A DNA stretch of 64,000 nt, from the NCBI GenBank assembly GCA_963565915.1, contig OY751486.1, positions 2,914,001-2,978,000 on the forward strand. Direction: 5' to 3'. How positions within the stretch are numbered: position 1 is the first letter of the stretch; every line of letters starts with the position of its first letter. The position numbers and the translations under genes were made by a program. The notes beneath the pieces are model-generated. The model was given only the letters and a program-made list of their open reading frames with translations, was not told where the DNA came from and did not search any database. Shown here piece after piece: positions 1-64,000 of this stretch. Source of the DNA: Entoloma clypeatum (Eukaryota > Basidiomycota > Agaricomycetes > Agaricales > Entolomataceae).

Positions 1-2057
1 GTGTGGCCAGGCGGAGTCTTGTTGTTTGATACCGTTGAATGAATCCTTATGGAACGGCCATATTTCGAAGCTGGCTCGTCTCCCGTTGTGCGCCTTCATC
101 ATACTCGCCAATTCCTACGAGGCGAGTTGGTTCAGACGCGAAAGCTTTTGTAAATTTGGTTGGTTGGCCCTACTTTTGCCTGTTTCTCGGTGTTGTCTAG
201 AAGCTTGCGCGTGAAACCTGTGACCGAGAGACTGGCCATTCTCCCTCTGGGGTCGGGAGGACTGGGAAGGTATCTCGATAAGCCTCGATCCTGTCAACCT
301 TGAGGAGTCTGGGAACGCACCTCGCCATCACCACTTCCCTATTTCCAGCTTTGAACAGCGTGAATGAATTTCTGTTAATCAAGGCATTAAGCACCTGCTT
401 CACCAACACAGGATTGACATGGAAACGCACGGATCGACTTCGCGTCCGTCCTCAATTGATTTGAAGAACTTTCTATAAATCGAAAAGACAAATAAACGCC
501 GCCTCTCCGGCACAGACAGAGGGTTGGAGGCACCTCTCGATTAGATCTCCGGCTTTGAGTATATTTCTGTGAGTTGGGAGGATAAGCGCTTGTTCCGTTT
601 ATCCAGAAGATTGGGAGGACTCACCCCGCTATTTCATATGAAGCATTCAAGCACACAAAGTCGGAATCACTATAGGTGGAAACGTTCAGCACCTAGTCTG
701 GTGATTCAAAAATTGGGAAACCTTTGTAGCGCCTCCAATGAGACAGGTAAGTGTCTGAGAGCGAAGGCCTCGTAGACATCCTGAAGAGACATCTGATCGG
801 AACCGCCAAAGAAAAACGGTACTAAATCCCTGCTCCCACTCGTCCTTGCAATCTCACGAAATTCGGAGAAGGGGTCCAGGGGGGAGATACCATAGTACCA
901 GAACGCGACTCCAACATATGACTGTCACAGATAAACGAATGTTCAGAACACTGGGATAATAAATACCTCTGGTTCGCCGTCCTTGAGATCATGTCGAAAT
1001 ACCATGAGAGCTACTGCCTCCGGGGGCGCTCCACTCTGGATGAACAAGAGCATAGCGTCCTTGATGAGACTGCTATATTCTTGGTTGAATTTATATGTGA
1101 AGATGTGGTCACGCTACATCAACTACCAGTCAGTGAGAGTCAGCCAATGCGACACGGAGACGAACCCTGCGGGCGTCATCGTAAGCCTGGAGAGTGAACT
1201 GTGTGACGACCCCGAAGTTATGTGCTCCTCCCTACCAATCAGGACGAATATGATCAGTATGGCCATATTATGGTGGTAGGGGGATCTGATCATACCTTAA
1301 GAGCCTTAAAAAGGTCAGGATTCTCTTGAGGGTTGGCGTTACGAAGATCTCTAGCACCCGGCACATGGACCTGGAACCCGACAATGTTGTCCATACCCAA
1401 TCCATACTTATTGGTCAGGAGGGAATAACCGCCACCCAAAAGCCATCCAGATACTCCAACCAAAGGATCTCCACCGACTACGCCCAGCCCCTGGCCAGAA
1501 GTAGCCTTTTCGAAATGGTCGTAGACCTCGCGCCAGGTGACACCCGACCCAACGTCGAGAGTCTTCTTTTCCTTGTGATATTTGATATTTTTAAATTGAT
1601 TCATAGAAATGAGGATGCCCTGGGGAGGAAGAATCTTCGGAATAGAAATATGACCTCCATTCTTGACCTGCGGGACCGCTCATGTGGATCGCTGAGATTT
1701 GATAATAAAGTGGGCTCAGACATACCGCGAATGGATATTTCTTCGCTGCAATAACTTCCATCTGAAATGGCCCAACATCAAATGGAACCATAAGTGCGAG
1801 ACTCCAAAATCGCTCACAATCGCACGTAAGTCACTCTCAGAACCTGGTTCCAGGACCAAGGCAGTGACATCCCTGATACCGTTCCCGAAGTAGTGATATA
1901 CGGCAGTTTCGTATTCTGGTGTTCCTGTGGACGATGATGATGGAGATTTTACATCTTTCGGAGAATACCAATCCATACCAGGCACACAGATATGGATTGT
2001 CCCTTGACGGAAATCATTCCCCGCGTCCTGGTTGAAGTCAAGGTCAGAATCGCACAT
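1..2057 (-). CDS. FAD-linked oxidase (berberine-bridge type), partial, multi-exon
   Basis: Minus-strand spliced gene that runs off the left edge. Exons I can place: from about 2057 (first ATG in frame, true start uncertain) to 1818, then 1726-1761, 1296-1667, 1166-1231, 967-1113, an exon ending at 921, and a last visible exon at 1-114. Introns are short (56-65 nt) with GT-AG ends. The spliced product reads through a typical FAD_binding_4 domain: LRAI-MEVIAAKKYPFA-VKNGGH, then the GWLLGGGYSLLTNKYGLGMDN stretch that holds the pyrophosphate and flavin, then KGGAHNFGVVTQF. The last exon has a SFEIWPFHKDSF / SAWPH stretch like the substrate domain of fungal BBE-like oxidases. Such enzymes are usually secreted and oxidise sugars or alcohols with FAD and O2. 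I could not resolve exons between 115 and about 700, nor a signal peptide. The canonical His of the first flavin motif lies in VKNGGH; the cysteine partner is not obvious. Confidence 0.8.
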
Positions 2058-3118
2058 CACTCCGCAGTAAGTCGGACTCTGTCCCGCGGACCAATCAGAA
2101 CGGGCGATAGGCGACAGAGCAAGTCAAACAGACGCACCACATCCATATCGAGATGATTTTTGTACTGGCGCAGGCTACAAGGATGGTTCTGCGTCAGCGA
2201 TATCGTGATCAGGAATTAATAGCGTACTGGGTCGAGTGATGATAGAGGTAAGCGGATAGGACCGAGAATGTTTGGGGTGAAAAGCGGTCGACTCTTTGTA
2301 TTCCTCCACCCACGACACGTGCAAGAGTCACGCGCAAGGAACTCGTAACATGAGGACATCATGCCACAGAATGCTGGACGAGCGGCTAGATAAAGACAGT
2401 CACCTGTTTATCCTCATAAATTCAAAGTCATCCACGGAGAAAATAAGGATTTCGAAGTGTCCAAGGCCCACCCCCGGACACCCATCTCGAGGACGTATAC
2501 CGCAATTCAGGTCCGCCAGGTCCAGTTCGCGTTCAAACCGGGTTCGAGAGTCAAAAAAATATGTTTTCACTGATCTCTTGCTCACTATTCCGAAACCCCC
2601 TCATACCCACCAACCCTTCCTCGACCGCTCCACATCACTCTCGGGATGCCCACGCAGAACCAGCTGTGTGGCGGGGACAGAGCCGGACTCGAGGCCCAGG
2701 AATGCGATGGCACACGTGATCTGCTGTTCGTGCTCGTGGAGAGAGGAGGGCCTCGAGCGCTGCGTGGACATTTGGCAAGGTGCGTGCGCTGCGTGAGGAC
2801 GCCTACAGTGGCGGTGTATGGGACCTCTGCATCGATGTCTGGAAGTGAAAGTGAGTGAGTGAGTGGCATAAATGATGAAAAGGTTGGTAAATGCCAACCA
2901 CGCGTTACACGTCGCCCTCGCAATAGACAAGGTGTAGTACACCTGGCATCCTTGGTCGAATCTTGACGAAGTTTTCATGAAAGCAGCTAACGCCGTGTGG
3001 GGCGTGTCGAACCCAAACCGGGGGTTGCTGGTGGTCGACATTCGCGGACATCGTCAAGAGCGCATACTAAATGATAACAAAAGATGTTCCTAGTTCTATT
3101 TATAGAACGAGGCTTTCA
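2058..3118. other. Intergenic stretch, no supported gene
   Basis: The open frames here (for example plus 2296-2796 and minus 2601-3041) are low-complexity, overlap each other on both strands and show no recognisable domain. The stretch probably holds the promoter of the oxidase at 1-2057, but I cannot point to a specific element. Confidence 0.4.
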
Positions 3119-3262
3119 GAGTACCGCTGGTCGGCCGATGTCCCGAAAACCGAGGACGTTCCGGAACCCGAAATTTCGAACATAGCCGAGCCAGCCGGAC
3201 ATAGCCGAACAAGGGGGTGGCGGGACCGGATCCTGTGACCGGGGGTATGTCCAGCCGGCCGA
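3119..3262. repeat. Copy of a dispersed GGATCC/ATGTCCAG repeat
   Basis: The stretch 3225-3262 has the word order GGATCC, GACCGGGGG, TATGTCCAG, CGGCC, which resembles 60638-60680 (GGATCC, GACCTCTGACGGGG, ATGTCCAGGG, TGGCC) and the inverted copy near 59740-59785. No coding potential. Similarity was judged by eye and the element's boundaries are unknown. From 3263 to 3531 I see nothing recognisable. Confidence 0.35.
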
Positions 3263-3531
3263 AAAAAATAATTCTGACATACCAAAATCAATGATGATAT
3301 GCGCTCCAGAGCACCAGATCAGACCCACCTACCACATACAATGCAGAAACGAGCTGGGAAGGTAATAATGCCATTGTTGAGGTTGTTGAATGGTGATGTT
3401 CAAGTTGATCAACCTATCTCACATGATCTCTCAGGTGACATTGGTTGTGAGAGTGGGCTGGCTTCGACATGTCAGAAACAGCATGTGGGGGGTTTGAACT
3501 TGGGTTTGAGGTTTGACTCGGAGGTTTGGAG

Positions 3532-3872
3532 TGTTGAACATATTCTCAGATATGTAACATCACATGCTTGTCACAAATGTGACTGTAAGTCACCATTACC
3601 ATATATGTGAGTTTATGGTACAGCCACAGAAACAGGACTCTGTTTATACATTGTTTGTACGGTCCGTGCGCATTACAGATTTGTATAAATACCCATGTAT
3701 TTCTACCAGTGAATCTTAACTCTTGAACCCCCAGTTCTCTGAGACATTCTTAGCTAGTCAGCCTCTTAGTTACTCAACTAACGTCTCTTTACCAGGTCAG
3801 TGCAGCTTCCATATGCCTGAGTACCGCTATGTCTTGAGTGCCCTTTGGGCAGCCTACATTGGTTACTTCATA
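3532..3872 (+). repeat. Copia-type LTR (L), promoter-bearing
   Basis: Begins TGTTGAACA, like the LTR of element G, and ends ACTTCATA just before a Copia-type primer-binding site (GGTTATGGGCCC, 3874-3885). A TATA box (TATAAATA, 3684-3691) sits in the expected place. No matching second LTR or Copia gene follows, so this is a truncated 5' end. The left boundary is less certain than the right because no target-site duplication can be tested. Confidence 0.5.
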
Positions 3873-3873
3873 A

Positions 3874-3885
3874 GGTTATGGGCCC
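3874..3885 (+). promoter_or_regulatory. Primer-binding site for half initiator tRNA-Met (L)
   Basis: GGTTATGGGCCC is complementary to the anticodon arm (GGGCCCATAACC) of initiator tRNA-Met, not to its 3' end. The same site follows the LTRs of E, G and J in this window. Drosophila copia and several yeast Ty5-like elements are known to use such an internally cleaved tRNA. Confidence 0.6.
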
Positions 3886-4098
3886 TGGCCCTAGTGTTGC
3901 CGCAACTTGGCGAGCTGAACCACGGCTTCAAAAGCCATGACTGCAAAAGTCACAGCTCGAGAAGCCATGGCTCAGGGTCTTAATTGACTCGGTTCGGCTG
4001 CAAGACCGCCTTGGACCGGCTGGGAGTCACAGAGCCGATGGGTCCCCCCCCGAACAGGGACTTACCTGTCTTGTAACCATTTCAGATACTGAGTAGTC

Positions 4099-4124
4099 TA
4101 TATATATATATATATATATATATA
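4099..4124. repeat. (TA)n microsatellite
   Basis: Uninterrupted run of TA dinucleotides, 13 units, in the region after the L primer-binding site. Confidence 0.95.
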
Positions 4125-4379
4125 TTACAGTACTCAAATCTGCCTGCACTGATGGTGCCAACGAGTGGCGGGCGCAGCACATGCCATTCTTGCATGCCCT
4201 GCAGTGCTGTTGTGTTTCATCAGTGGTGTTCTTGCGTGCCGTTGGTGTCTGAGGGTTCAGTTCGGTTCAGTTTTTTGCCTCTGAAAGGCATGGACCGAGA
4301 CCGAGACTGGTCTTTCAAAACTGCAGAATGGCAAAAGACCAGACCGGTCCATTGGACCCACAGAGGGTGGACCGAGCAT

Positions 4380-4880
4380 GCAAAGGGAGGGTGTTGGCGT
4401 GAGTTGGAGGGTGTTGAGTGCCAGTGGACGCTGTTGGGCGCTAGAGGGGGCCGTTGGGCTTGAAGGAAGGGCGTTGCATGCAAAAGGAGGGCGTTAGTGC
4501 AAGTTGGAGGGCGGTGTGCATGAAGGAAGGGCATTGGGCGCCAGTGGATGCCATTAGACACTAGAGGGGGCCGTTGGGCTTGAAGAAAGGGTGTTGTGTG
4601 GGAAAGGAGAGTGTTGGAGGGCGTTGCATGTGAAGGAAGGGCATTGGGTGCTAGAGGGGGCCGTTGGGCAGGAGAGGGGGCCGTTGGGTGCGAAGAGATG
4701 CCATTGGGTGTGAAATGGGGTGTTAGACACGGGTTGTGGCAGTTGGACATGAGGGGTGGCTGTTGGGCTCAAATGGAGGGCATTGGGTGCAACTGGACGC
4801 CATTCAGCACGAAAGGGGACCATTGGGCACTAGAGAGGCCCATGTGGCATGAATGGTGGCCATTGGGTGGAAGTGGTGGC
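4380..4880. repeat. Degenerate 20-bp minisatellite
   Basis: About 24 head-to-tail units of 20 bp with a core like CGTTGGGC(N)4-5GAAGGAGGG. Three units make 60 bp, so every frame translates to a 20-residue repeat; the long open frames on both strands here (4220-4750 minus, 4152-4463 plus, 4596-4964 plus) are a by-product of that periodicity. The array ends six bases before the LTR of Gypsy-A fragment F. Confidence 0.75.
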
Positions 4881-4885
4881 CAGAT

Positions 4886-5243
4886 TGTTATGCTTAACAA
4901 ACCGTTCCAAGGTTCAGGCAGAGTATGCAGGAAGTGGGAAGGTGAAGAGCAATGTGATTGCTAAATCTAAGGAATGTAGCTATGGTACATGAGGTTTATA
5001 TAGTACTGACTATGAGTGGTAGCGAATGAGTCAGTAACTGTGGAAGGCAGTGCATATGAGTAAGGCGACTGCAGACTGAGTAATACTACTGCAGAGCTGA
5101 GTAAGGCTACTGCGGACTGAGTCATACTGGGAATCTAAGAGAATGAAAGTAGCTATTAGACATAGTGTATTCCTAAGAGGGTGCCGAGTCGGGATGATAA
5201 GTAAAAGTGATGATGTGGTCCACATACCATAGAGTCTGTAACA
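4886..5243 (-). repeat. 3' LTR of F (Gypsy-A)
   Basis: 358 bp, TGTTATGCTTAAC...GTCTGTAACA. It aligns along its length with the LTRs of C, D and A and contains the same ATTGCTAAATCT stretch (minus sense AGATTTAGCAAT) used for self-priming. Confidence 0.9.
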
Positions 5244-5287
5244 TGTTCCCCCCTTCAAGCTCTGTGAGCTCAAAGAGTCATTGTCCC

Positions 5288-5598
5288 TGTTGAAGTTCCA
5301 CCTGGGCGCTAGCCATAGGCGTACTGAGCAACACAGCTACAGTGTGGAAGTACTCTACTTAACCATTCTAGCCACTTACATGGTTTGGGAGGGTGAGGCT
5401 AGTGAGAGCGGTTGAGGCGGATAAGAGCGATGGAGCTGGTTAAGAGTCAAGAGACAACTTGTTGATATTGACAGTTTCCTGGTCTTATATACCGTACTAC
5501 TGTTTGTACCAACCAAATAAGTATGTAATTGAAGATGTGTAAAGGTCACGTGATGTAATCTAATCTAATCTAATCTACGTGATGGAAAAGTTTCAACA
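5288..5598 (-). repeat. 3' LTR of Copia E
   Basis: 311 bp, near-identical to 10598-10908; holds a (TAATC)4 tandem at about 5557-5577 shared by both LTRs. Confidence 0.93.
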
Positions 5599-5652
5599 CC
5601 CCCCCATATTTAGTACATACTTCTAAATACATCTTACTTTTTCCCATATAGG

Positions 5653-6097
5653 TACAGTGACTCAAAAAATTGATTCAATGCTTGACACTTTTTGAATATC
5701 TGTTGAATAACTTTGTATCTGATATAAATAATACCAGGATGTTGGTATATGGAAGGAAGCATTTGATTGGGGCCATCCATCAAAAAGACAATTATGTAAT
5801 TCCGATTGGTATCTATGGCGATATTATCAGTGTAAAACAGGAACTCATTGAATCAATTATTTGAGGGGGTACCAGAAATATCAGAATCTGATGCTCCACT
5901 GATTCTATAGCAACCAATGAGTGACAAATAGTTGCTATAGTGATGCTACCTTTGATTGGACCTGGACTGAAGGTATTTAAGCAGTCCAAATGCTCTCAGA
6001 ATATTTCAAATTCAACATGTGCCCCATCTCCTCCGCTCAGAAGAAAAACATCCTTTCTCTGGCCGCCAATAGTCATTCCACCTGCTCTGTTGCATCT
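5653..6097 (+). repeat. Left long inverted repeat of the Tc1-like element
   Basis: Inverted copy of 6830-7273. Includes a duplicate of the transposase N-terminal coding region (Asn-x-His-Ser-Thr...Ala-Ser-Ser), so the element's 3' end was replaced by its own 5' end. Confidence 0.85.
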
Positions 6098-6099
6098 TC

Positions 6100-6925
6100 A
6101 TATCTGGAGACTATGAAGGCCAATCCAGGACCACAATTTCTTGCTTCTCCATCCAGTTTATAGCCTTGTTGGAGATGTGCTTGGGGTTATTGTCCTGCTA
6201 AAAAATTACTGTCTCTTCAAAAATTCCACTTTCATCTATGCTGGGCAGCAAGTGACCCTCCAGAATGGCCACATACTGATCACCACCCATCCTCCCCTCA
6301 ACCTCTGCAAGTTTCCCAACTCCATTCCATTCCATACAGCCCCATACTATGATGTTTCCACCTCAAAACTTCAGTGTTTCCTCCACCTCTCCTTCAATCA
6401 ACCCCTCTCCTTTCTTTTTCCAGACCCACTGCTTCCCATCTGACCCAAATCTGTTGATTTTTGTCTCATCTGATCAAATAACCCTCTTACAGTCCTCCAC
6501 AGTCCACTCCTTGTACTTGAGAGCAAAGGCCAACCATTGCTTGTGATGTGCCAATTTGAGGTATGTTTTTTTTTTCTTTGTTTCTGCCTTGAACTCATTC
6601 CTTTTGAGGGGATTTCTGATGGTGTGTGAGGAGACAGGGCTGGGAATGGTGGTATTGATGTGGTTGGTGGCCTCCACAGTATTGGCAGCCTTGCCAGTTG
6701 TAATTTGTTGAATCACTGCATGATGAGCAATAGTGAATACTTGGAAGTACGACGAGCAGAAGAAGTTTGGCAATTGGAAACAAGGTCCTGGAGCACTCTG
6801 GATACAGTAGGCTGACTGATACCCAGGCTAGATGCAATAGAGTGGGTGGAATGATCATTGGAGGCCAGAAAAATGATGTTTTTCTTCTGAAAAAAGAAAA
6901 TAGGTGCATGTTGAATTTGAAACAT
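6100..6925 (-). pseudogene. Tc1-family DDE transposase, truncated
   Basis: Minus-strand pieces in shifting frames. N-terminal helix-turn-helix (NDHSTHSIASSLGISQPTVS, about 6815-6875), second DNA-binding part with RNPLKRNEFKAETKKK, then the DDE core: WSDETKINRFGSDGKQWVWK with the first Asp, IMVWGCMEWNGVG, and QDNNPKHISNKAINWM with the second Asp. The frame reaches VVLDWPS and stops; the block that should carry the final Asp/Glu (normally SPDLNPIEN-like) is cut off where the left inverted arm begins. At least two in-frame stops are also present. Tc1 transposases cut and paste at TA sites; this copy cannot make an active enzyme. Confidence 0.8.
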
Positions 6926-7273
6926 CCTCAGGGCATTTTGACTGCTTAAATACCTTCAGTCCAGGTCCAATCAAAGGTAGCATCACTATAGCAATTATTT
7001 GTCACTCATTGGTTGCTACAGAATCAGTGGAGCATCAGATTCTGATATTTCTGATACCCCCTCAAATAATTGATTCAATGAGTTCCTGTTTTAAACTGAT
7101 CATATCTCCATGGATACTAATTGGGATTACATAATTGTTCTTTTGATGGATGGCCCTGATCAAATGCTTCCTTCCATATACCAACATTCTGGTATTATTC
7201 ATATCAGATACAAAGTTATTCAACAGATATTCAAAAAGTGTCAAACATTGAATCAATTTTTTGAGTCACTGTA
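6830..7273 (-). repeat. Right long inverted repeat of the Tc1-like element
   Basis: Partner of 5653-6097. Carries the start of the minus-strand transposase and the ATTGATTCAATG palindrome present in both arms. Confidence 0.85.
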
Positions 7274-7289
7274 CTTTTTTCGTCTAGTT

Positions 7290-8545
7290 TTTAAGTAATC
7301 CAAAGTATGGGATAAACTTGCTAAAGAGGACTTTCCCCAGATTCTTAGTTAAAAGATCTGCAGGGTTATTCACTCCTTCAATGAATTCAACCGTAATGAT
7401 GCCTTCGGATACTTTTTCTCTGACGAAGTGGAATCACACGTCGATGTGCTTGGACCGCTTTTCAGTTACAGGGTTGGATGCAATAAAGACGGAGCCATTG
7501 TTATCTCCATAGATCGGGACTGATCTGATCTGCATCCCAAGTTCGGCAAGCATGCTTCTAAGCCATGTCACTGCACGACTGCAATCTGATAGCACCATAT
7601 ATTCTGCTTCCATGGAAGAGAGGGCAATGGTTTTTTGCGCCGATGAAACCCATGTCACTGCTCCAGATGCCAGCGATACGAAGTAACCAGTGGTGGATTT
7701 CCTGGTGTTTTCGTCTGACGCCCAATTGGAATCTGTGAATGCGTAGATTCCTTTCCCAGAATCACCATCGTACATGATCACGTAATTTTTTGTTGCCTTC
7801 AAATATCTGCAAATATCCCTGGCCACTTCTAAATGGCGCTTGGTAGGGTTTGTGGAGAATTGAGACATTTTGATCACGGCGAAACAAATGTCGGGTCTTG
7901 TCCCGATCATTAAGTACAATAGTGATCCGATGACGGATTGGTACTTGGATCTGAGTTCTGCATTGGGTTCATCTTCAGACTTCATGAGTTTGTAGCCCGT
8001 TGGGAGTGGGGTATGGGTGGCATTAGATTCACTCATCCCCATGCGTGCGAGAATTTTCTCAAGATAGGGTACTTGATCAATGAAGATCCTTTTCCCACAT
8101 TGCCTTATTTGGATCGAGAGAAATTCTTTTGATTCCCCATCAGGGACTAGGTGTCCTAGGTCCCTACATTCCCATGTTGTCATGAAGGCCTTCTTCTTTT
8201 CTAGCGTGTATTCCCAGTTTGTGCCGAGAAAAGCAGAGTCATCAACATAAATGACGGCGATTACAGTTTCCCCTTTGGTACTTGTGTGAATAAAAACTCC
8301 CGCATCGGAGTGAAGCCGGACAAAGCCGAGCTTTTTCATGGAGGAATCGAGTTCCCTCCACCAGGCTAATGCGGCCTGCTTGAGTCCGTATAGGGCTTTG
8401 TATAGTCAGTACACGAGGTGTTCTTTCCCTTTTACTATGTAACCCTCTGGCTGTCGCATGTAAATTACCTCACAGAGTGTTCCATAGAGGAAGGCTGCTG
8501 AGACGTCCAAGAGTGTCATGAACCACCCTTCAAGGGCTGTCAATG
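7290..8545 (-). pseudogene. Copia E reverse transcriptase and RNase H
   Basis: Minus-strand frame corresponding to the RVT_2 domain and RNase H of Copia pol. It enters at the middle of RT (LLDVSAAFLYGTLCE), continues through LYKALYGLKQA, AVIYVDDSAF (YVDD catalytic pair) and GSLLYLMIGTRPDI, then RNase H with YAFTDSNWASDENTRKSTTG, SSMEAEYM and YGDNNGSVFIASNPV, ending in the usual C-terminal NNPADLLTK block. One in-frame stop at about 8405 (after KEHLVY). The catalytic residues seen are intact but the N-terminal fingers and the whole integrase are missing. Confidence 0.88.
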
Positions 8546-10231
8546 CCATGGGTTTTTATTTCCCCATTTAGGGTATGCCGTACTGGAACGGCCCCAACTC
8601 TGAGAATTTCCAGTTTCTTTCCCTTTGCAGCTGTTTGGACAAATCGCTTAGCCTTGAGAGGCCTGTAGTACGCAAAGTCTTTAAACTCATGGGTAAAGTG
8701 TAATGATGCGCCGGAATCTAAGATCCACTGAGCGCATTCTTTCTCTTTGCAGTGTGTGCAGGACGCGAAATGTTTGATATATTTTTTGTACAGATCATCA
8801 CTAAAGAGATCTATACTGTCTGCATTGGTACTAGCTAATATATGTTCAAACGTCTGTGCGTGATTATTAGTGTTTCCCATTTGGTCAAGTTTGAGAGAAG
8901 GATGTGATGAACCGTCAAGTTCGATCAGCCCATCTTCGAATTGTTCTGGCCCCATCCGCTTGCTTTGATGGTCTATGTCCATCATCCTGAGCGAGTCATC
9001 CAAGGGTGGAGTGACTCGACGCTGCTTGGATGGTCTTCCATCTTCTTCTGGGATAATTGTATCCAGAATTCGAAGGTTTGACCCTGAGGGACAAGCACCA
9101 ATGTTCTGTGCAAGTTTGCGGATGTGATCGTTCTTTTTCCACATGGACGGTTTCCAGATGGAAGCCCGGTGTACTGAGAAGGAGGGGGGTTCATGTGTTG
9201 CAGGAGCGACTGCATTTTTCCGGAATTGGGCTGTGCGGTACTTGTCATTTTCCCACGGCCAGTGATGGTGGTGAAGGACGGTGCCGGAAGAGGAGGGAAG
9301 TGGATGGCGGGAGCAACAAACTCAACCGTTTCTTCCACATGGTCGGACGTGTTGTCCGCAGTGTTGGCGCTTTTCTTCTGGTTGCGCCAGCATCCTTTTC
9401 CCTTCTTCTTTTCAAAAGCGGTACTAGGGTCGGTCGAGTTAGGCTGCTCGTCAGCGTCGTTCTGTGAGGTACTCGGCTTTTGCTGCTTTTCCCATTTGGG
9501 GTCCTGCCCCTTGCGCTTTGTCCCGGAAATTTTCTTGGCCTGCTCATTGGACATATGAGTAGACCCGACGGAATACTTGCGCCTGTATTCCGAAATGATG
9601 CTTTTGGCAACTCCTTTCCACGTGAAGTTGTCAGCATCGTACACCTGGAAGCGAGTGGTGGAGAGCGAGGACCACGCATCAGGGATGGCATTGGCGAGGA
9701 TCATTGCTTGCATCATGTCGGGCACGTCGAACTTCGACTCGCTGAGACGAGCAAAGAGTGACCCCAGGCGCTCGATTTCAGGCACGGGGTCGGGTCCAGA
9801 TAGTTTGAAGATAGCGGCGGCCTTGAAGTCGCCGAAAATGATGGCGGGGATACCTTGGCATAGGCATCTTTCAATGTTGTCCATGCGTTAAGCGCTGATG
9901 TGCTGTCCTTGATGTGGCGTCTGATCGCCTCAGAGACCTTCAGGCGTATCGCCCCGAGAGCTATGTCGTCGTCCCTGATCCAGGCTTTCTCTTCCTTGCG
10001 GAAGCCGGGCTGGTCGACCATAGTAGCCAGCACAGGGGGAGCAGCAGCAGTGGCCCCAGGGGTGGAGACCGTGGTGGTGAAGTCGGCGATGACAGGGCGG
10101 GTGATGTCGCCAGAAACAAGGCGCCAGACCCCTTGATGGAGGAGGTAGGACTTCATCCTTTCGGCCCAGCTTTGGTAGTCAATGCCGTCGAAGGGGGTGA
10201 TGATGTCAAGAGCAGAGCAAGAGGTAGACAT
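8530..10231 (-). pseudogene. Copia E gag and protease
   Basis: Starts at ATG 10231 (MSTSCSALDIITPFDGIDYQ), a UBN2-type Copia gag with YQSWAERMKSYLLHQGVW. Two frameshifts (about 9800 and 9060) break it into three overlapping frames. The middle part covers capsid and a lysine-rich linker; the last part carries the protease motif WILDSGASLHFT. No CCHC zinc knuckle is evident. After VRHTLNGEIKTHG the frame ends at the deletion junction that removed the integrase. Confidence 0.82.
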
Positions 10232-10585
10232 TGTTAATGAATCTGAAAAAGGTTTTTTCCCAATCAGTGATAATGAATTTTGATTTGAGAAAACAAGTAA
10301 ATGATTCCTTATGACATATTCCCTTCAGGATTAGCGGTCATGGGAAAAAACCCTTTTTGTGTGTCAGAAGTGTATGAGGTACGATCGACTTTTCCACATG
10401 ATGTGTACTAAGTTAATCCCCTTAGGGACGCTTCATGACAGGTACTTGTCGTAATGACGTTCCCAGGTTCATATGTGAAGAAGTATGACTCAGAACCTAG
10501 ATCTTGTGATCGGTTCTCTTGTCAACCAGGGTAGAGTGGGCAGGTACTTGCTGTTGCCAGCGTTCCCAAGTCCCTCTGCTATCCG

Positions 10586-10597
10586 GGGCCCATAACC
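10586..10597 (-). promoter_or_regulatory. Primer-binding site of Copia E (half initiator tRNA)
   Basis: Minus sense GGTTATGGGCCC directly after the 5' LTR. Complementary to the initiator tRNA-Met anticodon arm. Confidence 0.75.
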
Positions 10598-10908
10598 TGT
10601 TGAAGTTCCACCTGGGCGCTAGCCACAGGCGTACTGAGCAACACAGCTACAGTGTGGAAGTACTCTACTTAACCGTTCTAGCCACTTACGTGGTTTGGGA
10701 GGGTGAGGCTAGTGAGAGCGGTTGAGGCGGATAAGAGCGATGGAGCTGGTTAAGAGTCAAGAGACAACTTGTTGATATTGACAGTTTCCTGGTCTTATAT
10801 ACCGTACTACTGTTTGTACCAACCAAATAAGTATGTAATTGAAGATGTGTAAAGGTCATGTGATGTAATCTAATCTAATCTAATCTACGTGATGGAAAAG
10901 TTTCAACA
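10598..10908 (-). repeat. 5' LTR of Copia E
   Basis: 311 bp, TGTTGAAG...TTTCAACA in plus orientation; followed on the right by the TSD GTCCC. Confidence 0.93.
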
Positions 10909-11226
10909 GTCCCCATCCCTCATTATCAGCTCTTCATTGATGGCAACGGCAAGTTCGAGGCCTTTGATAGCCAGCCAAATACATCGATTTTCGATGACGA
11001 GGGTGCTGGTGTAATTTCTGAGAATTTGTTTCTCCTCAGGGCTGGGGGCGACGGGGAGGTTGGACAGTGAGTGAAGCCGGATGTGCATCTGGTGATGAAG
11101 GAGGTCGGCAAGGGAAGTTTTGAGGGCATGGATTTGGTCTCTCGTGGGGAGTGCTTCGTTCATGAGAGCGGTGATGGCGGGGTTGATGTCAGTGGTGGAA
11201 GTGGGGGCAGCAGTGGTGTTGGACAT
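10909..11226 (-). pseudogene. Gypsy-A accessory ORF3, copy in F (truncated)
   Basis: Starts at ATG 11226 (MSNTTAAPTSTTDINPAITA) and is cut near its C-terminus by Copia E. Same ~120-aa helical protein as at 25110, 42482 and 50403; conserved core DQIHALKTSLADLLHHQMHI and SLSNLP...EEKQIL. Function unknown. Its 5' flank is cut off seven bases upstream by the LTR of A2. Confidence 0.75.
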
Positions 11227-11233
11227 GGCAGCA

Positions 11234-11635
11234 TGTTACGGACTCTACGGTATGAGGACCACGTCATATCTTTTACCTATCATCTGAACGCGGCGCCCTC
11301 TTACAAACTTACTATGTCTAATGTCTACTTTTGCAACCTTAGATTCCCAGTCTGACTCACTACCTTACTTCATCATTCCCTTTAGTATACTTCACTCCCA
11401 TGCTGACTCGCTTTCCGCAGTCAGCTTACTCACAGTACATAGCCTTCCGCAGTCGCCTTACTCATGCGCACTGCCTTCCACAGTACTGACTCATCCGCTA
11501 TCGCCTATAGTCAGTACCTATATAAACCCTCTGTAGCATAGTTAGATTCCTTAGATTTAGCAATCACATTGCTCTTCGCCTTTCCACTTCCTGCATACTC
11601 TGCCTGAATCTTGGAACAGTTTGTTAAGCATAACA
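11234..11635 (+). repeat. 5' LTR of A2 (Gypsy-A)
   Basis: 402 bp, TGTTACGGACT...TTAAGCATAACA. TATA box TATATAAA lies 34 nt before AGATTTAGCAA, as in A and D. Confidence 0.9.
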
Positions 11636-11737
11636 AGTTGCTAAATCTCGTTAGGTTTGCCCAGAGTGAAGAGAGCAACTACCAGACAAGTCAAGACATT
11701 GCGGTTCTTTGAAGACTTCACCAGTAACCCATTCACC

Positions 11738-13296
11738 ATGCCAGAAGCCCGACAGGAGGAGCTAAGTGCTTGAGACAGTATTGATTTTACGCTCATCCAG
11801 CAGTACATTGAATTGGAGATCTGTTGCATCCTACAGCAGGTGCTTGACAAAGAACTAGACAACGACGAGCATTGCCCCCATGGCAAAATAGCAGAGAGCA
11901 TCCATCTTGCTCGGCAACAACAGATCACGCACTATAACGCCTGACAGAACGAACTCAAAAGCTTTCACATTCAAGAAGGATCTCAGACAGGTCGGATCAC
12001 AGAGATCAGAGAGTTTATCGGTGTCCAGACAACCGTTATCAGAAGATTGATTAGAACACTCACATTGAGACGTCCCAGAGCCACATCATCATGTCTTACT
12101 CAAAGCAGCAGATCTACGCCCACTTCACCACTGAAGAGCAACAGACCGAGTACAACCGTTGGGCATGGAATGAGAGACTTGATCCCTTCGTGCGACCAAC
12201 AGATGCACAGGAACAGAGATTCCTTAGAGATTTACAGAGGAAATACCCTGAACGTTTTGCCACCGATTCCGCCGATGAGTCCCCTGACGAATTTACTTTT
12301 GACTCCGCACAGTCAGATATTGAACAGACGCCTAGAACAGGGACTCATTTTCAATCCTTACCTGTATCCCGAACCCCGTCTTCATCCCAACAACCCGACC
12401 CCTCTTCTCCTCTGCAGACTCTAGACATGGCAGAAGCTCTGGCTGTACAAACAATGGATACATCCAAGATCATCAAGGATCCTGGGATGTTCAATGACAA
12501 TACACCTTTGATGAGTGGTGGAAAGCCACCAAACTATACATCAGGTTCCAAAAGAGCCTCACAGATGATCAGAAGATTCTTGCGGTACTATCCCGCATGA
12601 TGGAAGGGTCCAGCAGGCACTTGGCCAGTAACAAGTTAGACGCTCTTGCTATTGACAACAAGAACATCACCTGGCTAGGTTTCTCCGATGATATCGCCAC
12701 ACGATTCTCCATTGCCAACAAATCGGTCGCTGCCAAGACGAGACTCAAAGTCCTGAGACAAGAGAAATGCACTGTCAATGAATTCTTGGATGAATTCGAA
12801 GAGCTCTTGAAACTGTCAAACCTTGGCAAAGAAACTGGGAAATATGTACATCCTAGAGAAGAACGTCAACAGCAGAATCTCTGAACAAGTGGCTAGTGAT
12901 GGCAAGACATACTCCGAGTACACAAAGGAGATCCGAAACAAGGAACAACAGGTGGAAGGACACGCACTGGTCATCCGAGGTGGCGGCGACATGCGCACCA
13001 GATCAGGTACCACTTATGGTGGTCAGGGCAAGGCCATGGAGATCGACAAAGCAGGGGTAGCCCATTGCTACAACTGCCAATGCTTTGGTCACCTTGCTAA
13101 GGACTGCAGCGCTCCAAAGAAGAAAGATGGTCGCAAGTGTTTCAACTGCAACCAAGAAGGCCATATTGCATGCAACTTCCGCAAACTGAAGAAGAACTCT
13201 GGAAGGGTTAGGAAGGTGTCTGAGGAAGATGCTGAGAATGATGAAACCACAATCTTAGAAGCCGACGAGAAGGATTTTCCTGAAGGGTCCAATTAA
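11738..13296 (+). pseudogene. Gag of A2, decayed
   Basis: Carries the upstream frame (MPEARQEEL, stopped early by a TGA) and the main gag frame from ATG 12091 (MSYSKQQIYAHFTTEEQQTE). Frameshifts near 12500 and 12845 break the capsid. The C-terminus keeps two CCHC knuckles, CYNCQCFGHLAKDC and CFNCNQEGHIACNF (the last Cys is lost: CNF for CNC). Confidence 0.8.
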
Positions 13297-13346
13297 ACAA
13301 CGCTAAGTTGCGACCCTTATCTATTAAACGGACTTGCTTGCCTTGT

Positions 13347-13557
13347 ATGACTGCAGACAATAGAACCTATGTCATCCCTGCCAAACGAGCCACTGTGTCA
13401 ACTAAGATTGTGAAGGGAGATAAACCTCCGAAATGATGAGAGATCAGGCTGTTAGCTCAGCTCAAAACATGACAAGGACCAAAGGTCATCCAACCTGGAG
13501 TTGATAGCGGATGTGAATGCACATGCATCCATCCCAGAATAGTACGCAAACAGAACC
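13347..13557 (+). pseudogene. Pol start (protease) of A2
   Basis: Matches the first 70 codons of the Gypsy-A pol, including the protease DSG motif (VDSGCECTCIHP). Two consecutive TGA and a third TGA interrupt it before it is cut at 13557. Confidence 0.75.
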
Positions 13558-13559
13558 TG

Positions 13560-14307
13560 GGGGGGAGCGTCCCGAGCCCATGACAGTGGTGAAGGAGGGT
13601 GTCGGCAGATTCATAGTCATTGCCAATGAGGCAACATGAGAGCAGCCGGCGGTGTCGCCTGCAGCTGCTTGACAGCGGAGATCTTGTTGGCAGCCGGAAG
13701 TTGTGCTTTGGCTTGTACACACATGTACTCCGTGGTCACAATCTCTTTGACATCGGTAAGTTTGAAAGTGTCTAACTTCCATTCTTTGGCCAGATGTGAA
13801 CCAAGATGTTTCCACTTGGGAGGTAGACAGTGCACAGCAAGCATCCCTTGCAATTTCGGAGCAAAGGGGATCTTGTGCCCATTGAGGTGTGCAAAGAGAT
13901 CACAGAATTTGGAGAATTCCAGATGGGGGTCACCACCGGACAGGTGCCAATTGAGAGTTAAGGCAAAGTCCTTGAACATCTCATCGGAGCCTTTGTTCCC
14001 AAAGAGAGTTTTTAGCTGATCCCAAACCTCTTTCAAAGTCTGGAATGCTGTAACCTCATGTTTTACAGATTCCACCAGAGATAAGACAATTGCACCACAT
14101 GCTTTCAAGTCTCTCTCTTTCCACTCACAGAGCTCTTTCTTGTCTTCCGCTTTAGAAGTGGACATCAATGCGGAGGGTTGTGGCCAATCCCCGGATACAA
14201 CCATCCAGGTCCCTTCAAACTGTAAAAACCCTGTCATTTCATCACTCCTTCCAGTTAGAGCCAGTCATCTTGACGACAGTGGATTTGTAATCAAAAGAAG
14301 ACATGAT
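13560..14307 (-). pseudogene. Copia J gag
   Basis: A UBN2-type gag: initial ATG at about 14307 (MSSFDYKSTVVKMTGSNWKE), one frameshift at about 14240, then a clean frame 14237-13617 with FLQFEGTWMVVSGDWPQP, WKERDLKACGAIVLSLVESV and LKEVWDQLKTLFG. It frameshifts again near 13620 before the nucleocapsid. Copia gag forms the virus-like particle. Confidence 0.78.
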
Positions 14308-14700
14308 TTGATGCGAAGGGTGAGAGTGCAAAAGACTGGAAATAGAATGTGTCAGTCACATGTCAAATTGCTGGATCTTAGATGAAACAGGAACACAGCA
14401 ACATGTGTTTTGCTCCATAGGGTCCATCAGACCCCTGTTCCATGTTTAACGTCATACACAGAGTTAACTGGTAGACACATGTATGGAGGCGGATGGGCAT
14501 CACGATCATCAGGGTATTATTGCCCGGATCTGCTAGCTCATCGCGCTACACGATGATGTGGGATTAAACATCCACATAATCATTAATGTTGTATGTACAG
14601 ATCGAGGTGCACTTGATCTATTGTGTTCGCAATGTAGCGGCATTGAGTCTACTAAGACTGCCAGCAACAAGCACAATGGTGAGCCTCAGGGCTCATAACC

Positions 14701-15004
14701 TGTTAGAACAGCATAGGATCACATCAACACTGGAGGTGATCACAGCGGATGTGTCGTCTTGCAGTCCTAGTAGTTACTCTATGCTACGCACTACAGAACA
14801 TGTATCTACGATAGAGAGGAACCTTACTACTAACCTTGGGAGGTGTTTGCAAGGTGGGGGTTACTTGGTAAGAGTGTTATATTGCACAGAGAATAAGAAC
14901 AGTCTTATATACTAGTCTACTTATTTGTACATTATTTGTACATCATGGGATTGGGCACATGATGCTATAGATGAAATATCTATAGGAGTGGAATTCATTC
15001 AACA
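14701..15004 (-). repeat. 5' LTR of Copia J
   Basis: 304 bp, TGTTAGAACAG...TTCATTCAACA. The neighbouring PBS fixes the inner boundary; the outer boundary is where K sequence resumes (GCTGT follows). Confidence 0.78.
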
Positions 15005-15466
15005 GCTGTTACAGCATTCACCAAGCCCCCAGCTTTGGGCTTGTTGCTCATAGTCTCCTTCTCCTTCTTTGTCTTCTTCTTGGTACAGTTCCTTTGTACA
15101 TGTCCAACCTCCTGACACTCCCAACAGGTCAGGCTTTCTTCAAGTCCTTGTCCTTGCCAGGGGTAACAGCAATTTTGTTCTTCTCAGGCTTGCCGCTGGC
15201 CTTGGCTGCAGCACAACACTTAGCCTGTATGTGCTGGTGATCGTACTTGTCAGCAATGACGGTAATGAGTGTGTTGGGATCCATCTCGTTGGGGGTAGCA
15301 GAGGATCCACTGGCAGTGGGAGGTGAGAAGAGTTTAGCAGCTGTGAGGAGCGAGTTGGCATAGGAAGTGAGAAACAGGGAATGTGAGCCAATGATGGTCG
15401 AATGGTAGTCCTTGTCATCAATGATGACACCAACTGAGGCAAGCTCCTCCTTCTTGACATGGATGA
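15005..15466 (-). pseudogene. Copia K gag fragment with zinc knuckle
   Basis: Minus-strand remnant of a third Copia gag: VKKEELASVGVIIDDKDYHS, SYANSLLTAAKLF, DPNTLITVIADKYDHQHIQA, then a CCHC knuckle CWECQEVGHVQRNC (about 15085-15126) and a lysine-rich tail. It is cut on the left by J and on the right by the LTR of Gypsy B at 15467, so K is the oldest layer of the stack. Confidence 0.72.
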
Positions 15467-16020
15467 TGTTACACTTTTTCACCCTCTTCCTCTGTGCCTT
15501 CACACGACCCCTCGACCCTCAATCTTTATCAAACCCTGTTTCACTTAACTCCGACAACCCTGGGACATGTGTCCCCCCTATCAGCGCTATGACTCACATT
15601 GACTCGGATGATTCCCCTTTTAGATACATTTTCACTTGTTATCTCTGACTCACAGCCTTGAGGCCTTATCTCTGACTCCTATGCCACAGCCTCCTTGAAA
15701 CATCTATCTAACCAATGGCCTATTTAGCTCCTATGCAGCACATACTTATTTATAGCCATAGGATAACATATATAAGACCTGTAACTTTAGAGTAGAGGTC
15801 CTCAGCTTGACCTAGGCATACAATGCTTACTTGTCTATTCTTCGAATGCTCTCCAACTAAGTGCCTTGCGAGGACTTAGCTCTGCCAGACCCCGAACCGA
15901 GTCATCCTTCTGAGGAACTCGCTGCTCTTGACCAAGTCGTCCTATTGAGAGACTTGTGTGGAAACAGTACAAACCCACGTGACTAGGACCTTGCACCAAT
16001 TGTAGGCTATTGCCGTAACA
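15467..16020 (+). repeat. 5' LTR of Gypsy B
   Basis: 554 bp, TGTTACACTTTT...GCCGTAACA. Holds two TGACTCA sites (15590, 15646), a TATA box TATATAAG (15769-15776) and, 34 nt after it, CAGCTTGACCT (15803-15813), complementary to the primer site at 16023. Boundaries come from TGTTA/TAACA ends and the 2-nt spacing to that site; no second LTR is available for comparison. Confidence 0.75.
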
Positions 16021-16022
16021 AA

Positions 16023-16033
16023 AGGTCAAGCTG
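16023..16033 (+). promoter_or_regulatory. Self-priming site of Gypsy B
   Basis: AGGTCAAGCTG, two bases after the LTR, is the exact complement of CAGCTTGACCT at 15803-15813 in the LTR. It matches no tRNA end I know. This is the layout of Tf1/sushi elements, whose mRNA 5' end primes its own reverse transcription. Confidence 0.75.
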
Positions 16034-16320
16034 ATCTACATCGTCAACCCACCACAGTTTTAGACGCAAAGATTCCTCCCCGACGATCAACCTTTGGACT
16101 CCCATCCGACTCAGAAGACAAATAAGAGTTCGTTGATGCACCTATCACACCACGACAACCGCCGACACCATACAGAAGAGTAACCTCCTCTTCTGTACCA
16201 GTCAACCCCACATCACCCTCTTACCCCTCCCTGAGATGAATCCCACCACCGCCAGCTGTTGCTGTTGCTGCACCCAGACCAAAGACCCCAGACACCCCAG
16301 TGAAATCAGCACCTGTAGAA

Positions 16321-16666
16321 ATGACTTCTCAGGCAAGAACCCCAGACAAAGAAATCACGATCAGCCTGCCAGTGATCTTCAATGGAGACAGAAGAAAAGT
16401 GTCAGAATTTTTGTTTGACATGAACTTATACTTGGAAATGAACAATGACATCTACAACTCTGACAAAAAGAAAATCCTCTTCACGGTCTCATACATGAAA
16501 GGAAAAACCGCCAGGCCATGGAAGGAGCCTTGGTACAGAGACATCACCACCGCCGGAGTACCCACCTACCCGAAGTACACGGACTTCATCGAGAAACTGA
16601 GGAAATCATTTTCCCCGGTTGACAAAGAAGGAGATGCGTTGACTATGATGAAAATGCAGAAGATCA
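16321..16666 (+). pseudogene. Gypsy B gag, part 1
   Basis: From ATG 16321 (MTSQARTPDKEITISLPVIF) to the insertion point of G. Typical Retrotrans_gag capsid: FNGDRRKVSEFLFDMNLYL, KGKTARPWKE and YTDFIEKLRKSF. The frame continues without a base lost at 41937. Confidence 0.85.
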
Positions 16667-17069
16667 TGTTGAACATTCAAGTATGGATGTATCGACAGTC
16701 AATCATGTGACTACAATCATGTGTTTTACCATGTGGCCTGACCACATGAAGTGTTCTAAACATAGAACAATCTAGACTCATTCTAGATCTCTGAGTCATC
16801 TCTGTGACTCAGAATGCTGCGCACCACAGCCTTGATGCTGTGTACCAAGATGTTCCATCATGTTCTAGCCAATAGTGTTACTAGCTCGTAGTTGGTCTGT
16901 GCGCATTCCCATACCTATAAGTACTGCATGTAAGTAGTGTAGTACAACAGAGCTAATACCAGTAGTTCTATCATCGCCCACTCTTCTTCAAACATCTCAA
17001 CCCCCTTCGCTTCAATGTGAGTATCATTAACCAGGCTCCCTCTGCGTCTGCTAGGCGTGCTGTTCAATA
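16667..17069 (+). repeat. 5' LTR of G
   Basis: 403 bp, TGTTGAAC...GTTCAATA. Contains TGAGTCA and TGACTCA (16792, 16805) and a TATAAG box near 16916. Confidence 0.93.
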
Positions 17070-17986
17070 GTTTATGGGCCCCGGATAGCCCCTAGGCTTG
17101 GGTTTATCCCTCTAAGTCCTAGAGTAGTTTGCATGCTCTAACAGAGCTGCTGCGACTACTATGCCTGTACGATACTAACCTGGTCCTTGACCAGTGAGCG
17201 ATGACATGCGCGTCTTTCAGACTGCCGCTGTCTGTCCTCTTTAAACTAGTAGCATAAGCTAGTTTAAGTTAGTTATCTGTTTTTGATACTTGGGGGTTCC
17301 AGACTAGTGAGCGCCGTTTTCGGCTGCACCTAGTTCTGATGTCCAAGGCTATTGAGCGCTCTGGAGTGCTGGATGCATCGCGCTCGTCGCATGTGATCGC
17401 CTCTGGTCTTAACAGCGTCAGATCTGCTGAGCTTGCTCACAGCTGCTGCCAGCGCTCTAGTCCTTGATTTAGACTTAGCGCCTTTATGGCCTATGTCTAT
17501 ATTTGGACAATTTTTGTATAGCTAGTGTGCTGTGCGCCTTATCGGCTGCCACCACTGCTTATGTGCAACATGTATGACAAACGCTTGCTGAGCTTGCTCG
17601 CAGCTGCAGTCTACATTTCACATGCTGTGACATGTCCTGTCGAATAGCACAAACCTTTCAAAGGCCAACACTATACGGTTATCTGTCGCTCCAAGTTTTT
17701 ACTTGTTTTGAGCATTGACATATAGATATACCTGGAAGTGAAGGCGATGACGCCAGCTTGAGAAGCAAGACTTTCTCGTGGTTATCAGCATTTGATCTAA
17801 TCAATGCCCTTAAAATGAGTTTATGGTTTTGTAAACCAAATCAAGTATATCTCAATGTGCTGACATTCGGACATCACGATTCTCAGGAACTTTCTGTTCC
17901 TTGAACCCTTTTTTGTCAATTGATCTTGATCCATTGCACCCTGTACCTGGTAGAAGTGCCCTTTTCGGGTTGCCTCAGGGACTTCC
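17070..17986 (+). other. Leader of G, non-coding
   Basis: Begins with the primer-binding site. No frame longer than about 60 codons. Two copies of a GCTGAGCTTGCTC(A/G)CAGCTGC hairpin-like word (about 17428, 17590) and several GCGCC..TTT..CGGCTGCC words (17311, 17531) also occur in the 3' non-coding part of G. Confidence 0.55.
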
Positions 17987-18447
17987 TGTTAAGAACTGAT
18001 CGACAAAATGTCGGAGCTATGTCGGACACGTCGGAAAGTCGGAGGGTCAAAGCGCGTGCAACGTAGGGGCAAGGACTTGGCTTCAACTTGTGTGTTGCGC
18101 CCTCGCTAATACGTTGGTGTCCTTATTTCGGAGGTCGGACTCAAGTTAAGAGTCGGAAAGAGGACGGGGGGTATGATGTCGAATCTAAGTTGATATTCAA
18201 ACTGAAGCTAATACACGATTCTACATAAGTTTAAATACTATGTCGGAGGACGTGTGGCTTCGTCGGAGTCGGATAACAAGTGGCTGTCGGAGATTCTTAA
18301 CATAAGTAAAATGGTCGGATGTAAGTAATGTACGTAGTAATGAGATTCATAACAGTAAGTATGCATAATAAGTATTAGTCAAAATGTTGGAGGTGTTGGA
18401 GGTGTTGGGATTGGTCGGAAATCGTCGGAATGGATCGGAATGTAACA
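17987..18447 (-). repeat. 3' LTR of H
   Basis: 461 bp, TGTTAAGAAC...GGAATGTAACA. I count 14 TCGGA on the plus strand and no TCCGA. It is 14 bp shorter than the other LTR owing to a tandem GGTCGGA difference. Confidence 0.92.
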
Positions 18448-18604
18448 GTATTTCCCCCTTAGGGCCGAACCCATGAGGCCTAAGGACCTAGGTGCGTGTG
18501 AACTGCGTCATGTGATGCATTGGTTGAAAATACTGTCTGAGTGGTTCTTTCTTCTTGTTCCCCCATTCTCTTTTCATTTTAAACTCTTCCGAAAAAACCT
18601 CAAT

Positions 18605-19560
18605 ATGTCGGCAACCGATTTTCAAAAGGAGATGGAGGCGCTGCAGGCTAAGCTCGCGGAGGTGGAGGCGAAAAACCGAGCAGTGGAGGAGGAGGCTGCG
18701 AGAAAGGCTGAGGAGGAGCGGAGAGCGGAGGAAGAGAGGGCTGCGGAGGCGGCGCGGTTAGCGGAGGAGATGCGGGTAGCAGAGGAGATGCGTCGGGTGT
18801 CAGAGCTGGCAGCTCAGAAGAGGGCCAATGAAGTGGCCACTGCGCAAGGCACATTGAGCAAGGGGTCGGGGGGGCTGCAGGCGGAGAAGAAGAAGAAGAA
18901 GGTGACGAAGAAAAGGAAGGTAGAGGAGGTGACGGCGACGGTCAGAGAGGGGTCGGGAGTCGGAGTCGGGGTCAGCGTCTGTGATAGGTGCAATGTGAAG
19001 GGCGTCGAATGCGAACACGATGAGTAAGTTCTTCTTTGGTTCGTCTCTTCTGTTTTAACCTTTTGTTTTAGGAATAAGTTGTCCTGCAAGGGTTGTGTCA
19101 AGGATAAGAAGAAGTGCGAGGTCGGAGCATTGGAGGGAAAGTCGGAGGTGAAGGAGGTGAAGAAAACGGTGAAGGTGATTAAGGGGAAGAAAAGGCATCG
19201 GAGATGCCGTCAGAGAGTGGGTCGGAGGACACCATCTTGGGTGTCCTCAAGATGATACTGGCGGAGACGAGGCAGGTGAGGCGACTGCTAACAGCAGTCG
19301 AAGGCTCGGTGAACACCGAGTATCAACCCAAGTCGCCGGAGGTGTCGGAGGAAGGGTCGGAGTAGGAGATGGATATAGCGGAGGAGACGCACGAGTTGAG
19401 ACTGGAGAAGAGGATCGCGAGAAGGATTAGGAAGGACCTTGTGAATAGGAAGAGGTTGGAGTTGCCGGAGCTGTCGGACGATTCTGACATGTCGATTTCA
19501 GAGCCATTGGAGAAGGTGGAGGAGGAGGGTCCGTCAAACAAGAAACAACATACTAAGTAG
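18605..19560 (+). pseudogene. Antisense accessory gene of H: coiled coil plus Zn2Cys6-like cluster
   Basis: Runs opposite to gag-pol, between the pol stop and the 3' LTR. Start ATG 18605 (MSATDFQKEMEALQAKLAEV). Residues about 5-75 are a Glu/Ala/Arg-rich coiled coil. A 48-nt intron (19024-19071, GTAAGT...TTTTAG) falls inside the cysteine cluster; spliced, it reads CDRCNVKGVEC then SCKGCVKDKKKC, spacing C-x2-C-x6-C-x8-C-x2-C-x6-C, within the fungal Zn(II)2Cys6 pattern. The C-terminal part (ILAETRQVRRLL, RIARRIRKDLVNRKRLELPE, acidic tail) is in another frame: a 1-nt shift near 19185 and a TAG at about 19363 break this copy, or a further intron was missed. Zn2Cys6 proteins of this family bind CGG triplets; nuclear function here is inference. 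Confidence 0.72.
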
Positions 19561-20259
19561 ATAGAATAGTACTTGTTTTTTCTTGTTTCAGAGTGATGTG
19601 AGCGGACCCGGTTTGTCGGGATAAGCGGAGTGAAAGTCAGAGACAAGCTCGGGGGCGTTTTCCAATTCATTGGCTGGTAGCCAAGAGAATTCTTCATCAG
19701 TGTTTTCATATTCTAACCAACGGACGAAATATAGTAGCTTGCAGCTACGTCGTCGGTCGATCTTTGAGTCGACTATTTCAGCGATCTCGTACTCAAGTTC
19801 TCCGTCAATGTCAATCAGAGGAGGCGGAGGTTGGGTCCGATTTGGAATGGTGTTCGGAGTTGCGGGTTCAAGCATGGAGACGTGGTAGACGGGGTGAACA
19901 CCGCGGAATGTGTCGGGGGGTCGGAGGGTAAAGGAGTGTGTGCCGGGTTGTGCAATGATCTTGTATGGTCCCAAGTACTTTTCTGAGAGTTTCTTGGATG
20001 GGCGTGTTGTGCAGAAGAACTGTGCTTTGACAAAAACCTGTTGTCCGACAGAAAATGTCGGAGGTGCGATCCGATTATTGTTGGAGGACTTCTGGTAACG
20101 TTGTTGAGCGTCGGAGATGGTGGCTTTCAGTTCTTGGTGAAGTTCGTCTAAGTCGGTCACGAAGGATCGGGCTCGGGAAGAGGCGAGGTCTTGTTCCGGG
20201 TGAACAGTAATGTTCGGATGGTAACCCTTGTTGGCAAAGAAGGGAGATATGCCAGTGGT

Positions 20260-20646
20260 TGTTACGGACTTACCGGTTTGTATGTTACGCACTTTTCCCT
20301 TGCATTGTACCTTTGTCATTTCTTTGACTCATCGGACCGCTTATTCATTTACCTTTACTCTACCATTCTCCTTTAGTATACTTCGCTCCCACGCTGACTC
20401 GCACTCCACAGTAGGGATTACTCAGTCCGCAGTCGTCTGACTCACTTCGCACTGCCTTCTGCAGTTACTGACTCATCCGCACTGCCTTCCGCAGCTACTG
20501 ACTCACTCGCTACAGCTCGTAGCCAGTACTATATAAACCCCATGTACCATAGCTACATTCCTTAGATTTAGCAATCACTTTGCTCTTCGCCTTTCCACTT
20601 CCTGCATATTCTGCCCAAACCTTGGAACGGTTTGTTAAGCATAACA
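20260..20646 (+). repeat. 5' LTR of A (Gypsy-A)
   Basis: 387 bp, TGTTACGGACTTAC...TTAAGCATAACA. Four exact TGACTCA motifs (20325, 20438, 20469, 20499), TATA box TATATAAA (20530-20537), predicted mRNA start AGATTTAGCAA (20564-20574). Confidence 0.95.
20530..20574 (+). promoter_or_regulatory. Core promoter and self-primer donor of Gypsy-A
   Basis: TATATAAA begins at 20530 and AGATTTAGCAA at 20564, 34 nt apart, which is where a transcript should start. That 11-mer is complementary to the primer-binding site at 20649-20659. Confidence 0.7.
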
Positions 20647-20648
20647 AG

Positions 20649-20659
20649 TTGCTAAATCT
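20649..20659 (+). promoter_or_regulatory. Self-priming site of Gypsy-A copy A
   Basis: TTGCTAAATCT, two bases (AG) after the LTR, exact complement of 20564-20574. The same 11-mer and spacing occur in A2 (11638), D (44971) and, on the minus strand, C (54871-54881). Confidence 0.8.
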
Positions 20660-20748
20660 CGTTAGGTTCGCCCAGAGCGAAGAGAGCAACTACCAGATGA
20701 GTCAAGACATTGTGCTTCTTTAAAGACTTCACCAGTAACCCATTCAGC

Positions 20749-21435
20749 ATGCCAGAAGCCCGACAGGAGGAGCTAAGTCCTCAAGACAGTATCGATTTTA
20801 CACTCATCCAGCAGTACATCAAATCGGAGATCTGTCACATCCTACAGCAGGTGCTTGACGAAGAACTAGACAATGACGAGCATTGCCCCCACGGCGAGAT
20901 AGCAGAGAGCATCCATCTTGCTTGGCAACACCAGGTCGCGTGTTACAACACCCAACAGAATGAACTCGAAAGCTTTCGCATTCAAGAAGGACCTCAGACA
21001 GGTTGGATCACAGAGATCAGAGAGTTTATCGGTGTCCAGACAACCGTTATCGGAAGATTGATTAGAACACTCACATTGAGATGTCCCAGAGCCACATCAT
21101 CATGTCTTACTCAAAGCAGCAGATCTACGCCCACTTCACCACTGAAGAGCAACAGACCGAGTACAACCGTTGGGCATGGAATGAGAGACTTGATCCCTTC
21201 TCGAGACCAACAGACGCGCAGGAACAGAGATTCCTTAGAGATTTACAGAGGAAATACCCCGAACGTTTTGCCACCGATTCCGCCGATGAGTCCCCTGACG
21301 AATTTACTTTTGACTCCGCGCAGTCAGATATTGAACAGACACCTAGAACAGGGACTCATTTTCAATCCTTACCTGTATCCCGAACCCCATCTTCATCCCA
21401 ACAACCCGACTCCTCTTCTCCTCTGCAGACTCTAA
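20749..21435 (+). CDS. Gypsy-A upstream ORF0 (N-terminal gag frame?)
   Basis: 228 codons from ATG 20749 (MPEARQEELSPQDSIDFTLI). Helical first half (IQQYIKSEICHILQQVLDEE, EIAESIHLAWQHQ), basic, Ser/Thr/Pro-rich second half. Its last 355 nt overlap gag in the -1 frame. The same frame is open in copy C (54781-54095) and nearly so in D, where the ATG is ACG. It may be the amino-terminal part of Gag joined by -1 frameshifting or splicing, or a separate product. No family recognised. The low-complexity C-terminal half may be only the shadow of gag. Confidence 0.5.
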   Translation: MPEARQEELSPQDSIDFTLIQQYIKSEICHILQQVLDEELDNDEHCPHGEIAESIHLAWQHQVACYNTQQNELESFRIQEGPQTGWITEIREFIGVQTTVIGRLIRTLTLRCPRATSSCLTQSSRSTPTSPLKSNRPSTTVGHGMRDLIPSRDQQTRRNRDSLEIYRGNTPNVLPPIPPMSPLTNLLLTPRSQILNRHLEQGLIFNPYLYPEPHLHPNNPTPLLLCRL

Positions 21436-22304
21436 ACATGGCAGAAGCTCCGGCTGTACAAACAATGGATACATCCAAGATCATCAAGGATCCTGGGATG
21501 TTCAAGGACAGATACACCTTTGACGAGTGGTGGAAAGCCACCAAACTATACATCAGGTTCCAAAAGAGCCTCACAGACGATCAGAAGATTCTTGCGGTGT
21601 TATCCCGCATGATGGAAGGGTCCGGCAGACACTGGGCCAGTAACAAGTTAGACGCTCTTACCGCTGACAATGAGAACATCACCTGGCTAGGTTTTTCCGA
21701 TGATATCACCACATGATTCTCCATCGCCAACAAGTCCGTCGCTGCCAAAGCGAGACTCGAAGTCCTGAAACAAGAGAAACGCACTGTTGATGAGTTCTTG
21801 GATGAATTTGAAGAACTCTTGGGACTGTCAAACCTTGGCGAAGAAACTGGGAAATACATCCTAGAGAAAAACGTCAACCGCAGAATCTCTGAACAAGTGG
21901 CTAGCGATGGCAAGACGTACACCGATTACGCAAAGGAGATCCAAAACAAGGGACAACAGATGGAAGGACACGCACTGGTCATCCGAGGTGGCGGCGACAT
22001 GCGCACCGGATCGGGTACCACTTATGGTGGTCAGGGCAAAGCCATGGAGATCGACAAAGCAGGAGTAGCCCGTTGCTACAACTGTCAACGCTTCGGTCAT
22101 CTGGCTAAAGACTGTAGCGCTCCAAAGAAGAAAGATGGTCACAAGTGTTTCAATTGTGACCAAGAAGGCCATATCGCGCACAACTGCCGCAAGCCGAAGA
22201 AGAACTCCGGAAGGGTTAGGAAGGTGTCCGAAGAAGATGCTGAGAATGATGAAACCACAATCTTAGAAGCCGACGAGAAGGATTTTCCCGAAGGGTCCGA
22301 TTAA
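21081..22304 (+). pseudogene. Gag of Gypsy-A copy A
   Basis: Conserved ATG at 21102 (MSYSKQQIYAHFTTEEQQTE) with another at 21081. Capsid core FDEWWKATKLYIRFQKSL, HWASNKLDAL, then a TGA at 21714-21716 in place of Arg/Gln of other copies, after which the frame continues unbroken: DEFEELLGLSNLGEETGKYI and two CCHC knuckles, CYNCQRFGHLAKDC and CFNCDQEGHIAHNC. Stop TAA at 22304; pol begins 51 nt downstream in another frame. Confidence 0.87.
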
Positions 22305-22354
22305 ACGACGCTAAGTCACGGCCCTTATCTATTAAACGGACTTGCTTGCCTTGT

Positions 22355-24986
22355 ATGACTGCAGACAATAGAACCTATGTCATCCCTGCCAAGCGAGCCG
22401 CTGCGTCGACTAAGATTGTGAAGGGAGATAAACCTCCGAAAAAACGAGAAATCAGGCTGTTAGCGCAGCTCAAAACACGACGAGGACCAAAGGTTATCCG
22501 ACCTGAGGTTGACAGCGGATGTGAACGCACATGCATTCATCCCAGAATAGTACGGGAACAGAACCTCCCCACGCGAGGAATACCACCCATAGCAATTCTA
22601 AATGCGGATGGATCACCAAATCGACAACAGAAAGCGAGCCAACTTGCCGAAGTCAAGCTGGATTTGGGAGCACATCAGGAAACCATGGAAGCAATGGTAC
22701 TAGACATTGGGAGGACGGACATGCTCTTGGGACATGACTGGTTGGTACACCACAACCCCACAATCAATTGGACAACCAGCGCGGTAACATTTAAGAGCAC
22801 CCACATCAAAAAAGGAAGTTCAGAAGTTCCTTGGATTTGCTAACTTCTATCGAGGATTTATTGAAGGGTACTCAAACATCGCAAAGCCTCTCACCGTGCT
22901 CACAGGTGGTATGGCATTTACTTGGGGACCAACAGAGCAGCAAGCCTTTGAAGGTCTCATATGGGCAATTACATCGGCACCGGTCTTGGCATTACCAAAA
23001 CCAGAGGGACAGTTCAGGGTTGAAACCGATGCATCGGGCTATGCAATTGGAGCAGTACTCTCTCAGAAGCAAGACGACAAATGGCACCCCATTGCGTTCT
23101 TGTCGCGGACCATGTCCGCGGCCGAACAGAATTACGAGATATACGGCAAGGAACTTCTGGCAGTCGTGGAAGCGTTGAAAGATTGGAGACACTATCTGCT
23201 CAAAGCCAAGGAACGTTTTGAAATCTTGACCGATCACAAGAACCTGGAATACTTCCGTCGTCCTCAGGACCTAAATCAACGACAGCGACGCTGGAAAATG
23301 AAGTTACAGGACTATGACTTCGAATTACGGCATGTGCCCGGCAAGACCAATGCGAAAGCGGACATCCTGTCACGCTTACCCTGGTATGAAGCGGAACTCG
23401 AACCACAGGACAGCGACCAAATGCTCAAGGAGGGACTATTCTTGAAACGATTGGAATCAGAAGATGTGGTACAAATGGAGATGTTCACGGAGGAACAATT
23501 CTTTGAAGGGGGTGAAACATCTGATTCCATCAGAATCGGAAACGTCACGACCATCGAAAATCCGTGGATTGCACGCATCAAGGGTTCAAACCGCATGGAG
23601 ACAGAAGTAGCCCAGGGTCTAAAGAAGAATCCTCATTGGTATCAACAGGAAAACGGCATCACATATGCAGGCGAACGAGTCTATGTTCCGCCAGATCCAC
23701 AATTGCGACAAGAATTGATGTTTGAATCACACGATGCACCAGTGGCTGGACATCCAGGACAGTACCGGACACATGAACTCCTCACTCACACCTACTGGTG
23801 GCCTACCATACTGCATGATGTGAAGAAGTATGTGAAGGGTTGTGACACTTGTCAATGCAACAAGATTAACCGACAAAAGCGACATGCTCCGCTACATCCC
23901 CATGCAGCACCAAGTCACCCATGGGAAGACATAGGAATCGACGTCGTGGGACCGATACCAGAATCTGATGGAAAAAACGCAATTCTGGTCATCACGGATA
24001 GACATTCAAAGATGCTTCACCTCATTCCGACAACTGTGGAACTATCGGCTGAAGGATTAGCCAAGATCTATCGGGATCAGATATGGAAGCTTCATGGGAT
24101 CCCCAAGAAGATCATCAGCGATAGGGGACCACAGTTCACTGTGAAGTTCATGGAGATACTCTGCCGCATGTTAGGGATCAAGAGGAACCTGTCCACCGCG
24201 TATCACCCACAGACTGATGGACAGGCCGAGCGATCGCATCAGGAAACAGAAGCATTCTTACAAAACTTTGTCAACCATCTACAGGATGATTGGGCGGAAT
24301 GGATCGCAATCGCAGAGTTCCAGTACAATGACAAAGAACACCAGGCAACGAAGCACACCCCATTCTACCTCAACTACGGTTTACATCCGTGGAAGGGAGA
24401 GCTCGTGTTAGAAGATACCAATCCGGCTGCCAATGACTTCTTGAAAAAACTCAAACAGGCACAAGAAGAAGCCAATGCTGCACTGAAACAAGCACAGGAT
24501 CAGATGAAGAAGACAGTTGACACACGGCGAAGTCCGTCTCGGGACTACCGCATCGGAGACAAGGTGTGGCTGGAAGGAACTAACATCAGGACCGATCGAC
24601 CCTCAAAGAAACTTGATGCGCTCCGACATGGACCATTCAAAGTCCTAGAGAAGAAAGGAGCTAGCACGTACCTTCTTGATCTTCCGAAGACTTGGAAGAT
24701 GATTCACCCTGTGTTCAACGAGACCCTGTTGTCACCATATGAAACTCCGAAGTACGCCATCCAGAAAAAGAAACCAGCCCCTGATCCGATCATCGTTGAA
24801 GGACGAGAAGAGTACCATGTGTCTATGATCCTAGACTCTCGAAAGTTCTGCGGAAAGATCCAGTACCTCGTCCAGTGGGAAGGATATGGCCCAGAAGAGA
24901 ACACATGGGAACCGCGAGCTAATGTTCAGAATGCTCAAGATTTGATCCGTGATTTCCATCGGCAGAACCCGTCGCGTCCACAATAA
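22355..24986 (+). pseudogene. Pol of Gypsy-A copy A, lacking reverse transcriptase
   Basis: ATG 22355 (MTADNRTYVIPAKRA). Aspartic protease with VDSGCERTCIHP and MLLGHDWLVHHNP. At about 22795 the frame jumps from WTTSAVTF to [12 protein letters not shown] sequence of the RT/RNase H connection, so the RT core with YMDD is absent and the frame shifts. Then RNase H (ETDASGYAIGAVLSQKQDDK, EILTDHKNLEYF), integrase zinc finger (HDAPVAGHPGQYRTHELL...CDTCQ), DDE core (IDVVGPIPE, IISDRGPQF, QAERSHQETEAF) and a chromodomain (YLVQWEGYGPEENTWEP). The 22896-24986 part is fully open (696 codons). Confidence 0.92.
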
Positions 24987-25109
24987 AAGACACCCGTTGA
25001 AATCAGCCAACAACATCGACCTCATCAGTCAAAAACCCACCGAGTTCTCCGCTCTGTCTTCAATATAGCTACTCCATTCTTCCTCTATCTCTCCAACATC
25101 CTCCGCACC

Positions 25110-25472
25110 ATGTTCACCGCCACCACCACATCCACTGAAACCAACCCCGCCATCACTGCCCACATGGGTGAAGCCCTCTCCATGAGAGACCAGATTCACG
25201 CGCTAGAAGCCTCGCTCGCCGACATCCTGCATCGACAGATGCACATCCGCCTCCATTCTTTATCCGACCTCCCCGTCACACCCACCCCCGAAGAGAAACA
25301 AATCCTCGGGAACTACACCCGTACGCTGGTCGTTGAAAACCGGCGCATCCGACTAGCCGTCCGGAGTCTTGAGCTCGCCATCGCCATCAACGAAGAGCTA
25401 ATAGACGATTGGAGCCTCAAGGAGAATGGCTCCTGGACAAACAACGACAATGCCGGAGGATGGGGACAATGA
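25110..25472 (+). CDS. Gypsy-A accessory ORF3 (copy A)
   Basis: 120 aa from ATG 25110 (MFTATTTSTETNPAITAHMG) between the pol stop and the 3' LTR, an unusual place for a gene in a chromovirus. Predicted all-helical: DQIHALEASLADILHRQMHI, EEKQILGNYTRTLVVENRRI, LAVRSLELAIAINEELIDDW, ending in an Asn/Gly-rich GGWGQ tail. No transmembrane segment or signal, so not an envelope. It is present in all four Gypsy-A copies that retain this region. Comparing 74 core codons with copy D, I count 31 synonymous and 17 replacement changes, which means the protein has been under selection. Function unknown; a Gag-interacting or regulatory role is possible. Confidence 0.75.
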   Translation: MFTATTTSTETNPAITAHMGEALSMRDQIHALEASLADILHRQMHIRLHSLSDLPVTPTPEEKQILGNYTRTLVVENRRIRLAVRSLELAIAINEELIDDWSLKENGSWTNNDNAGGWGQ

Positions 25473-25506
25473 CTCTGTGAGGACACAGAGCTTGAGGAGG
25501 GGAACA

Positions 25507-25892
25507 TGTTACGGACTTACCGGTTTGTATGTTATGCACTTTTCCCTTGCATTGTATCTTCATCATTTCTTTGACTCATCGGACCGCTTATTCATTTACC
25601 TTTACTCTACCATTCTCCTTTAGTATACTTCGCTCCCGCGCTGACTCGCACTCCGCAGTAGGGATTACTCAGTCCGCAGTCGTCTGACTCACTTCGCCTG
25701 CCTTCCGCAGTTACTGACTCATCCACACTGCCTTCCGCAGCTACTGACTCACTCGCTACCGCTCGTAGCCAGTACTATATAAACCCCATGTACCATAGCT
25801 ACATTCCTTAGATTTAGCAATCACTTTGCTCTTCGCCTTTCCACTTCCTGCATATTCTGCCCGAACCTTGGAACGGTTTGTTAAGCATAACA
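25507..25892 (+). repeat. 3' LTR of A (Gypsy-A)
   Basis: 386 bp, preceded by polypurine tract TTGAGGAGGGGAACA and followed by TSD GTGGT. Confidence 0.95.
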
Positions 25893-28800
25893 GTGGTAGC
25901 ACTAGGTGCATTGTTGTATGCGAACTCCGCAATCGGAAGGAGAGCGGACCAGTTGTCCTGTTGGTAGTTGCAGAATATCCGCAAGTACTGTTCGAGGGTC
26001 TGGTTAGTGCGTTTGGTTTGGCCATCACCTTCGGGGTGGTAACCGGAGGTGAAGTGGAGGGTCATGTTTAGAGCCTTTCTGAGAGATCGGAAGAATCGGG
26101 AGATGAATTCGGGGCTGCGGTCAGAGGTGACATGTTTGGGGACGCCATGTTTAGAAAAGACATGCAATACAAAGAGAACGGCAAGGTCTTCGGAGGTGCA
26201 GTGAATTGTTGTCGGAATGAAAATACTTTGTTTCATTAATCGGTCAACGATAACGAGGATTGAATCAAAGTTGTTGGAGGTCGGAAGGGTCTCGATGAAA
26301 TCCATTGAGATAGAATTCCAAGGACGTTCGGGGATCGGAAGCTGTTTGAGTAGACCATAAGACTTGTGTCTTTGTGGCTTCGATCGCATGCAAGTGGTAC
26401 ATGACTTGCAATAGTGTTTAACGAAATCTTGTATTCCGGGCCAGGTATAATCACGCTGAATGAGACTGAGTGTCTTGTTCTGACCTGGGTGTCCAGCAAG
26501 CATATGATCGTGCTTGTGCTGTAGGACTCAGAGTTGGAGGTCGTCGGAGTCGGGAACATATATCTGATCGTCATGTCGGAGGAAACCATCAGGGTCAAGA
26601 GACCAGCGGGGTTTAGGATCTTTAGAAATAGTGTCGTAAAGAGTGTCGGAAGGGAGTGCTGTGAGTATGTCGTGGTGAAGCTTTTCTGTGTCCATGATAA
26701 TGGTTGCACGGAGGACAGGCTCAAGGAGTTGAGTCGCGCGAACTGAAGCGGAGAGCTGTTCTTGCGAAAAGACTGGTCAGAGGTTGGTCGGATTGATGTC
26801 GACGTAGTCGCTATTTCCCCCTTTAGAGTAAACATCCCAACGTCTAGTTAGAGAGTCAGGTTTAGTTCCCAATCGGCCGGGGCGGAATCGGATGATGAGG
26901 TTGAACTGAGAAAGGTATTCCGACCATCGGACTTGTCGGCGTGAAAGAACTTTGGTGGTGGCAAAATACTTGAGATTTTTATGGTCGGTAACGACATCAA
27001 TCGGAGTACCGGAGCCTTCCAGGTAATGGCGCCAAATTTTAAATGCTTCGTAGATGGCAAGAAGTTCCTTATCGTGGGTGTCATAGTTTACTTCGGGGGC
27101 CGTGAAGGTGTGGGAATGGAATGTGACGGGGTGGACTTCATTGTCAGAGGTGACTATCGACAGAATAGCCGCTAGGGCATAGTCGGATGCGTCGGTTTCG
27201 ACAATTATCGGAGAGTCGGGGATCCAGTGTGTCAGGATTGGAGCGGTGGTAAATGCCTTTTTCAGGTCATTAAAAGCGGTTCGAGCGTCGTCGGAGAACA
27301 GCCAAGTGGCATGTTTCCTGGTTAAACAAGTGAGTGGAATAGTGATGTTGGAATAGAATGGAATGAAACATCGGTAAAAGTTTGCAAAACCTAAAAAGGA
27401 CTGGACGTCCTTCACTCTGCACGGTTCAGGCCAATCCTGAATAATCTTGACTTTCGCTTCCGACATTTTGAGTCCATCAGGAGAAAGGATAAATCCAAGA
27501 TATTCTACAGTTTCGGCAGAGAAGTCGCACTTGTCGGCGCGGGCGTAAAGACCATGTTGTCAGAGTCGTCGGAGGACTTCTCGGACATGTTTTTTGTGTT
27601 CCTTGGGGTTGTTGGAGTAGATCAGGATGTCGTCGAGGTAAACGGTAATGCAGTTGTCCAGAAGGTCAGAGAAGATGTCGTTCATAAAGCGTTGAAAGGC
27701 TGCAGGTGCGTTAGACAATCTGAATGGCATGACTAACCATTCAAACGATCCATAGCGAGTGCGGAATGCAGTTTTCCATTCATCACCTTCAGCGATGCGG
27801 ACTAGGTGGTATGCGTGTCGGAGGGCTATGGTGGTATAAACACGTGCTTTTCCGGCAGTGGCTAAGAGGTCAGAGATGAGCGGAAGTGGGTATCGGTCCT
27901 TCTTCGTGATTTTGTTCAGGCCTCGGTAGTCGACGCATAGTCGGAGTGATCCATCTTTCTTTCGGACGAAGAGGATCGGAGCACCGTGAGGTGAACTAGA
28001 AGGTTTGATGAAACCGATCTTGAGATGCTCGTCGATGAAGTCTCGGAGGGATCCAAGTTCGGATTGCGAGAGTGAGTACATCGGACCAATCGGAGGGGAA
28101 GTACCTTCCTCCAAATTGATCTTGAGGTCGTATGGTCGGTGGGGTGCAAGGGTGTCGGCTTTTTTTTTACTGAATACATCAGCAAAATCGTGGTATTCCT
28201 CGGGTATGCCAGAGAGGTCGGGAGCGTCGTTGGAGACAGACGCGGAATTGGCGGAGATGTCGGAGAGGTGAATGCAGAGAGCGTATGCCCCAGGAGCTTT
28301 ACAAGCATGGAGATATGTGGCTGCATTGACCATGGTAATCTGTGGCGGGTCGGAGGTGTTCGGAGTGAGCGGATCAGAGGTGCCCATCGGAGAGGGCGGA
28401 CACTGCAGAGGTGGCGGAGCTGCCTCAGCAGTCGACGTCGGAGTCGGACTCGGAGTGTCGGGTAATGTAGAATGGAATAAGATACTGCCCAATACCCAGT
28501 CAATCAATGGATTGTAGCGGGTGAGCCAGTTGTGTCCTAGAACCAAATTACAAGACGAATCCAGGGTTGTCATGTAAAATGTGATGGTCAGAAGTTCACC
28601 AGAAGGAAATCGGAGAGGAAGATTGATAGATTGCGTGATATAAGTATTTGAAGAACCGTCAAAAAGTTTCAAAACCATAGGTGAAGGAATTGAAGTTGGA
28701 GATAAGTTTAAAGAAGAAATAAATCTGGTATCTGTGAAGCAATGTGTAGAACCAGAATCAATAAGAGTCTTTATCGGAAGAGAATTGGAAAAGGTCGGAG

Positions 28801-28926
28801 ATATCAAATCAATACATAGAGAGTTCAGATTTGAGAGAGCGGACGCATTGAGTCGGAGGGTTTCCAAAGGTGCACGAAAGGAGTCAACGCAATCCCCAGT
28901 GCGTGCTGGAATCTGAGGACTGCTTA

Positions 28927-30153
28927 CTATTTTTTTGACTCGGTCGTCTTCTCCGATTTGTCCTCAGCTTGGGCCGCGCGGGCCTTTGCTTTGGCGTTAG
29001 AAGACGATTTCTTTGAGCAGTCGGAAGGCCGATGACCAACATTGCCGCAAAACATGCATAAATTATTGTCAAATCGTCGTTGGTGTTCTTGGGGGGTTAA
29101 TTTCCCATCTTTGCCAAGTTTGTCGGAGAGGGCGGATTTCGGAGAGGTGGATGACGATTTTTGCAAGTTGGGTTTAGACAATGAGGAGTTGTTGTTGGAG
29201 GATGATGAAGCGGGGGTCTGTTTTTTGTCAAATTTGTCGGATTTGTCGGATTTGTCGGACTTCGGAGTAGATTTGTCGGAGGAGTGCGATTTCTCGCGTT
29301 GACATTCCCAGTAGCGAGCATCAATGTTATGGGCCATTACTTTCAACTTGGCGAGAGTCTTTGGTTTGGGAAAAGTCCCCAAAACATCCTTGATGCGTGC
29401 CGCTAAACCGGTATAGTACCGATATCGGAGCGCGCCATCATCCCACTGCGTGCGAGCAGAAAGACATTTGAAGTCCATGTTGTAACATAGGATCTTCTGA
29501 TTGTCGCGCATCCGAAGGTGATCCAGGCTATCCTCTGCTTCTCCGGTCGGATCGATAGGTCCGAATTCAGATCGGAGGATGTGCACAAAGGCGGACCAGT
29601 TGTCCAACCAGACAGAGTCGTCGTCGGACTCTCCCAAGAGGGTGGGCTCAAACCATTCGAGCGCGGTTCCTCAGAGGTATGACAGAGCGAAACTGACTTT
29701 GTTATCATCGTCATCAAAGGCGGGGTTGTTTCGGAAATATAGTGTGCATTGTGCAAGGAAACTGGTGAGTTTCCGAGAGTCGGAACCGTCAAAAGTGTCG
29801 GGTTCCTTCGACTTCTTTTTCGGAGTTTTCGGAGTCTCTCTACGTCGGAGCTCCTGCGTCATAAGCATAATTGCTTCGGCGAGGTTTGGAGTTTGCTTGC
29901 AACGGAAAGGATTGTTATCGTCAAAAGGAGAGGTCGGAGATTTAAAAGGACGGAATTCTTCAGGAATTGGAGGTCCTTGTGTCTGAGGTGTTCGGAGACG
30001 AGGTGTTGGAGATATGGGGTCATGTTTGGGTGCAGATTCTTCTGCGGGAATATCTTGGAATGTATGTAGAAATGTCGCCCTGGTGTCCTGCAGGTTTGAA
30101 GCTTCCACTGCGGCTGCTGCTGCGCGGGAGTTCTGAGTGGTGCGGGCTGCCAT
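28927..30153 (-). pseudogene. Gag of chromovirus H
   Basis: ATG 30153 (MAARTTQNSRAAAAAVEASN). Pro-rich N-terminus, capsid FDGSDSRKLTSFLAQCTLYF ... WSAFVHILRSEFGPIDPTG ... LSARTQWDDGALRYRYYTGL, Ser/Lys-rich linker with SDKSDK repeats, and one CCHC knuckle CMFCGNVGHRPSDC. A single TGA at 29671-29673 separates two halves in the same frame, in a CTC-TGA context that suggests an original CGA. Pol starts 60 nt after the gag stop. Confidence 0.9.
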
Positions 30154-30186
30154 AACTGGAATTTGAAATATGGATAAGCGAGTGGC

Positions 30187-30197
30187 AGTTTGAATAT
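30187..30197 (-). promoter_or_regulatory. Self-priming site of chromovirus H
   Basis: Minus-sense ATATTCAAACT, two bases after the 5' LTR, exact complement of AGTTTGAATAT in the LTR (30429-30439, minus sense), which lies 34 nt after a TATTTAAA box (30473-30466). Confidence 0.78.
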
Positions 30198-30199
30198 AC

Positions 30200-30674
30200 T
30201 GTTAAAAACTGATCGACAAAACATCGGAGCTACGTCAGACGCGTCGGAAAGTCGGAGGGTCGAAGCGCGTGCAACGTAGGGGCAAGGACTTGGCTTCAAC
30301 TTGTGTGTTGCACCCTCGCTAATACGTTGGTGCCCTTATTTCGGAAGATCGGAGGATCGGAGGTCGGAGGTCGGACTCAAGTTAAGAGTCGGAAAGAGGA
30401 CGGGGGGTATGATGTTGAATCTAAGTTGATATTCAAACTGAAGCTAATACATGATTCTACATAAGTTTAAATACTATGTCGGAGGATGTGTGGCTTCATC
30501 GGAGTCGGATAACGAGTGGCTGTTGGAGATTCTTAACATAAGTAAAATGGTCGGATGTAAGTAATGTACGTAGTAACGAGATTCATAACAGTAAGTATGC
30601 ATAATAAGTATTAGTCAAAATGTCGGAGGTGTCGGGATTGGTCGGAAATCGTCGGAATGGATCGGAATGTAACA
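30200..30674 (-). repeat. 5' LTR of H
   Basis: 475 bp, near-identical to 17987-18447. Carries the TATA box, the primer donor and the TCGGA array. Confidence 0.92.
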
Positions 30675-30730
30675 CTTCCCATTTTTATGGTTGCACAATC
30701 TCAGATTTGATGCTGACTTAAAATCATTCC

Positions 30731-31188
30731 TGTTATGGTTGACAAACCCATGCAATGCTTAGGCAGAGAGGCTTAAGTAGCAAAGGCGGATACCAAGGTG
30801 ATTGCTAGATCTGGGGAATACATGCAATGTATCTACCCTATATATACTAGAAGGTCGAGTCATCTAGATGACTCTAGAGTGGTTCCGGTCTGACTCCAGA
30901 AGCGGACCCGGAGTAGGTGTCTATGGTAACTGCTGCGGCGTGAGTCAGAGTATCTAAGTATAGTCCAATAAGTAACACAATGTCAAGGATGTGTGAGAGT
31001 AACCATCTAGATATGGTAACAATGACCATACTGTAGTGAGTAAGCGGAGGCCGGGGCCCGAATGATGTAAAAGTGAATAGTAAGCATGAAACCAATAGAT
31101 AAGATGAAACTGGCCATTAATCAGATAAGGCCTCTATGTCTTGTATCTTGTCCAAGCGATCAATGCCATGGATAGTGAATCCATAACA
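30731..31188 (-). repeat. Solo LTR I1 (Gypsy-A-related family I)
   Basis: 458 bp, TGTTATGGTTGACAAACC...GAATCCATAACA, TSD ATTCC (30726-30730, 31189-31193). Related to the Gypsy-A LTR at both ends and around GATTGCTAGATCT. An inverted copy is I2. A lone LTR with TSD indicates LTR-LTR recombination after insertion. Confidence 0.9.
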
Positions 31189-31193
31189 ATTCC

Positions 31194-31799
31194 TAGATGA
31201 AAGGATCATGCATCTGCTTTCACTATGGTTTCATCCAAGCAAACCATTGGTCACACCGTGACATCCGCGTAATTCAGCGTGATGACAGTTTCCACAGATG
31301 ACACCTCTGTACTCTGAATTGCATGGTCACACCACGCATTCGGAAGGTGAAAGTCACGCAGTTGCGATACGGACGGCATGCACACCATGTCTGTACTCGC
31401 AAATGTGGAAAGAAAAAAGCAGTATGCATCCTCATCTACATTCTCTTCATTCGTTGAACTGTGACTCTAGGATCCCTGGGCGCCGCGCCCAAGTAACATC
31501 TGAAGAGCTCGAACGAGGGACTTACCATCCCCCTTCAATCACAGTGACAATGAAGAAAGGAGAATCACACCCGGTATTACACCCGAGGTTACACCCAGGG
31601 TAATAAAGATGGAGCAATCACCTGAACTATAGGCGACCGACCGTCTTTAGTAAATACCACAGCATTGTGACCCCTAGTCACATAAATAAAAGCTATTACA
31701 AAGCTCTCTGACATGTGTCAACAAATTCAGACAATACCTTAATTGGTTTAAATTGTTCTTGATATTTTGCTGACGACTGTTTTTTCAAACAGATCAAAC
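31194..31799 (+). other. G interior upstream of gag, non-coding
   Basis: No supported gene. Contains part of the G leader; plus frames such as 31298-31603 show no domain. Confidence 0.5.
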
Positions 31800-32555
31800 A
31801 TGTCCTCAATCAATACTTTGATTGCTGTTCCTGTTCTTGACAGCTCCAACTACCTTGAGTGGTCGAACACCATGTGTTCGTACCTCAGATCTCAAGGTTT
31901 GTGGCAGATCGTTGCTGGCATTGAAAAGGGACCCTCAGGGTTCGCCGCACCTAAGCGGAAAGCCACAACTTTAGTCAGAGGATGGAACATTAGGGATCAA
32001 TTGGCTCTTGCCAATATTCGACTCTGCGTCGATCCGTCGATTAAACTCACCAGAAACATGTCTTACGAGACCTGGTTCGAGTTAAAGAATAGATTTGAAC
32101 GAGCTGTCTACATGACAGTTCTGTCGGATGTCCGTGCCGCATTGTCCTTCAAACTTTCAATGAAGCGACACCCTGCAATCGAGATTGATTATCTCGATAA
32201 GATCTATGATCACCTAAGCATGCATCATCCTATTTCTCAGTCGACGCGCGCCCTAATGTTACTATCTTCACTCCCATCTCCTGATTGGGATGACTATGCC
32301 ACAGAGATTCTCCTCTATAATGATGATCTCACCTACTTCAAGGTTCGAGAATTGATTGTTGAAAAATACAATCGTCATCATCCAAACCATGCTTCTGACT
32401 TTTCGCTGGGGGATTACCTAAACGGCATAGGAATAACCTATGATCCTCAGCCGAAAACATGTGGCAGATTCATAATCCGTCTCAGAATCTATGGGAGAGA
32501 ACTTGAGCCTGTTCACATTTCGTTGAGCTCTATCATGGCAGTTATAACGGAATAG
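31800..32555 (+). CDS. Gag of element G (Copia UBN2-type)
   Basis: Intact 251-aa frame from ATG 31800 (MSSINTLIAVPVLDSSNYLE). The start matches Copia gags, which open with a short region followed by NYLEWSNTMCSYLRSQGLWQ. The body has WNIRDQLALANIRLCVDPSI, YETWFELKNRFERAVY, YLDKIYDHLSMHHP and LMLLSSLPSPDWDDYA. No CCHC knuckle follows. With no pol in the element it would need enzymes from an autonomous Copia. Packaging of the G RNA into virus-like particles is the likely role. Confidence 0.85.
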   Translation: MSSINTLIAVPVLDSSNYLEWSNTMCSYLRSQGLWQIVAGIEKGPSGFAAPKRKATTLVRGWNIRDQLALANIRLCVDPSIKLTRNMSYETWFELKNRFERAVYMTVLSDVRAALSFKLSMKRHPAIEIDYLDKIYDHLSMHHPISQSTRALMLLSSLPSPDWDDYATEILLYNDDLTYFKVRELIVEKYNRHHPNHASDFSLGDYLNGIGITYDPQPKTCGRFIIRLRIYGRELEPVHISLSSIMAVITE

Positions 32556-33052
32556 TGTTTAACGCCCCCAGGGCCACTGGCATCGCCGCCCCTGGGAACG
32601 CCGTCACAACAGAACAAAATGAGGATCCACCTGTCGAAGATTACGACACAGTGTTTCCACCGCTTGGACCTTAGACCAGCATATCATTACATAAAATGAT
32701 TTGTATTTTCTTTCGCTGTTGCAATAAATGCTGTTTGCGACATGTCCATGAAAGAAATACTAAGAGAGCTTAAAAATGCATTTCGCATTTTTAATGTTTA
32801 AATAACTTATATCCAATCATGGAATAATCCAGATAGTTAGTGCGCTTTCAAGCAGCCTACTATTGAAGGAAAAAGCATATAAAAGCACACGATTCTATAT
32901 CATCTAATTGGGTGTCAAAAGAACTCTTAATTGAGTTGCTATCCCTGACCCCTTTTAGGGTTGTGCATTTAAGCTTGTTTAAAAGAACGTGCAAGTCATT
33001 AATTTGTCTTTTGCTGTGTCTTTATTCCTTTACTTTGGATTCAAATTCCACC
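32556..33052 (+). other. G interior downstream of gag, non-coding
   Basis: After the gag stop a stretch with CCCAGGGCC...GCCGCCCCTGGGAACGCC is echoed at 39733-39775. No gene seen. Confidence 0.5.
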
Positions 33053-33146
33053 TTTACTGTTATGGATTCGCTATCCATGGCATTGATCGCTCGGACAAGA
33101 TACAAGACATAGAGGCCTTATCTGATTAATGGCCAGTTTCATCTTA

Positions 33147-33182
<36 letters not shown>

Positions 33183-33256
33183 GTCAACAGTTTGTATAGC
33201 GGTATACTAAGGGTACAGTCCGCTTGACATAGAGTAAACTACATCGGTCCGAGGAC

Positions 33257-36200
33257 CTACGTACGCAAGAAGAACAAGCGGCGCAAAGCTCCGTCGAGCT
33301 GTTGAGTCCTCGCGCCAGGACGGGGGAGTTTGTTATAAACAAACGCGTTAGTATGCGCACCCGAATATTCGGGCGCGCGGTACAGGAGCACTCCAACCTT
33401 GTGAGGTTGGCCGTAAGCGGCGCTGGGGGGTGTCTGCGCCCTACCCCCCAAAGAAGCGCCTGTGCGGTTCTTATCCTTCGATCGCGTTCGCTTGCCAGAG
33501 GGGGCTGCACCCCTTTGAACCCAGCGCGCTACCACGTGACTACCGCCGACGGTTGTGTTGGGCGTTGGACGATCCCGGAAGGCAAATGCTCCTGGGTTAT
33601 CCATGATAAATTTCCCGAAGACGTCCCAGGTGGGGGAGTTCCTCGAGAAGGTGGGCATGTCTGGTGGCCTGGTGGGGTGGTGCAGACATTTGTAGAAAAC
33701 GTGGGCGAAGTCCTCAACGGACCCCAGACCACAGTCACAATGTTCAACTTTGTCACCGATGTTGAACCTATGTCTGTAATGGCCAATTGGGGCGTGGCTG
33801 GTGAGGCCGCGGACCATTTGTGCCGTGAGGGATTGGGAGTGACCCACATCCTTAAGCCATGTGCCGCCCTTGAGATGGGACGGCTTCATACGTTTGGCCC
33901 GAGCGTGGTCTTGGCGTCTGACGCACGATCTCGGGAATTGATAGTGTCGGCCAACATACTTGGGGGACTGATACAGATTGTCCCAGTCACCGAGCATGTC
34001 GTCCGTGAATTGCTTCGTGTTGAAGTCAAGGGATCTGGAGGCCGACTCACCACACTCAATGCGAATCGAGGAGGCGAAGTCGTGCACTGCACGGTGGGGT
34101 TCGAATCCATGGTCCGAGGAATCGGGGACATGGTGAAAGATGACCTTGGAATTCAGGCCGGGTTCCTCAAACCAAGGAATCAGGTTACTGATGATAGCAA
34201 GCGCAGTTGCCTGCGAGGAGTGGAGATCCGGGTCTGTGGCGCGCCGAATGGCGTTGACAGAGTCGGTGAAAATGTGGATTACTTCCAGTTGAGAGAGACC
34301 CCCAAGCAGACTGACCAGGTTCGAGAACCCATGTCCGATAGCTAAGGTTTCAGTGTCATCAGAGACTGCGAGGCCGCCGGCCGCCCAGTCTTTGTCGATG
34401 GAGTGCCCCTTGTGCCAGGTTTCCCAGGCTGCAACAGCTTGGTGGCCCGACGAAAGGGAGGGAACTGCCGCGTCAGTGACAATGACGGCGGCTTTGTTGG
34501 AGCAGATGTTGGCGTCAAACACCTTGTTAAGGGTGATGAGGCGCGCCTTTCTGGCTTCGGCACGGTCCTTAGCGGTCTTGCCGCGGATAAGGGTGATGTC
34601 GTGAATTACACGTTCAGGGAATCGGTCGAGGACGCGTTTCCCTGGTTCGTTGTAGTTATTACAGGGCGATAGGGGGACAGTCACATTTGCACGGTATGCC
34701 CAGATATCAACGAGGGGGGATTTAAGGTTGTACATAAACTCCGGGGAGTACCACGGACGCTTGGAGGGGTCATCCTCGTCGCATACCATGACGGTCATGT
34801 GTCTGGGTGCAAGGGAGTGCATGCGGACACGGTTTCTGCAGGAGAGCTTCTTGAGGTGCAAGTGCACCGGAGGCAGGCCAGCAAGTGCTTCGACCGCCCC
34901 TGTGGGGGTGGTACGGAAGGCTCCCAAGATCCATAACGCTGCGCGTCTTTGGACTTTGGAGATAGACTTGACGACACCCTTGTTGCGGGCGCCGTCGAAG
35001 TTCCAAAGATTAGCACCGTATAGCGCGATCGGCAAAATACATGATCGGTACAGGGTGCGTTTGTGTTTGGGAGTGAGTCCACGGACTGAGTTTCCCAGGG
35101 ATAGTAAGGCTCCCGTTGCTGAGAAGGCCTTAGTGGCATACCGCTTCGCGTGCTCAGTAAAGAGTAGCTTGCGGTCGAAGAAGAAGCCCAAGTACCTCCA
35201 GAAGGTCTTGGGGACGAGAGGGGAGTCGCCGGTGAAGGGCGCAAACCCGAGGTCAACCGGGGGGTTATCGTCGCCATTCTTCCTGGAAAAATGGAACGCC
35301 TCTGATTTAGAGTGTTCAAGGACAAGCCCGAGGGCTGTGGTCAGCTCAAACAGACATTTGTATGCCTTTTTTAATTTGGCAAGGTTTTCCTTCCACGTCT
35401 CAGATTGGACTATGATAGTCCCGTCGTCGACGTAGGAAATGAGGCTAGCCTGCGATTGTTCGGCTTGAAATGTGTACATCAGCGGGGCGAGGTAGATGGA
35501 CGATAGCACAGGGGAGAGGGCAGAGCCCTGACCTACGCCAATGTCAACAGAGAAAAGGTCTGAGAGGTCGTCCTCCCAGGCGTATTGGGTCTGTCTCCCT
35601 ACTAGGTAATTTGAGAAGAAATCCACGACAGTGTCGGGGAACCCCATCCTATCTAGTATGAGCGATATAACCGAGTGGTTAAGGGAGGGAAAGTATTGGG
35701 CCAAGTCAATGGCGACAACGCTTGTCTTGAGTTTCCTCGCCCATCCTGCACGTATGAGGTGGGTAAGGAATTGTCCGGCGTCTTCGGTGGAGTTCTGACG
35801 AACCCCCCCGAATTGACCTGGGTGCAGTAGACCATGGCGGGCTAGTTCCCACTGGAGTCTGTTAGCGATAGCTTTCTCAAAGAGTTTGCCCAGGGTGTTT
35901 AGAAGCACGATGGGTCGAAATGCTTTGGGAACGTCGTACGCCGGCTTATTTGGTTTAGGAATAATGACGGTCGTTGAGATTTTGAAGGCGTCAGGCCAAA
36001 ACCCCGCCGAGAGGCAGGCGTTCAGGATCCAGACGAACAGCTTCAAGATTTGTTTATGTGCGGTTAGGCACTTGAGGTGAGTCCACGTAAGATGGTCAGG
36101 ACCTGGGGCTGACCGGCTCGAACAACCGGCCAGGGCCTGGAGGACCTCTTGCGAAGTGAATGGAACCCAAGCCCTTTTGGGCTGAGGTTCTAGAGTACTG

Positions 36201-37399
36201 CGCAGCCTGTCGGGATCGACAGGTCGTGCTTCGGCAGACTGGAAGGACTTGTGGAAGGCATCACAGGTCTCAGCAGTAGTGGTACAGGTCTCGCCGTCAA
36301 AAATAATGGCCTCAGGAGAGGCGTTCTTTCGTGGGCCGACCCAGGAAGTAAGGTCCCAGGGACGTTTGTTTTTGTTGGAGACTTCGTCGATCTTCTTGTC
36401 AAAAAAGTTCCGCTTAGCAGTGCGTATGATTTTATGCATAACGCGCCAGTCTTGGTCTGTTTTACCCGAATTGGAATAGGTGCGCCACCCTGCCTTGCAG
36501 TCCTTATCCCACCAGCCCTTCGACCGGAACGAGTTCCGGGGAGAGCGAGAGAATTCGGTCCACGCGGCCAGGACGAGCTCCTGAACCTTTTGTGTAATAC
36601 TCGTGATGTCCTCCCTAGTGGCCGTGGCCGGAATAGGGATGGAGGAGATGGAATCCGTGAGTGCGGATAGGAAATGAGTTTCCTCTTCCGAGTCCGGTAC
36701 TATACGGTAGCGTTCCTTCGCGTTAATGAGGGGGGATCTGAGGAGGGTGATGATCGAGCGGTGGTCCGACTCGTCAGGGCTCCCAAGTTTGATGATCGAG
36801 TCCTTGTCCGTGTTAGGGAGGAAGACCAGGTCGATGATGGATGGGGCATTGTTATTCTTAGGGAAGTGGGTAAACCCAGTCCTATGATGAACAAGCCCAT
36901 GAGCGAATGCGAAGTCCGAGAGGAGAGACGCATTATGGTTGTGGCGCGTCACTTCGGGGTCCCATAGCGGCGAGGGGCAATTAAAATCACCACCTATGTA
37001 CCGAATAGGAGGAAGGGATGTACCAAGGGTGGCAAGGATACATATAGCAGTGCCCTGCGTATCCGAGTAGGCATTAATTAGGTTGATCTGGCCCTCAGGG
37101 ACAGCCAACGTAAGAAGGTTGACATCACGGTGACGAACGATGTCTGAACGAAGTTTAGGTTTCATAGCGGTGCGCCGCCTATGAACATAAACTATGGCGC
37201 GGGGGCAAAGGTCCTCATCCAGGTTATCTGGATCAAGGACAGGCTCCGAGTGGTGGAGGCACATCCAGTCCGGGTGGTTCGGCGGACCCACAAGGGGCTC
37301 ACCGTCCTTTCTCGTCATGGACGCGACATGTCGAATGGTAGCCCAGGGGGGCTCTTGTACGAAGATTATGTCGAGGTTATCTTTCTGACTCTCTAACAT
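33257..37399 (-). CDS. LINE ORF2: AP endonuclease, reverse transcriptase, RNase H
   Basis: 1380 codons from ATG 37399. Residues 1-240 are an exonuclease-endonuclease-phosphatase domain (FVQEPPW, GGDFNCPSPLW, SPDESDHRSI), although the first strand and its catalytic Asn lie upstream, apparently cut off at a C8 tract (37432-37439), so the true start may have been frameshifted. RT at about 440-720: VIIPKPNKPAYDVPKAFRPI, IDLAQYFPSLNHSVIS, GVGQGSALSPVLS and SYVDDGTIIV. RNase H near 990-1130 (VIVTDAAVPS, HIFTDSVNAI, HRAVHDFAS). A Cys/His block CDCG...FAHVFYKC ends the conserved part. It nicks target DNA and primes reverse transcription there. The order APE-RT-RNase H suits the fungal Tad or related clades. 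Confidence 0.9.
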   Translation of the reverse strand: MLESQKDNLDIIFVQEPPWATIRHVASMTRKDGEPLVGPPNHPDWMCLHHSEPVLDPDNLDEDLCPRAIVYVHRRRTAMKPKLRSDIVRHRDVNLLTLAVPEGQINLINAYSDTQGTAICILATLGTSLPPIRYIGGDFNCPSPLWDPEVTRHNHNASLLSDFAFAHGLVHHRTGFTHFPKNNNAPSIIDLVFLPNTDKDSIIKLGSPDESDHRSIITLLRSPLINAKERYRIVPDSEEETHFLSALTDSISSIPIPATATREDITSITQKVQELVLAAWTEFSRSPRNSFRSKGWWDKDCKAGWRTYSNSGKTDQDWRVMHKIIRTAKRNFFDKKIDEVSNKNKRPWDLTSWVGPRKNASPEAIIFDGETCTTTAETCDAFHKSFQSAEARPVDPDRLRSTLEPQPKRAWVPFTSQEVLQALAGCSSRSAPGPDHLTWTHLKCLTAHKQILKLFVWILNACLSAGFWPDAFKISTTVIIPKPNKPAYDVPKAFRPIVLLNTLGKLFEKAIANRLQWELARHGLLHPGQFGGVRQNSTEDAGQFLTHLIRAGWARKLKTSVVAIDLAQYFPSLNHSVISLILDRMGFPDTVVDFFSNYLVGRQTQYAWEDDLSDLFSVDIGVGQGSALSPVLSSIYLAPLMYTFQAEQSQASLISYVDDGTIIVQSETWKENLAKLKKAYKCLFELTTALGLVLEHSKSEAFHFSRKNGDDNPPVDLGFAPFTGDSPLVPKTFWRYLGFFFDRKLLFTEHAKRYATKAFSATGALLSLGNSVRGLTPKHKRTLYRSCILPIALYGANLWNFDGARNKGVVKSISKVQRRAALWILGAFRTTPTGAVEALAGLPPVHLHLKKLSCRNRVRMHSLAPRHMTVMVCDEDDPSKRPWYSPEFMYNLKSPLVDIWAYRANVTVPLSPCNNYNEPGKRVLDRFPERVIHDITLIRGKTAKDRAEARKARLITLNKVFDANICSNKAAVIVTDAAVPSLSSGHQAVAAWETWHKGHSIDKDWAAGGLAVSDDTETLAIGHGFSNLVSLLGGLSQLEVIHIFTDSVNAIRRATDPDLHSSQATALAIISNLIPWFEEPGLNSKVIFHHVPDSSDHGFEPHRAVHDFASSIRIECGESASRSLDFNTKQFTDDMLGDWDNLYQSPKYVGRHYQFPRSCVRRQDHARAKRMKPSHLKGGTWLKDVGHSQSLTAQMVRGLTSHAPIGHYRHRFNIGDKVEHCDCGLGSVEDFAHVFYKCLHHPTRPPDMPTFSRNSPTWDVFGKFIMDNPGAFAFRDRPTPNTTVGGSHVVARWVQRGAAPSGKRTRSKDKNRTGASLGGRAQTPPSAAYGQPHKVGVLLYRAPEYSGAHTNAFVYNKLPRPGARTQQLDGALRRLFFLRT

Positions 37400-38256
37400 A
37401 GTTGACAGGAGAACGCTCTTCGAAGTTTAGGCCCCCCCCTTGCGGGAGGAGCCTGGTATTATGGGGTTTTTGCCCCGGCTTTTTACAGCCCCACCCCGGA
37501 ATCAACTTAGATTCTCACCTGACTTATTACTACATCAGGAGAACCGACAGAGGATATAGTGCTCTCGAGCCAGATCAGAGGGACTGTCCCTGTCTGCTAC
37601 GGCCCGCTGGAGGAGTCTTTTACACTCGGCAGGTTTTGGCCCGAAGACCACGTCCGCCCCAGTTTCCCGTTCCCTGGCAGGTGGTTCGCTGATGCCATCT
37701 GGCGCGGATCCCCACACTGTCCAGGATCTCTGTCTTGCCATCGCCCAACCGGATGGATCACTCAGGGACAAGCCACTGATCCGGAGTTGTTAAGACCCTT
37801 TGACATACCCAGGGAGTTAAAGCCCAGTGATGTGGGCCCACAGGCAGATGACTAACGACCTACATAGCACCTCTCAGCCTAGTACATACCCAGGGAACCA
37901 GCACATGGATACACCACGAGCCCCCCCAGTGATGCGGCCTGCAAGCGAGAGTGGAACCCCTCTAACAAGGGAGTTACCCCAATGGAGGTTCAATTTATGC
38001 AGGGGGGGGTGACCTGATGGGGGCATATCCCATATTCGGTTTGTTTTTCCGGATTCCCCCTCTTATCATCCCCTATCCAGTTGTTCGGTCCCTTTACGGG
38101 CATCACCATACACCCCATGGGGCGGAGGCTACTTGGGGTGTTGCGGCAACACGTTCCATCATGTGATGTATTAGGTAATGACACATGACTACTTCGTGCA
38201 CCCTCAACTTTATGCTACCTTAGGAGACGTTCCCACGGTAGACTTACAAGGTGTTG

Positions 38257-38338
38257 AGTTCAGCCGGGTTCGAACCGGCGACCTTTCCCTAGGTGATCAA
38301 GCCTAAGATGCAGACAGCATGACCATTACGCCAGACTG
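38257..38338 (-). promoter_or_regulatory. tRNA-like Pol III promoter at the LINE 5' end
   Basis: Minus sense starts GGCAGTC then TGGCGTAATGG (A box) and, 57 nt after the A-box start, GGTTCGAACCC (B box) inside a perfect T-arm GCCGGTTCGAACCCGGC. The A-box spacing is that of a tRNA gene. The acceptor ends do not pair (GGCAGTC versus GCTGAACTC), so it is not a functional tRNA. It sits four bases from the TSD. Confidence 0.7.
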
Positions 38339-38727
38339 CCGTGTTTCATCTTATCTATTGGTTTCAGGCTTACTATTCACTTTTACATCATTCGGGCCCT
38401 GGCCTCCGCTTACTCACTACAGTATGGTCATCGTTACCATATCTAGATGGTTACTCTCACACATCCTTGACATCATGTTACTTGTTGGACTATACTTAGA
38501 TACTCTGACTCACGCCGCAGCAGTTACCATAGACACCTACTCCAGGTCCGCTTCTGGAGTCAGACCGGAACCGCTCTAGAGTCATCTAGATGACTCGACC
38601 TTCTAGTATATATAGGGTAGATACATTGCATGTATTCTCCAGATCTAGCAATCACCTTGGTATCCACCTTTGCTACTTAAGCCTCTCTGCCTAAGCATTG
38701 CATGGGTTTGTCAACCATAACATTTAC

Positions 38728-41528
38728 AATCAGTGCTAAAGAGACATGCTAAAATCACGCCTCTGTCTATAAATGCATGATTTAAATAAATGCCTCTAAG
38801 CATTTTGATAATGTTGTTATACACTTCATTATCCATGAGATAGAAGAGTCTTGAAAACACCCTTCGATCGTCGATTCAAGATTGGTCTAACCAACCAACC
38901 TTGTTCCTTCACTCTTTCCACAACAACTGTTGCACAAAGTAGCACAAGATTGAGTTGAGCAACCATGTACGCTCCTCATCTTAACACTCTCCATTATTGC
39001 ATGGAAAATAATTTCCATAGCGAAATTAAATAGAGTCCTTGTGACACTCTATTTGCAAAATGGATTAGTCATGGAATCTTGCAATAAACATTGCTTACAA
39101 ATGGAACTGGAATGATCGCCTGAGACTAGCTATCTCAGATCAGCGATTCACACCCTTTTTGCATGAATTATTGGTTTCCCAGCCAAGTTCTGCACTGTTT
39201 CAGTTCATATGCCATTTATGAAGCAAATGATTTATGTTGTTTCAGCACGAAATGATTCCACACTTGACTGGAAAAGGGGGAGAATATAGAGAAAAGAGCA
39301 ATTCTTAATTGAACTTGCATTCTTGCGAACTTTGCATTGATTGATCTTATCTCATGCAATGGTTTTGCATACAACACTCTATAGGATGCACAGCGATTTA
39401 CCCATTAATCTGCGACATCTTGAACAAGGATCTATCTTACTCAAAAGATAAAATGACATGTCGTCCAAAAACGATGATATTTGGATAACCAAGACTGTCA
39501 TATGAATCGATCCATTAGTCCTAAAGACTATTGTCGGGTTTCTATTCCAAGCAATCACTCTTGATTACTTGAAGAAGCATCTCAATTGATCGCTTACTAA
39601 TATGCATTAAATTGCATATCAAAATAGTTCTTGGTATACAAGATTACTATTGATTGCATGAACACATCAAAGTGTTACTACACTTTGAATATTTGGACAT
39701 ATCCATGGTCACCGTCACCAGGTACCAAAAGACTCCCAGGGCCGCCGGCAACACCGCCCCTGAGGATGATGAGCCTGCTGAGCTAAGCTTGTGATCATCA
39801 CAGCTGCTCGGCATTAAACCAGCATGCTAGGTCACCTGATCTGTGCCTATCGGCTGCATCAACAACTTGGATTTACAGTAAAACACTGCATTATACACCC
39901 TTTTTAGGATTGCCATCTTTGTTTGTCACAAACCAAATATTCCCCATCCCAACACATTATTGTTGTATCATGCAACAAATCATAGTCAATCTGTGTTAAC
40001 GTCTTAGAATGGTATTCTAATGACCTCTGAACATAAAATCGGATGTTCAAAACACATGTATCACCACACATACAAAAGAACTACAATTGCAAGTCAAACA
40101 TTTGACTATAATTGCAATAACACTCGCACAAACAGTTGGCTCAATTATCTAATCACCTGTAAATCTGTTTATGGAAATACCATTTCAGGGGGAGATCTAC
40201 CGATCTCTATCAAACCCTAAATTGGATTAATCCATAAGATGCTTGAGCCGCAATAATACTTTGCAATGCTCAGATACTGTATTATGGGATATCTTTGAGC
40301 TATCTAAATGTCCTCTATGACGCTAAACTAGACCCCACAGTGGATTTGAACCTATATAGTTCATCCACGTCCTGAGTTTGGAGTACTACACTCGACTCGG
40401 AAGATATTATCCATAAGTGCGCTTTTGTGCTGCCATGATAATATTACATACTCAAGATTGATGGCATACTGTACCTCATCTATGGTTGTTGGCGGTCTTT
40501 GACGCAACTTCCAGAGTATTAATAAGCTATACCAAGCTTATGTCATGCTATGCATGATCCTATCAATTGGTTTAAATGACTATTTGAACGATATAGATTA
40601 CAGTAAGTCTAACGAGCTCTTAAATGAGTTGCGTTTGCCTGACTTATTAAACGGCCCGCTTGCCGATCTATACATCATAATATCAAAGTGTCAACCATTG
40701 ATGAAGTCCGAGATGACAATAAACTATTACGTGGTTTGCTGATACAATCAGACTAAACATCTGACTCAGCATGGTCCGTGCGAGATAGGCAAAGCCTTAA
40801 ATATGCTCCTCAAATTGAGTTTTAGAGCAGGCTACCATGGCATTCTTCGCCTACTTCTCCACCGCCTTTTACACTCGCTTCGCACATGCTGACCATCTGG
40901 CGCATGTTGCCTCGACCACCAACACCACCACCACCACTACAGTACTGCAGCTGGCGGTGCCGCTGCTTCTTCATCGCCCTCTGGCAATAACACTTCCATG
41001 ACCACCGACGATAAGACATCAGAGAAGAAGTAAAAGTAGTTAGTGGTACAAAGTAATTAAATCAATAATTACTAGAAAAACCATTTGAGAACGACTCAAG
41101 AGCGCTTGACACCGTCGCCTCTGAGTTTGGTAGTTAACAGGTCTTGCTGAGCATTGCTCGCAGTTGTTGTTGACACCAACAATGTTCTCAAACAGTAGCT
41201 GCTTCAAGCGCTACACTGGCTGCTTCTAGCGCCATCATGGCCACATGTTTATCGCGCCATCCCATCTCTCTCATAAGTGATCCTTTTGATCCTTTTGATG
41301 ATCCCTTTGATCTCAGACTATATATCTGATGAGAACGTATCCATCTAAGAATTGATTGGATACTATGGTCTCTGATACAGACCTTAAATGACAGCGTATG
41401 CTTATATGACACAGCAAGACACCCATTTAGTCTGAGCAAATAAAGTCTCGACTACCATCCATAGGTTAAGATTTGAATATCTTCTTATACAAGTATTGAA
41501 CCCTTATGGGATCTCACTTGTGGGGGTG
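38728..41528 (+). other. 3' non-coding part of G
   Basis: 2.8 kb, AT-rich, with no frame over about 100 codons and no recognisable Copia pol motif (no YVDD, no DSGA). Carries further copies of the CGGCTGC-type and GCTGAGC...GCTCGCAG words seen in the G leader. It ends in the polypurine tract before 41529. Confidence 0.55.
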
Positions 41529-41931
41529 TGTTGAACATTCAAGTATGGATGTATCGACAGTCAATCACGTGACTACAATCATGTGTTTTACCATGTGGCC
41601 TGACCACATGAAGTGTTCTAAACATAGAACAATCTAGACTCATTCTAGATCTCTGAGTCATCTCTGTGACTCAGAATGCTGCGCACCACAGCCTTGATGC
41701 TGTGTACCAAGATGTTCCATCATGTTCTAGCCAATAGTGTTACTAGCTCGTAGTTGGTCTGTGCACATTCCCATACCTATAAGTACTGCATGTAAGTAGT
41801 GTAGTACAACAGAGCTAATACCAGTAGTTCTATCATCGCCCACTCTTTTTCAAACATCTCAACCCCCTTCGCTTCAATGTGAGTATCATTAACCAGGCTT
41901 CCTCTGCGTCTGCTAGGCGTGCTGTTCAATA
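41529..41931 (+). repeat. 3' LTR of G
   Basis: 403 bp; differs from the 5' LTR at four sites (all T/C or A/G). Followed by TSD GATCA. Confidence 0.93.
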
Positions 41932-41936
41932 GATCA

Positions 41937-42046
41937 AAGGCATGACAGCTGATGAATTTGTAGAGAAATTCTAACTATGGGTTGCAGAGAGTTTGATCAC
42001 AGAAGAGCGATCCCTCAAAGATTATTTCATGGAGGCATTGCCACAC
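41937..42046 (+). pseudogene. Gypsy B gag, part 2
   Basis: Continues B gag from 16666: GMTADEFVEKF, a TAA stop, then LWVAESLITEERSLKDYFME, cut after ALPH by element C. It resumes at 55290 with VLRDKILG. Confidence 0.88.
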
Positions 42047-42447
42047 TGTTATGCTTAACAAACCGTTCCAAGGTTCGGGCAGAGTATGCAGGAAGTGGAA
42101 AGGCGAAGAGCAATGTAATTGCTAAATCTAAGGAATCTACTATAGTACAAGAGGTTTATATAGGTACTGACTATAGGCGGTAGCAGATGAGTCAGTACTG
42201 CGGAAGGCAGTGCGCATGAGTAAGGCGACTGCGGAAGGCTATGTACAGTGAGTAAGCTGACTGCGGAAAGTGAGTCAGTGTGGGAGCGAAGTATACTAAA
42301 GGGGATGACAAAGTAATGTAATGAGTCAGACTGGGAATTGAAGGTTGCGAAAGTAGACATTAGACATAGTGAGTTTGTAAGAGGGCGCCGAGTCGGGCCA
42401 ATAAGTAAAAGATATGATGTGGTTCTCATACCGTAGAGTCCGTAACA
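42047..42447 (-). repeat. 3' LTR of C (Gypsy-A)
   Basis: 401 bp, TGTTATGCTTAAC...GAGTCCGTAACA; the polypurine tract lies just to its right (complement of TGTTCCCCTCTCC). Confidence 0.93.
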
Positions 42448-42481
42448 TGTTCCCCTCTCCAAGCTCTGTGTCCTCACAGAG

Positions 42482-42853
42482 TCACTGTCCCCATCCCTCA
42501 TTGTTGCCAGGATTGGACCAGTTCGGACTTTCCTTGAGGCTCCAATCATATATCAACTCCTCGTTGATGGCTACGGCGAGTTCAAGGCCCTTGATGGCCA
42601 GCCGAATACGTCGAGTTTCAATGACGAGGATGCTGGTGTAATTCCCAAGAATTTGTTTCTCTTTGGGAGTCAGGGCGACGGGGAGATTGGACAACGAATG
42701 AAGTCGGATATTCATCTGGTGATAAAGGAGGTCAGTGAGGGAAGTTTCGAGGGCATGGATTTGGTCTCTCATGGAGGGCGCTTCGTTCATAAGGGCGGCG
42801 ATGGCAGGGTTGATGTCGGTGGTGGAGGTGGAGGTGACGATGGTGTTTGACAT
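42482..42853 (-). CDS. Gypsy-A accessory ORF3 (copy C)
   Basis: Intact 123-aa frame from ATG 42853 (MSNTIVTSTSTTDINPAIAA). Same helical protein as in A and D: DQIHALETSLTDLLYHQMNI, EKQILGNYTSILVIETRRIR, LELAVAINEELIYDWSLKES and a GWGQ end. Lies directly upstream of the polypurine tract. Its integrity contrasts with the broken gag and pol of the same copy. Confidence 0.75.
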   Translation of the reverse strand: MSNTIVTSTSTTDINPAIAALMNEAPSMRDQIHALETSLTDLLYHQMNIRLHSLSNLPVALTPKEKQILGNYTSILVIETRRIRLAIKGLELAVAINEELIYDWSLKESPNWSNPGNNEGWGQ

Positions 42854-44598
42854 GGCAGTGAGGATGGTTGAGAGATAAAAGAAGAATGGGGTGGCTATAT
42901 TGGGCAGGGAAAAGACTAGAGCGGGGAACTCGGTGTGTGGTTGACTGATGAGGTCGATACTGCCATGGGTTTTGAGAACTCGTCTTTTATCGTGGACGAG
43001 ATGGGTTCTGCCGATGGAAATCACGGATCAAATCTTGAGCGTTCTGAACATTAGCTCGCGGTTCCCATGTGTTCTCTTCTGGGCCATATCCTTCCCACTG
43101 GACGAGGTACTGGATCTTTCCGCAGAACTTTCGAGAGTCTAGGATCATAGACACATGGTACTCTTCTCGTCCTTCAACGATGATCGGATCAGGGGCTGGT
43201 TTCTTTTTCTGGATGGCGTACTTCGGAGTTTCATATGGTGACAACAGGGTCTCATTGAACACAGGGTGAATCATCTTCCAAGTCTTCGGAAGATCAAGAA
43301 GGTACGCGCTAGCTCCTTTCTTCTCTAGGACTTTGAATGGTCCATGTCGGAGTGCATCAAGTTTCTTTGAGGGGCGATCAGTCCTGATGTTAGTCCCTTC
43401 CAGCCACACCTTGTCTCCGATGCGGTAGTTCCGAGACGGACTTCGCCGTGTATCAACTGTCTTCTTCATCTGATCCTGTGCTTGTTTCAGCGCTGCATTG
43501 GCTTCTTCTCATGCCTGTTTGAGTTTTTTCAAGAAGTCGTTGGCAGCCGGATTGGTATCTTCTAACACGAGCTCTCCCTTCCACGGATGTAAACCGTAGT
43601 TGAGGTAGAATGGGGTGTGCTTTGTTGCCTGATGTTCTTTGTCATTGTACTGGAACTGTGCGATTGCGATCCATTCCGCCCAATCATCCTGTAGATGGTT
43701 GACAAAGTTTCATAAGAACACTTCCGTCTCCTGATGCGATCGCTTGGCCTGTCCGTCAGTCTGTGGGTGGTATGTGGTGGACAGGTTCCTCTTGATCCCT
43801 AGCATGCGGCAGAGTATCTCCATGAACTTCGCGGCGAACTGCCATCCCCTATCGCTGATGATTTTCTTGGGGATCCCATGAAGCTTCCATATCTGATCCT
43901 GATAGATCTTGGCTAATCCTTCCGCTGATAGTTCCACGGTTGTCGGAATGAGGTGAAGCATCTTTGAATGTCTATCTGTGATGACCAGAATTGCATTTTT
44001 TCCATCAGATTCTGGTATCGGTCCCACGACATCGATTCCTATGTCTTCCCATGGGTGACTTGGTGCTGCATGGGGATGTAGGGGAGCATGTTGCTTTTGT
44101 CAGTTAATCTTGTTGCGTTGACAAGTGTCGCAACCCTTCACGTACTTCTTCACATCATGCAGTATGGTAGGCCACCAGTAGGTGCGAGCGAGGAGTTCAT
44201 GTGTCCGGTACTGTCCTGGATGTCCAGCCACTGGTGCATCGTGTGACTTGAACATCAATTCTTGTCGTAATTGTGGATCTGGCGGGACATAGACTCGTTC
44301 TCCTGCATAGGTGATCCCATTCTCCTGCTGATACCAATGAGGATTCTTTTTTGGGCCCTGCGCTACTTCTGTCTCCATGTGGTTCGAAGCCTTGATGCGT
44401 GCGATCCATGGGTTTTCAATGGTTGTGATGTTTCCAATTTTGATGGAATCAGATGTCTCACCCCCTTCAAAGAATTGTTCCTCCGTGAACATCTCCATTT
44501 GTACCACATCCTCTGATTCCAACCATTTCAAGAATAGTCCCTCCTTGAGCATTTGGTCACTGTCCTGTGGTTCGAGTTCCGCTTCATACCAGGGTAAG

Positions 44599-44968
44599 TG
44601 TTACGGACTAACGACTACGGACGTATACACTTACCTTTTCACTTTTACTCATCGGCCCCCGCTTACACATATCGTATTATACTTTATTCCCTTTAGTATA
44701 CTTCGCTCCCGCGCTGACTCGCTTTCCGCAGCTGTCTGACTCATTCCGCAGTCAGCTTACTCATTAGTGCATAGCCTTCCGCAGTCGCCTTACTCATGCG
44801 CACTGCCTTCCACAGTTACTGACTCATTCGCTACCGCTCATAGTCAGTACTATATAAACCTCATGTACCATAGCTACATTCCTTAGATTTAGCAATCACA
44901 TTGCTCTTCGCCTTTCCATCTTCCTGCATACTCTGCCCGAACCTTGGAACGGTTTGTTACGCATAACA
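44599..44968 (+). repeat. 5' LTR of D (Gypsy-A)
   Basis: 370 bp, TGTTACGGACTAACG...TTACGCATAACA. TATATAAA at 44851 and AGATTTAGCAA at 44885; primer site TTGCTAAATCT at 44971-44981. Confidence 0.95.
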
Positions 44969-45426
44969 AGTTGCTAAATCTCGTTAGGTTCGCCCAGAGC
45001 GAAGAGAGCAACTACCAGACGAGTCAAGACGTCGCGCTCCTTTGAAGACTTCACCAGTAACCCATTCAGCACGCCAGAAGCCCAACAGGAGGAGCTAAGT
45101 CCTCGAGACAGTATCGATTTTACGCTTATCCAGCAGTACATCGAATCGGAGATCCGTCGCATCCTACAGCAGGTGCTTGACGAAGAACTAGACAACGACG
45201 AGCATCGCCCCCACGGCGAGATAGCAGAGAGCATCCATCTTGCTCGGCAACACCAGATCGCGCGTTACAACGCCCGACAGAACGAACTCGAAAGCTTTCG
45301 CGTTCAAGAAGGACCTCAGACAGGTCGGATCACAGAGATCAGAGAGTTTATCGGTGTCCAGACAACCGTTATCAGAAGATTGATTAGGACGCTCACATTG
45401 AGACGTCCCAGAGCCACATCATCACG

Positions 45427-46629
45427 TCCTACTCGAAGCAGCAGATCTACGCCCACTTCACCATCGAAGAACAACAAACCGAGTATAACCGTTGGGCACA
45501 AAACGAGAGACTTGACCCCTTCTCGCGACCAACAGACGCGCAGGAACAGAGATTCCTTAGAGATCTACAGAGGAAATACCCCGAACGTTTTGCCACCGAT
45601 TCCGCCGACGAGTCCCCTGACGAATTTACTTTTGACTCCGCGCAGTCAGATACCGAACAGACGCCTAGAACAGGGACTGATTTTCAACCCCTACCTGTAT
45701 CCCGAACCCCATCTTCATCCCAACAACCCGACTCCTCTTCTCCTCCGCAGACTCTAAACATGGCAGAAGCTCCGGCTGTACAAACAATGGATACATCCAA
45801 GATCATCAAAGATCCTGGGATGTTCAAAGACAGACACACCTTCGATGAGTGGTGGAAAGCCACCAAATTATACATCAGGTTCCAGAAGGGCCTGTCCGAC
45901 GATCAGAAGATTCTTGCGGTGTTATCCTGCATGATGGAAGGGTCCGGTAAACACTGGGCCAGCAACAAGTTAGACGACCTTGCCACCGATGGCGAGAACA
46001 TCACCTGGTTAGGATTCTCAGACGACATCGCTACGTGATTCTCTATTGCCAGCAAGTCGGCAGCGGCCAAGGCGAAACTCGAAGTCCTGAAACAGGAAAA
46101 ACGCACCATCGACGAATTCTTGGACGAATTCGAAGAGATCTTGAAGCTGTCAAACCTTGGCGAAGAAACCGGGAAATACATCCTGGAAAAGAACGTCAAC
46201 TGCAGAATTTCTGAACAAGTGGCTAGCGATGGCAAGACGTACACTGATTACGCAAAGGAGATCCGAAACAAGGGACGACAGATGGAGGGACATGCATTAG
46301 TCATCCGAGGGGGTGGCGACACACGCACCGGATCGGGCACCACTTATGGTGGTCAAGGCAAAGCCATGGAGATCGATAAAGCAGGAGTAGCCCGTTGCTA
46401 CAACTGTCAGCGCTTTGGTCACCTTGCCAAAGACTGCAAAGCCCCAAAGAAGAAAGATGGTCGTAAGTGTTTCAACTGCGACCAAGAAGGACATATCGCG
46501 CGCAACTGCCGCAAGCCAAAGAAGAACTCTGGAAAGATTAGGAAGGTGTCTGATGGAGATACCGATGATGATGATGAAACCATCACCATAGAGACCGATG
46601 AGAAGGATTTTCCCGAAGGGTCCGATTAA
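45427..46629 (+). pseudogene. Gag of Gypsy-A copy D
   Basis: The conserved start ATG is ACG in this copy. Capsid FDEWWKATKLYIRFQKGL, HWASNKLDDLA; TGA at 46036-46038, the same codon as in copy A; then DEFEEILKLSNLGEETGKYI and knuckles CYNCQRFGHLAKDC and CFNCDQEGHIARNC. ORF0 is also open upstream (45173-45757) in the overlapping frame but has lost its ATG. Confidence 0.87.
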
Positions 46630-46679
46630 ATGACGCTAAGTCGCGACCCTTATTCATTAAACAAACTCGCTTGCCTGGT

Positions 46680-49600
46680 GCAGCTACAGACAATATAACT
46701 TATGTTATCCCTGCAAAGCGAGCCGTTGCGTCAACTAAGATTGTCAAGGGAGATAAACCTCCGAAACGACGAGAGATCAAGCTGCAAGCTCAGATCAAAA
46801 CACGACGAGGACCAAAGGCCATTCGACCCGAGGTTGATAGCGGATGTGAACGCACATGTATCCATCCCAGAATAGTACGTGAACAGAACCTTCCCACACA
46901 TGGAATAAAGCCCATATCAATCCTAAATGCGGATGGATCGCCAAACCGACAACAGAAAGCAGAAAAACTTGCCGAAGTCAAGCTGGACTTAGGAACACAC
47001 CAGGAAACCATGGAAGCAATGGTATTGGACATTGGGAGAACGGACATGCTTTTGGGACATGACTGGTTGGTGCACCACAACCCCACAATCAATTGGACGA
47101 CCGGCGCTGTAACATTCAACCGATGCCCGCCAACATGTCAAACCAAACACTCGGATTTCAGGGTTAACCTTAATGGTCACAAACATTGGGTTCGCATGGT
47201 GGAAATATGAGACAAGGACGCGCCCAAGAAATCGGATCAGAATTGGAAGCCCGGAGACCCCATATTGGAAGCAGTTACTCCCACACCACCTCCCACAACC
47301 AAACGACCCTCATACGTTGAACGTTTTGCCCATCTCTTTGAAAAAGAAAACTTCGACAAGATCCCAAAGGAAAGAGAATGGGACCACGGCATCGAACTTA
47401 CACCGGACGCACCAAAGGAGCTAGGAGGAAACACATACCCTATGACCCAAAAGGAGCAAGAAGAACTGGATGAATTCATCGATGAAGGCCTGGCAACCGG
47501 AAAGATCCGACCGTCCAAATCCCCTTATGCATCACCCTGCTTCTTCATTAACAAGAAAGACGGTTCCAAACGATTGGTACAGGATTATCGCACGGTCAAT
47601 AAATTCATGGTTAAGGACAAATTCCCACTCCCACGCATCAACGACCTCTTGGATGTATTGAAGGACGCAGTCTACTTCAACAAAATGGACATCATGTGGG
47701 GATACAATAACGTGCGGATCAAGAAGGGTGACGAATGGAAAGCCGCCTTCCTGACCAGCCGAGGATTGTTTGAACCATTGGTCATGTTTTTCGGTCTTTG
47801 CAACTCCCCGGGAATGTTCTCTCGAATGATGGCTAGTCTATTCCGGGATCAGATCCGTCGGCGCATCTGTGTGATTTACATGGATGACATAGTGGTTATT
47901 GGTAAAACCAAGGAAGAACTCGCCCGGAACACCGAAGAGATCTTGCAGATTCTGTCAGATAATGACCTGTTCCTAAAGGAGAAGAAGTGTCTTTGGGAAG
48001 TAACGAAATGCCCCATATTGGGATATGTTGTTGGAGAAGGACGTGTTGAGATGGAAACTGAAAAGGTGGACACAATCCGGAACTGGCGAGTACCCACATC
48101 AAAAAAGGAAGTCCAGAAGTTCCTGGGATTTGCCAATTTTTATCGACGCTTTATTGAAGGATACTCAAACATCGCAAAACCACTCACGACACTTACGGGA
48201 AATACAGCATTCACGTGGGGACCAGCGGCGCAAGAAGCATTTGAAGGTCTCATACGGGCAATCACGACGGCACCAGTCTTGGCATTGCCTAAACCGGACG
48301 GACAGTTCAGGGTCGAAACCGATGCATCGGGTTATGCGATTGGAGCGGTACTTTCACAGAAACAAAACGACAAGTGGCATCCTATCATGTTCTTGTCGCG
48401 GACCATGTCCGCAGCCGAACAGAATTACGAGATATATGACAAGGAACTCTTGGCAGTCATGGAAGCACTGAAGGACTGGCGACATTATTTACTTGAAGCC
48501 AAGGAACGTTTCGAGATCTTAACCGATCACAAAAACCTGGAGTATTTCCGGCATCCTCAGGACCTAAACCAACGACAGAGGCGCTGGAAGATGAAGTTAC
48601 AAGACTATGACTTCGAATTGCGACATGTACCTGGGAAGACAAACGCAAAAGCAGACATCCTGTCACGTTTACCCTGGTATGAGATGGAACTCAAGCCGCA
48701 GGACAGCGACCAAATGCTCAAGGAGGGGCTATTTTTGAAACGATTGGAATCAGAAGATGTGATACAAATGGAGATGTTCACGGAGGAACAATTCTTTAAA
48801 GGGGGTGAAACATCTGATTCCATCAAAATTGGAAACATCACAACCATCGAAAACCCATGGATCGCACGCATCAAGGCCTCGAATCGCATGGAGACAGAAG
48901 TAGCCCAGGGTCTGAAGAAGAATCCTCACTGGTACCAGCAGGAAAATGGCATCACCTACGCAGGAGAACAAGTCTATGTTCCACCAGACCCACAACTGCG
49001 CCAAGAACTGATGTTTGAAGCGCACGACGCACCAGTGGCAGGACACCCAGGACAATATCGAACGCATGAACTCCTCACTCGCACCTACTGGTGGCCCACC
49101 ATCCTACATGATGTAAAGAAGTATGTGAAAGGTTGTGACACCTGTCAACGTAACAAGATCAGCCGCCAAAGGAGACACGCCCCTCTACACCCTAACGCCG
49201 CGCCAAGTCAACCATGGGAAGACATAGGGATTGACGTCGTGGGACCGATACCAGAATCTGATGGGAAAAACGCAATTCTGGTCATCACAGACAGACATTC
49301 AAAGATGCTTCATCTCATCCCAACAACCGTGGAACTATCGGCTGAAGGATTAGCCAAGATCTATCGGGACCAGATATGGAAGCTTCATGGGATCCCCAAG
49401 AAGATCATCAGCGATAGGGGACCACAGTTCGCTGCGAAGTTCATGGAGATACTCTGCCGCATGTTGGGGATCAAGAGGAACCTGTCCACCGCGTACCACC
49501 CACAGACTGATGGACAGGCCGAGCGATCGCATCAGGAAACAGAAGCATTCTTACGAAACTTTGTCAACCATCTACAGGATGATTGGGCGGAATGGATCGC

Positions 49601-50278
49601 AATCGCAGAGTTCCAGTACAATGACAAAGAGCACCAGGCAACAAGCACACCCCAGTCTACCTCAACTACGGTTTACATCTGTGGAAGGGAGAACTCGTGT
49701 TAGAGGATACCAATCCGGCTGCCAACGACTTCTTGAAAAAACTCAAACAGGCACGAGAAGAAGCCAATGCTGCGCTGAAACAAGCACAGGATCAGATGAA
49801 GAAGACAGTTGACACACAGCGAAGTCCGTCTCGGGACTACCGCATCGGAGACAAGGTGTGGCTGGAAGGAACTAACATCAGGACCGATCGACCCTCAAAG
49901 AAACTTGATGCGCTCCGACATGGACCATTCAAAGTCCTAGAGAAGAAAGGAGCTAGCACGTACCTTCTTGATCTTCCGAAGACTTGGAAGATGATTCACC
50001 CTGTGTTCAATGAGACCCTGTTGTCACCATATGAAACTCCGAAGTACGCCATCCAGAAAAAGAAACCAGCCCCTGATCCGATCATCGTTGAAGGACGAGA
50101 AGAGTACCATGTGTCTATGATCCTAGACTCTCGAAAGTTCTGCGGAAAGATCCAGTACCTCGTCCAGTGGGAAGGATATGGCCCAGAAGAGAACACATGG
50201 GAACCGCGAGCTAATGTTCAGAACGCTCAAGATTTGATCCGTGATTTCCATCGGCAGAACCCGTCGCGTCCACGATAA
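46680..50278 (+). pseudogene. Pol of Gypsy-A copy D
   Basis: Protease EVDSGCERTCIHP; TGA at 47208-47210 (expected CGA/CGT Arg); then an 812-codon open frame with RT ([51 protein letters not shown]), RNase H, integrase zinc finger and DDE core (IISDRGPQF, QAERSHQETEAF). A 1-bp deletion at about 49640 shifts into 49697-50278, which carries the integrase C-terminus and chromodomain YLVQWEGYGPEENTWEP. RT catalytic residues are intact. Confidence 0.92.
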
Positions 50279-50402
50279 AAGACACCCGTTGAAATCAGCC
50301 AACAACATCGACCTCATCAGTCAAAAACCCACCGAGTTCCCCGCTCCGTCTTCAAATATAGCTACTCCATTCTTCCTCTATCTCTCCAACATCCTCCGCA
50401 CC

Positions 50403-50771
50403 ATGTCCAACATCACCGCTGCCTCCACCGATGCTTCCGATATCAACCCCACCATCACCACCCTCATCGGCGAAGCACTCTCCATGCGCGACCAGATCCA
50501 TGTGCTCGAAACCTCTGTCGCCGACATCCTCCACCGGCAGATGCATATCCGCCTTCATACCCTCTCCGATTTACCAACCACCCCCACCGCTGAGGAGAAG
50601 CTCATCCTCAAAAACTATACCAACACCCTTGCTGTCGAGAATCAACGCCTTCGCCTCGCCGTTCGAGGTTTAGAGTTTGCCACGGCGGTAAACGATGAAC
50701 TGATAAAGGATTGGGGTAACCGAGTTGACCCTGCCTGGGCCGATCCAAATGGCAACGATGGATGGGAGTAG
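50403..50771 (+). CDS. Gypsy-A accessory ORF3 (copy D)
   Basis: 122 aa from ATG 50403 (MSNITAASTDASDINPTITT). The leader up to the ATG is almost identical to copy A, but from the ATG on the two diverge sharply, with most changes synonymous. Core DQIHVLETSVADILHRQMHI, EEKLILKNYTNTLAVENQRL. Ends in NGNDGWE rather than GWGQ. Confidence 0.75.
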   Translation: MSNITAASTDASDINPTITTLIGEALSMRDQIHVLETSVADILHRQMHIRLHTLSDLPTTPTAEEKLILKNYTNTLAVENQRLRLAVRGLEFATAVNDELIKDWGNRVDPAWADPNGNDGWE

Positions 50772-50808
50772 GTAGTCTGTGAGGACACAGACCTTGAGGA
50801 GGGGAACA

Positions 50809-51178
50809 TGTTACGGACTAACGACTACGGACGTATACGCTTACCTTTTCACTTTTACTCATCGGCCCCCGCTTACACATATCGTATTATACTTTATTCC
50901 CTTTAGTATACTTCGCTCCCGCGCTGACTCGCTTTCCGCAGCTGTCTGACTCATTCCGCAGTCAGCTTACTCATTAGTGCATAGCCTTCCGCAGTCGCCT
51001 TACTCATGCGCACTGCCTTCCGCAGTTACTGACTCATTCGCTACCGCTCATAGTCAGTACTATATAAACCTCATGTACCATAGCTACATTCCTTAGATTT
51101 AGCAATCACATTGCTCTTCGCCTTTCCATCTTCCTGCATACTCTGCCCGAACCTTGGAACGGTTTGTTACGCATAACA
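50809..51178 (+). repeat. 3' LTR of D (Gypsy-A)
   Basis: 370 bp after polypurine tract TTGAGGAGGGGAACA. Confidence 0.95.
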
Positions 51179-53220
51179 GTAAGCGTGACAGGATGTCCGC
51201 TTTTGCATTGGTCTTGCCGGGCACATGCCATAGTTCAAAGTCATAGTCTTGTAACTTCATTTTCCAGCGTCGCTGTCGTTGATTCAGGTCCTGAGGACGA
51301 CGGAAATATTCCAGGTTCTTGTGATCAGTCAAGATTTCGAAACGTTCCCTGGCTTCGAGCAGATAGTGTCTCCAATCTTTTAATGCTTCCACAACCGCCA
51401 GGAGTTCCTTGTCATATATCTCGTAATTCTGTTCAGCCGCAGACATGGTCCGCGACAAGAACACGATGGGGTGCCATTTGTCATCTTGCTTCTGAGAGAG
51501 TACTGCTCCAATTGCATAGCCCGATGCATCGGTTTCAACCCTGAACTGTCCCTCTGGTTTCGGTAATGCCAAGACTGGTGCCAATGTAATTGCCCATATG
51601 AGACCTTCAAAAGCTTGCTGCTCTGTTGGTCCCCAAGTAAATGCCGTACCGCCTGTGAGCACGGTGAGAGGCTTTGCGATGTTTGAGTACCCTTCAATAA
51701 ATCCTCAATAGAAGTTAGCAAATCCAAGGAACTTCTGAACTTCCTTTTTTGATGTGGGTGCTCGCCAGTTTCGAATTGTATCCACCTTCTCAGTTTCCAT
51801 CTCAACACATCCCTCACCAACCACATATCCCAATATAGGACATTTCGTTACTTCCCATAAACACTTCTTCTCCTTTAGGAACAAATCATTGTCCGATAGG
51901 ATCTGTAGGATTTCTTTGGTGTTTTGCGCGAGTTCTTCCTTGGTTTTACCGATAACCACGATGTCATTCATGTAGATCACGCAGATACGTCGGCAGATCT
52001 GGTCCCGGAATAGACTAGCCATCATTCGAGAGAACATTCCCGGGGAGTTGCAAAGACCGAAAAACATGACCAATGGTTCAAACAATCCTCGACTGGTGAG
52101 GAAGGCAGCTTTCCATTCATCGCCCTCCTTAATCCGGATGTTGTTATAGCCCCACATGATGTCCATTTTATTGAAGTAGACCGCATCTTTTAGTACGTCC
52201 AAGAGATCGGATATTCATGGGAGTGGGAACTTGTCTTTGACCGTGAATTTATTGACCATGCGGTAATCTTGACCAATCGTTTGGAGCCATCCTTCTTGTT
52301 GATGAAGAAGCAAGGGGAGGCATAAGGGGATTTGGACGGGCGGATCTTTCCAGTTGCTAGACCCTCGACAATGAATGCGTCCAATTCCTCTTGTTCCTTT
52401 TGCGTCATAGGATATGTATTTCCCCCTAGTTCCTTTGGTGTGTCCAGTGTAAGTTCGATACCATGGTCCCATTCCCTCTCCTTTGAGATCTTATCAAAGT
52501 TCTCTTTCTCAAAGAGATGAGCAAATCGTTCAACATATGAGGGTCGTTTGGTTGTGGGAGATGGTGTGGGAGTGACAGCATCTAAAATAGGGTCTCCAGG
52601 TTTCCATTTCTGATCCGACTTTTTGGGTGCATCTTTGTCACGCACCTCAACCATGGGAACCCGGTGTTTGCGACCATTAAGGTTAATCCTGAAATCTGAG
52701 TGTTTGGTTTGACACATTGTTGGGCACCGGTTAAATGTTACCGCGCTGGTTGTCCAATTGATTGTGGGGTTGTGGTGTACCAACCAGTCATGTCCCAAGA
52801 GCATGTCCGTTCTCCCAATGTCCAGTACCATTGCTTCCATGGTTTCCTGATGTGCTCCCAAATCCAGTTTGACTTCGGCAAGTTGGCTCACTTTCTGTTG
52901 TCGATTTGGTGATCCATCCGCATTTAGAATTGCTATGGGCGGTATTCCTCACGTGGGGAGGTTCTGTTCGCGTACTATTCTGGGATGGATGCATGTGCAT
53001 TCACATCCGCTGTCGACCTCAGGTCGGATAATCTTTGGTCCTCGTCGTGTTTTGAGCTGAGCTAAGAGCCTGATTTCTCGTCTTTTTGGAGGTTTATCTC
53101 CCTTCACAATCTTAGTCGACACAGTGGCTCGCTTGGCGGGGATGACATAGGTTCTATTGTCTGCAGTCATACAAGGCAAGCAAGTCCGTTTAATAGATAA
53201 GGGTCGCGACTTAGCATCGT

Positions 53221-54428
53221 TTAATCGGACCCTTCGGGAAAATCCTTCTCGTCGGCTTCTAAGATTGTGGTTTCATCATTCTCAGCATCTTCCTCGGACA
53301 CCTTCCTAACCCTTCCAGAGTTCTTCTTCGGCTTGCGGCAGTTGCGCGCGATATGGCCTTCTTGGTCACAGTTGAAACACTTGCGACCATCTTTCTTCTT
53401 TGGAGTGCTACAGTCTTTAGATAGATGACTGAAGCATTGACAGTTGTAGCAACGGGCTACTCCTGCTTTGTCAATCTCCATGGCCTTGCCCTGACCACCA
53501 TAAGTGGTACCTGATCCGGTGCGCATGTCGCCACCACCTCGGATGACCAGTGCGTGTCCTTCCATCTGTCGTCCCTTGTTTCGGATCTCCTTTGCGTAAT
53601 CGGTGTACGTCTTGCCATCGCTAGCCACTTGTTCAGAGATTCTGCAGTTGACGTTCTTCTCTAGGATGTATTTCCCAGTTTCTTCACCAAGGTTTGACAG
53701 TTTCAAGAGTTCTTCGAATTCATCCAAGAATTCATCAACGATGCGTTTCTCTTGTTTCAGGACTTCAAGTCTTGCTTTGGCAGCGACCGACTTGTTGACA
53801 ATGGAGAATTGTGTGGCGATATCATCGGAGAAACCTAGCCAGGTGATGTTCTCATTGTCAACAGCAAGAGCGTCTAACTTGTTACTGGCCCAGTGTCTGC
53901 CGGACCCTTCCATCATGCGGGATAACACCGCAAGAATCTTCTGATCGTCTGTGAGGCTCTTTTGGAACCTGATGTATAGTTTGGTGGCTTTCCACCACTC
54001 GTCAAAGGTGTATCTGTCCTTGAACATCCCAGGATCCTTGATGATCTTGGATGTACAGTATCCATTGTTTGTACAGCCGGAGCTTCTGCCATGTCTAGAG
54101 TCTGCAGAGGAGAAGAGGGGTCGGGTTGTTGGGATGAAGATGGGGTTCGGGATACAGGTAAGGATTGAAAATGAGTCCCTGTTCTAGGCGTCTGTTCAAT
54201 ATCTGACTGTGCGGAGTCAAAAGTAAATTCGTCAGGGGACTCGTCAGCGGAATTGGTGGCAAAACGTTCAGGGTATTTCCTCTGTAAATCTCTAAGGAAT
54301 CTCTGTTCCTGTGCATCTGTTGGTCGCATGAAGGGATCAAGTCTCTCATTCCATGCCCAACGGTTGTACTCGGTCTGTTGCTCTTCAGTGGTGAAGTGGG
54401 CGTAGATCTGCTGCTTTGAGTAAGACAT
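53221..54428 (-). pseudogene. Gag of Gypsy-A copy C
   Basis: ATG 54428 (MSYSKQQIYAHFTTEEQQTE). A 5-bp insertion (CAGTA after TA, 54055-54060) shifts the frame; downstream the frame is fully open to the stop at 53221, with Gln at the codon that is TGA in A and D, and knuckles CYNCQCFSHLSKDC and CFNCDQEGHIARNC. ORF0 is open upstream (ATG 54781 to 54095). Confidence 0.87.
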
Positions 54429-54883
54429 GATGATGTGGCTCTGGGACGTCTCAATGTGAGTGTTCTAATCAATCTTCCGATAACGGTTGTCTGGACACCG
54501 ATAAACTCTCTGATCTCTGTGATCCAACCTGTCTGAGGTCCTTCTTGAATGCGAAAGCTTTCGAGTTCATTCTGTTGGGCGTTGTAACACGCGATCTGGT
54601 GTTGCCAAGCAAGATGGATGCTCTCTGCTATCTCGCCGTGGGGGCGATGCTCGTCATTGTCTAGTTCTTCGTCAAGCACCTGCTGTAGGATGTGACAGAT
54701 CTCCGATTTGATGTACTGCTGGATGAGTGTAAAATTGATACTGTCTCGAGGACTTAGCTCCTCCTGTCGGGCTTCTGGCATGCTGAATGGGTTACTGGTG
54801 AAGTCTTCAAAGAAGCACAATGTCTTGACTCATCTGGTAGTTGCTCTCTTCGCTCTGGGCGAACCTAACGAGATTTAGCAACT

Positions 54884-55284
54884 TGTTATGCTTAACAAAC
54901 CGTTCCAAGGTTCAGGCAGAGTATGCAGGAAGTGGAAAGGTGAAGAGCAATGTAATTGCTAAATCTAAGGAATCTACTATAGTACAAGAGGTTTATATAG
55001 GTACTGACTATAGGCGGTAGCAGATGAGTCAGTACTGCAGAAGGCAGTGCACATGAGTAAGGTGACTGCGGAAGGCTATGTACAGTGAGTAAGCTGACTG
55101 CGGAAAGTGAGTCAGCGCGGGAGCGAAGTATACTAAAGGGGATGATGAAGTAATGTAATGAGTCAGACTGGGAATCAAAGGTTGCCAAAGTAGACATTAG
55201 ACATAGTGAGTTCGTAAGAGGGCGCCGAGTCGGGCCGATAAGTAAAAGATATGATGTGGTCCTCATACCGTAGAGTCCGTAACA
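54884..55284 (-). repeat. 5' LTR of C (Gypsy-A)
   Basis: 401 bp. Primer site (minus TTGCTAAATCT, 54871-54881) adjoins with a 2-nt spacer. TATA to primer distance is 33 nt here through a 1-nt deletion. Confidence 0.93.
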
Positions 55285-55289
55285 CACAC

Positions 55290-55652
55290 GTGCTCCGAGA
55301 CAAGATCCTGGGCCTGGACAAGATCCCAGGAACAGTTGATGAATGGTACACCACAGTGTCCAGGTTGGACAGGAGAGCCAGGGCAGTCTCTCAAAGGCTA
55401 AGACCTGATGGGGGAAAGAGGAAGTTCAAGGTTAACTATAACCCTGCATCCCGAAACAGGCACTTCACCCCAGACCCAAACGCCATGGACATTGACCGGC
55501 TGACTGCTGAAGAAAGAGACGATCACTTCAAGAAAGGGTTGTGCTTCGTCTGCCATCAGGCAGGACATCATGCTGATGCACACAAAGGAGGAAAGACCCC
55601 GGTTGCGAACAACATGTTCAAAAAAGCCTCCAATGCATATGCCCATATCTGA
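55290..55652 (+). pseudogene. Gypsy B gag, part 3 with zinc knuckle
   Basis: Resumes from 42046: LRDKILGLDKIPGTVDEWYT, VSRLDRRARAVS, NAMDIDRLTAEERDDHFKKG and the knuckle CFVCHQAGHHADAH (C-x2-C-x4-H-x4-H, last Cys replaced). Stop TGA at 55650-55652. Confidence 0.85.
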
Positions 55653-55740
55653 GGCATTTTCAAGGACTTACCAAATGAGGAACAAGATGCCTTAATCTCC
55701 AAGATGAGAAGCAGGGTTTTCAATAAAGCGGCCTGTATCA

Positions 55741-58478
55741 ATGTCAGCCCCCGCTCAGTTTTCAATCTCCCTATCCCCTGTAATTGTAGCCGACATGAAT
55801 GACAAATCTTTTTCGATCCCCATTTCAATGTCAGGAGAAGGAGAAAGCATCGACGAGAAACTAAAGATAAACGCCCTGATAGATTCAGGAGCAGGCGGAA
55901 CCTTCTTGGATCAGAAGTTTGCCACAGCCAACCGAATGGAGCTTATTCCGTTATTAAAGCCCATTCGTGTGTTCAATGTGGACGGAACAAAGAACAAAGA
56001 AGGGACGATCACCCATTGCACATGGAAGAAGATCTGGATTGATGACAAAGAACTTGACATCAGATTCTTGGTCACTGGACTTGGAAAGGAAACAGCTATT
56101 TTGGGGTTACCATGGTTGAAACAATACAACCCAAAGATTGATTGGGAAAAAGGAACCTTGGATATTGAAACTATCAGGTTCAAGAAGACCCTAGCAGGAG
56201 TCATGAGGAAGAAATTTGACGAGCTCTTGGCATCAAAAGGCAAGAAACCCATTGCAATTGCTGCATGGATGAAAGAAAAACCCGAACAAAAGATCTACGT
56301 GATGATAGAAGAAATTGATGATAAAGAGACTCTTAAACCAGAAAAAAAGGCTCTACCAGCAAATGGACCTATCTTGAAAAGGATAGATGAAGAATCAGAC
56401 GATGACCTCAACCTATTCAGGACATATGTCACAACAGACGAACCCATTGAGGATATTTGGATCCAAGCCAAAACCTCAATCTCCCAGAAACTCTCACACA
56501 ATACGGACACCGCGGACAAACCAAAGAAAGAACTACCAGAATGATACGATCAGTATCGGAAGGTGTTCGAGAAAACGGCATCTGAGAGATTACTGGAACA
56601 CAAACCATGGGACCACGCAATTGACTTGAAACCGAACTTCACCCCAAAAGACTATAAGGTTTATTCTTTGTCACCAGAAGAACAAACAAAGTTGGACAAA
56701 TTCCTTGATGAGAACCTTCGAAAGGGATACATCAGACCCTCGAAATCACCAATGGCATCACCCTTTTTCTTCGTGGCTAAAAAGACTCGGATAAACTCAG
56801 ACCATGTCAGGACTATCGGTGATTGAACGAAGGAACGGTAAAGAACGCATACCCGTTACCCCTGGTCGGAGATTTACTGGACAAACTGAAAGGAGCAAAG
56901 GTCTTTACTAAACTGGACATGTGTTGGGGATACAACAACATACAGATCAAACCTGGCGATGAATGGAAGGCTGCCTTCAAAACCAATCGAGGGTTGTACG
57001 AACCCTTGGTTGCCTTCTTTGGACTGGCAGGCATGCCACCCACCTTCCAGGCAATGATGAACGAAATCTTCAAAGAAGAACTTGAAGAAGGATGGTTGCT
57101 CATTTATTTGGATGACATCTTCATATTCTCAGTCAATGATGAAGACGACACCAGACGGACACTCCGCGTACTCAGAAAGATGATAGAAAATGACCTCTAT
57201 CTCAACCTGGAAAAATGCGAATTTGGAGTCAGGCAGTGCGAATACCTCGGACTCATTATCAAAGAAAACAAAATCGCAATGGACCCCGTTAAGTTATCGG
57301 GGATAGCAAAATGGCCGGAACCCATAACTGTGAAGCAGGTCAGATCCTTCCTTGGATTTGGGAACTTCTATCGAAGGTTTATCGGACACTGCTCGGACAT
57401 TGCCAAACCCCTGAATGATCTGACCAAAAAGGATCAGGAATGGGAATGGAATGAGGACTGCCAAATGGCATTTGACACGTTAAAGGACAAATTCGCGGAA
57501 TCACTGGTATTGTTAATGCCAAACACTGACAAACTGTTCATCATAGAATCTGATGCATCCAAATGGGCGACAGGAGCAGTACTGCGCCAACAAGATGTAA
57601 ATGGAGACTGGCACCCCTGTGGATATATATCACACTCGTTCTCTGCAGCAGAACGGAACTATGAGATCTACGATCGGGAACTCTTGGGAATTATCCGATC
57701 ACTGGAAACCTGGAGGCATTACCTCCTTGGGTCACCATTTCCAACGGTTGTTCTATCAGATCACAAGAACCTGACGTATTACCGGGAACCCCAGAAATTG
57801 AACAGATGACAAGCACGGTGGAGATTGTATCTCTCTGAGTTTGAACTCAAACTAGTACACACCCCAGGATCAAAGATGATCCAGTCTGATGCCTTGTCAA
57901 GGCGACCGGACCATATACCCGAAGAAGATACAGACAACGAAGACATCATTGTTTTACCAGATGACATCTTCATCAAGACAGTGGACCTTGAGCTACAAGG
58001 AGATATTCTAAAAGCAACCGAGAATGATGAGCTCTTCTCAAAAGCCATCACCGCCCTAAAAGAATCAGGGACCCCACTGATTAAATCCCATTCATCAGAA
58101 TGGAGAACAGAAGATGGATTATTATTCTTCCGTGACAGATGTTATGTACCGCCAGATGAGACTCTGTGCCGGGAAATAATGAAACGATATCACGACTCCC
58201 TACCAAGCAGACATCCAGGACATCTAAAAACCTTGGAATTGGTTAGGCAAAACTATTGGTGGCCAGGAATGTACATGTTTATCAAGAATTATGTTGGAGG
58301 ATGTGCAACCTGCCAACAAATAAAAGTCAACACACATCCCACAAACCCTGGATTGATGCCGATCAAGGCACAAAAGGACGCCAGACCATTCTCCCAGACA
58401 ACGATCGACTTCATCACGGACCTACCCGAGAGCAACGGATTTGACAGTATCATGGTCATAGTAGACCATGGTTCTATG
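55741..58478 (+). pseudogene. Pol of Gypsy B, cut by the assembly gap
   Basis: ATG 55741. Protease ALIDSGAGGTFLD and ILGLPWLKQYNPKIDWEKG; RT with [20 protein letters not shown] and [10 protein letters not shown]; RNase [13 protein letters not shown] and DHKNLTYY; integrase zinc finger HPGHLKTLELV...CATCQ and the first Asp in TIDFITDLPE, then the gap. TGA at 56542 and 57807 (AGA-TGA-CAA, expected CGA), a frameshift near 56780 and a TGG to TGA at about 56822 disable it. It lacks the HDxxxAGHPG form of family A, so it is a distinct clade. Confidence 0.88.
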
Positions 58479-58678
58479 NNNNNNNNNNNNNNNNNNNNNN
58501 NNNNNNNNNNNNNNNNNNNNNNNNNNNNNNNNNNNNNNNNNNNNNNNNNNNNNNNNNNNNNNNNNNNNNNNNNNNNNNNNNNNNNNNNNNNNNNNNNNNN
58601 NNNNNNNNNNNNNNNNNNNNNNNNNNNNNNNNNNNNNNNNNNNNNNNNNNNNNNNNNNNNNNNNNNNNNNNNNNNNNN
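58479..58678. other. Assembly gap (200 N)
   Basis: Exactly 200 N, probably a fixed-size placeholder. It hides the rest of the B integrase, its 3' LTR and perhaps the other side of Copia K. Confidence 0.98.
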
Positions 58679-59340
58679 GTGCTCCTCCTCCTCCCTTGCT
58701 TGATTCGCTTTTTCCCACCTAAATACACCTGTATCCCCGTTACAATTTGATATATATTCATGAGTTATATAATACTACACATAGGATAAACTACTGAGTC
58801 ATATATCTAAGTATATACCTATAAAGAAAATGAGGAGGGGATAGGAATGCTATATTAGTGTATAAAAAGCGAAATGTATCTAATAAAACTGCTCCCTATC
58901 ATTAATTGACTTACCTGAGTGTGGGGGTATTGTTTTATAGGCATATAGTGGGATGGGGGAGCCGGGGGGAAGGTCCTGGTGTGGAGGGAGGCGGGATTTG
59001 ATGAGGGAAAGGGGCGTGGGAGTGCATCGGGACGTCGTTCGGACGTGCTGGACGACGTTGATGGGCAGCCATCAATGATTGATGGCTGGTTGGCAGAGGT
59101 ACGGACGGGGGGATTCGGCTTATACGATGAAAATGTGACAACGTGACTCTGACTAATAGGACCCCATCGGAGGGAAAAAACTTTTACAAATTGTAAACAG
59201 ACCTGACCCTACTGGGCAACGGTAGGTGCCTCACTTGACCGATTATCAGAAATTACAGTCAACCAGGTGCAGTTGTTCGCACGTTCGATCATGCATGCCA
59301 TGCAATTCATGACAGATGTTTCGCTCGAACGCCGATTAGG
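58679..59340. other. No gene seen
   Basis: AT-rich then G-rich sequence after the gap; no LTR end, no conserved frame. Confidence 0.5.
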
Positions 59341-59689
59341 AACGTCCTCCGGCCAGTAAATCGATATCCGACCAATGATATCCTCCAACCTCGCCGTGAT
59401 CGCAGGTTTGTGCCTTCCATCCGGGGAAGGGCCTATTTCTGCTTTCGATCCTAACGTCGGAGGAATCTTACTGGAATATGCTGCAGGTACGTCTTGGGTG
59501 CTTCAAAGGTGTCCTCCTTTATCACGCGATCTTGCAATTTGGGATGCGTATGAAAGAAAGACGTGATTGAACCCTGACACCAGAAGACAACCACAAAACG
59601 CCCGGATACCTGAGATTCGAAAGGATTCGAACCATTCATCAGAAACCCCGCCCAATACATTCAGCGTACCGTAAACGCAGACCCATGCG

Positions 59690-59870
59690 GGAAGAGCCCG
59701 AGAAGCTCGTGCCTTGGAGGCTTGGAAGCGATGAAACTGGGGCCAGATAGGACCCTGGACATCCCTGCCAGAGGTCGGATCCCGATCCGGACAAATTTTG
59801 GCGAAACCGGCCGCAAGGCCGGAGCCAAAATGTACGGACAGCGAGCCCATTTTGGCCAGATGGGTGTCAC
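59690..59870. repeat. Dispersed repeat, inverted relative to 60610-60690
   Basis: 59741-59785 read in reverse complement gives GGGATCCGACCTCTG..GGGATGTCCAGGGTCCT, which recurs at 60638-60675. GATCCGGACAAATTTTGGC nearby echoes two TCCGGACAAAA copies at 60510-60565. Confidence 0.55.
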
Positions 59871-60150
59871 CATTGGCCGGACAGGAATCGGTAGGTGACA
59901 TTAGGTCGGATGATACGGTGGACACATCTAGGTTGGCACAGGTCGTTCATCGAGGAAAAAGTTGTATATTCTGTACAAGAGGCTGTTTGTTCAATTCTTC
60001 CTACAGGATATGTTTTTGGATGCATGTACTCGTATTGTGAACTTGTTATGAATGATCATCAAAATAAATAAAAATTTTTTTTTTTTTGCTCACAGCATCT
60101 GAAACCTATCGACTTCGAACAATAAGATTGTGATCCAAGTATTTGAATAT

Positions 60151-60480
60151 ATGCGCGGACGGCAAGTCAACTCCAATCCCACAGCTACGGCAATGCTTGG
60201 AACATCGCAATTCGCACTTCTTCAACCGTTCCACGTCCTTTCCCTCCTGTTTTCTTCACCACAAAACGTCACACCGGGTGGATTCGAGCTTTCTGGACAG
60301 GATATAGATATGTTCCAAGTTTTACGTGGCAGTCGTGATGCCATTCTCGGTGCCGTCAAGGAACTCGCAAAGCGTAAGCCGAAAGATACTTACTGTAAAT
60401 TATGTTCCTGTAATAAATGTAGAGACGCAGCAATTGAATCTGCGGCTGCTGGATGGCCTGGCGTAACAATGCAGACAAAA
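60151..60480 (+). CDS. Hypothetical protein fragment
   Basis: Open from ATG 60151 (MRGRQVNSNPTATAMLGTSQ) through FHVLSLLFSSPQNVTPGGFE and a Cys-rich YCKLCSCNKC stretch, then running into repeat sequence. A splice acceptor-like CTCACAG precedes it (60091). It may be an internal exon of a lost gene. No family recognised. Confidence 0.25.
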
Positions 60481-60760
60481 TTTAGCGCTCCAGGGGGGCC
60501 GGATCCCTCTTCCGGACAAAATTTAGGCCTTGAGGGGCCCGGATCCCTCCTCCGGACAAAAAATCAAAAAATTACTCGAGGTCAGCGTCAAATTGGACAC
60601 AAACCACTGTTTTCCGTTGGACAAAACCTCGGATTTTGGGATCCGACCTCTGACGGGGATGTCCAGGGTCCTGGCCAGATACTTTTTAAGTTTTGGTTCC
60701 GTCGAAATCACTCGGACAGGGCCTGGGCCCTGGGGTCGCTCATGTGCTCCATTGAGAAAT
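60480..60760. repeat. Dispersed repeat cluster (GGATCC...TCCGGACAAAA)
   Basis: Two direct copies of GGCCCGGATCCCTC(T/C)TCCGGACAAAA at about 60497 and 60537 and the inverted match to 59741-59785. Non-coding. A related segment lies at 3225-3262 on the other side of the transposon stack. From 60760 to 61380 I see nothing else recognisable. Confidence 0.5.
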
Positions 60761-61387
60761 TCTCGAGTGCTTCTGCTGGCGGAAACATGTGAATTTGTTC
60801 AAATCATCGATGTGGATCTTGGATCCTTGGTTGGGATGTGGAAAAGGGAGGTCACATCGAAAGAAAGACGCATGTAAGCAATTGAACCCTGGTCAGTGTT
60901 GTTAGTCCGCACAGAGTGAGTATTTGGCGTCTCGTAGGGCTCGAAGATACCGGAGGTCAGTACCAAATAAGGCTTGTAAGCAGGACTTCCGAATCTAGCT
61001 CCCATGTATGTTGGGCCGATTTTGGGCCCAAAAACTGCAAATTTCCTTAGAGGATTGGGGATTTGAGACCAAGTTTGTGACAATTTCTCGGCACCTATTG
61101 GCGATGACGAACTGACGATCCGCGTCGAACCGATAGGCAGCCCGCCGTGGAGGGCATCGTGGACGGCGATTCTTTCGAAGAAAAAAGCAAAATAACAGAT
61201 TTCCTTTTTGGTAAACCACGAGTGTGTCCACTTTTGGGGATTTCTGATGGGCAAAAATTGAGCGTGGAACCAGCAAAATCGACGTTGGTGATTATTCGAA
61301 CTCAGCTTAAAAATGCCATTCTATGATCATGTTTGCTATTGCTCGAAAGAATGTAGAATCTCTCCTGCTAGATCCTTCCTTTATCAT

Positions 61388-61396
61388 TATATAAAA
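61388..61396 (+). promoter_or_regulatory. TATA box of the AMP-binding gene
   Basis: TATATAAAA, 61 bp upstream of the start codon at 61449. Confidence 0.6.
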
Positions 61397-61448
61397 CTCG
61401 TTCATTGCTCAACAACACACCCCCAAGCGCCCAAATTCGTGGACTGCT

Positions 61449-63609
61449 ATGCACATTAAATCGCCGTACCATATCCCAGCTACTCCGGATGTCAACGTTT
61501 TACATTATCTCTGGGACCGAGCTGACCAGGCTAGCTGGCCAGGAGACCGTACTTTGTATATTGAGGCAAAGTCTGGCCGGAAGTGTACGTATCAGGAATT
61601 TCGTGAACGCGTTCAGGCGGCTGCCGCTGCGCTCGGTGCTCCTATCTCCGAGGGCGGGCTGGGTATCCAGGCCCAGGATGAGGTCGTTGCAATCATAAGC
61701 CGAAATACACTTGTGAGTATCCTGTATTATATGAGGGTGGTTTACCAAGCTTTCTTCTTCAGGATTATGCCACGCTGGTGCACTCTTTGTTCTTTATCAC
61801 GACTCCATTTCTCTCCATCCATGCCTGGTCCAGCTCGTTCGACATCGAATCTGGTCTCAAATCAGTTAAAGCAACGCGCCTGTTTGTTGGCTCTCATTTT
61901 CTACCTCTCGTCCTTCCAATAGCCGAAAAGGTTGGTCTCGGTATCGAAAGAGTTTACGTTCTGGGGGAAGGAAGTGGCTATCAGAAGACTTTCGAGGGTT
62001 TGATTGAAGGGTTTCGACACCGCGAGTTACAAATTCTATCACCTCGACCCGCCACAAAGGACACGCTTGCATATTTTGTTTGTGCAAGTGGAACAAGTGG
62101 GCCTCCTAAAGGTAAACCGAGCGTTCATCATGCTTTATAGGTAAATTTCACGTTCAATCGACCTTCAGCGCTCATGGTCAGTCACGGAAACCTCATCTTT
62201 GCAATCCAGCAAAGAAGAGGCGTTGTCCATCCTGCTGAAGAGGTTCGCGGTTATTATCTATCCCTTTTACCAGATTTTTGACTCAAGTCCGTGTAGGCTT
62301 CGAAGACTACCAAGTACGGAGAAGCAGGCACGCAGCTCATCACAATGCCTATGTTCCATTCTTCCGGACTCCAATTAGTTTGTTTATCTCCATTCCACGC
62401 ACCCGGAGAATATGTCCTTATGGCTGAGTGGGATCTGGAAATAGTTCTCAAAGCGATATCCAAGTATGTTTCTTATCTTTATTCCGCACGGGCGTGGATC
62501 AATTGAGCATGCGTCAGATACAAAGTGACTTGTGTCGTCCTAACGCCTCCACTCATTCACGAGATCGCCTACCACCCTCATATTGCGGACCACGATTTGA
62601 GCTCGCTCAGATGCGTACTATCTGGTGGGAGCCATCTCCCGCCACAGACTGCCGCGAAGCTTAGATCTATCGCACCGACGCACATGGCGTTGAGAGAGTG
62701 TACGTGTTTGATTTGCGTGCTGCCCGAACGAACTTACCTTACACATTGTCTTGTAGTCTACGGCCTGACAGAAGCCGTAAGTCGTGCGCAGCTGAGGTGC
62801 AGGGGAATCAGCGCTAAAAAGGCGATGACTTCAGACCGTAGGTATCATCGAACCACCACTCGGCCATTCAGAAGCGTTTGACAAGAAAAGGCAACATGAT
62901 CCCCTTGTGCTCGGCACTCTGGCCCTAGGTGTTCAGGCACGGATTCTGCGGGAGGACGGCTCCGAAGCTGAATTCAACGAACCTGGTGAATTGCTTGTCA
63001 AGGGAGGAGGCGTCACGCTAGGATACCTCAATAACGAAGAGGCAACGCGGGGGACCTTTATTGATGGCTGGGTGCGAACGGGGGATCGATTTAGGGTTGA
63101 CGAGGATGGCTTCTTCTCGTGAGCTAATTTCTACTCGGTCGTTTAGATCTTCGGTCTCAACTCTTTTCATCCAGTTTCATTGATAGAGTCAAGGATACGA
63201 TCCAGGTGTTCAGTACTGAACAAGTATCTCCAACCGAACTCGAGAACTTTTGCCTCAGTGAACCTCAGAAGCTTATCACAGACATAGCGGTGGCTGGCGT
63301 CAATACACAGCGGGGCATGGATCAGCAAGTGCCGCGGGCATGGATTGTGCTGAGTGACGAAGGTCGGAGGTTGGGGGCAGATGCTACAATACAGGTTCTA
63401 GAGAAATGGACTCGGGAATCCCTCAATCCTACCAAGTGGTTGAGGGGAGGGATCGAAGTTGTGGATCAGGTAAGATTAGTCTGAAATCGCAGCATCCGAT
63501 GCTAATGGAAGGGTAACGTGCAATGTAGCTCCCGAAGTCGCACATTGGGAAGATCCTGAGGCGGGTATTGCAAGAGATATATAACCAGCAGGCAGAAACC
63601 ATTGACTAG
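61449..63609 (+). CDS. AMP-binding acyl-CoA synthetase / CoA ligase
   Basis: Nine exons: 61449-61712, 61763-62111, 62169-62242, 62297-62463, 62518-62699, 62757-62776, 62835-63118, 63175-63469, 63529-63609; together 1716 nt, 571 aa, all introns GT-AG and 50-59 nt. The ANL-superfamily core motifs appear in order: CASGTSGPPK-ALMVSHGN (phosphate loop), MPMFHSSGL, VLSGGSHLPP, FYGLTEA (exon 6, 20 nt), GELLVKGGGVTLGYLNNEEA, VRTGDRFRVDEDGFFSFIDR-VKDTIQV and the C-terminal lysine motif LPKSHIGKILRRVL. Such enzymes adenylate a carboxylic acid and form its CoA thioester. Substrate unknown; the length and motif set fit 4-coumarate-CoA-ligase-like proteins. No peroxisomal SKL at the end (ETID). I saw no in-frame damage. 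Confidence 0.9.
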
Positions 63610-64000
63610 ATGAGGACCAAAGCAACATATTCATTGACGACCCCATTTTACTTCAAGTCTGTGTCCAAGTTCATGTCCATCCAGCTCTATTATGAGTGTG
63701 ATTGTCAGCCACAGTTTTGAGCCCCCGCGAGTTGAGAGCTAAAATATTTGCAAACCCAGGGCTCCGAACCATGGTAATGGACATTCCCAACGAGGACTGG
63801 ACTCATCTATAACAAAGGATGCGCTCCTTGCACTGCGCGAAGGCTGGCGGAGTCACTATTTACTAATGTTGGTGGGTTAGACAGGCACCTGGAGAAGCTG
63901 AAGCTGAACTGGTGTGGCTCAACCACACGAAATAGATTGAGTCATGTTGTTGATGCTTGGTCTCCAACGGTGTCATTCGAATGTACGTATTTGATATCCT
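63610..64000. other. 3' flank of the ligase gene, no gene seen
   Basis: No frame of note and no clear second gene; probably contains the ligase 3' UTR. Confidence 0.5.

Follow-up and report, generated by a model that had tools for sequence, protein, structure and literature searches.

Predicted self-priming of chromodomain Gypsy retrotransposons in Entoloma clypeatum, with primer and primer-binding site covarying between families

What primes reverse transcription in the Gypsy elements of the basidiomycete Entoloma clypeatum? Most LTR elements are primed by tRNAs, and a TGG at the start of the primer-binding site (PBS) is the complement of the tRNA 3' CCA. The window analyzed here, 64,000 nucleotides of contig OY751486.1 (assembly GCA_963565915.1, positions 2,914,001 to 2,978,000; coordinates below are those of the window), holds several Gypsy families in which a short LTR segment downstream of the TATA box is complementary to the bases just beyond the LTR. 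The original prediction was that these families prime themselves as Tf1 of fission yeast does, through an identical architecture of 11 nt placed 34 nt after the TATA box. The complementarity, its placement relative to the TATA box and the LTR end, and its covariation between families are all directly visible in the DNA, and it is very probable that the chromodomain Ty3/gypsy (chromovirus) elements use their own RNA as the primer for minus-strand synthesis.

Family A has a 5' LTR (20260..20646, plus strand) reading TGTTAC...TAACA that is paired with a 3' LTR at 25507..25892 (plus strand; 97.2% identity, target duplication GTGGT). Its TATA box, TATATAA (20530..20536, plus strand), is followed 34 nt further on by the putative self-primer AGATTTAGCAA (20564..20574, plus strand), the exact reverse complement of the PBS TTGCTAAATCT that lies at LTR+2 (20649..20659, plus strand). 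In A2, also on the plus strand, the TATA box is at 11519, the candidate primer at 11553..11563 and the PBS at 11638-11648. Element C (44599..51178, plus strand; LTRs 44599-44968 and 50809-51178, 99.5% identical, target duplication GTAAG) is nested in element D and has its TATA box at 44851, primer segment at 44885-44895 and PBS at 44971-44981. Element D, split by C, occupies 42047..55284 on the minus strand, with its 5' LTR at 54884-55284 and its 3' LTR at 42047-42447 (96.3% identity, target duplication GTGTG), its TATA box at 54999, the primer segment 33 nt away at 54956-54966 and the PBS at 54871-54881. Element H, split by A, lies at 17987..30674 on the minus strand (5' LTR 30200-30674, 3' LTR 17987-18447, 89.7% identity, target duplication GGAAG), with TATA box, primer segment and PBS at 30473, 30429-30439 and 30187-30197, respectively. 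The LTR ends of A, C, D and H are set by the paired LTRs and the 5-bp target duplications; the LTRs read TGTTAC...TAACA, and the complement starts after a 2-nt spacer that is AG in A, C and D, GT in H and AA in family B. The coordinates previously given for A, B, H (minus strand) and I proved exact on rechecking. The 33-nt spacing ascribed to C does exist, but in the minus-strand element with the LTR at 54884-55284, here called D; the spacing of the element at 44599 is 34 nt, and the lettering used earlier may differ from ours.

The protein domains of these elements fit a known group. C encodes a pol with RVT_1, RNase H, H2C2 and rve domains; A has RNase H, H2C2 and rve in a scanned frame that begins after the reverse transcriptase; and H has gag, RVT_1, RNase H and H2C2 (the integrase zinc finger), with rve under the curated cut-off. 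A chromodomain (PF00385) together with SH3_Tf2-1 was found in A (1.7e-14) and H (1.7e-7), and none was found in the C frame scanned. A gag zinc knuckle is present in D. Three traits of a Tf1/sushi chromovirus are found here: a Ty3/gypsy pol, a C-terminal chromodomain (A and H), and a PBS complementary to an LTR segment downstream of the TATA box.

Could such complementarity arise by chance? The window has six sites that combine a TATA box, the complement and placement two bases after ACA, while 100 dinucleotide shuffles gave none; dropping the ACA+2 requirement raises the count to seven, against a shuffle mean of 0.12 and a maximum of 2. Outside the window, 29 of 40 gag-anchored starts gave a pair of at least 10 nt at LTR+2 (ACA+2); among 2000 shuffles 18 did so, and among 40 antisense controls 2. 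When a canonical TATA box was required as well, 18 of the 40 starts remained, none of the 2000 shuffles, and both antisense controls. One of these two antisense matches is an A element on the opposite strand; the other, in locus L110, is an unexplained 12-nt pair accompanied by a TATA-like site, and the scan is therefore not free of stray matches. The match in L106 (distance 500, no TATA box), counted among the 29, looks like chance. No pair was detected in the scan at the remaining 11 starts: two (L074 and L116) have an intact PBS and an altered or lost primer, L102 has both arms but a spacer of 17 nt, L113 has a family A pair in the opposite orientation, L058 and L114 show likeness to upstream parts only, and five (L063, L071, L101, L110 and L112) show no likeness to any known junction. 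The wider scan of Gypsy starts recovered the same layout in families that had not been seen when the prediction was made. In all eight resolved families one arm sits at an initiator-like YAG and the other at LTR+2. The layout stands, but the exact figures do not: the primer segment is 10-12 nt long and lies 31-36 nt from the TATA box, which is present in seven of the eight families. F4 is without a canonical TATA box, as is one H copy, L115.

A separate case is provided by family I, which is represented in the window by a solo LTR whose lost PBS had been foretold blind from the LTR alone. This LTR (38343..38722, plus strand) has a TATA box at 38607 and the primer segment AGATCTAGCAA at 38641-38651 (plus strand), and its 380 bp are common to a second LTR copy (30731..31110, minus strand; 97.4% identical, primer segment 30802-30812), while LTRs of full copies are about 454-458 bp. 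The predicted PBS, TTGCTAGATCT, occurs exactly at LTR+2 in 10 of the 11 leader-bearing copies and with one mismatch in the eleventh. Three copies (L086, L089 and L090) have LTRs of 99.4-100% identity, target duplications AAAGG, TGGAT and GGCTG, and a purine run preceding the 3' LTR; they measure 1892-2461 bp, the figure for L086 taking in some flank. Neither of the two ORFs of at least 200 aa in L089, the single family I copy scanned, has a Pfam match. Family I is a short, non-autonomous LTR element of the TRIM/LARD type, with LTRs, PBS, PPT and target duplications and without gag or pol, and the complementary pair is found both in gag/pol-bearing and in non-autonomous elements.

Is a host tRNA, or a tRNA fragment, nevertheless the primer, the LTR complementarity being secondary? 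Most LTR elements would lead one to expect it, and the tRNA set available is incomplete (54 loci by ARAGORN giving 144 strings, 116 of them distinct, many of which repeat one gene with additional 3' bases, under 26 anticodon labels). None of the eight PBSs starts with TGG, and their best tRNA runs cover 6-9 of 10-12 nt, against shuffled means of 6.5-7.0, whereas the LTR match is perfect. One tRNA string matches the F2 PBS over a run of 9 nt, which equals the maximum among the 200 shuffles of that PBS. CCA was appended to every tRNA string, so that a separate 3'-end test is weak. Within this partial set no tRNA matches completely and none beats the self-primer, and tRNA priming of these Gypsy elements is not supported. 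It would also leave the joint change of PBS and LTR between families unaccounted for, and we consider it hardly credible. Copia starts of the same genome carry a different PBS, GGTTATGGGCCCCGG, in 4 of 4 fetched, and in the two starts tested the self-complementary run is at most 5 nt. This PBS presumably resembles the initiator-tRNA PBS of Drosophila copia. The Met tRNAs in the set are only on one small contig (C20) and pattern searches found no initiator tRNA, so a tRNA primer of Copia is unproved as a control.

The eight primer/PBS pairs differ by substitutions matched in both arms, and the sole insertion, one extra base in L067, is likewise matched in both. Unconstrained RNAalifold consensus folds of leaders starting at the primer (six sequences per group) place primer and PBS in one shared stem both in the A/C/D/I group and in the H/F2/F3 group, with both partners of a pair exchanged (UA to CG, GC to AU). 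The covariation terms of the whole folds are slight, -0.77 in one group and +0.81, which is unfavourable, in the other, and the A leader folded singly does not choose the primer:PBS stem and has no unusual stability (z -1.39; 22 of 200 shuffles equally stable). A second duplex of the kind found in the Tf1 'pretzel' was reached by 12 of 300 shuffles for A, 9 for C, 13 for I, 23 for F5, 49 for F2, 58 for D, 69 for F4, 214 for H, 216 for B and 270 for F3; of the further 'pretzel' duplexes, this second one stands out only in A, C and I. The pairing might instead serve RNA packaging, dimerisation or the control of translation, with priming by other means. Structured leaders are usual in such elements, and both consensus folds have the leader closed by this pair. 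A structural role alone, however, leaves unexplained why in eight families the arms lie at a YAG about 34 nt past the TATA box (present in seven of them) and at LTR+2, where a primer must sit, and no other primer site was found; we regard this explanation as very unlikely.

How, then, would self-priming proceed? We infer three things: the RNA 5' end, RNase H cleavage and the priming itself. Transcription, positioned by the TATA box, would start some 34 nt past it at an initiator-like Y-A(+1)-G, and the RNA would fold back so that its initial 10-12 nt pair with the PBS two bases beyond the LTR. RNase H would cleave directly where this pairing ends, and the 3' end released in this way would be extended through the 2-nt spacer and then U5. 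It is also conceivable, though very unlikely, that transcription begins further upstream and that the primer is released by cleavage at both of its ends. F4 with its missing canonical TATA box would fit this variant, as would H, in which 12 of 13 two-armed copies extend the pairing into the PBS flank by the base preceding A(+1); but the TATA box is 31-36 nt away in the other seven families and pairing ends at A(+1) in both F2 copies. Family B also speaks against it. Its primer segment AGCTTGACCT (10 nt; 15804..15813, plus strand; TATA box at 15769) is the same in 21 of 21 copies read, and its PBS AGGTCAAGCT (16023..16032, plus strand) lies at LTR+2, from an LTR end (16020) taken from sequence only. 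The base before the primer varies among the 21 copies (C in 6, T in 15) while the PBS is fixed throughout, so the B pair is 10 nt long and 35 nt from the TATA box; the complementarity claimed for B is real, but the leading C of the supposed 11-mer lies outside the conserved pair. The self-priming reading came through the sequence tests run on it, namely the wider scan, the family I PBS and the tRNA comparison.

Self-priming is already known in the Tf1/sushi group, the closest group described (PMC10085805). Tf1 and Tf2 of Schizosaccharomyces pombe use as primer 11 nt from the 5' end of their mRNA, which are complementary to a PBS directly behind the 5' LTR (PMC7175516, PMC10085805). Compared by description only, the present elements resemble Tf1/Tf2 in having a putative primer in the LTR complementary to the PBS and a chromodomain integrase. 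They differ in that the primer is 10-12 nt by family, with a sequence that varies between families, in that a gag zinc knuckle, described as absent from the fission yeast elements (PMC10085805), is present in D, and in that the side duplexes of the Tf1 'pretzel' are only partly seen. Tj1 of S. japonicus, mobile in an S. pombe test, has the same layout of a PBS complementary to the mRNA 5' end (PMC4600332), but is a single family from an ascomycete. Among basidiomycetes, self-priming has been proposed for the Gypsy element Tcn1 of Cryptococcus neoformans (PMC7175516), which we liken to the present families by that description and not by sequence, and marY1 of Tricholoma matsutake is grouped with Tf1/sushi elements in a published tree (PMC10085805). 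Most plant Tcn1-clade elements are predicted to self-prime (PMC6317226); a spikemoss Tcn1 element is described as showing no priming site of either kind, tRNA or self (PMC2864245), and priming of Tcn2-5 is described as perhaps novel (PMC7175516).

The E. clypeatum elements are a well-supported new set of Tf1-type members, and the mechanism itself, already known, is unchanged by them. What they add is a set of eight naturally occurring primer/PBS pairs from a single genome, including near relatives with compensatory changes, which lend covariation support to an inferred mechanism; a rule for predicting priming sites from solo LTRs that has been right once so far, in family I; and a non-autonomous family of short elements that has retained a primer of its own. 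More tentatively, and with considerable doubt on our part, self-priming may be the rule for chromodomain Gypsy elements here, with a primer free to drift in sequence since every cycle of reverse transcription could carry it over into the new PBS, the pair acting as a self-correcting barcode. Were this so, non-autonomous satellites such as family I would hold a private barcode, and a TATA box followed 34 nt later by a YAG would foretell the lost PBS of any solo LTR.

What would a Gypsy element need in order to prime reverse transcription from its own RNA? The original prediction proposed Tf1-like self-priming, in which a short segment of the LTR downstream of the TATA box (the primer) pairs with its complement (the primer-binding site, PBS) just beyond the LTR, and its motif coordinates proved exact when the window was read again. 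We set the LTR ends independently of these motifs, via paired LTRs and 5-bp target duplications: 20260-20646 and 25507-25892 in element A (97.2% identity, duplication GTGGT), 44599-44968 and 50809-51178 in C (99.5%, GTAAG), and, on the minus strand, 54884-55284 and 42047-42447 in D (96.3%, GTGTG) and 30200-30674 and 17987-18447 in H (89.7%, GGAAG). C is nested within D and A within H, the LTRs have the form TGTTAC...TAACA, and the PBS starts two bases beyond. BLAST within the window did not find a second LTR of B, whose LTR end, TAACA at 16020, comes from sequence reading. The window also holds a near-identical (99%) 404-bp pair at 16667-17070 and 41529-41932 that looks like Copia-type LTRs (start TGTTGAACA, end TGTTCAATAG), the first copy lying downstream of the B gag and followed by TTTATGGGCCCCGG; a LINE-like element with a 1389-aa open frame containing Exo_endo_phos_2 endonuclease and RVT_1 domains (33257-37426, minus strand); and an imperfect tandem repeat at 4383-4727 whose units start 60, 60 and 110 nt apart.

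Eight primer/PBS pairs were found, and every primer starts with AG and is preceded by a pyrimidine: AGATTTAGCAA in A, AGCTTGACCT in B, AGTTTGAATAT in H and AGATCTAGCAA in I, and AGTTCAAATAT, AGTTTTGAATAT, AGTTTCGAGCT and AGAACTTTCT in F2, F3, F4 and F5, families outside the window. Pairing is perfect wherever both arms were found, in 10/10 junctions of A (including L102, with a 17-nt spacer, and L113, on the other strand), 21/21 of B, 13/14 of H and 7/8 of F5 (one without a primer in each), 2/2 of F2, 1/1 of F3 and 2/2 of F4; this tally is a description and not an independent test, because the families were detected by complementarity itself. Family I is counted apart, because the tally doubles three of its loci and omits a mismatched one. 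The TATA box precedes the primer by 34 nt in I and F3, 34 (6 copies) or 33 (4) in A, 34 (11 copies) or 31 (1) in H, with none in one further H copy, 33 and 34 in F2, and 35 (20 copies) or 36 (1) in B, for which the original prediction had given 34. F5 has TATTTAT at 32 (5 copies) or 33 nt (2), though it was scored as TATA-less in the scan of 40 starts described below. In F4 (L065, L066) the LTR is very short, about 176 bp, primer and PBS match, and there is no canonical TATA box. At about 740-760 of L102 (sense), an A/C-type junction has both arms intact and a gap of 17 nt instead of 2 between LTR end and PBS.

Such arrangements are rare by chance. In the window, a TATA-like site 31-36 nt ahead of a 10-mer, with the complement 60-600 nt downstream directly after ACA and two further bases, occurred at 6 sites versus none in 100 dinucleotide shuffles; without the ACA condition there were 7 sites versus a shuffle mean of 0.12 (maximum 2). 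In the surrounding genome (60.1 Mb, 20 contigs), gag matches at 150 scored places served as anchors, and upstream sequence was fetched for 40, hand-picked for diversity and thus a non-random sample. A perfect complementary pair of at least 10 nt with its downstream arm two bases past ACA was present in 29/40 of these starts versus 18/2000 shuffles and 2/40 antisense; together with a canonical TATA at 30-38 nt, the counts were 18/40, 0/2000 and the same 2/40. One antisense match, in L113, comes from an A element in the opposite orientation; the second, a 12-nt pair in L110 (115-126 and 390-401) with a TATA-like site upstream, may be accidental or may mark a ninth family on that strand. Among the 29, the sense match in L106 looks like chance. 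No pair of at least 10 nt at this position was found in 11/40 starts. Five gag-anchored loci (L063, L071, L101, L110, L112) resemble none of the junction types compared; they may be truncated, or may belong to Gypsy families that prime at a different site. The pattern AGNNNNAGCAA-N65-85-TTGCTNNNNCT matches 880 places and its reverse 5, which measures abundance and not independent origin because the copies belong to one family; among the first 50 loci listed, on one contig, the four free bases are equal in both arms in 49 and off by one base in the other.

Between families, the two arms change together. A and I differ by a single T-A to C-G exchange present in both arms. Two pairs are exchanged between H and F2, and an insertion of one base, made in each arm, separates H from F3. 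Unconstrained consensus folds of six leaders in each of two groups, starting at the primer, both form the primer:PBS stem including the exchanged pairs; the overall covariation term is slight in the first group (-0.77) and unfavourable in the second (+0.81), and the stem was not chosen when the A leader was folded alone.

The start of the primer was read in B from the window copy and 20 additional copies among 40 places listed. The ten bases AGCTTGACCT are invariant, and ahead of the A 6 copies have C and 15 have T, with a constant PBS; therefore the pair ends at the A, and the 11-mer of the original prediction was one base too long. This agrees with a predicted mRNA 5' end at Y-A(+1)-G. A counter-observation comes from H, in which the base before the A also pairs in 12/13 copies with both arms.

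Might a tRNA serve instead? None of the eight PBSs starts with TGG, and their longest runs against tRNA strings are 6-9 nt (9 in F2), about the level of shuffled PBSs, in an incomplete set of 116 distinct ARAGORN strings with 26 anticodon labels, in which every Met tRNA is from the small contig C20. Copia starts carry GGTTATGGGCCCCGG in 4/4 fetched; two of these include the LTR, with GGTTATGGGCCCCGG positioned after it and self-complementary runs no longer than 5.

Family I, present in the window as a solo LTR, had been predicted to carry a particular lost primer site, and exactly this site, TTGCTAGATCT, stands two bases past the LTR in 10/11 leader-bearing loci (all 11 listed were scored), the remaining locus having TTGCTCGATCT. 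Both arms are perfect in 9/11, one of the ten exact loci having lost the primer-bearing part of the LTR. All 40 places listed in an LTR search were examined: three are 5' LTRs followed by TA and TTGCTAGATCT, three are the matching 3' LTRs, and 34 lack the exact site after the LTR, among them L080, with TTGCTAG right behind a damaged LTR end. In the three full copies measured, LTR identity is 99.4-100%, the target duplications are perfect and the length is about 1.9-2.4 kb, and the ORFs of at least 200 aa in the one copy tested have no Pfam match. Family I is thus non-autonomous and recent and has a primer of its own, and the original prediction for it is confirmed. In L089 (575-1846), the internal part holds a 423-aa open frame rich in Ser/His repeats, without a Pfam match.

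Reverse transcriptase is encoded in C and H, RNase H and an integrase zinc finger in A, C and H, and SH3_Tf2-1 and a chromodomain in A and H; for C, the named proteins that match best belong to Agaricus bisporus (54%), Trametes and Armillaria. Self-priming is common to the Tf1/sushi chromoviruses, in whose tree the basidiomycete elements marY1 and Tcn1 are placed, according to one study (PMC10085805); another gives an 11-nt Tf1 primer, cut between bases 11 and 12, and a proposal of self-priming for Tcn1 (PMC7175516). Both mechanism and group are therefore already known. If the first 10-12 nt are taken off the RNA as primer, new LTRs would have to get these bases from the RNA 3' end, and the PBS could be rewritten from the removed primer; because of such recopying, we propose, mutations would reach both arms without double mutants. 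What is added here is new members, a rule that holds across families and a non-autonomous case.
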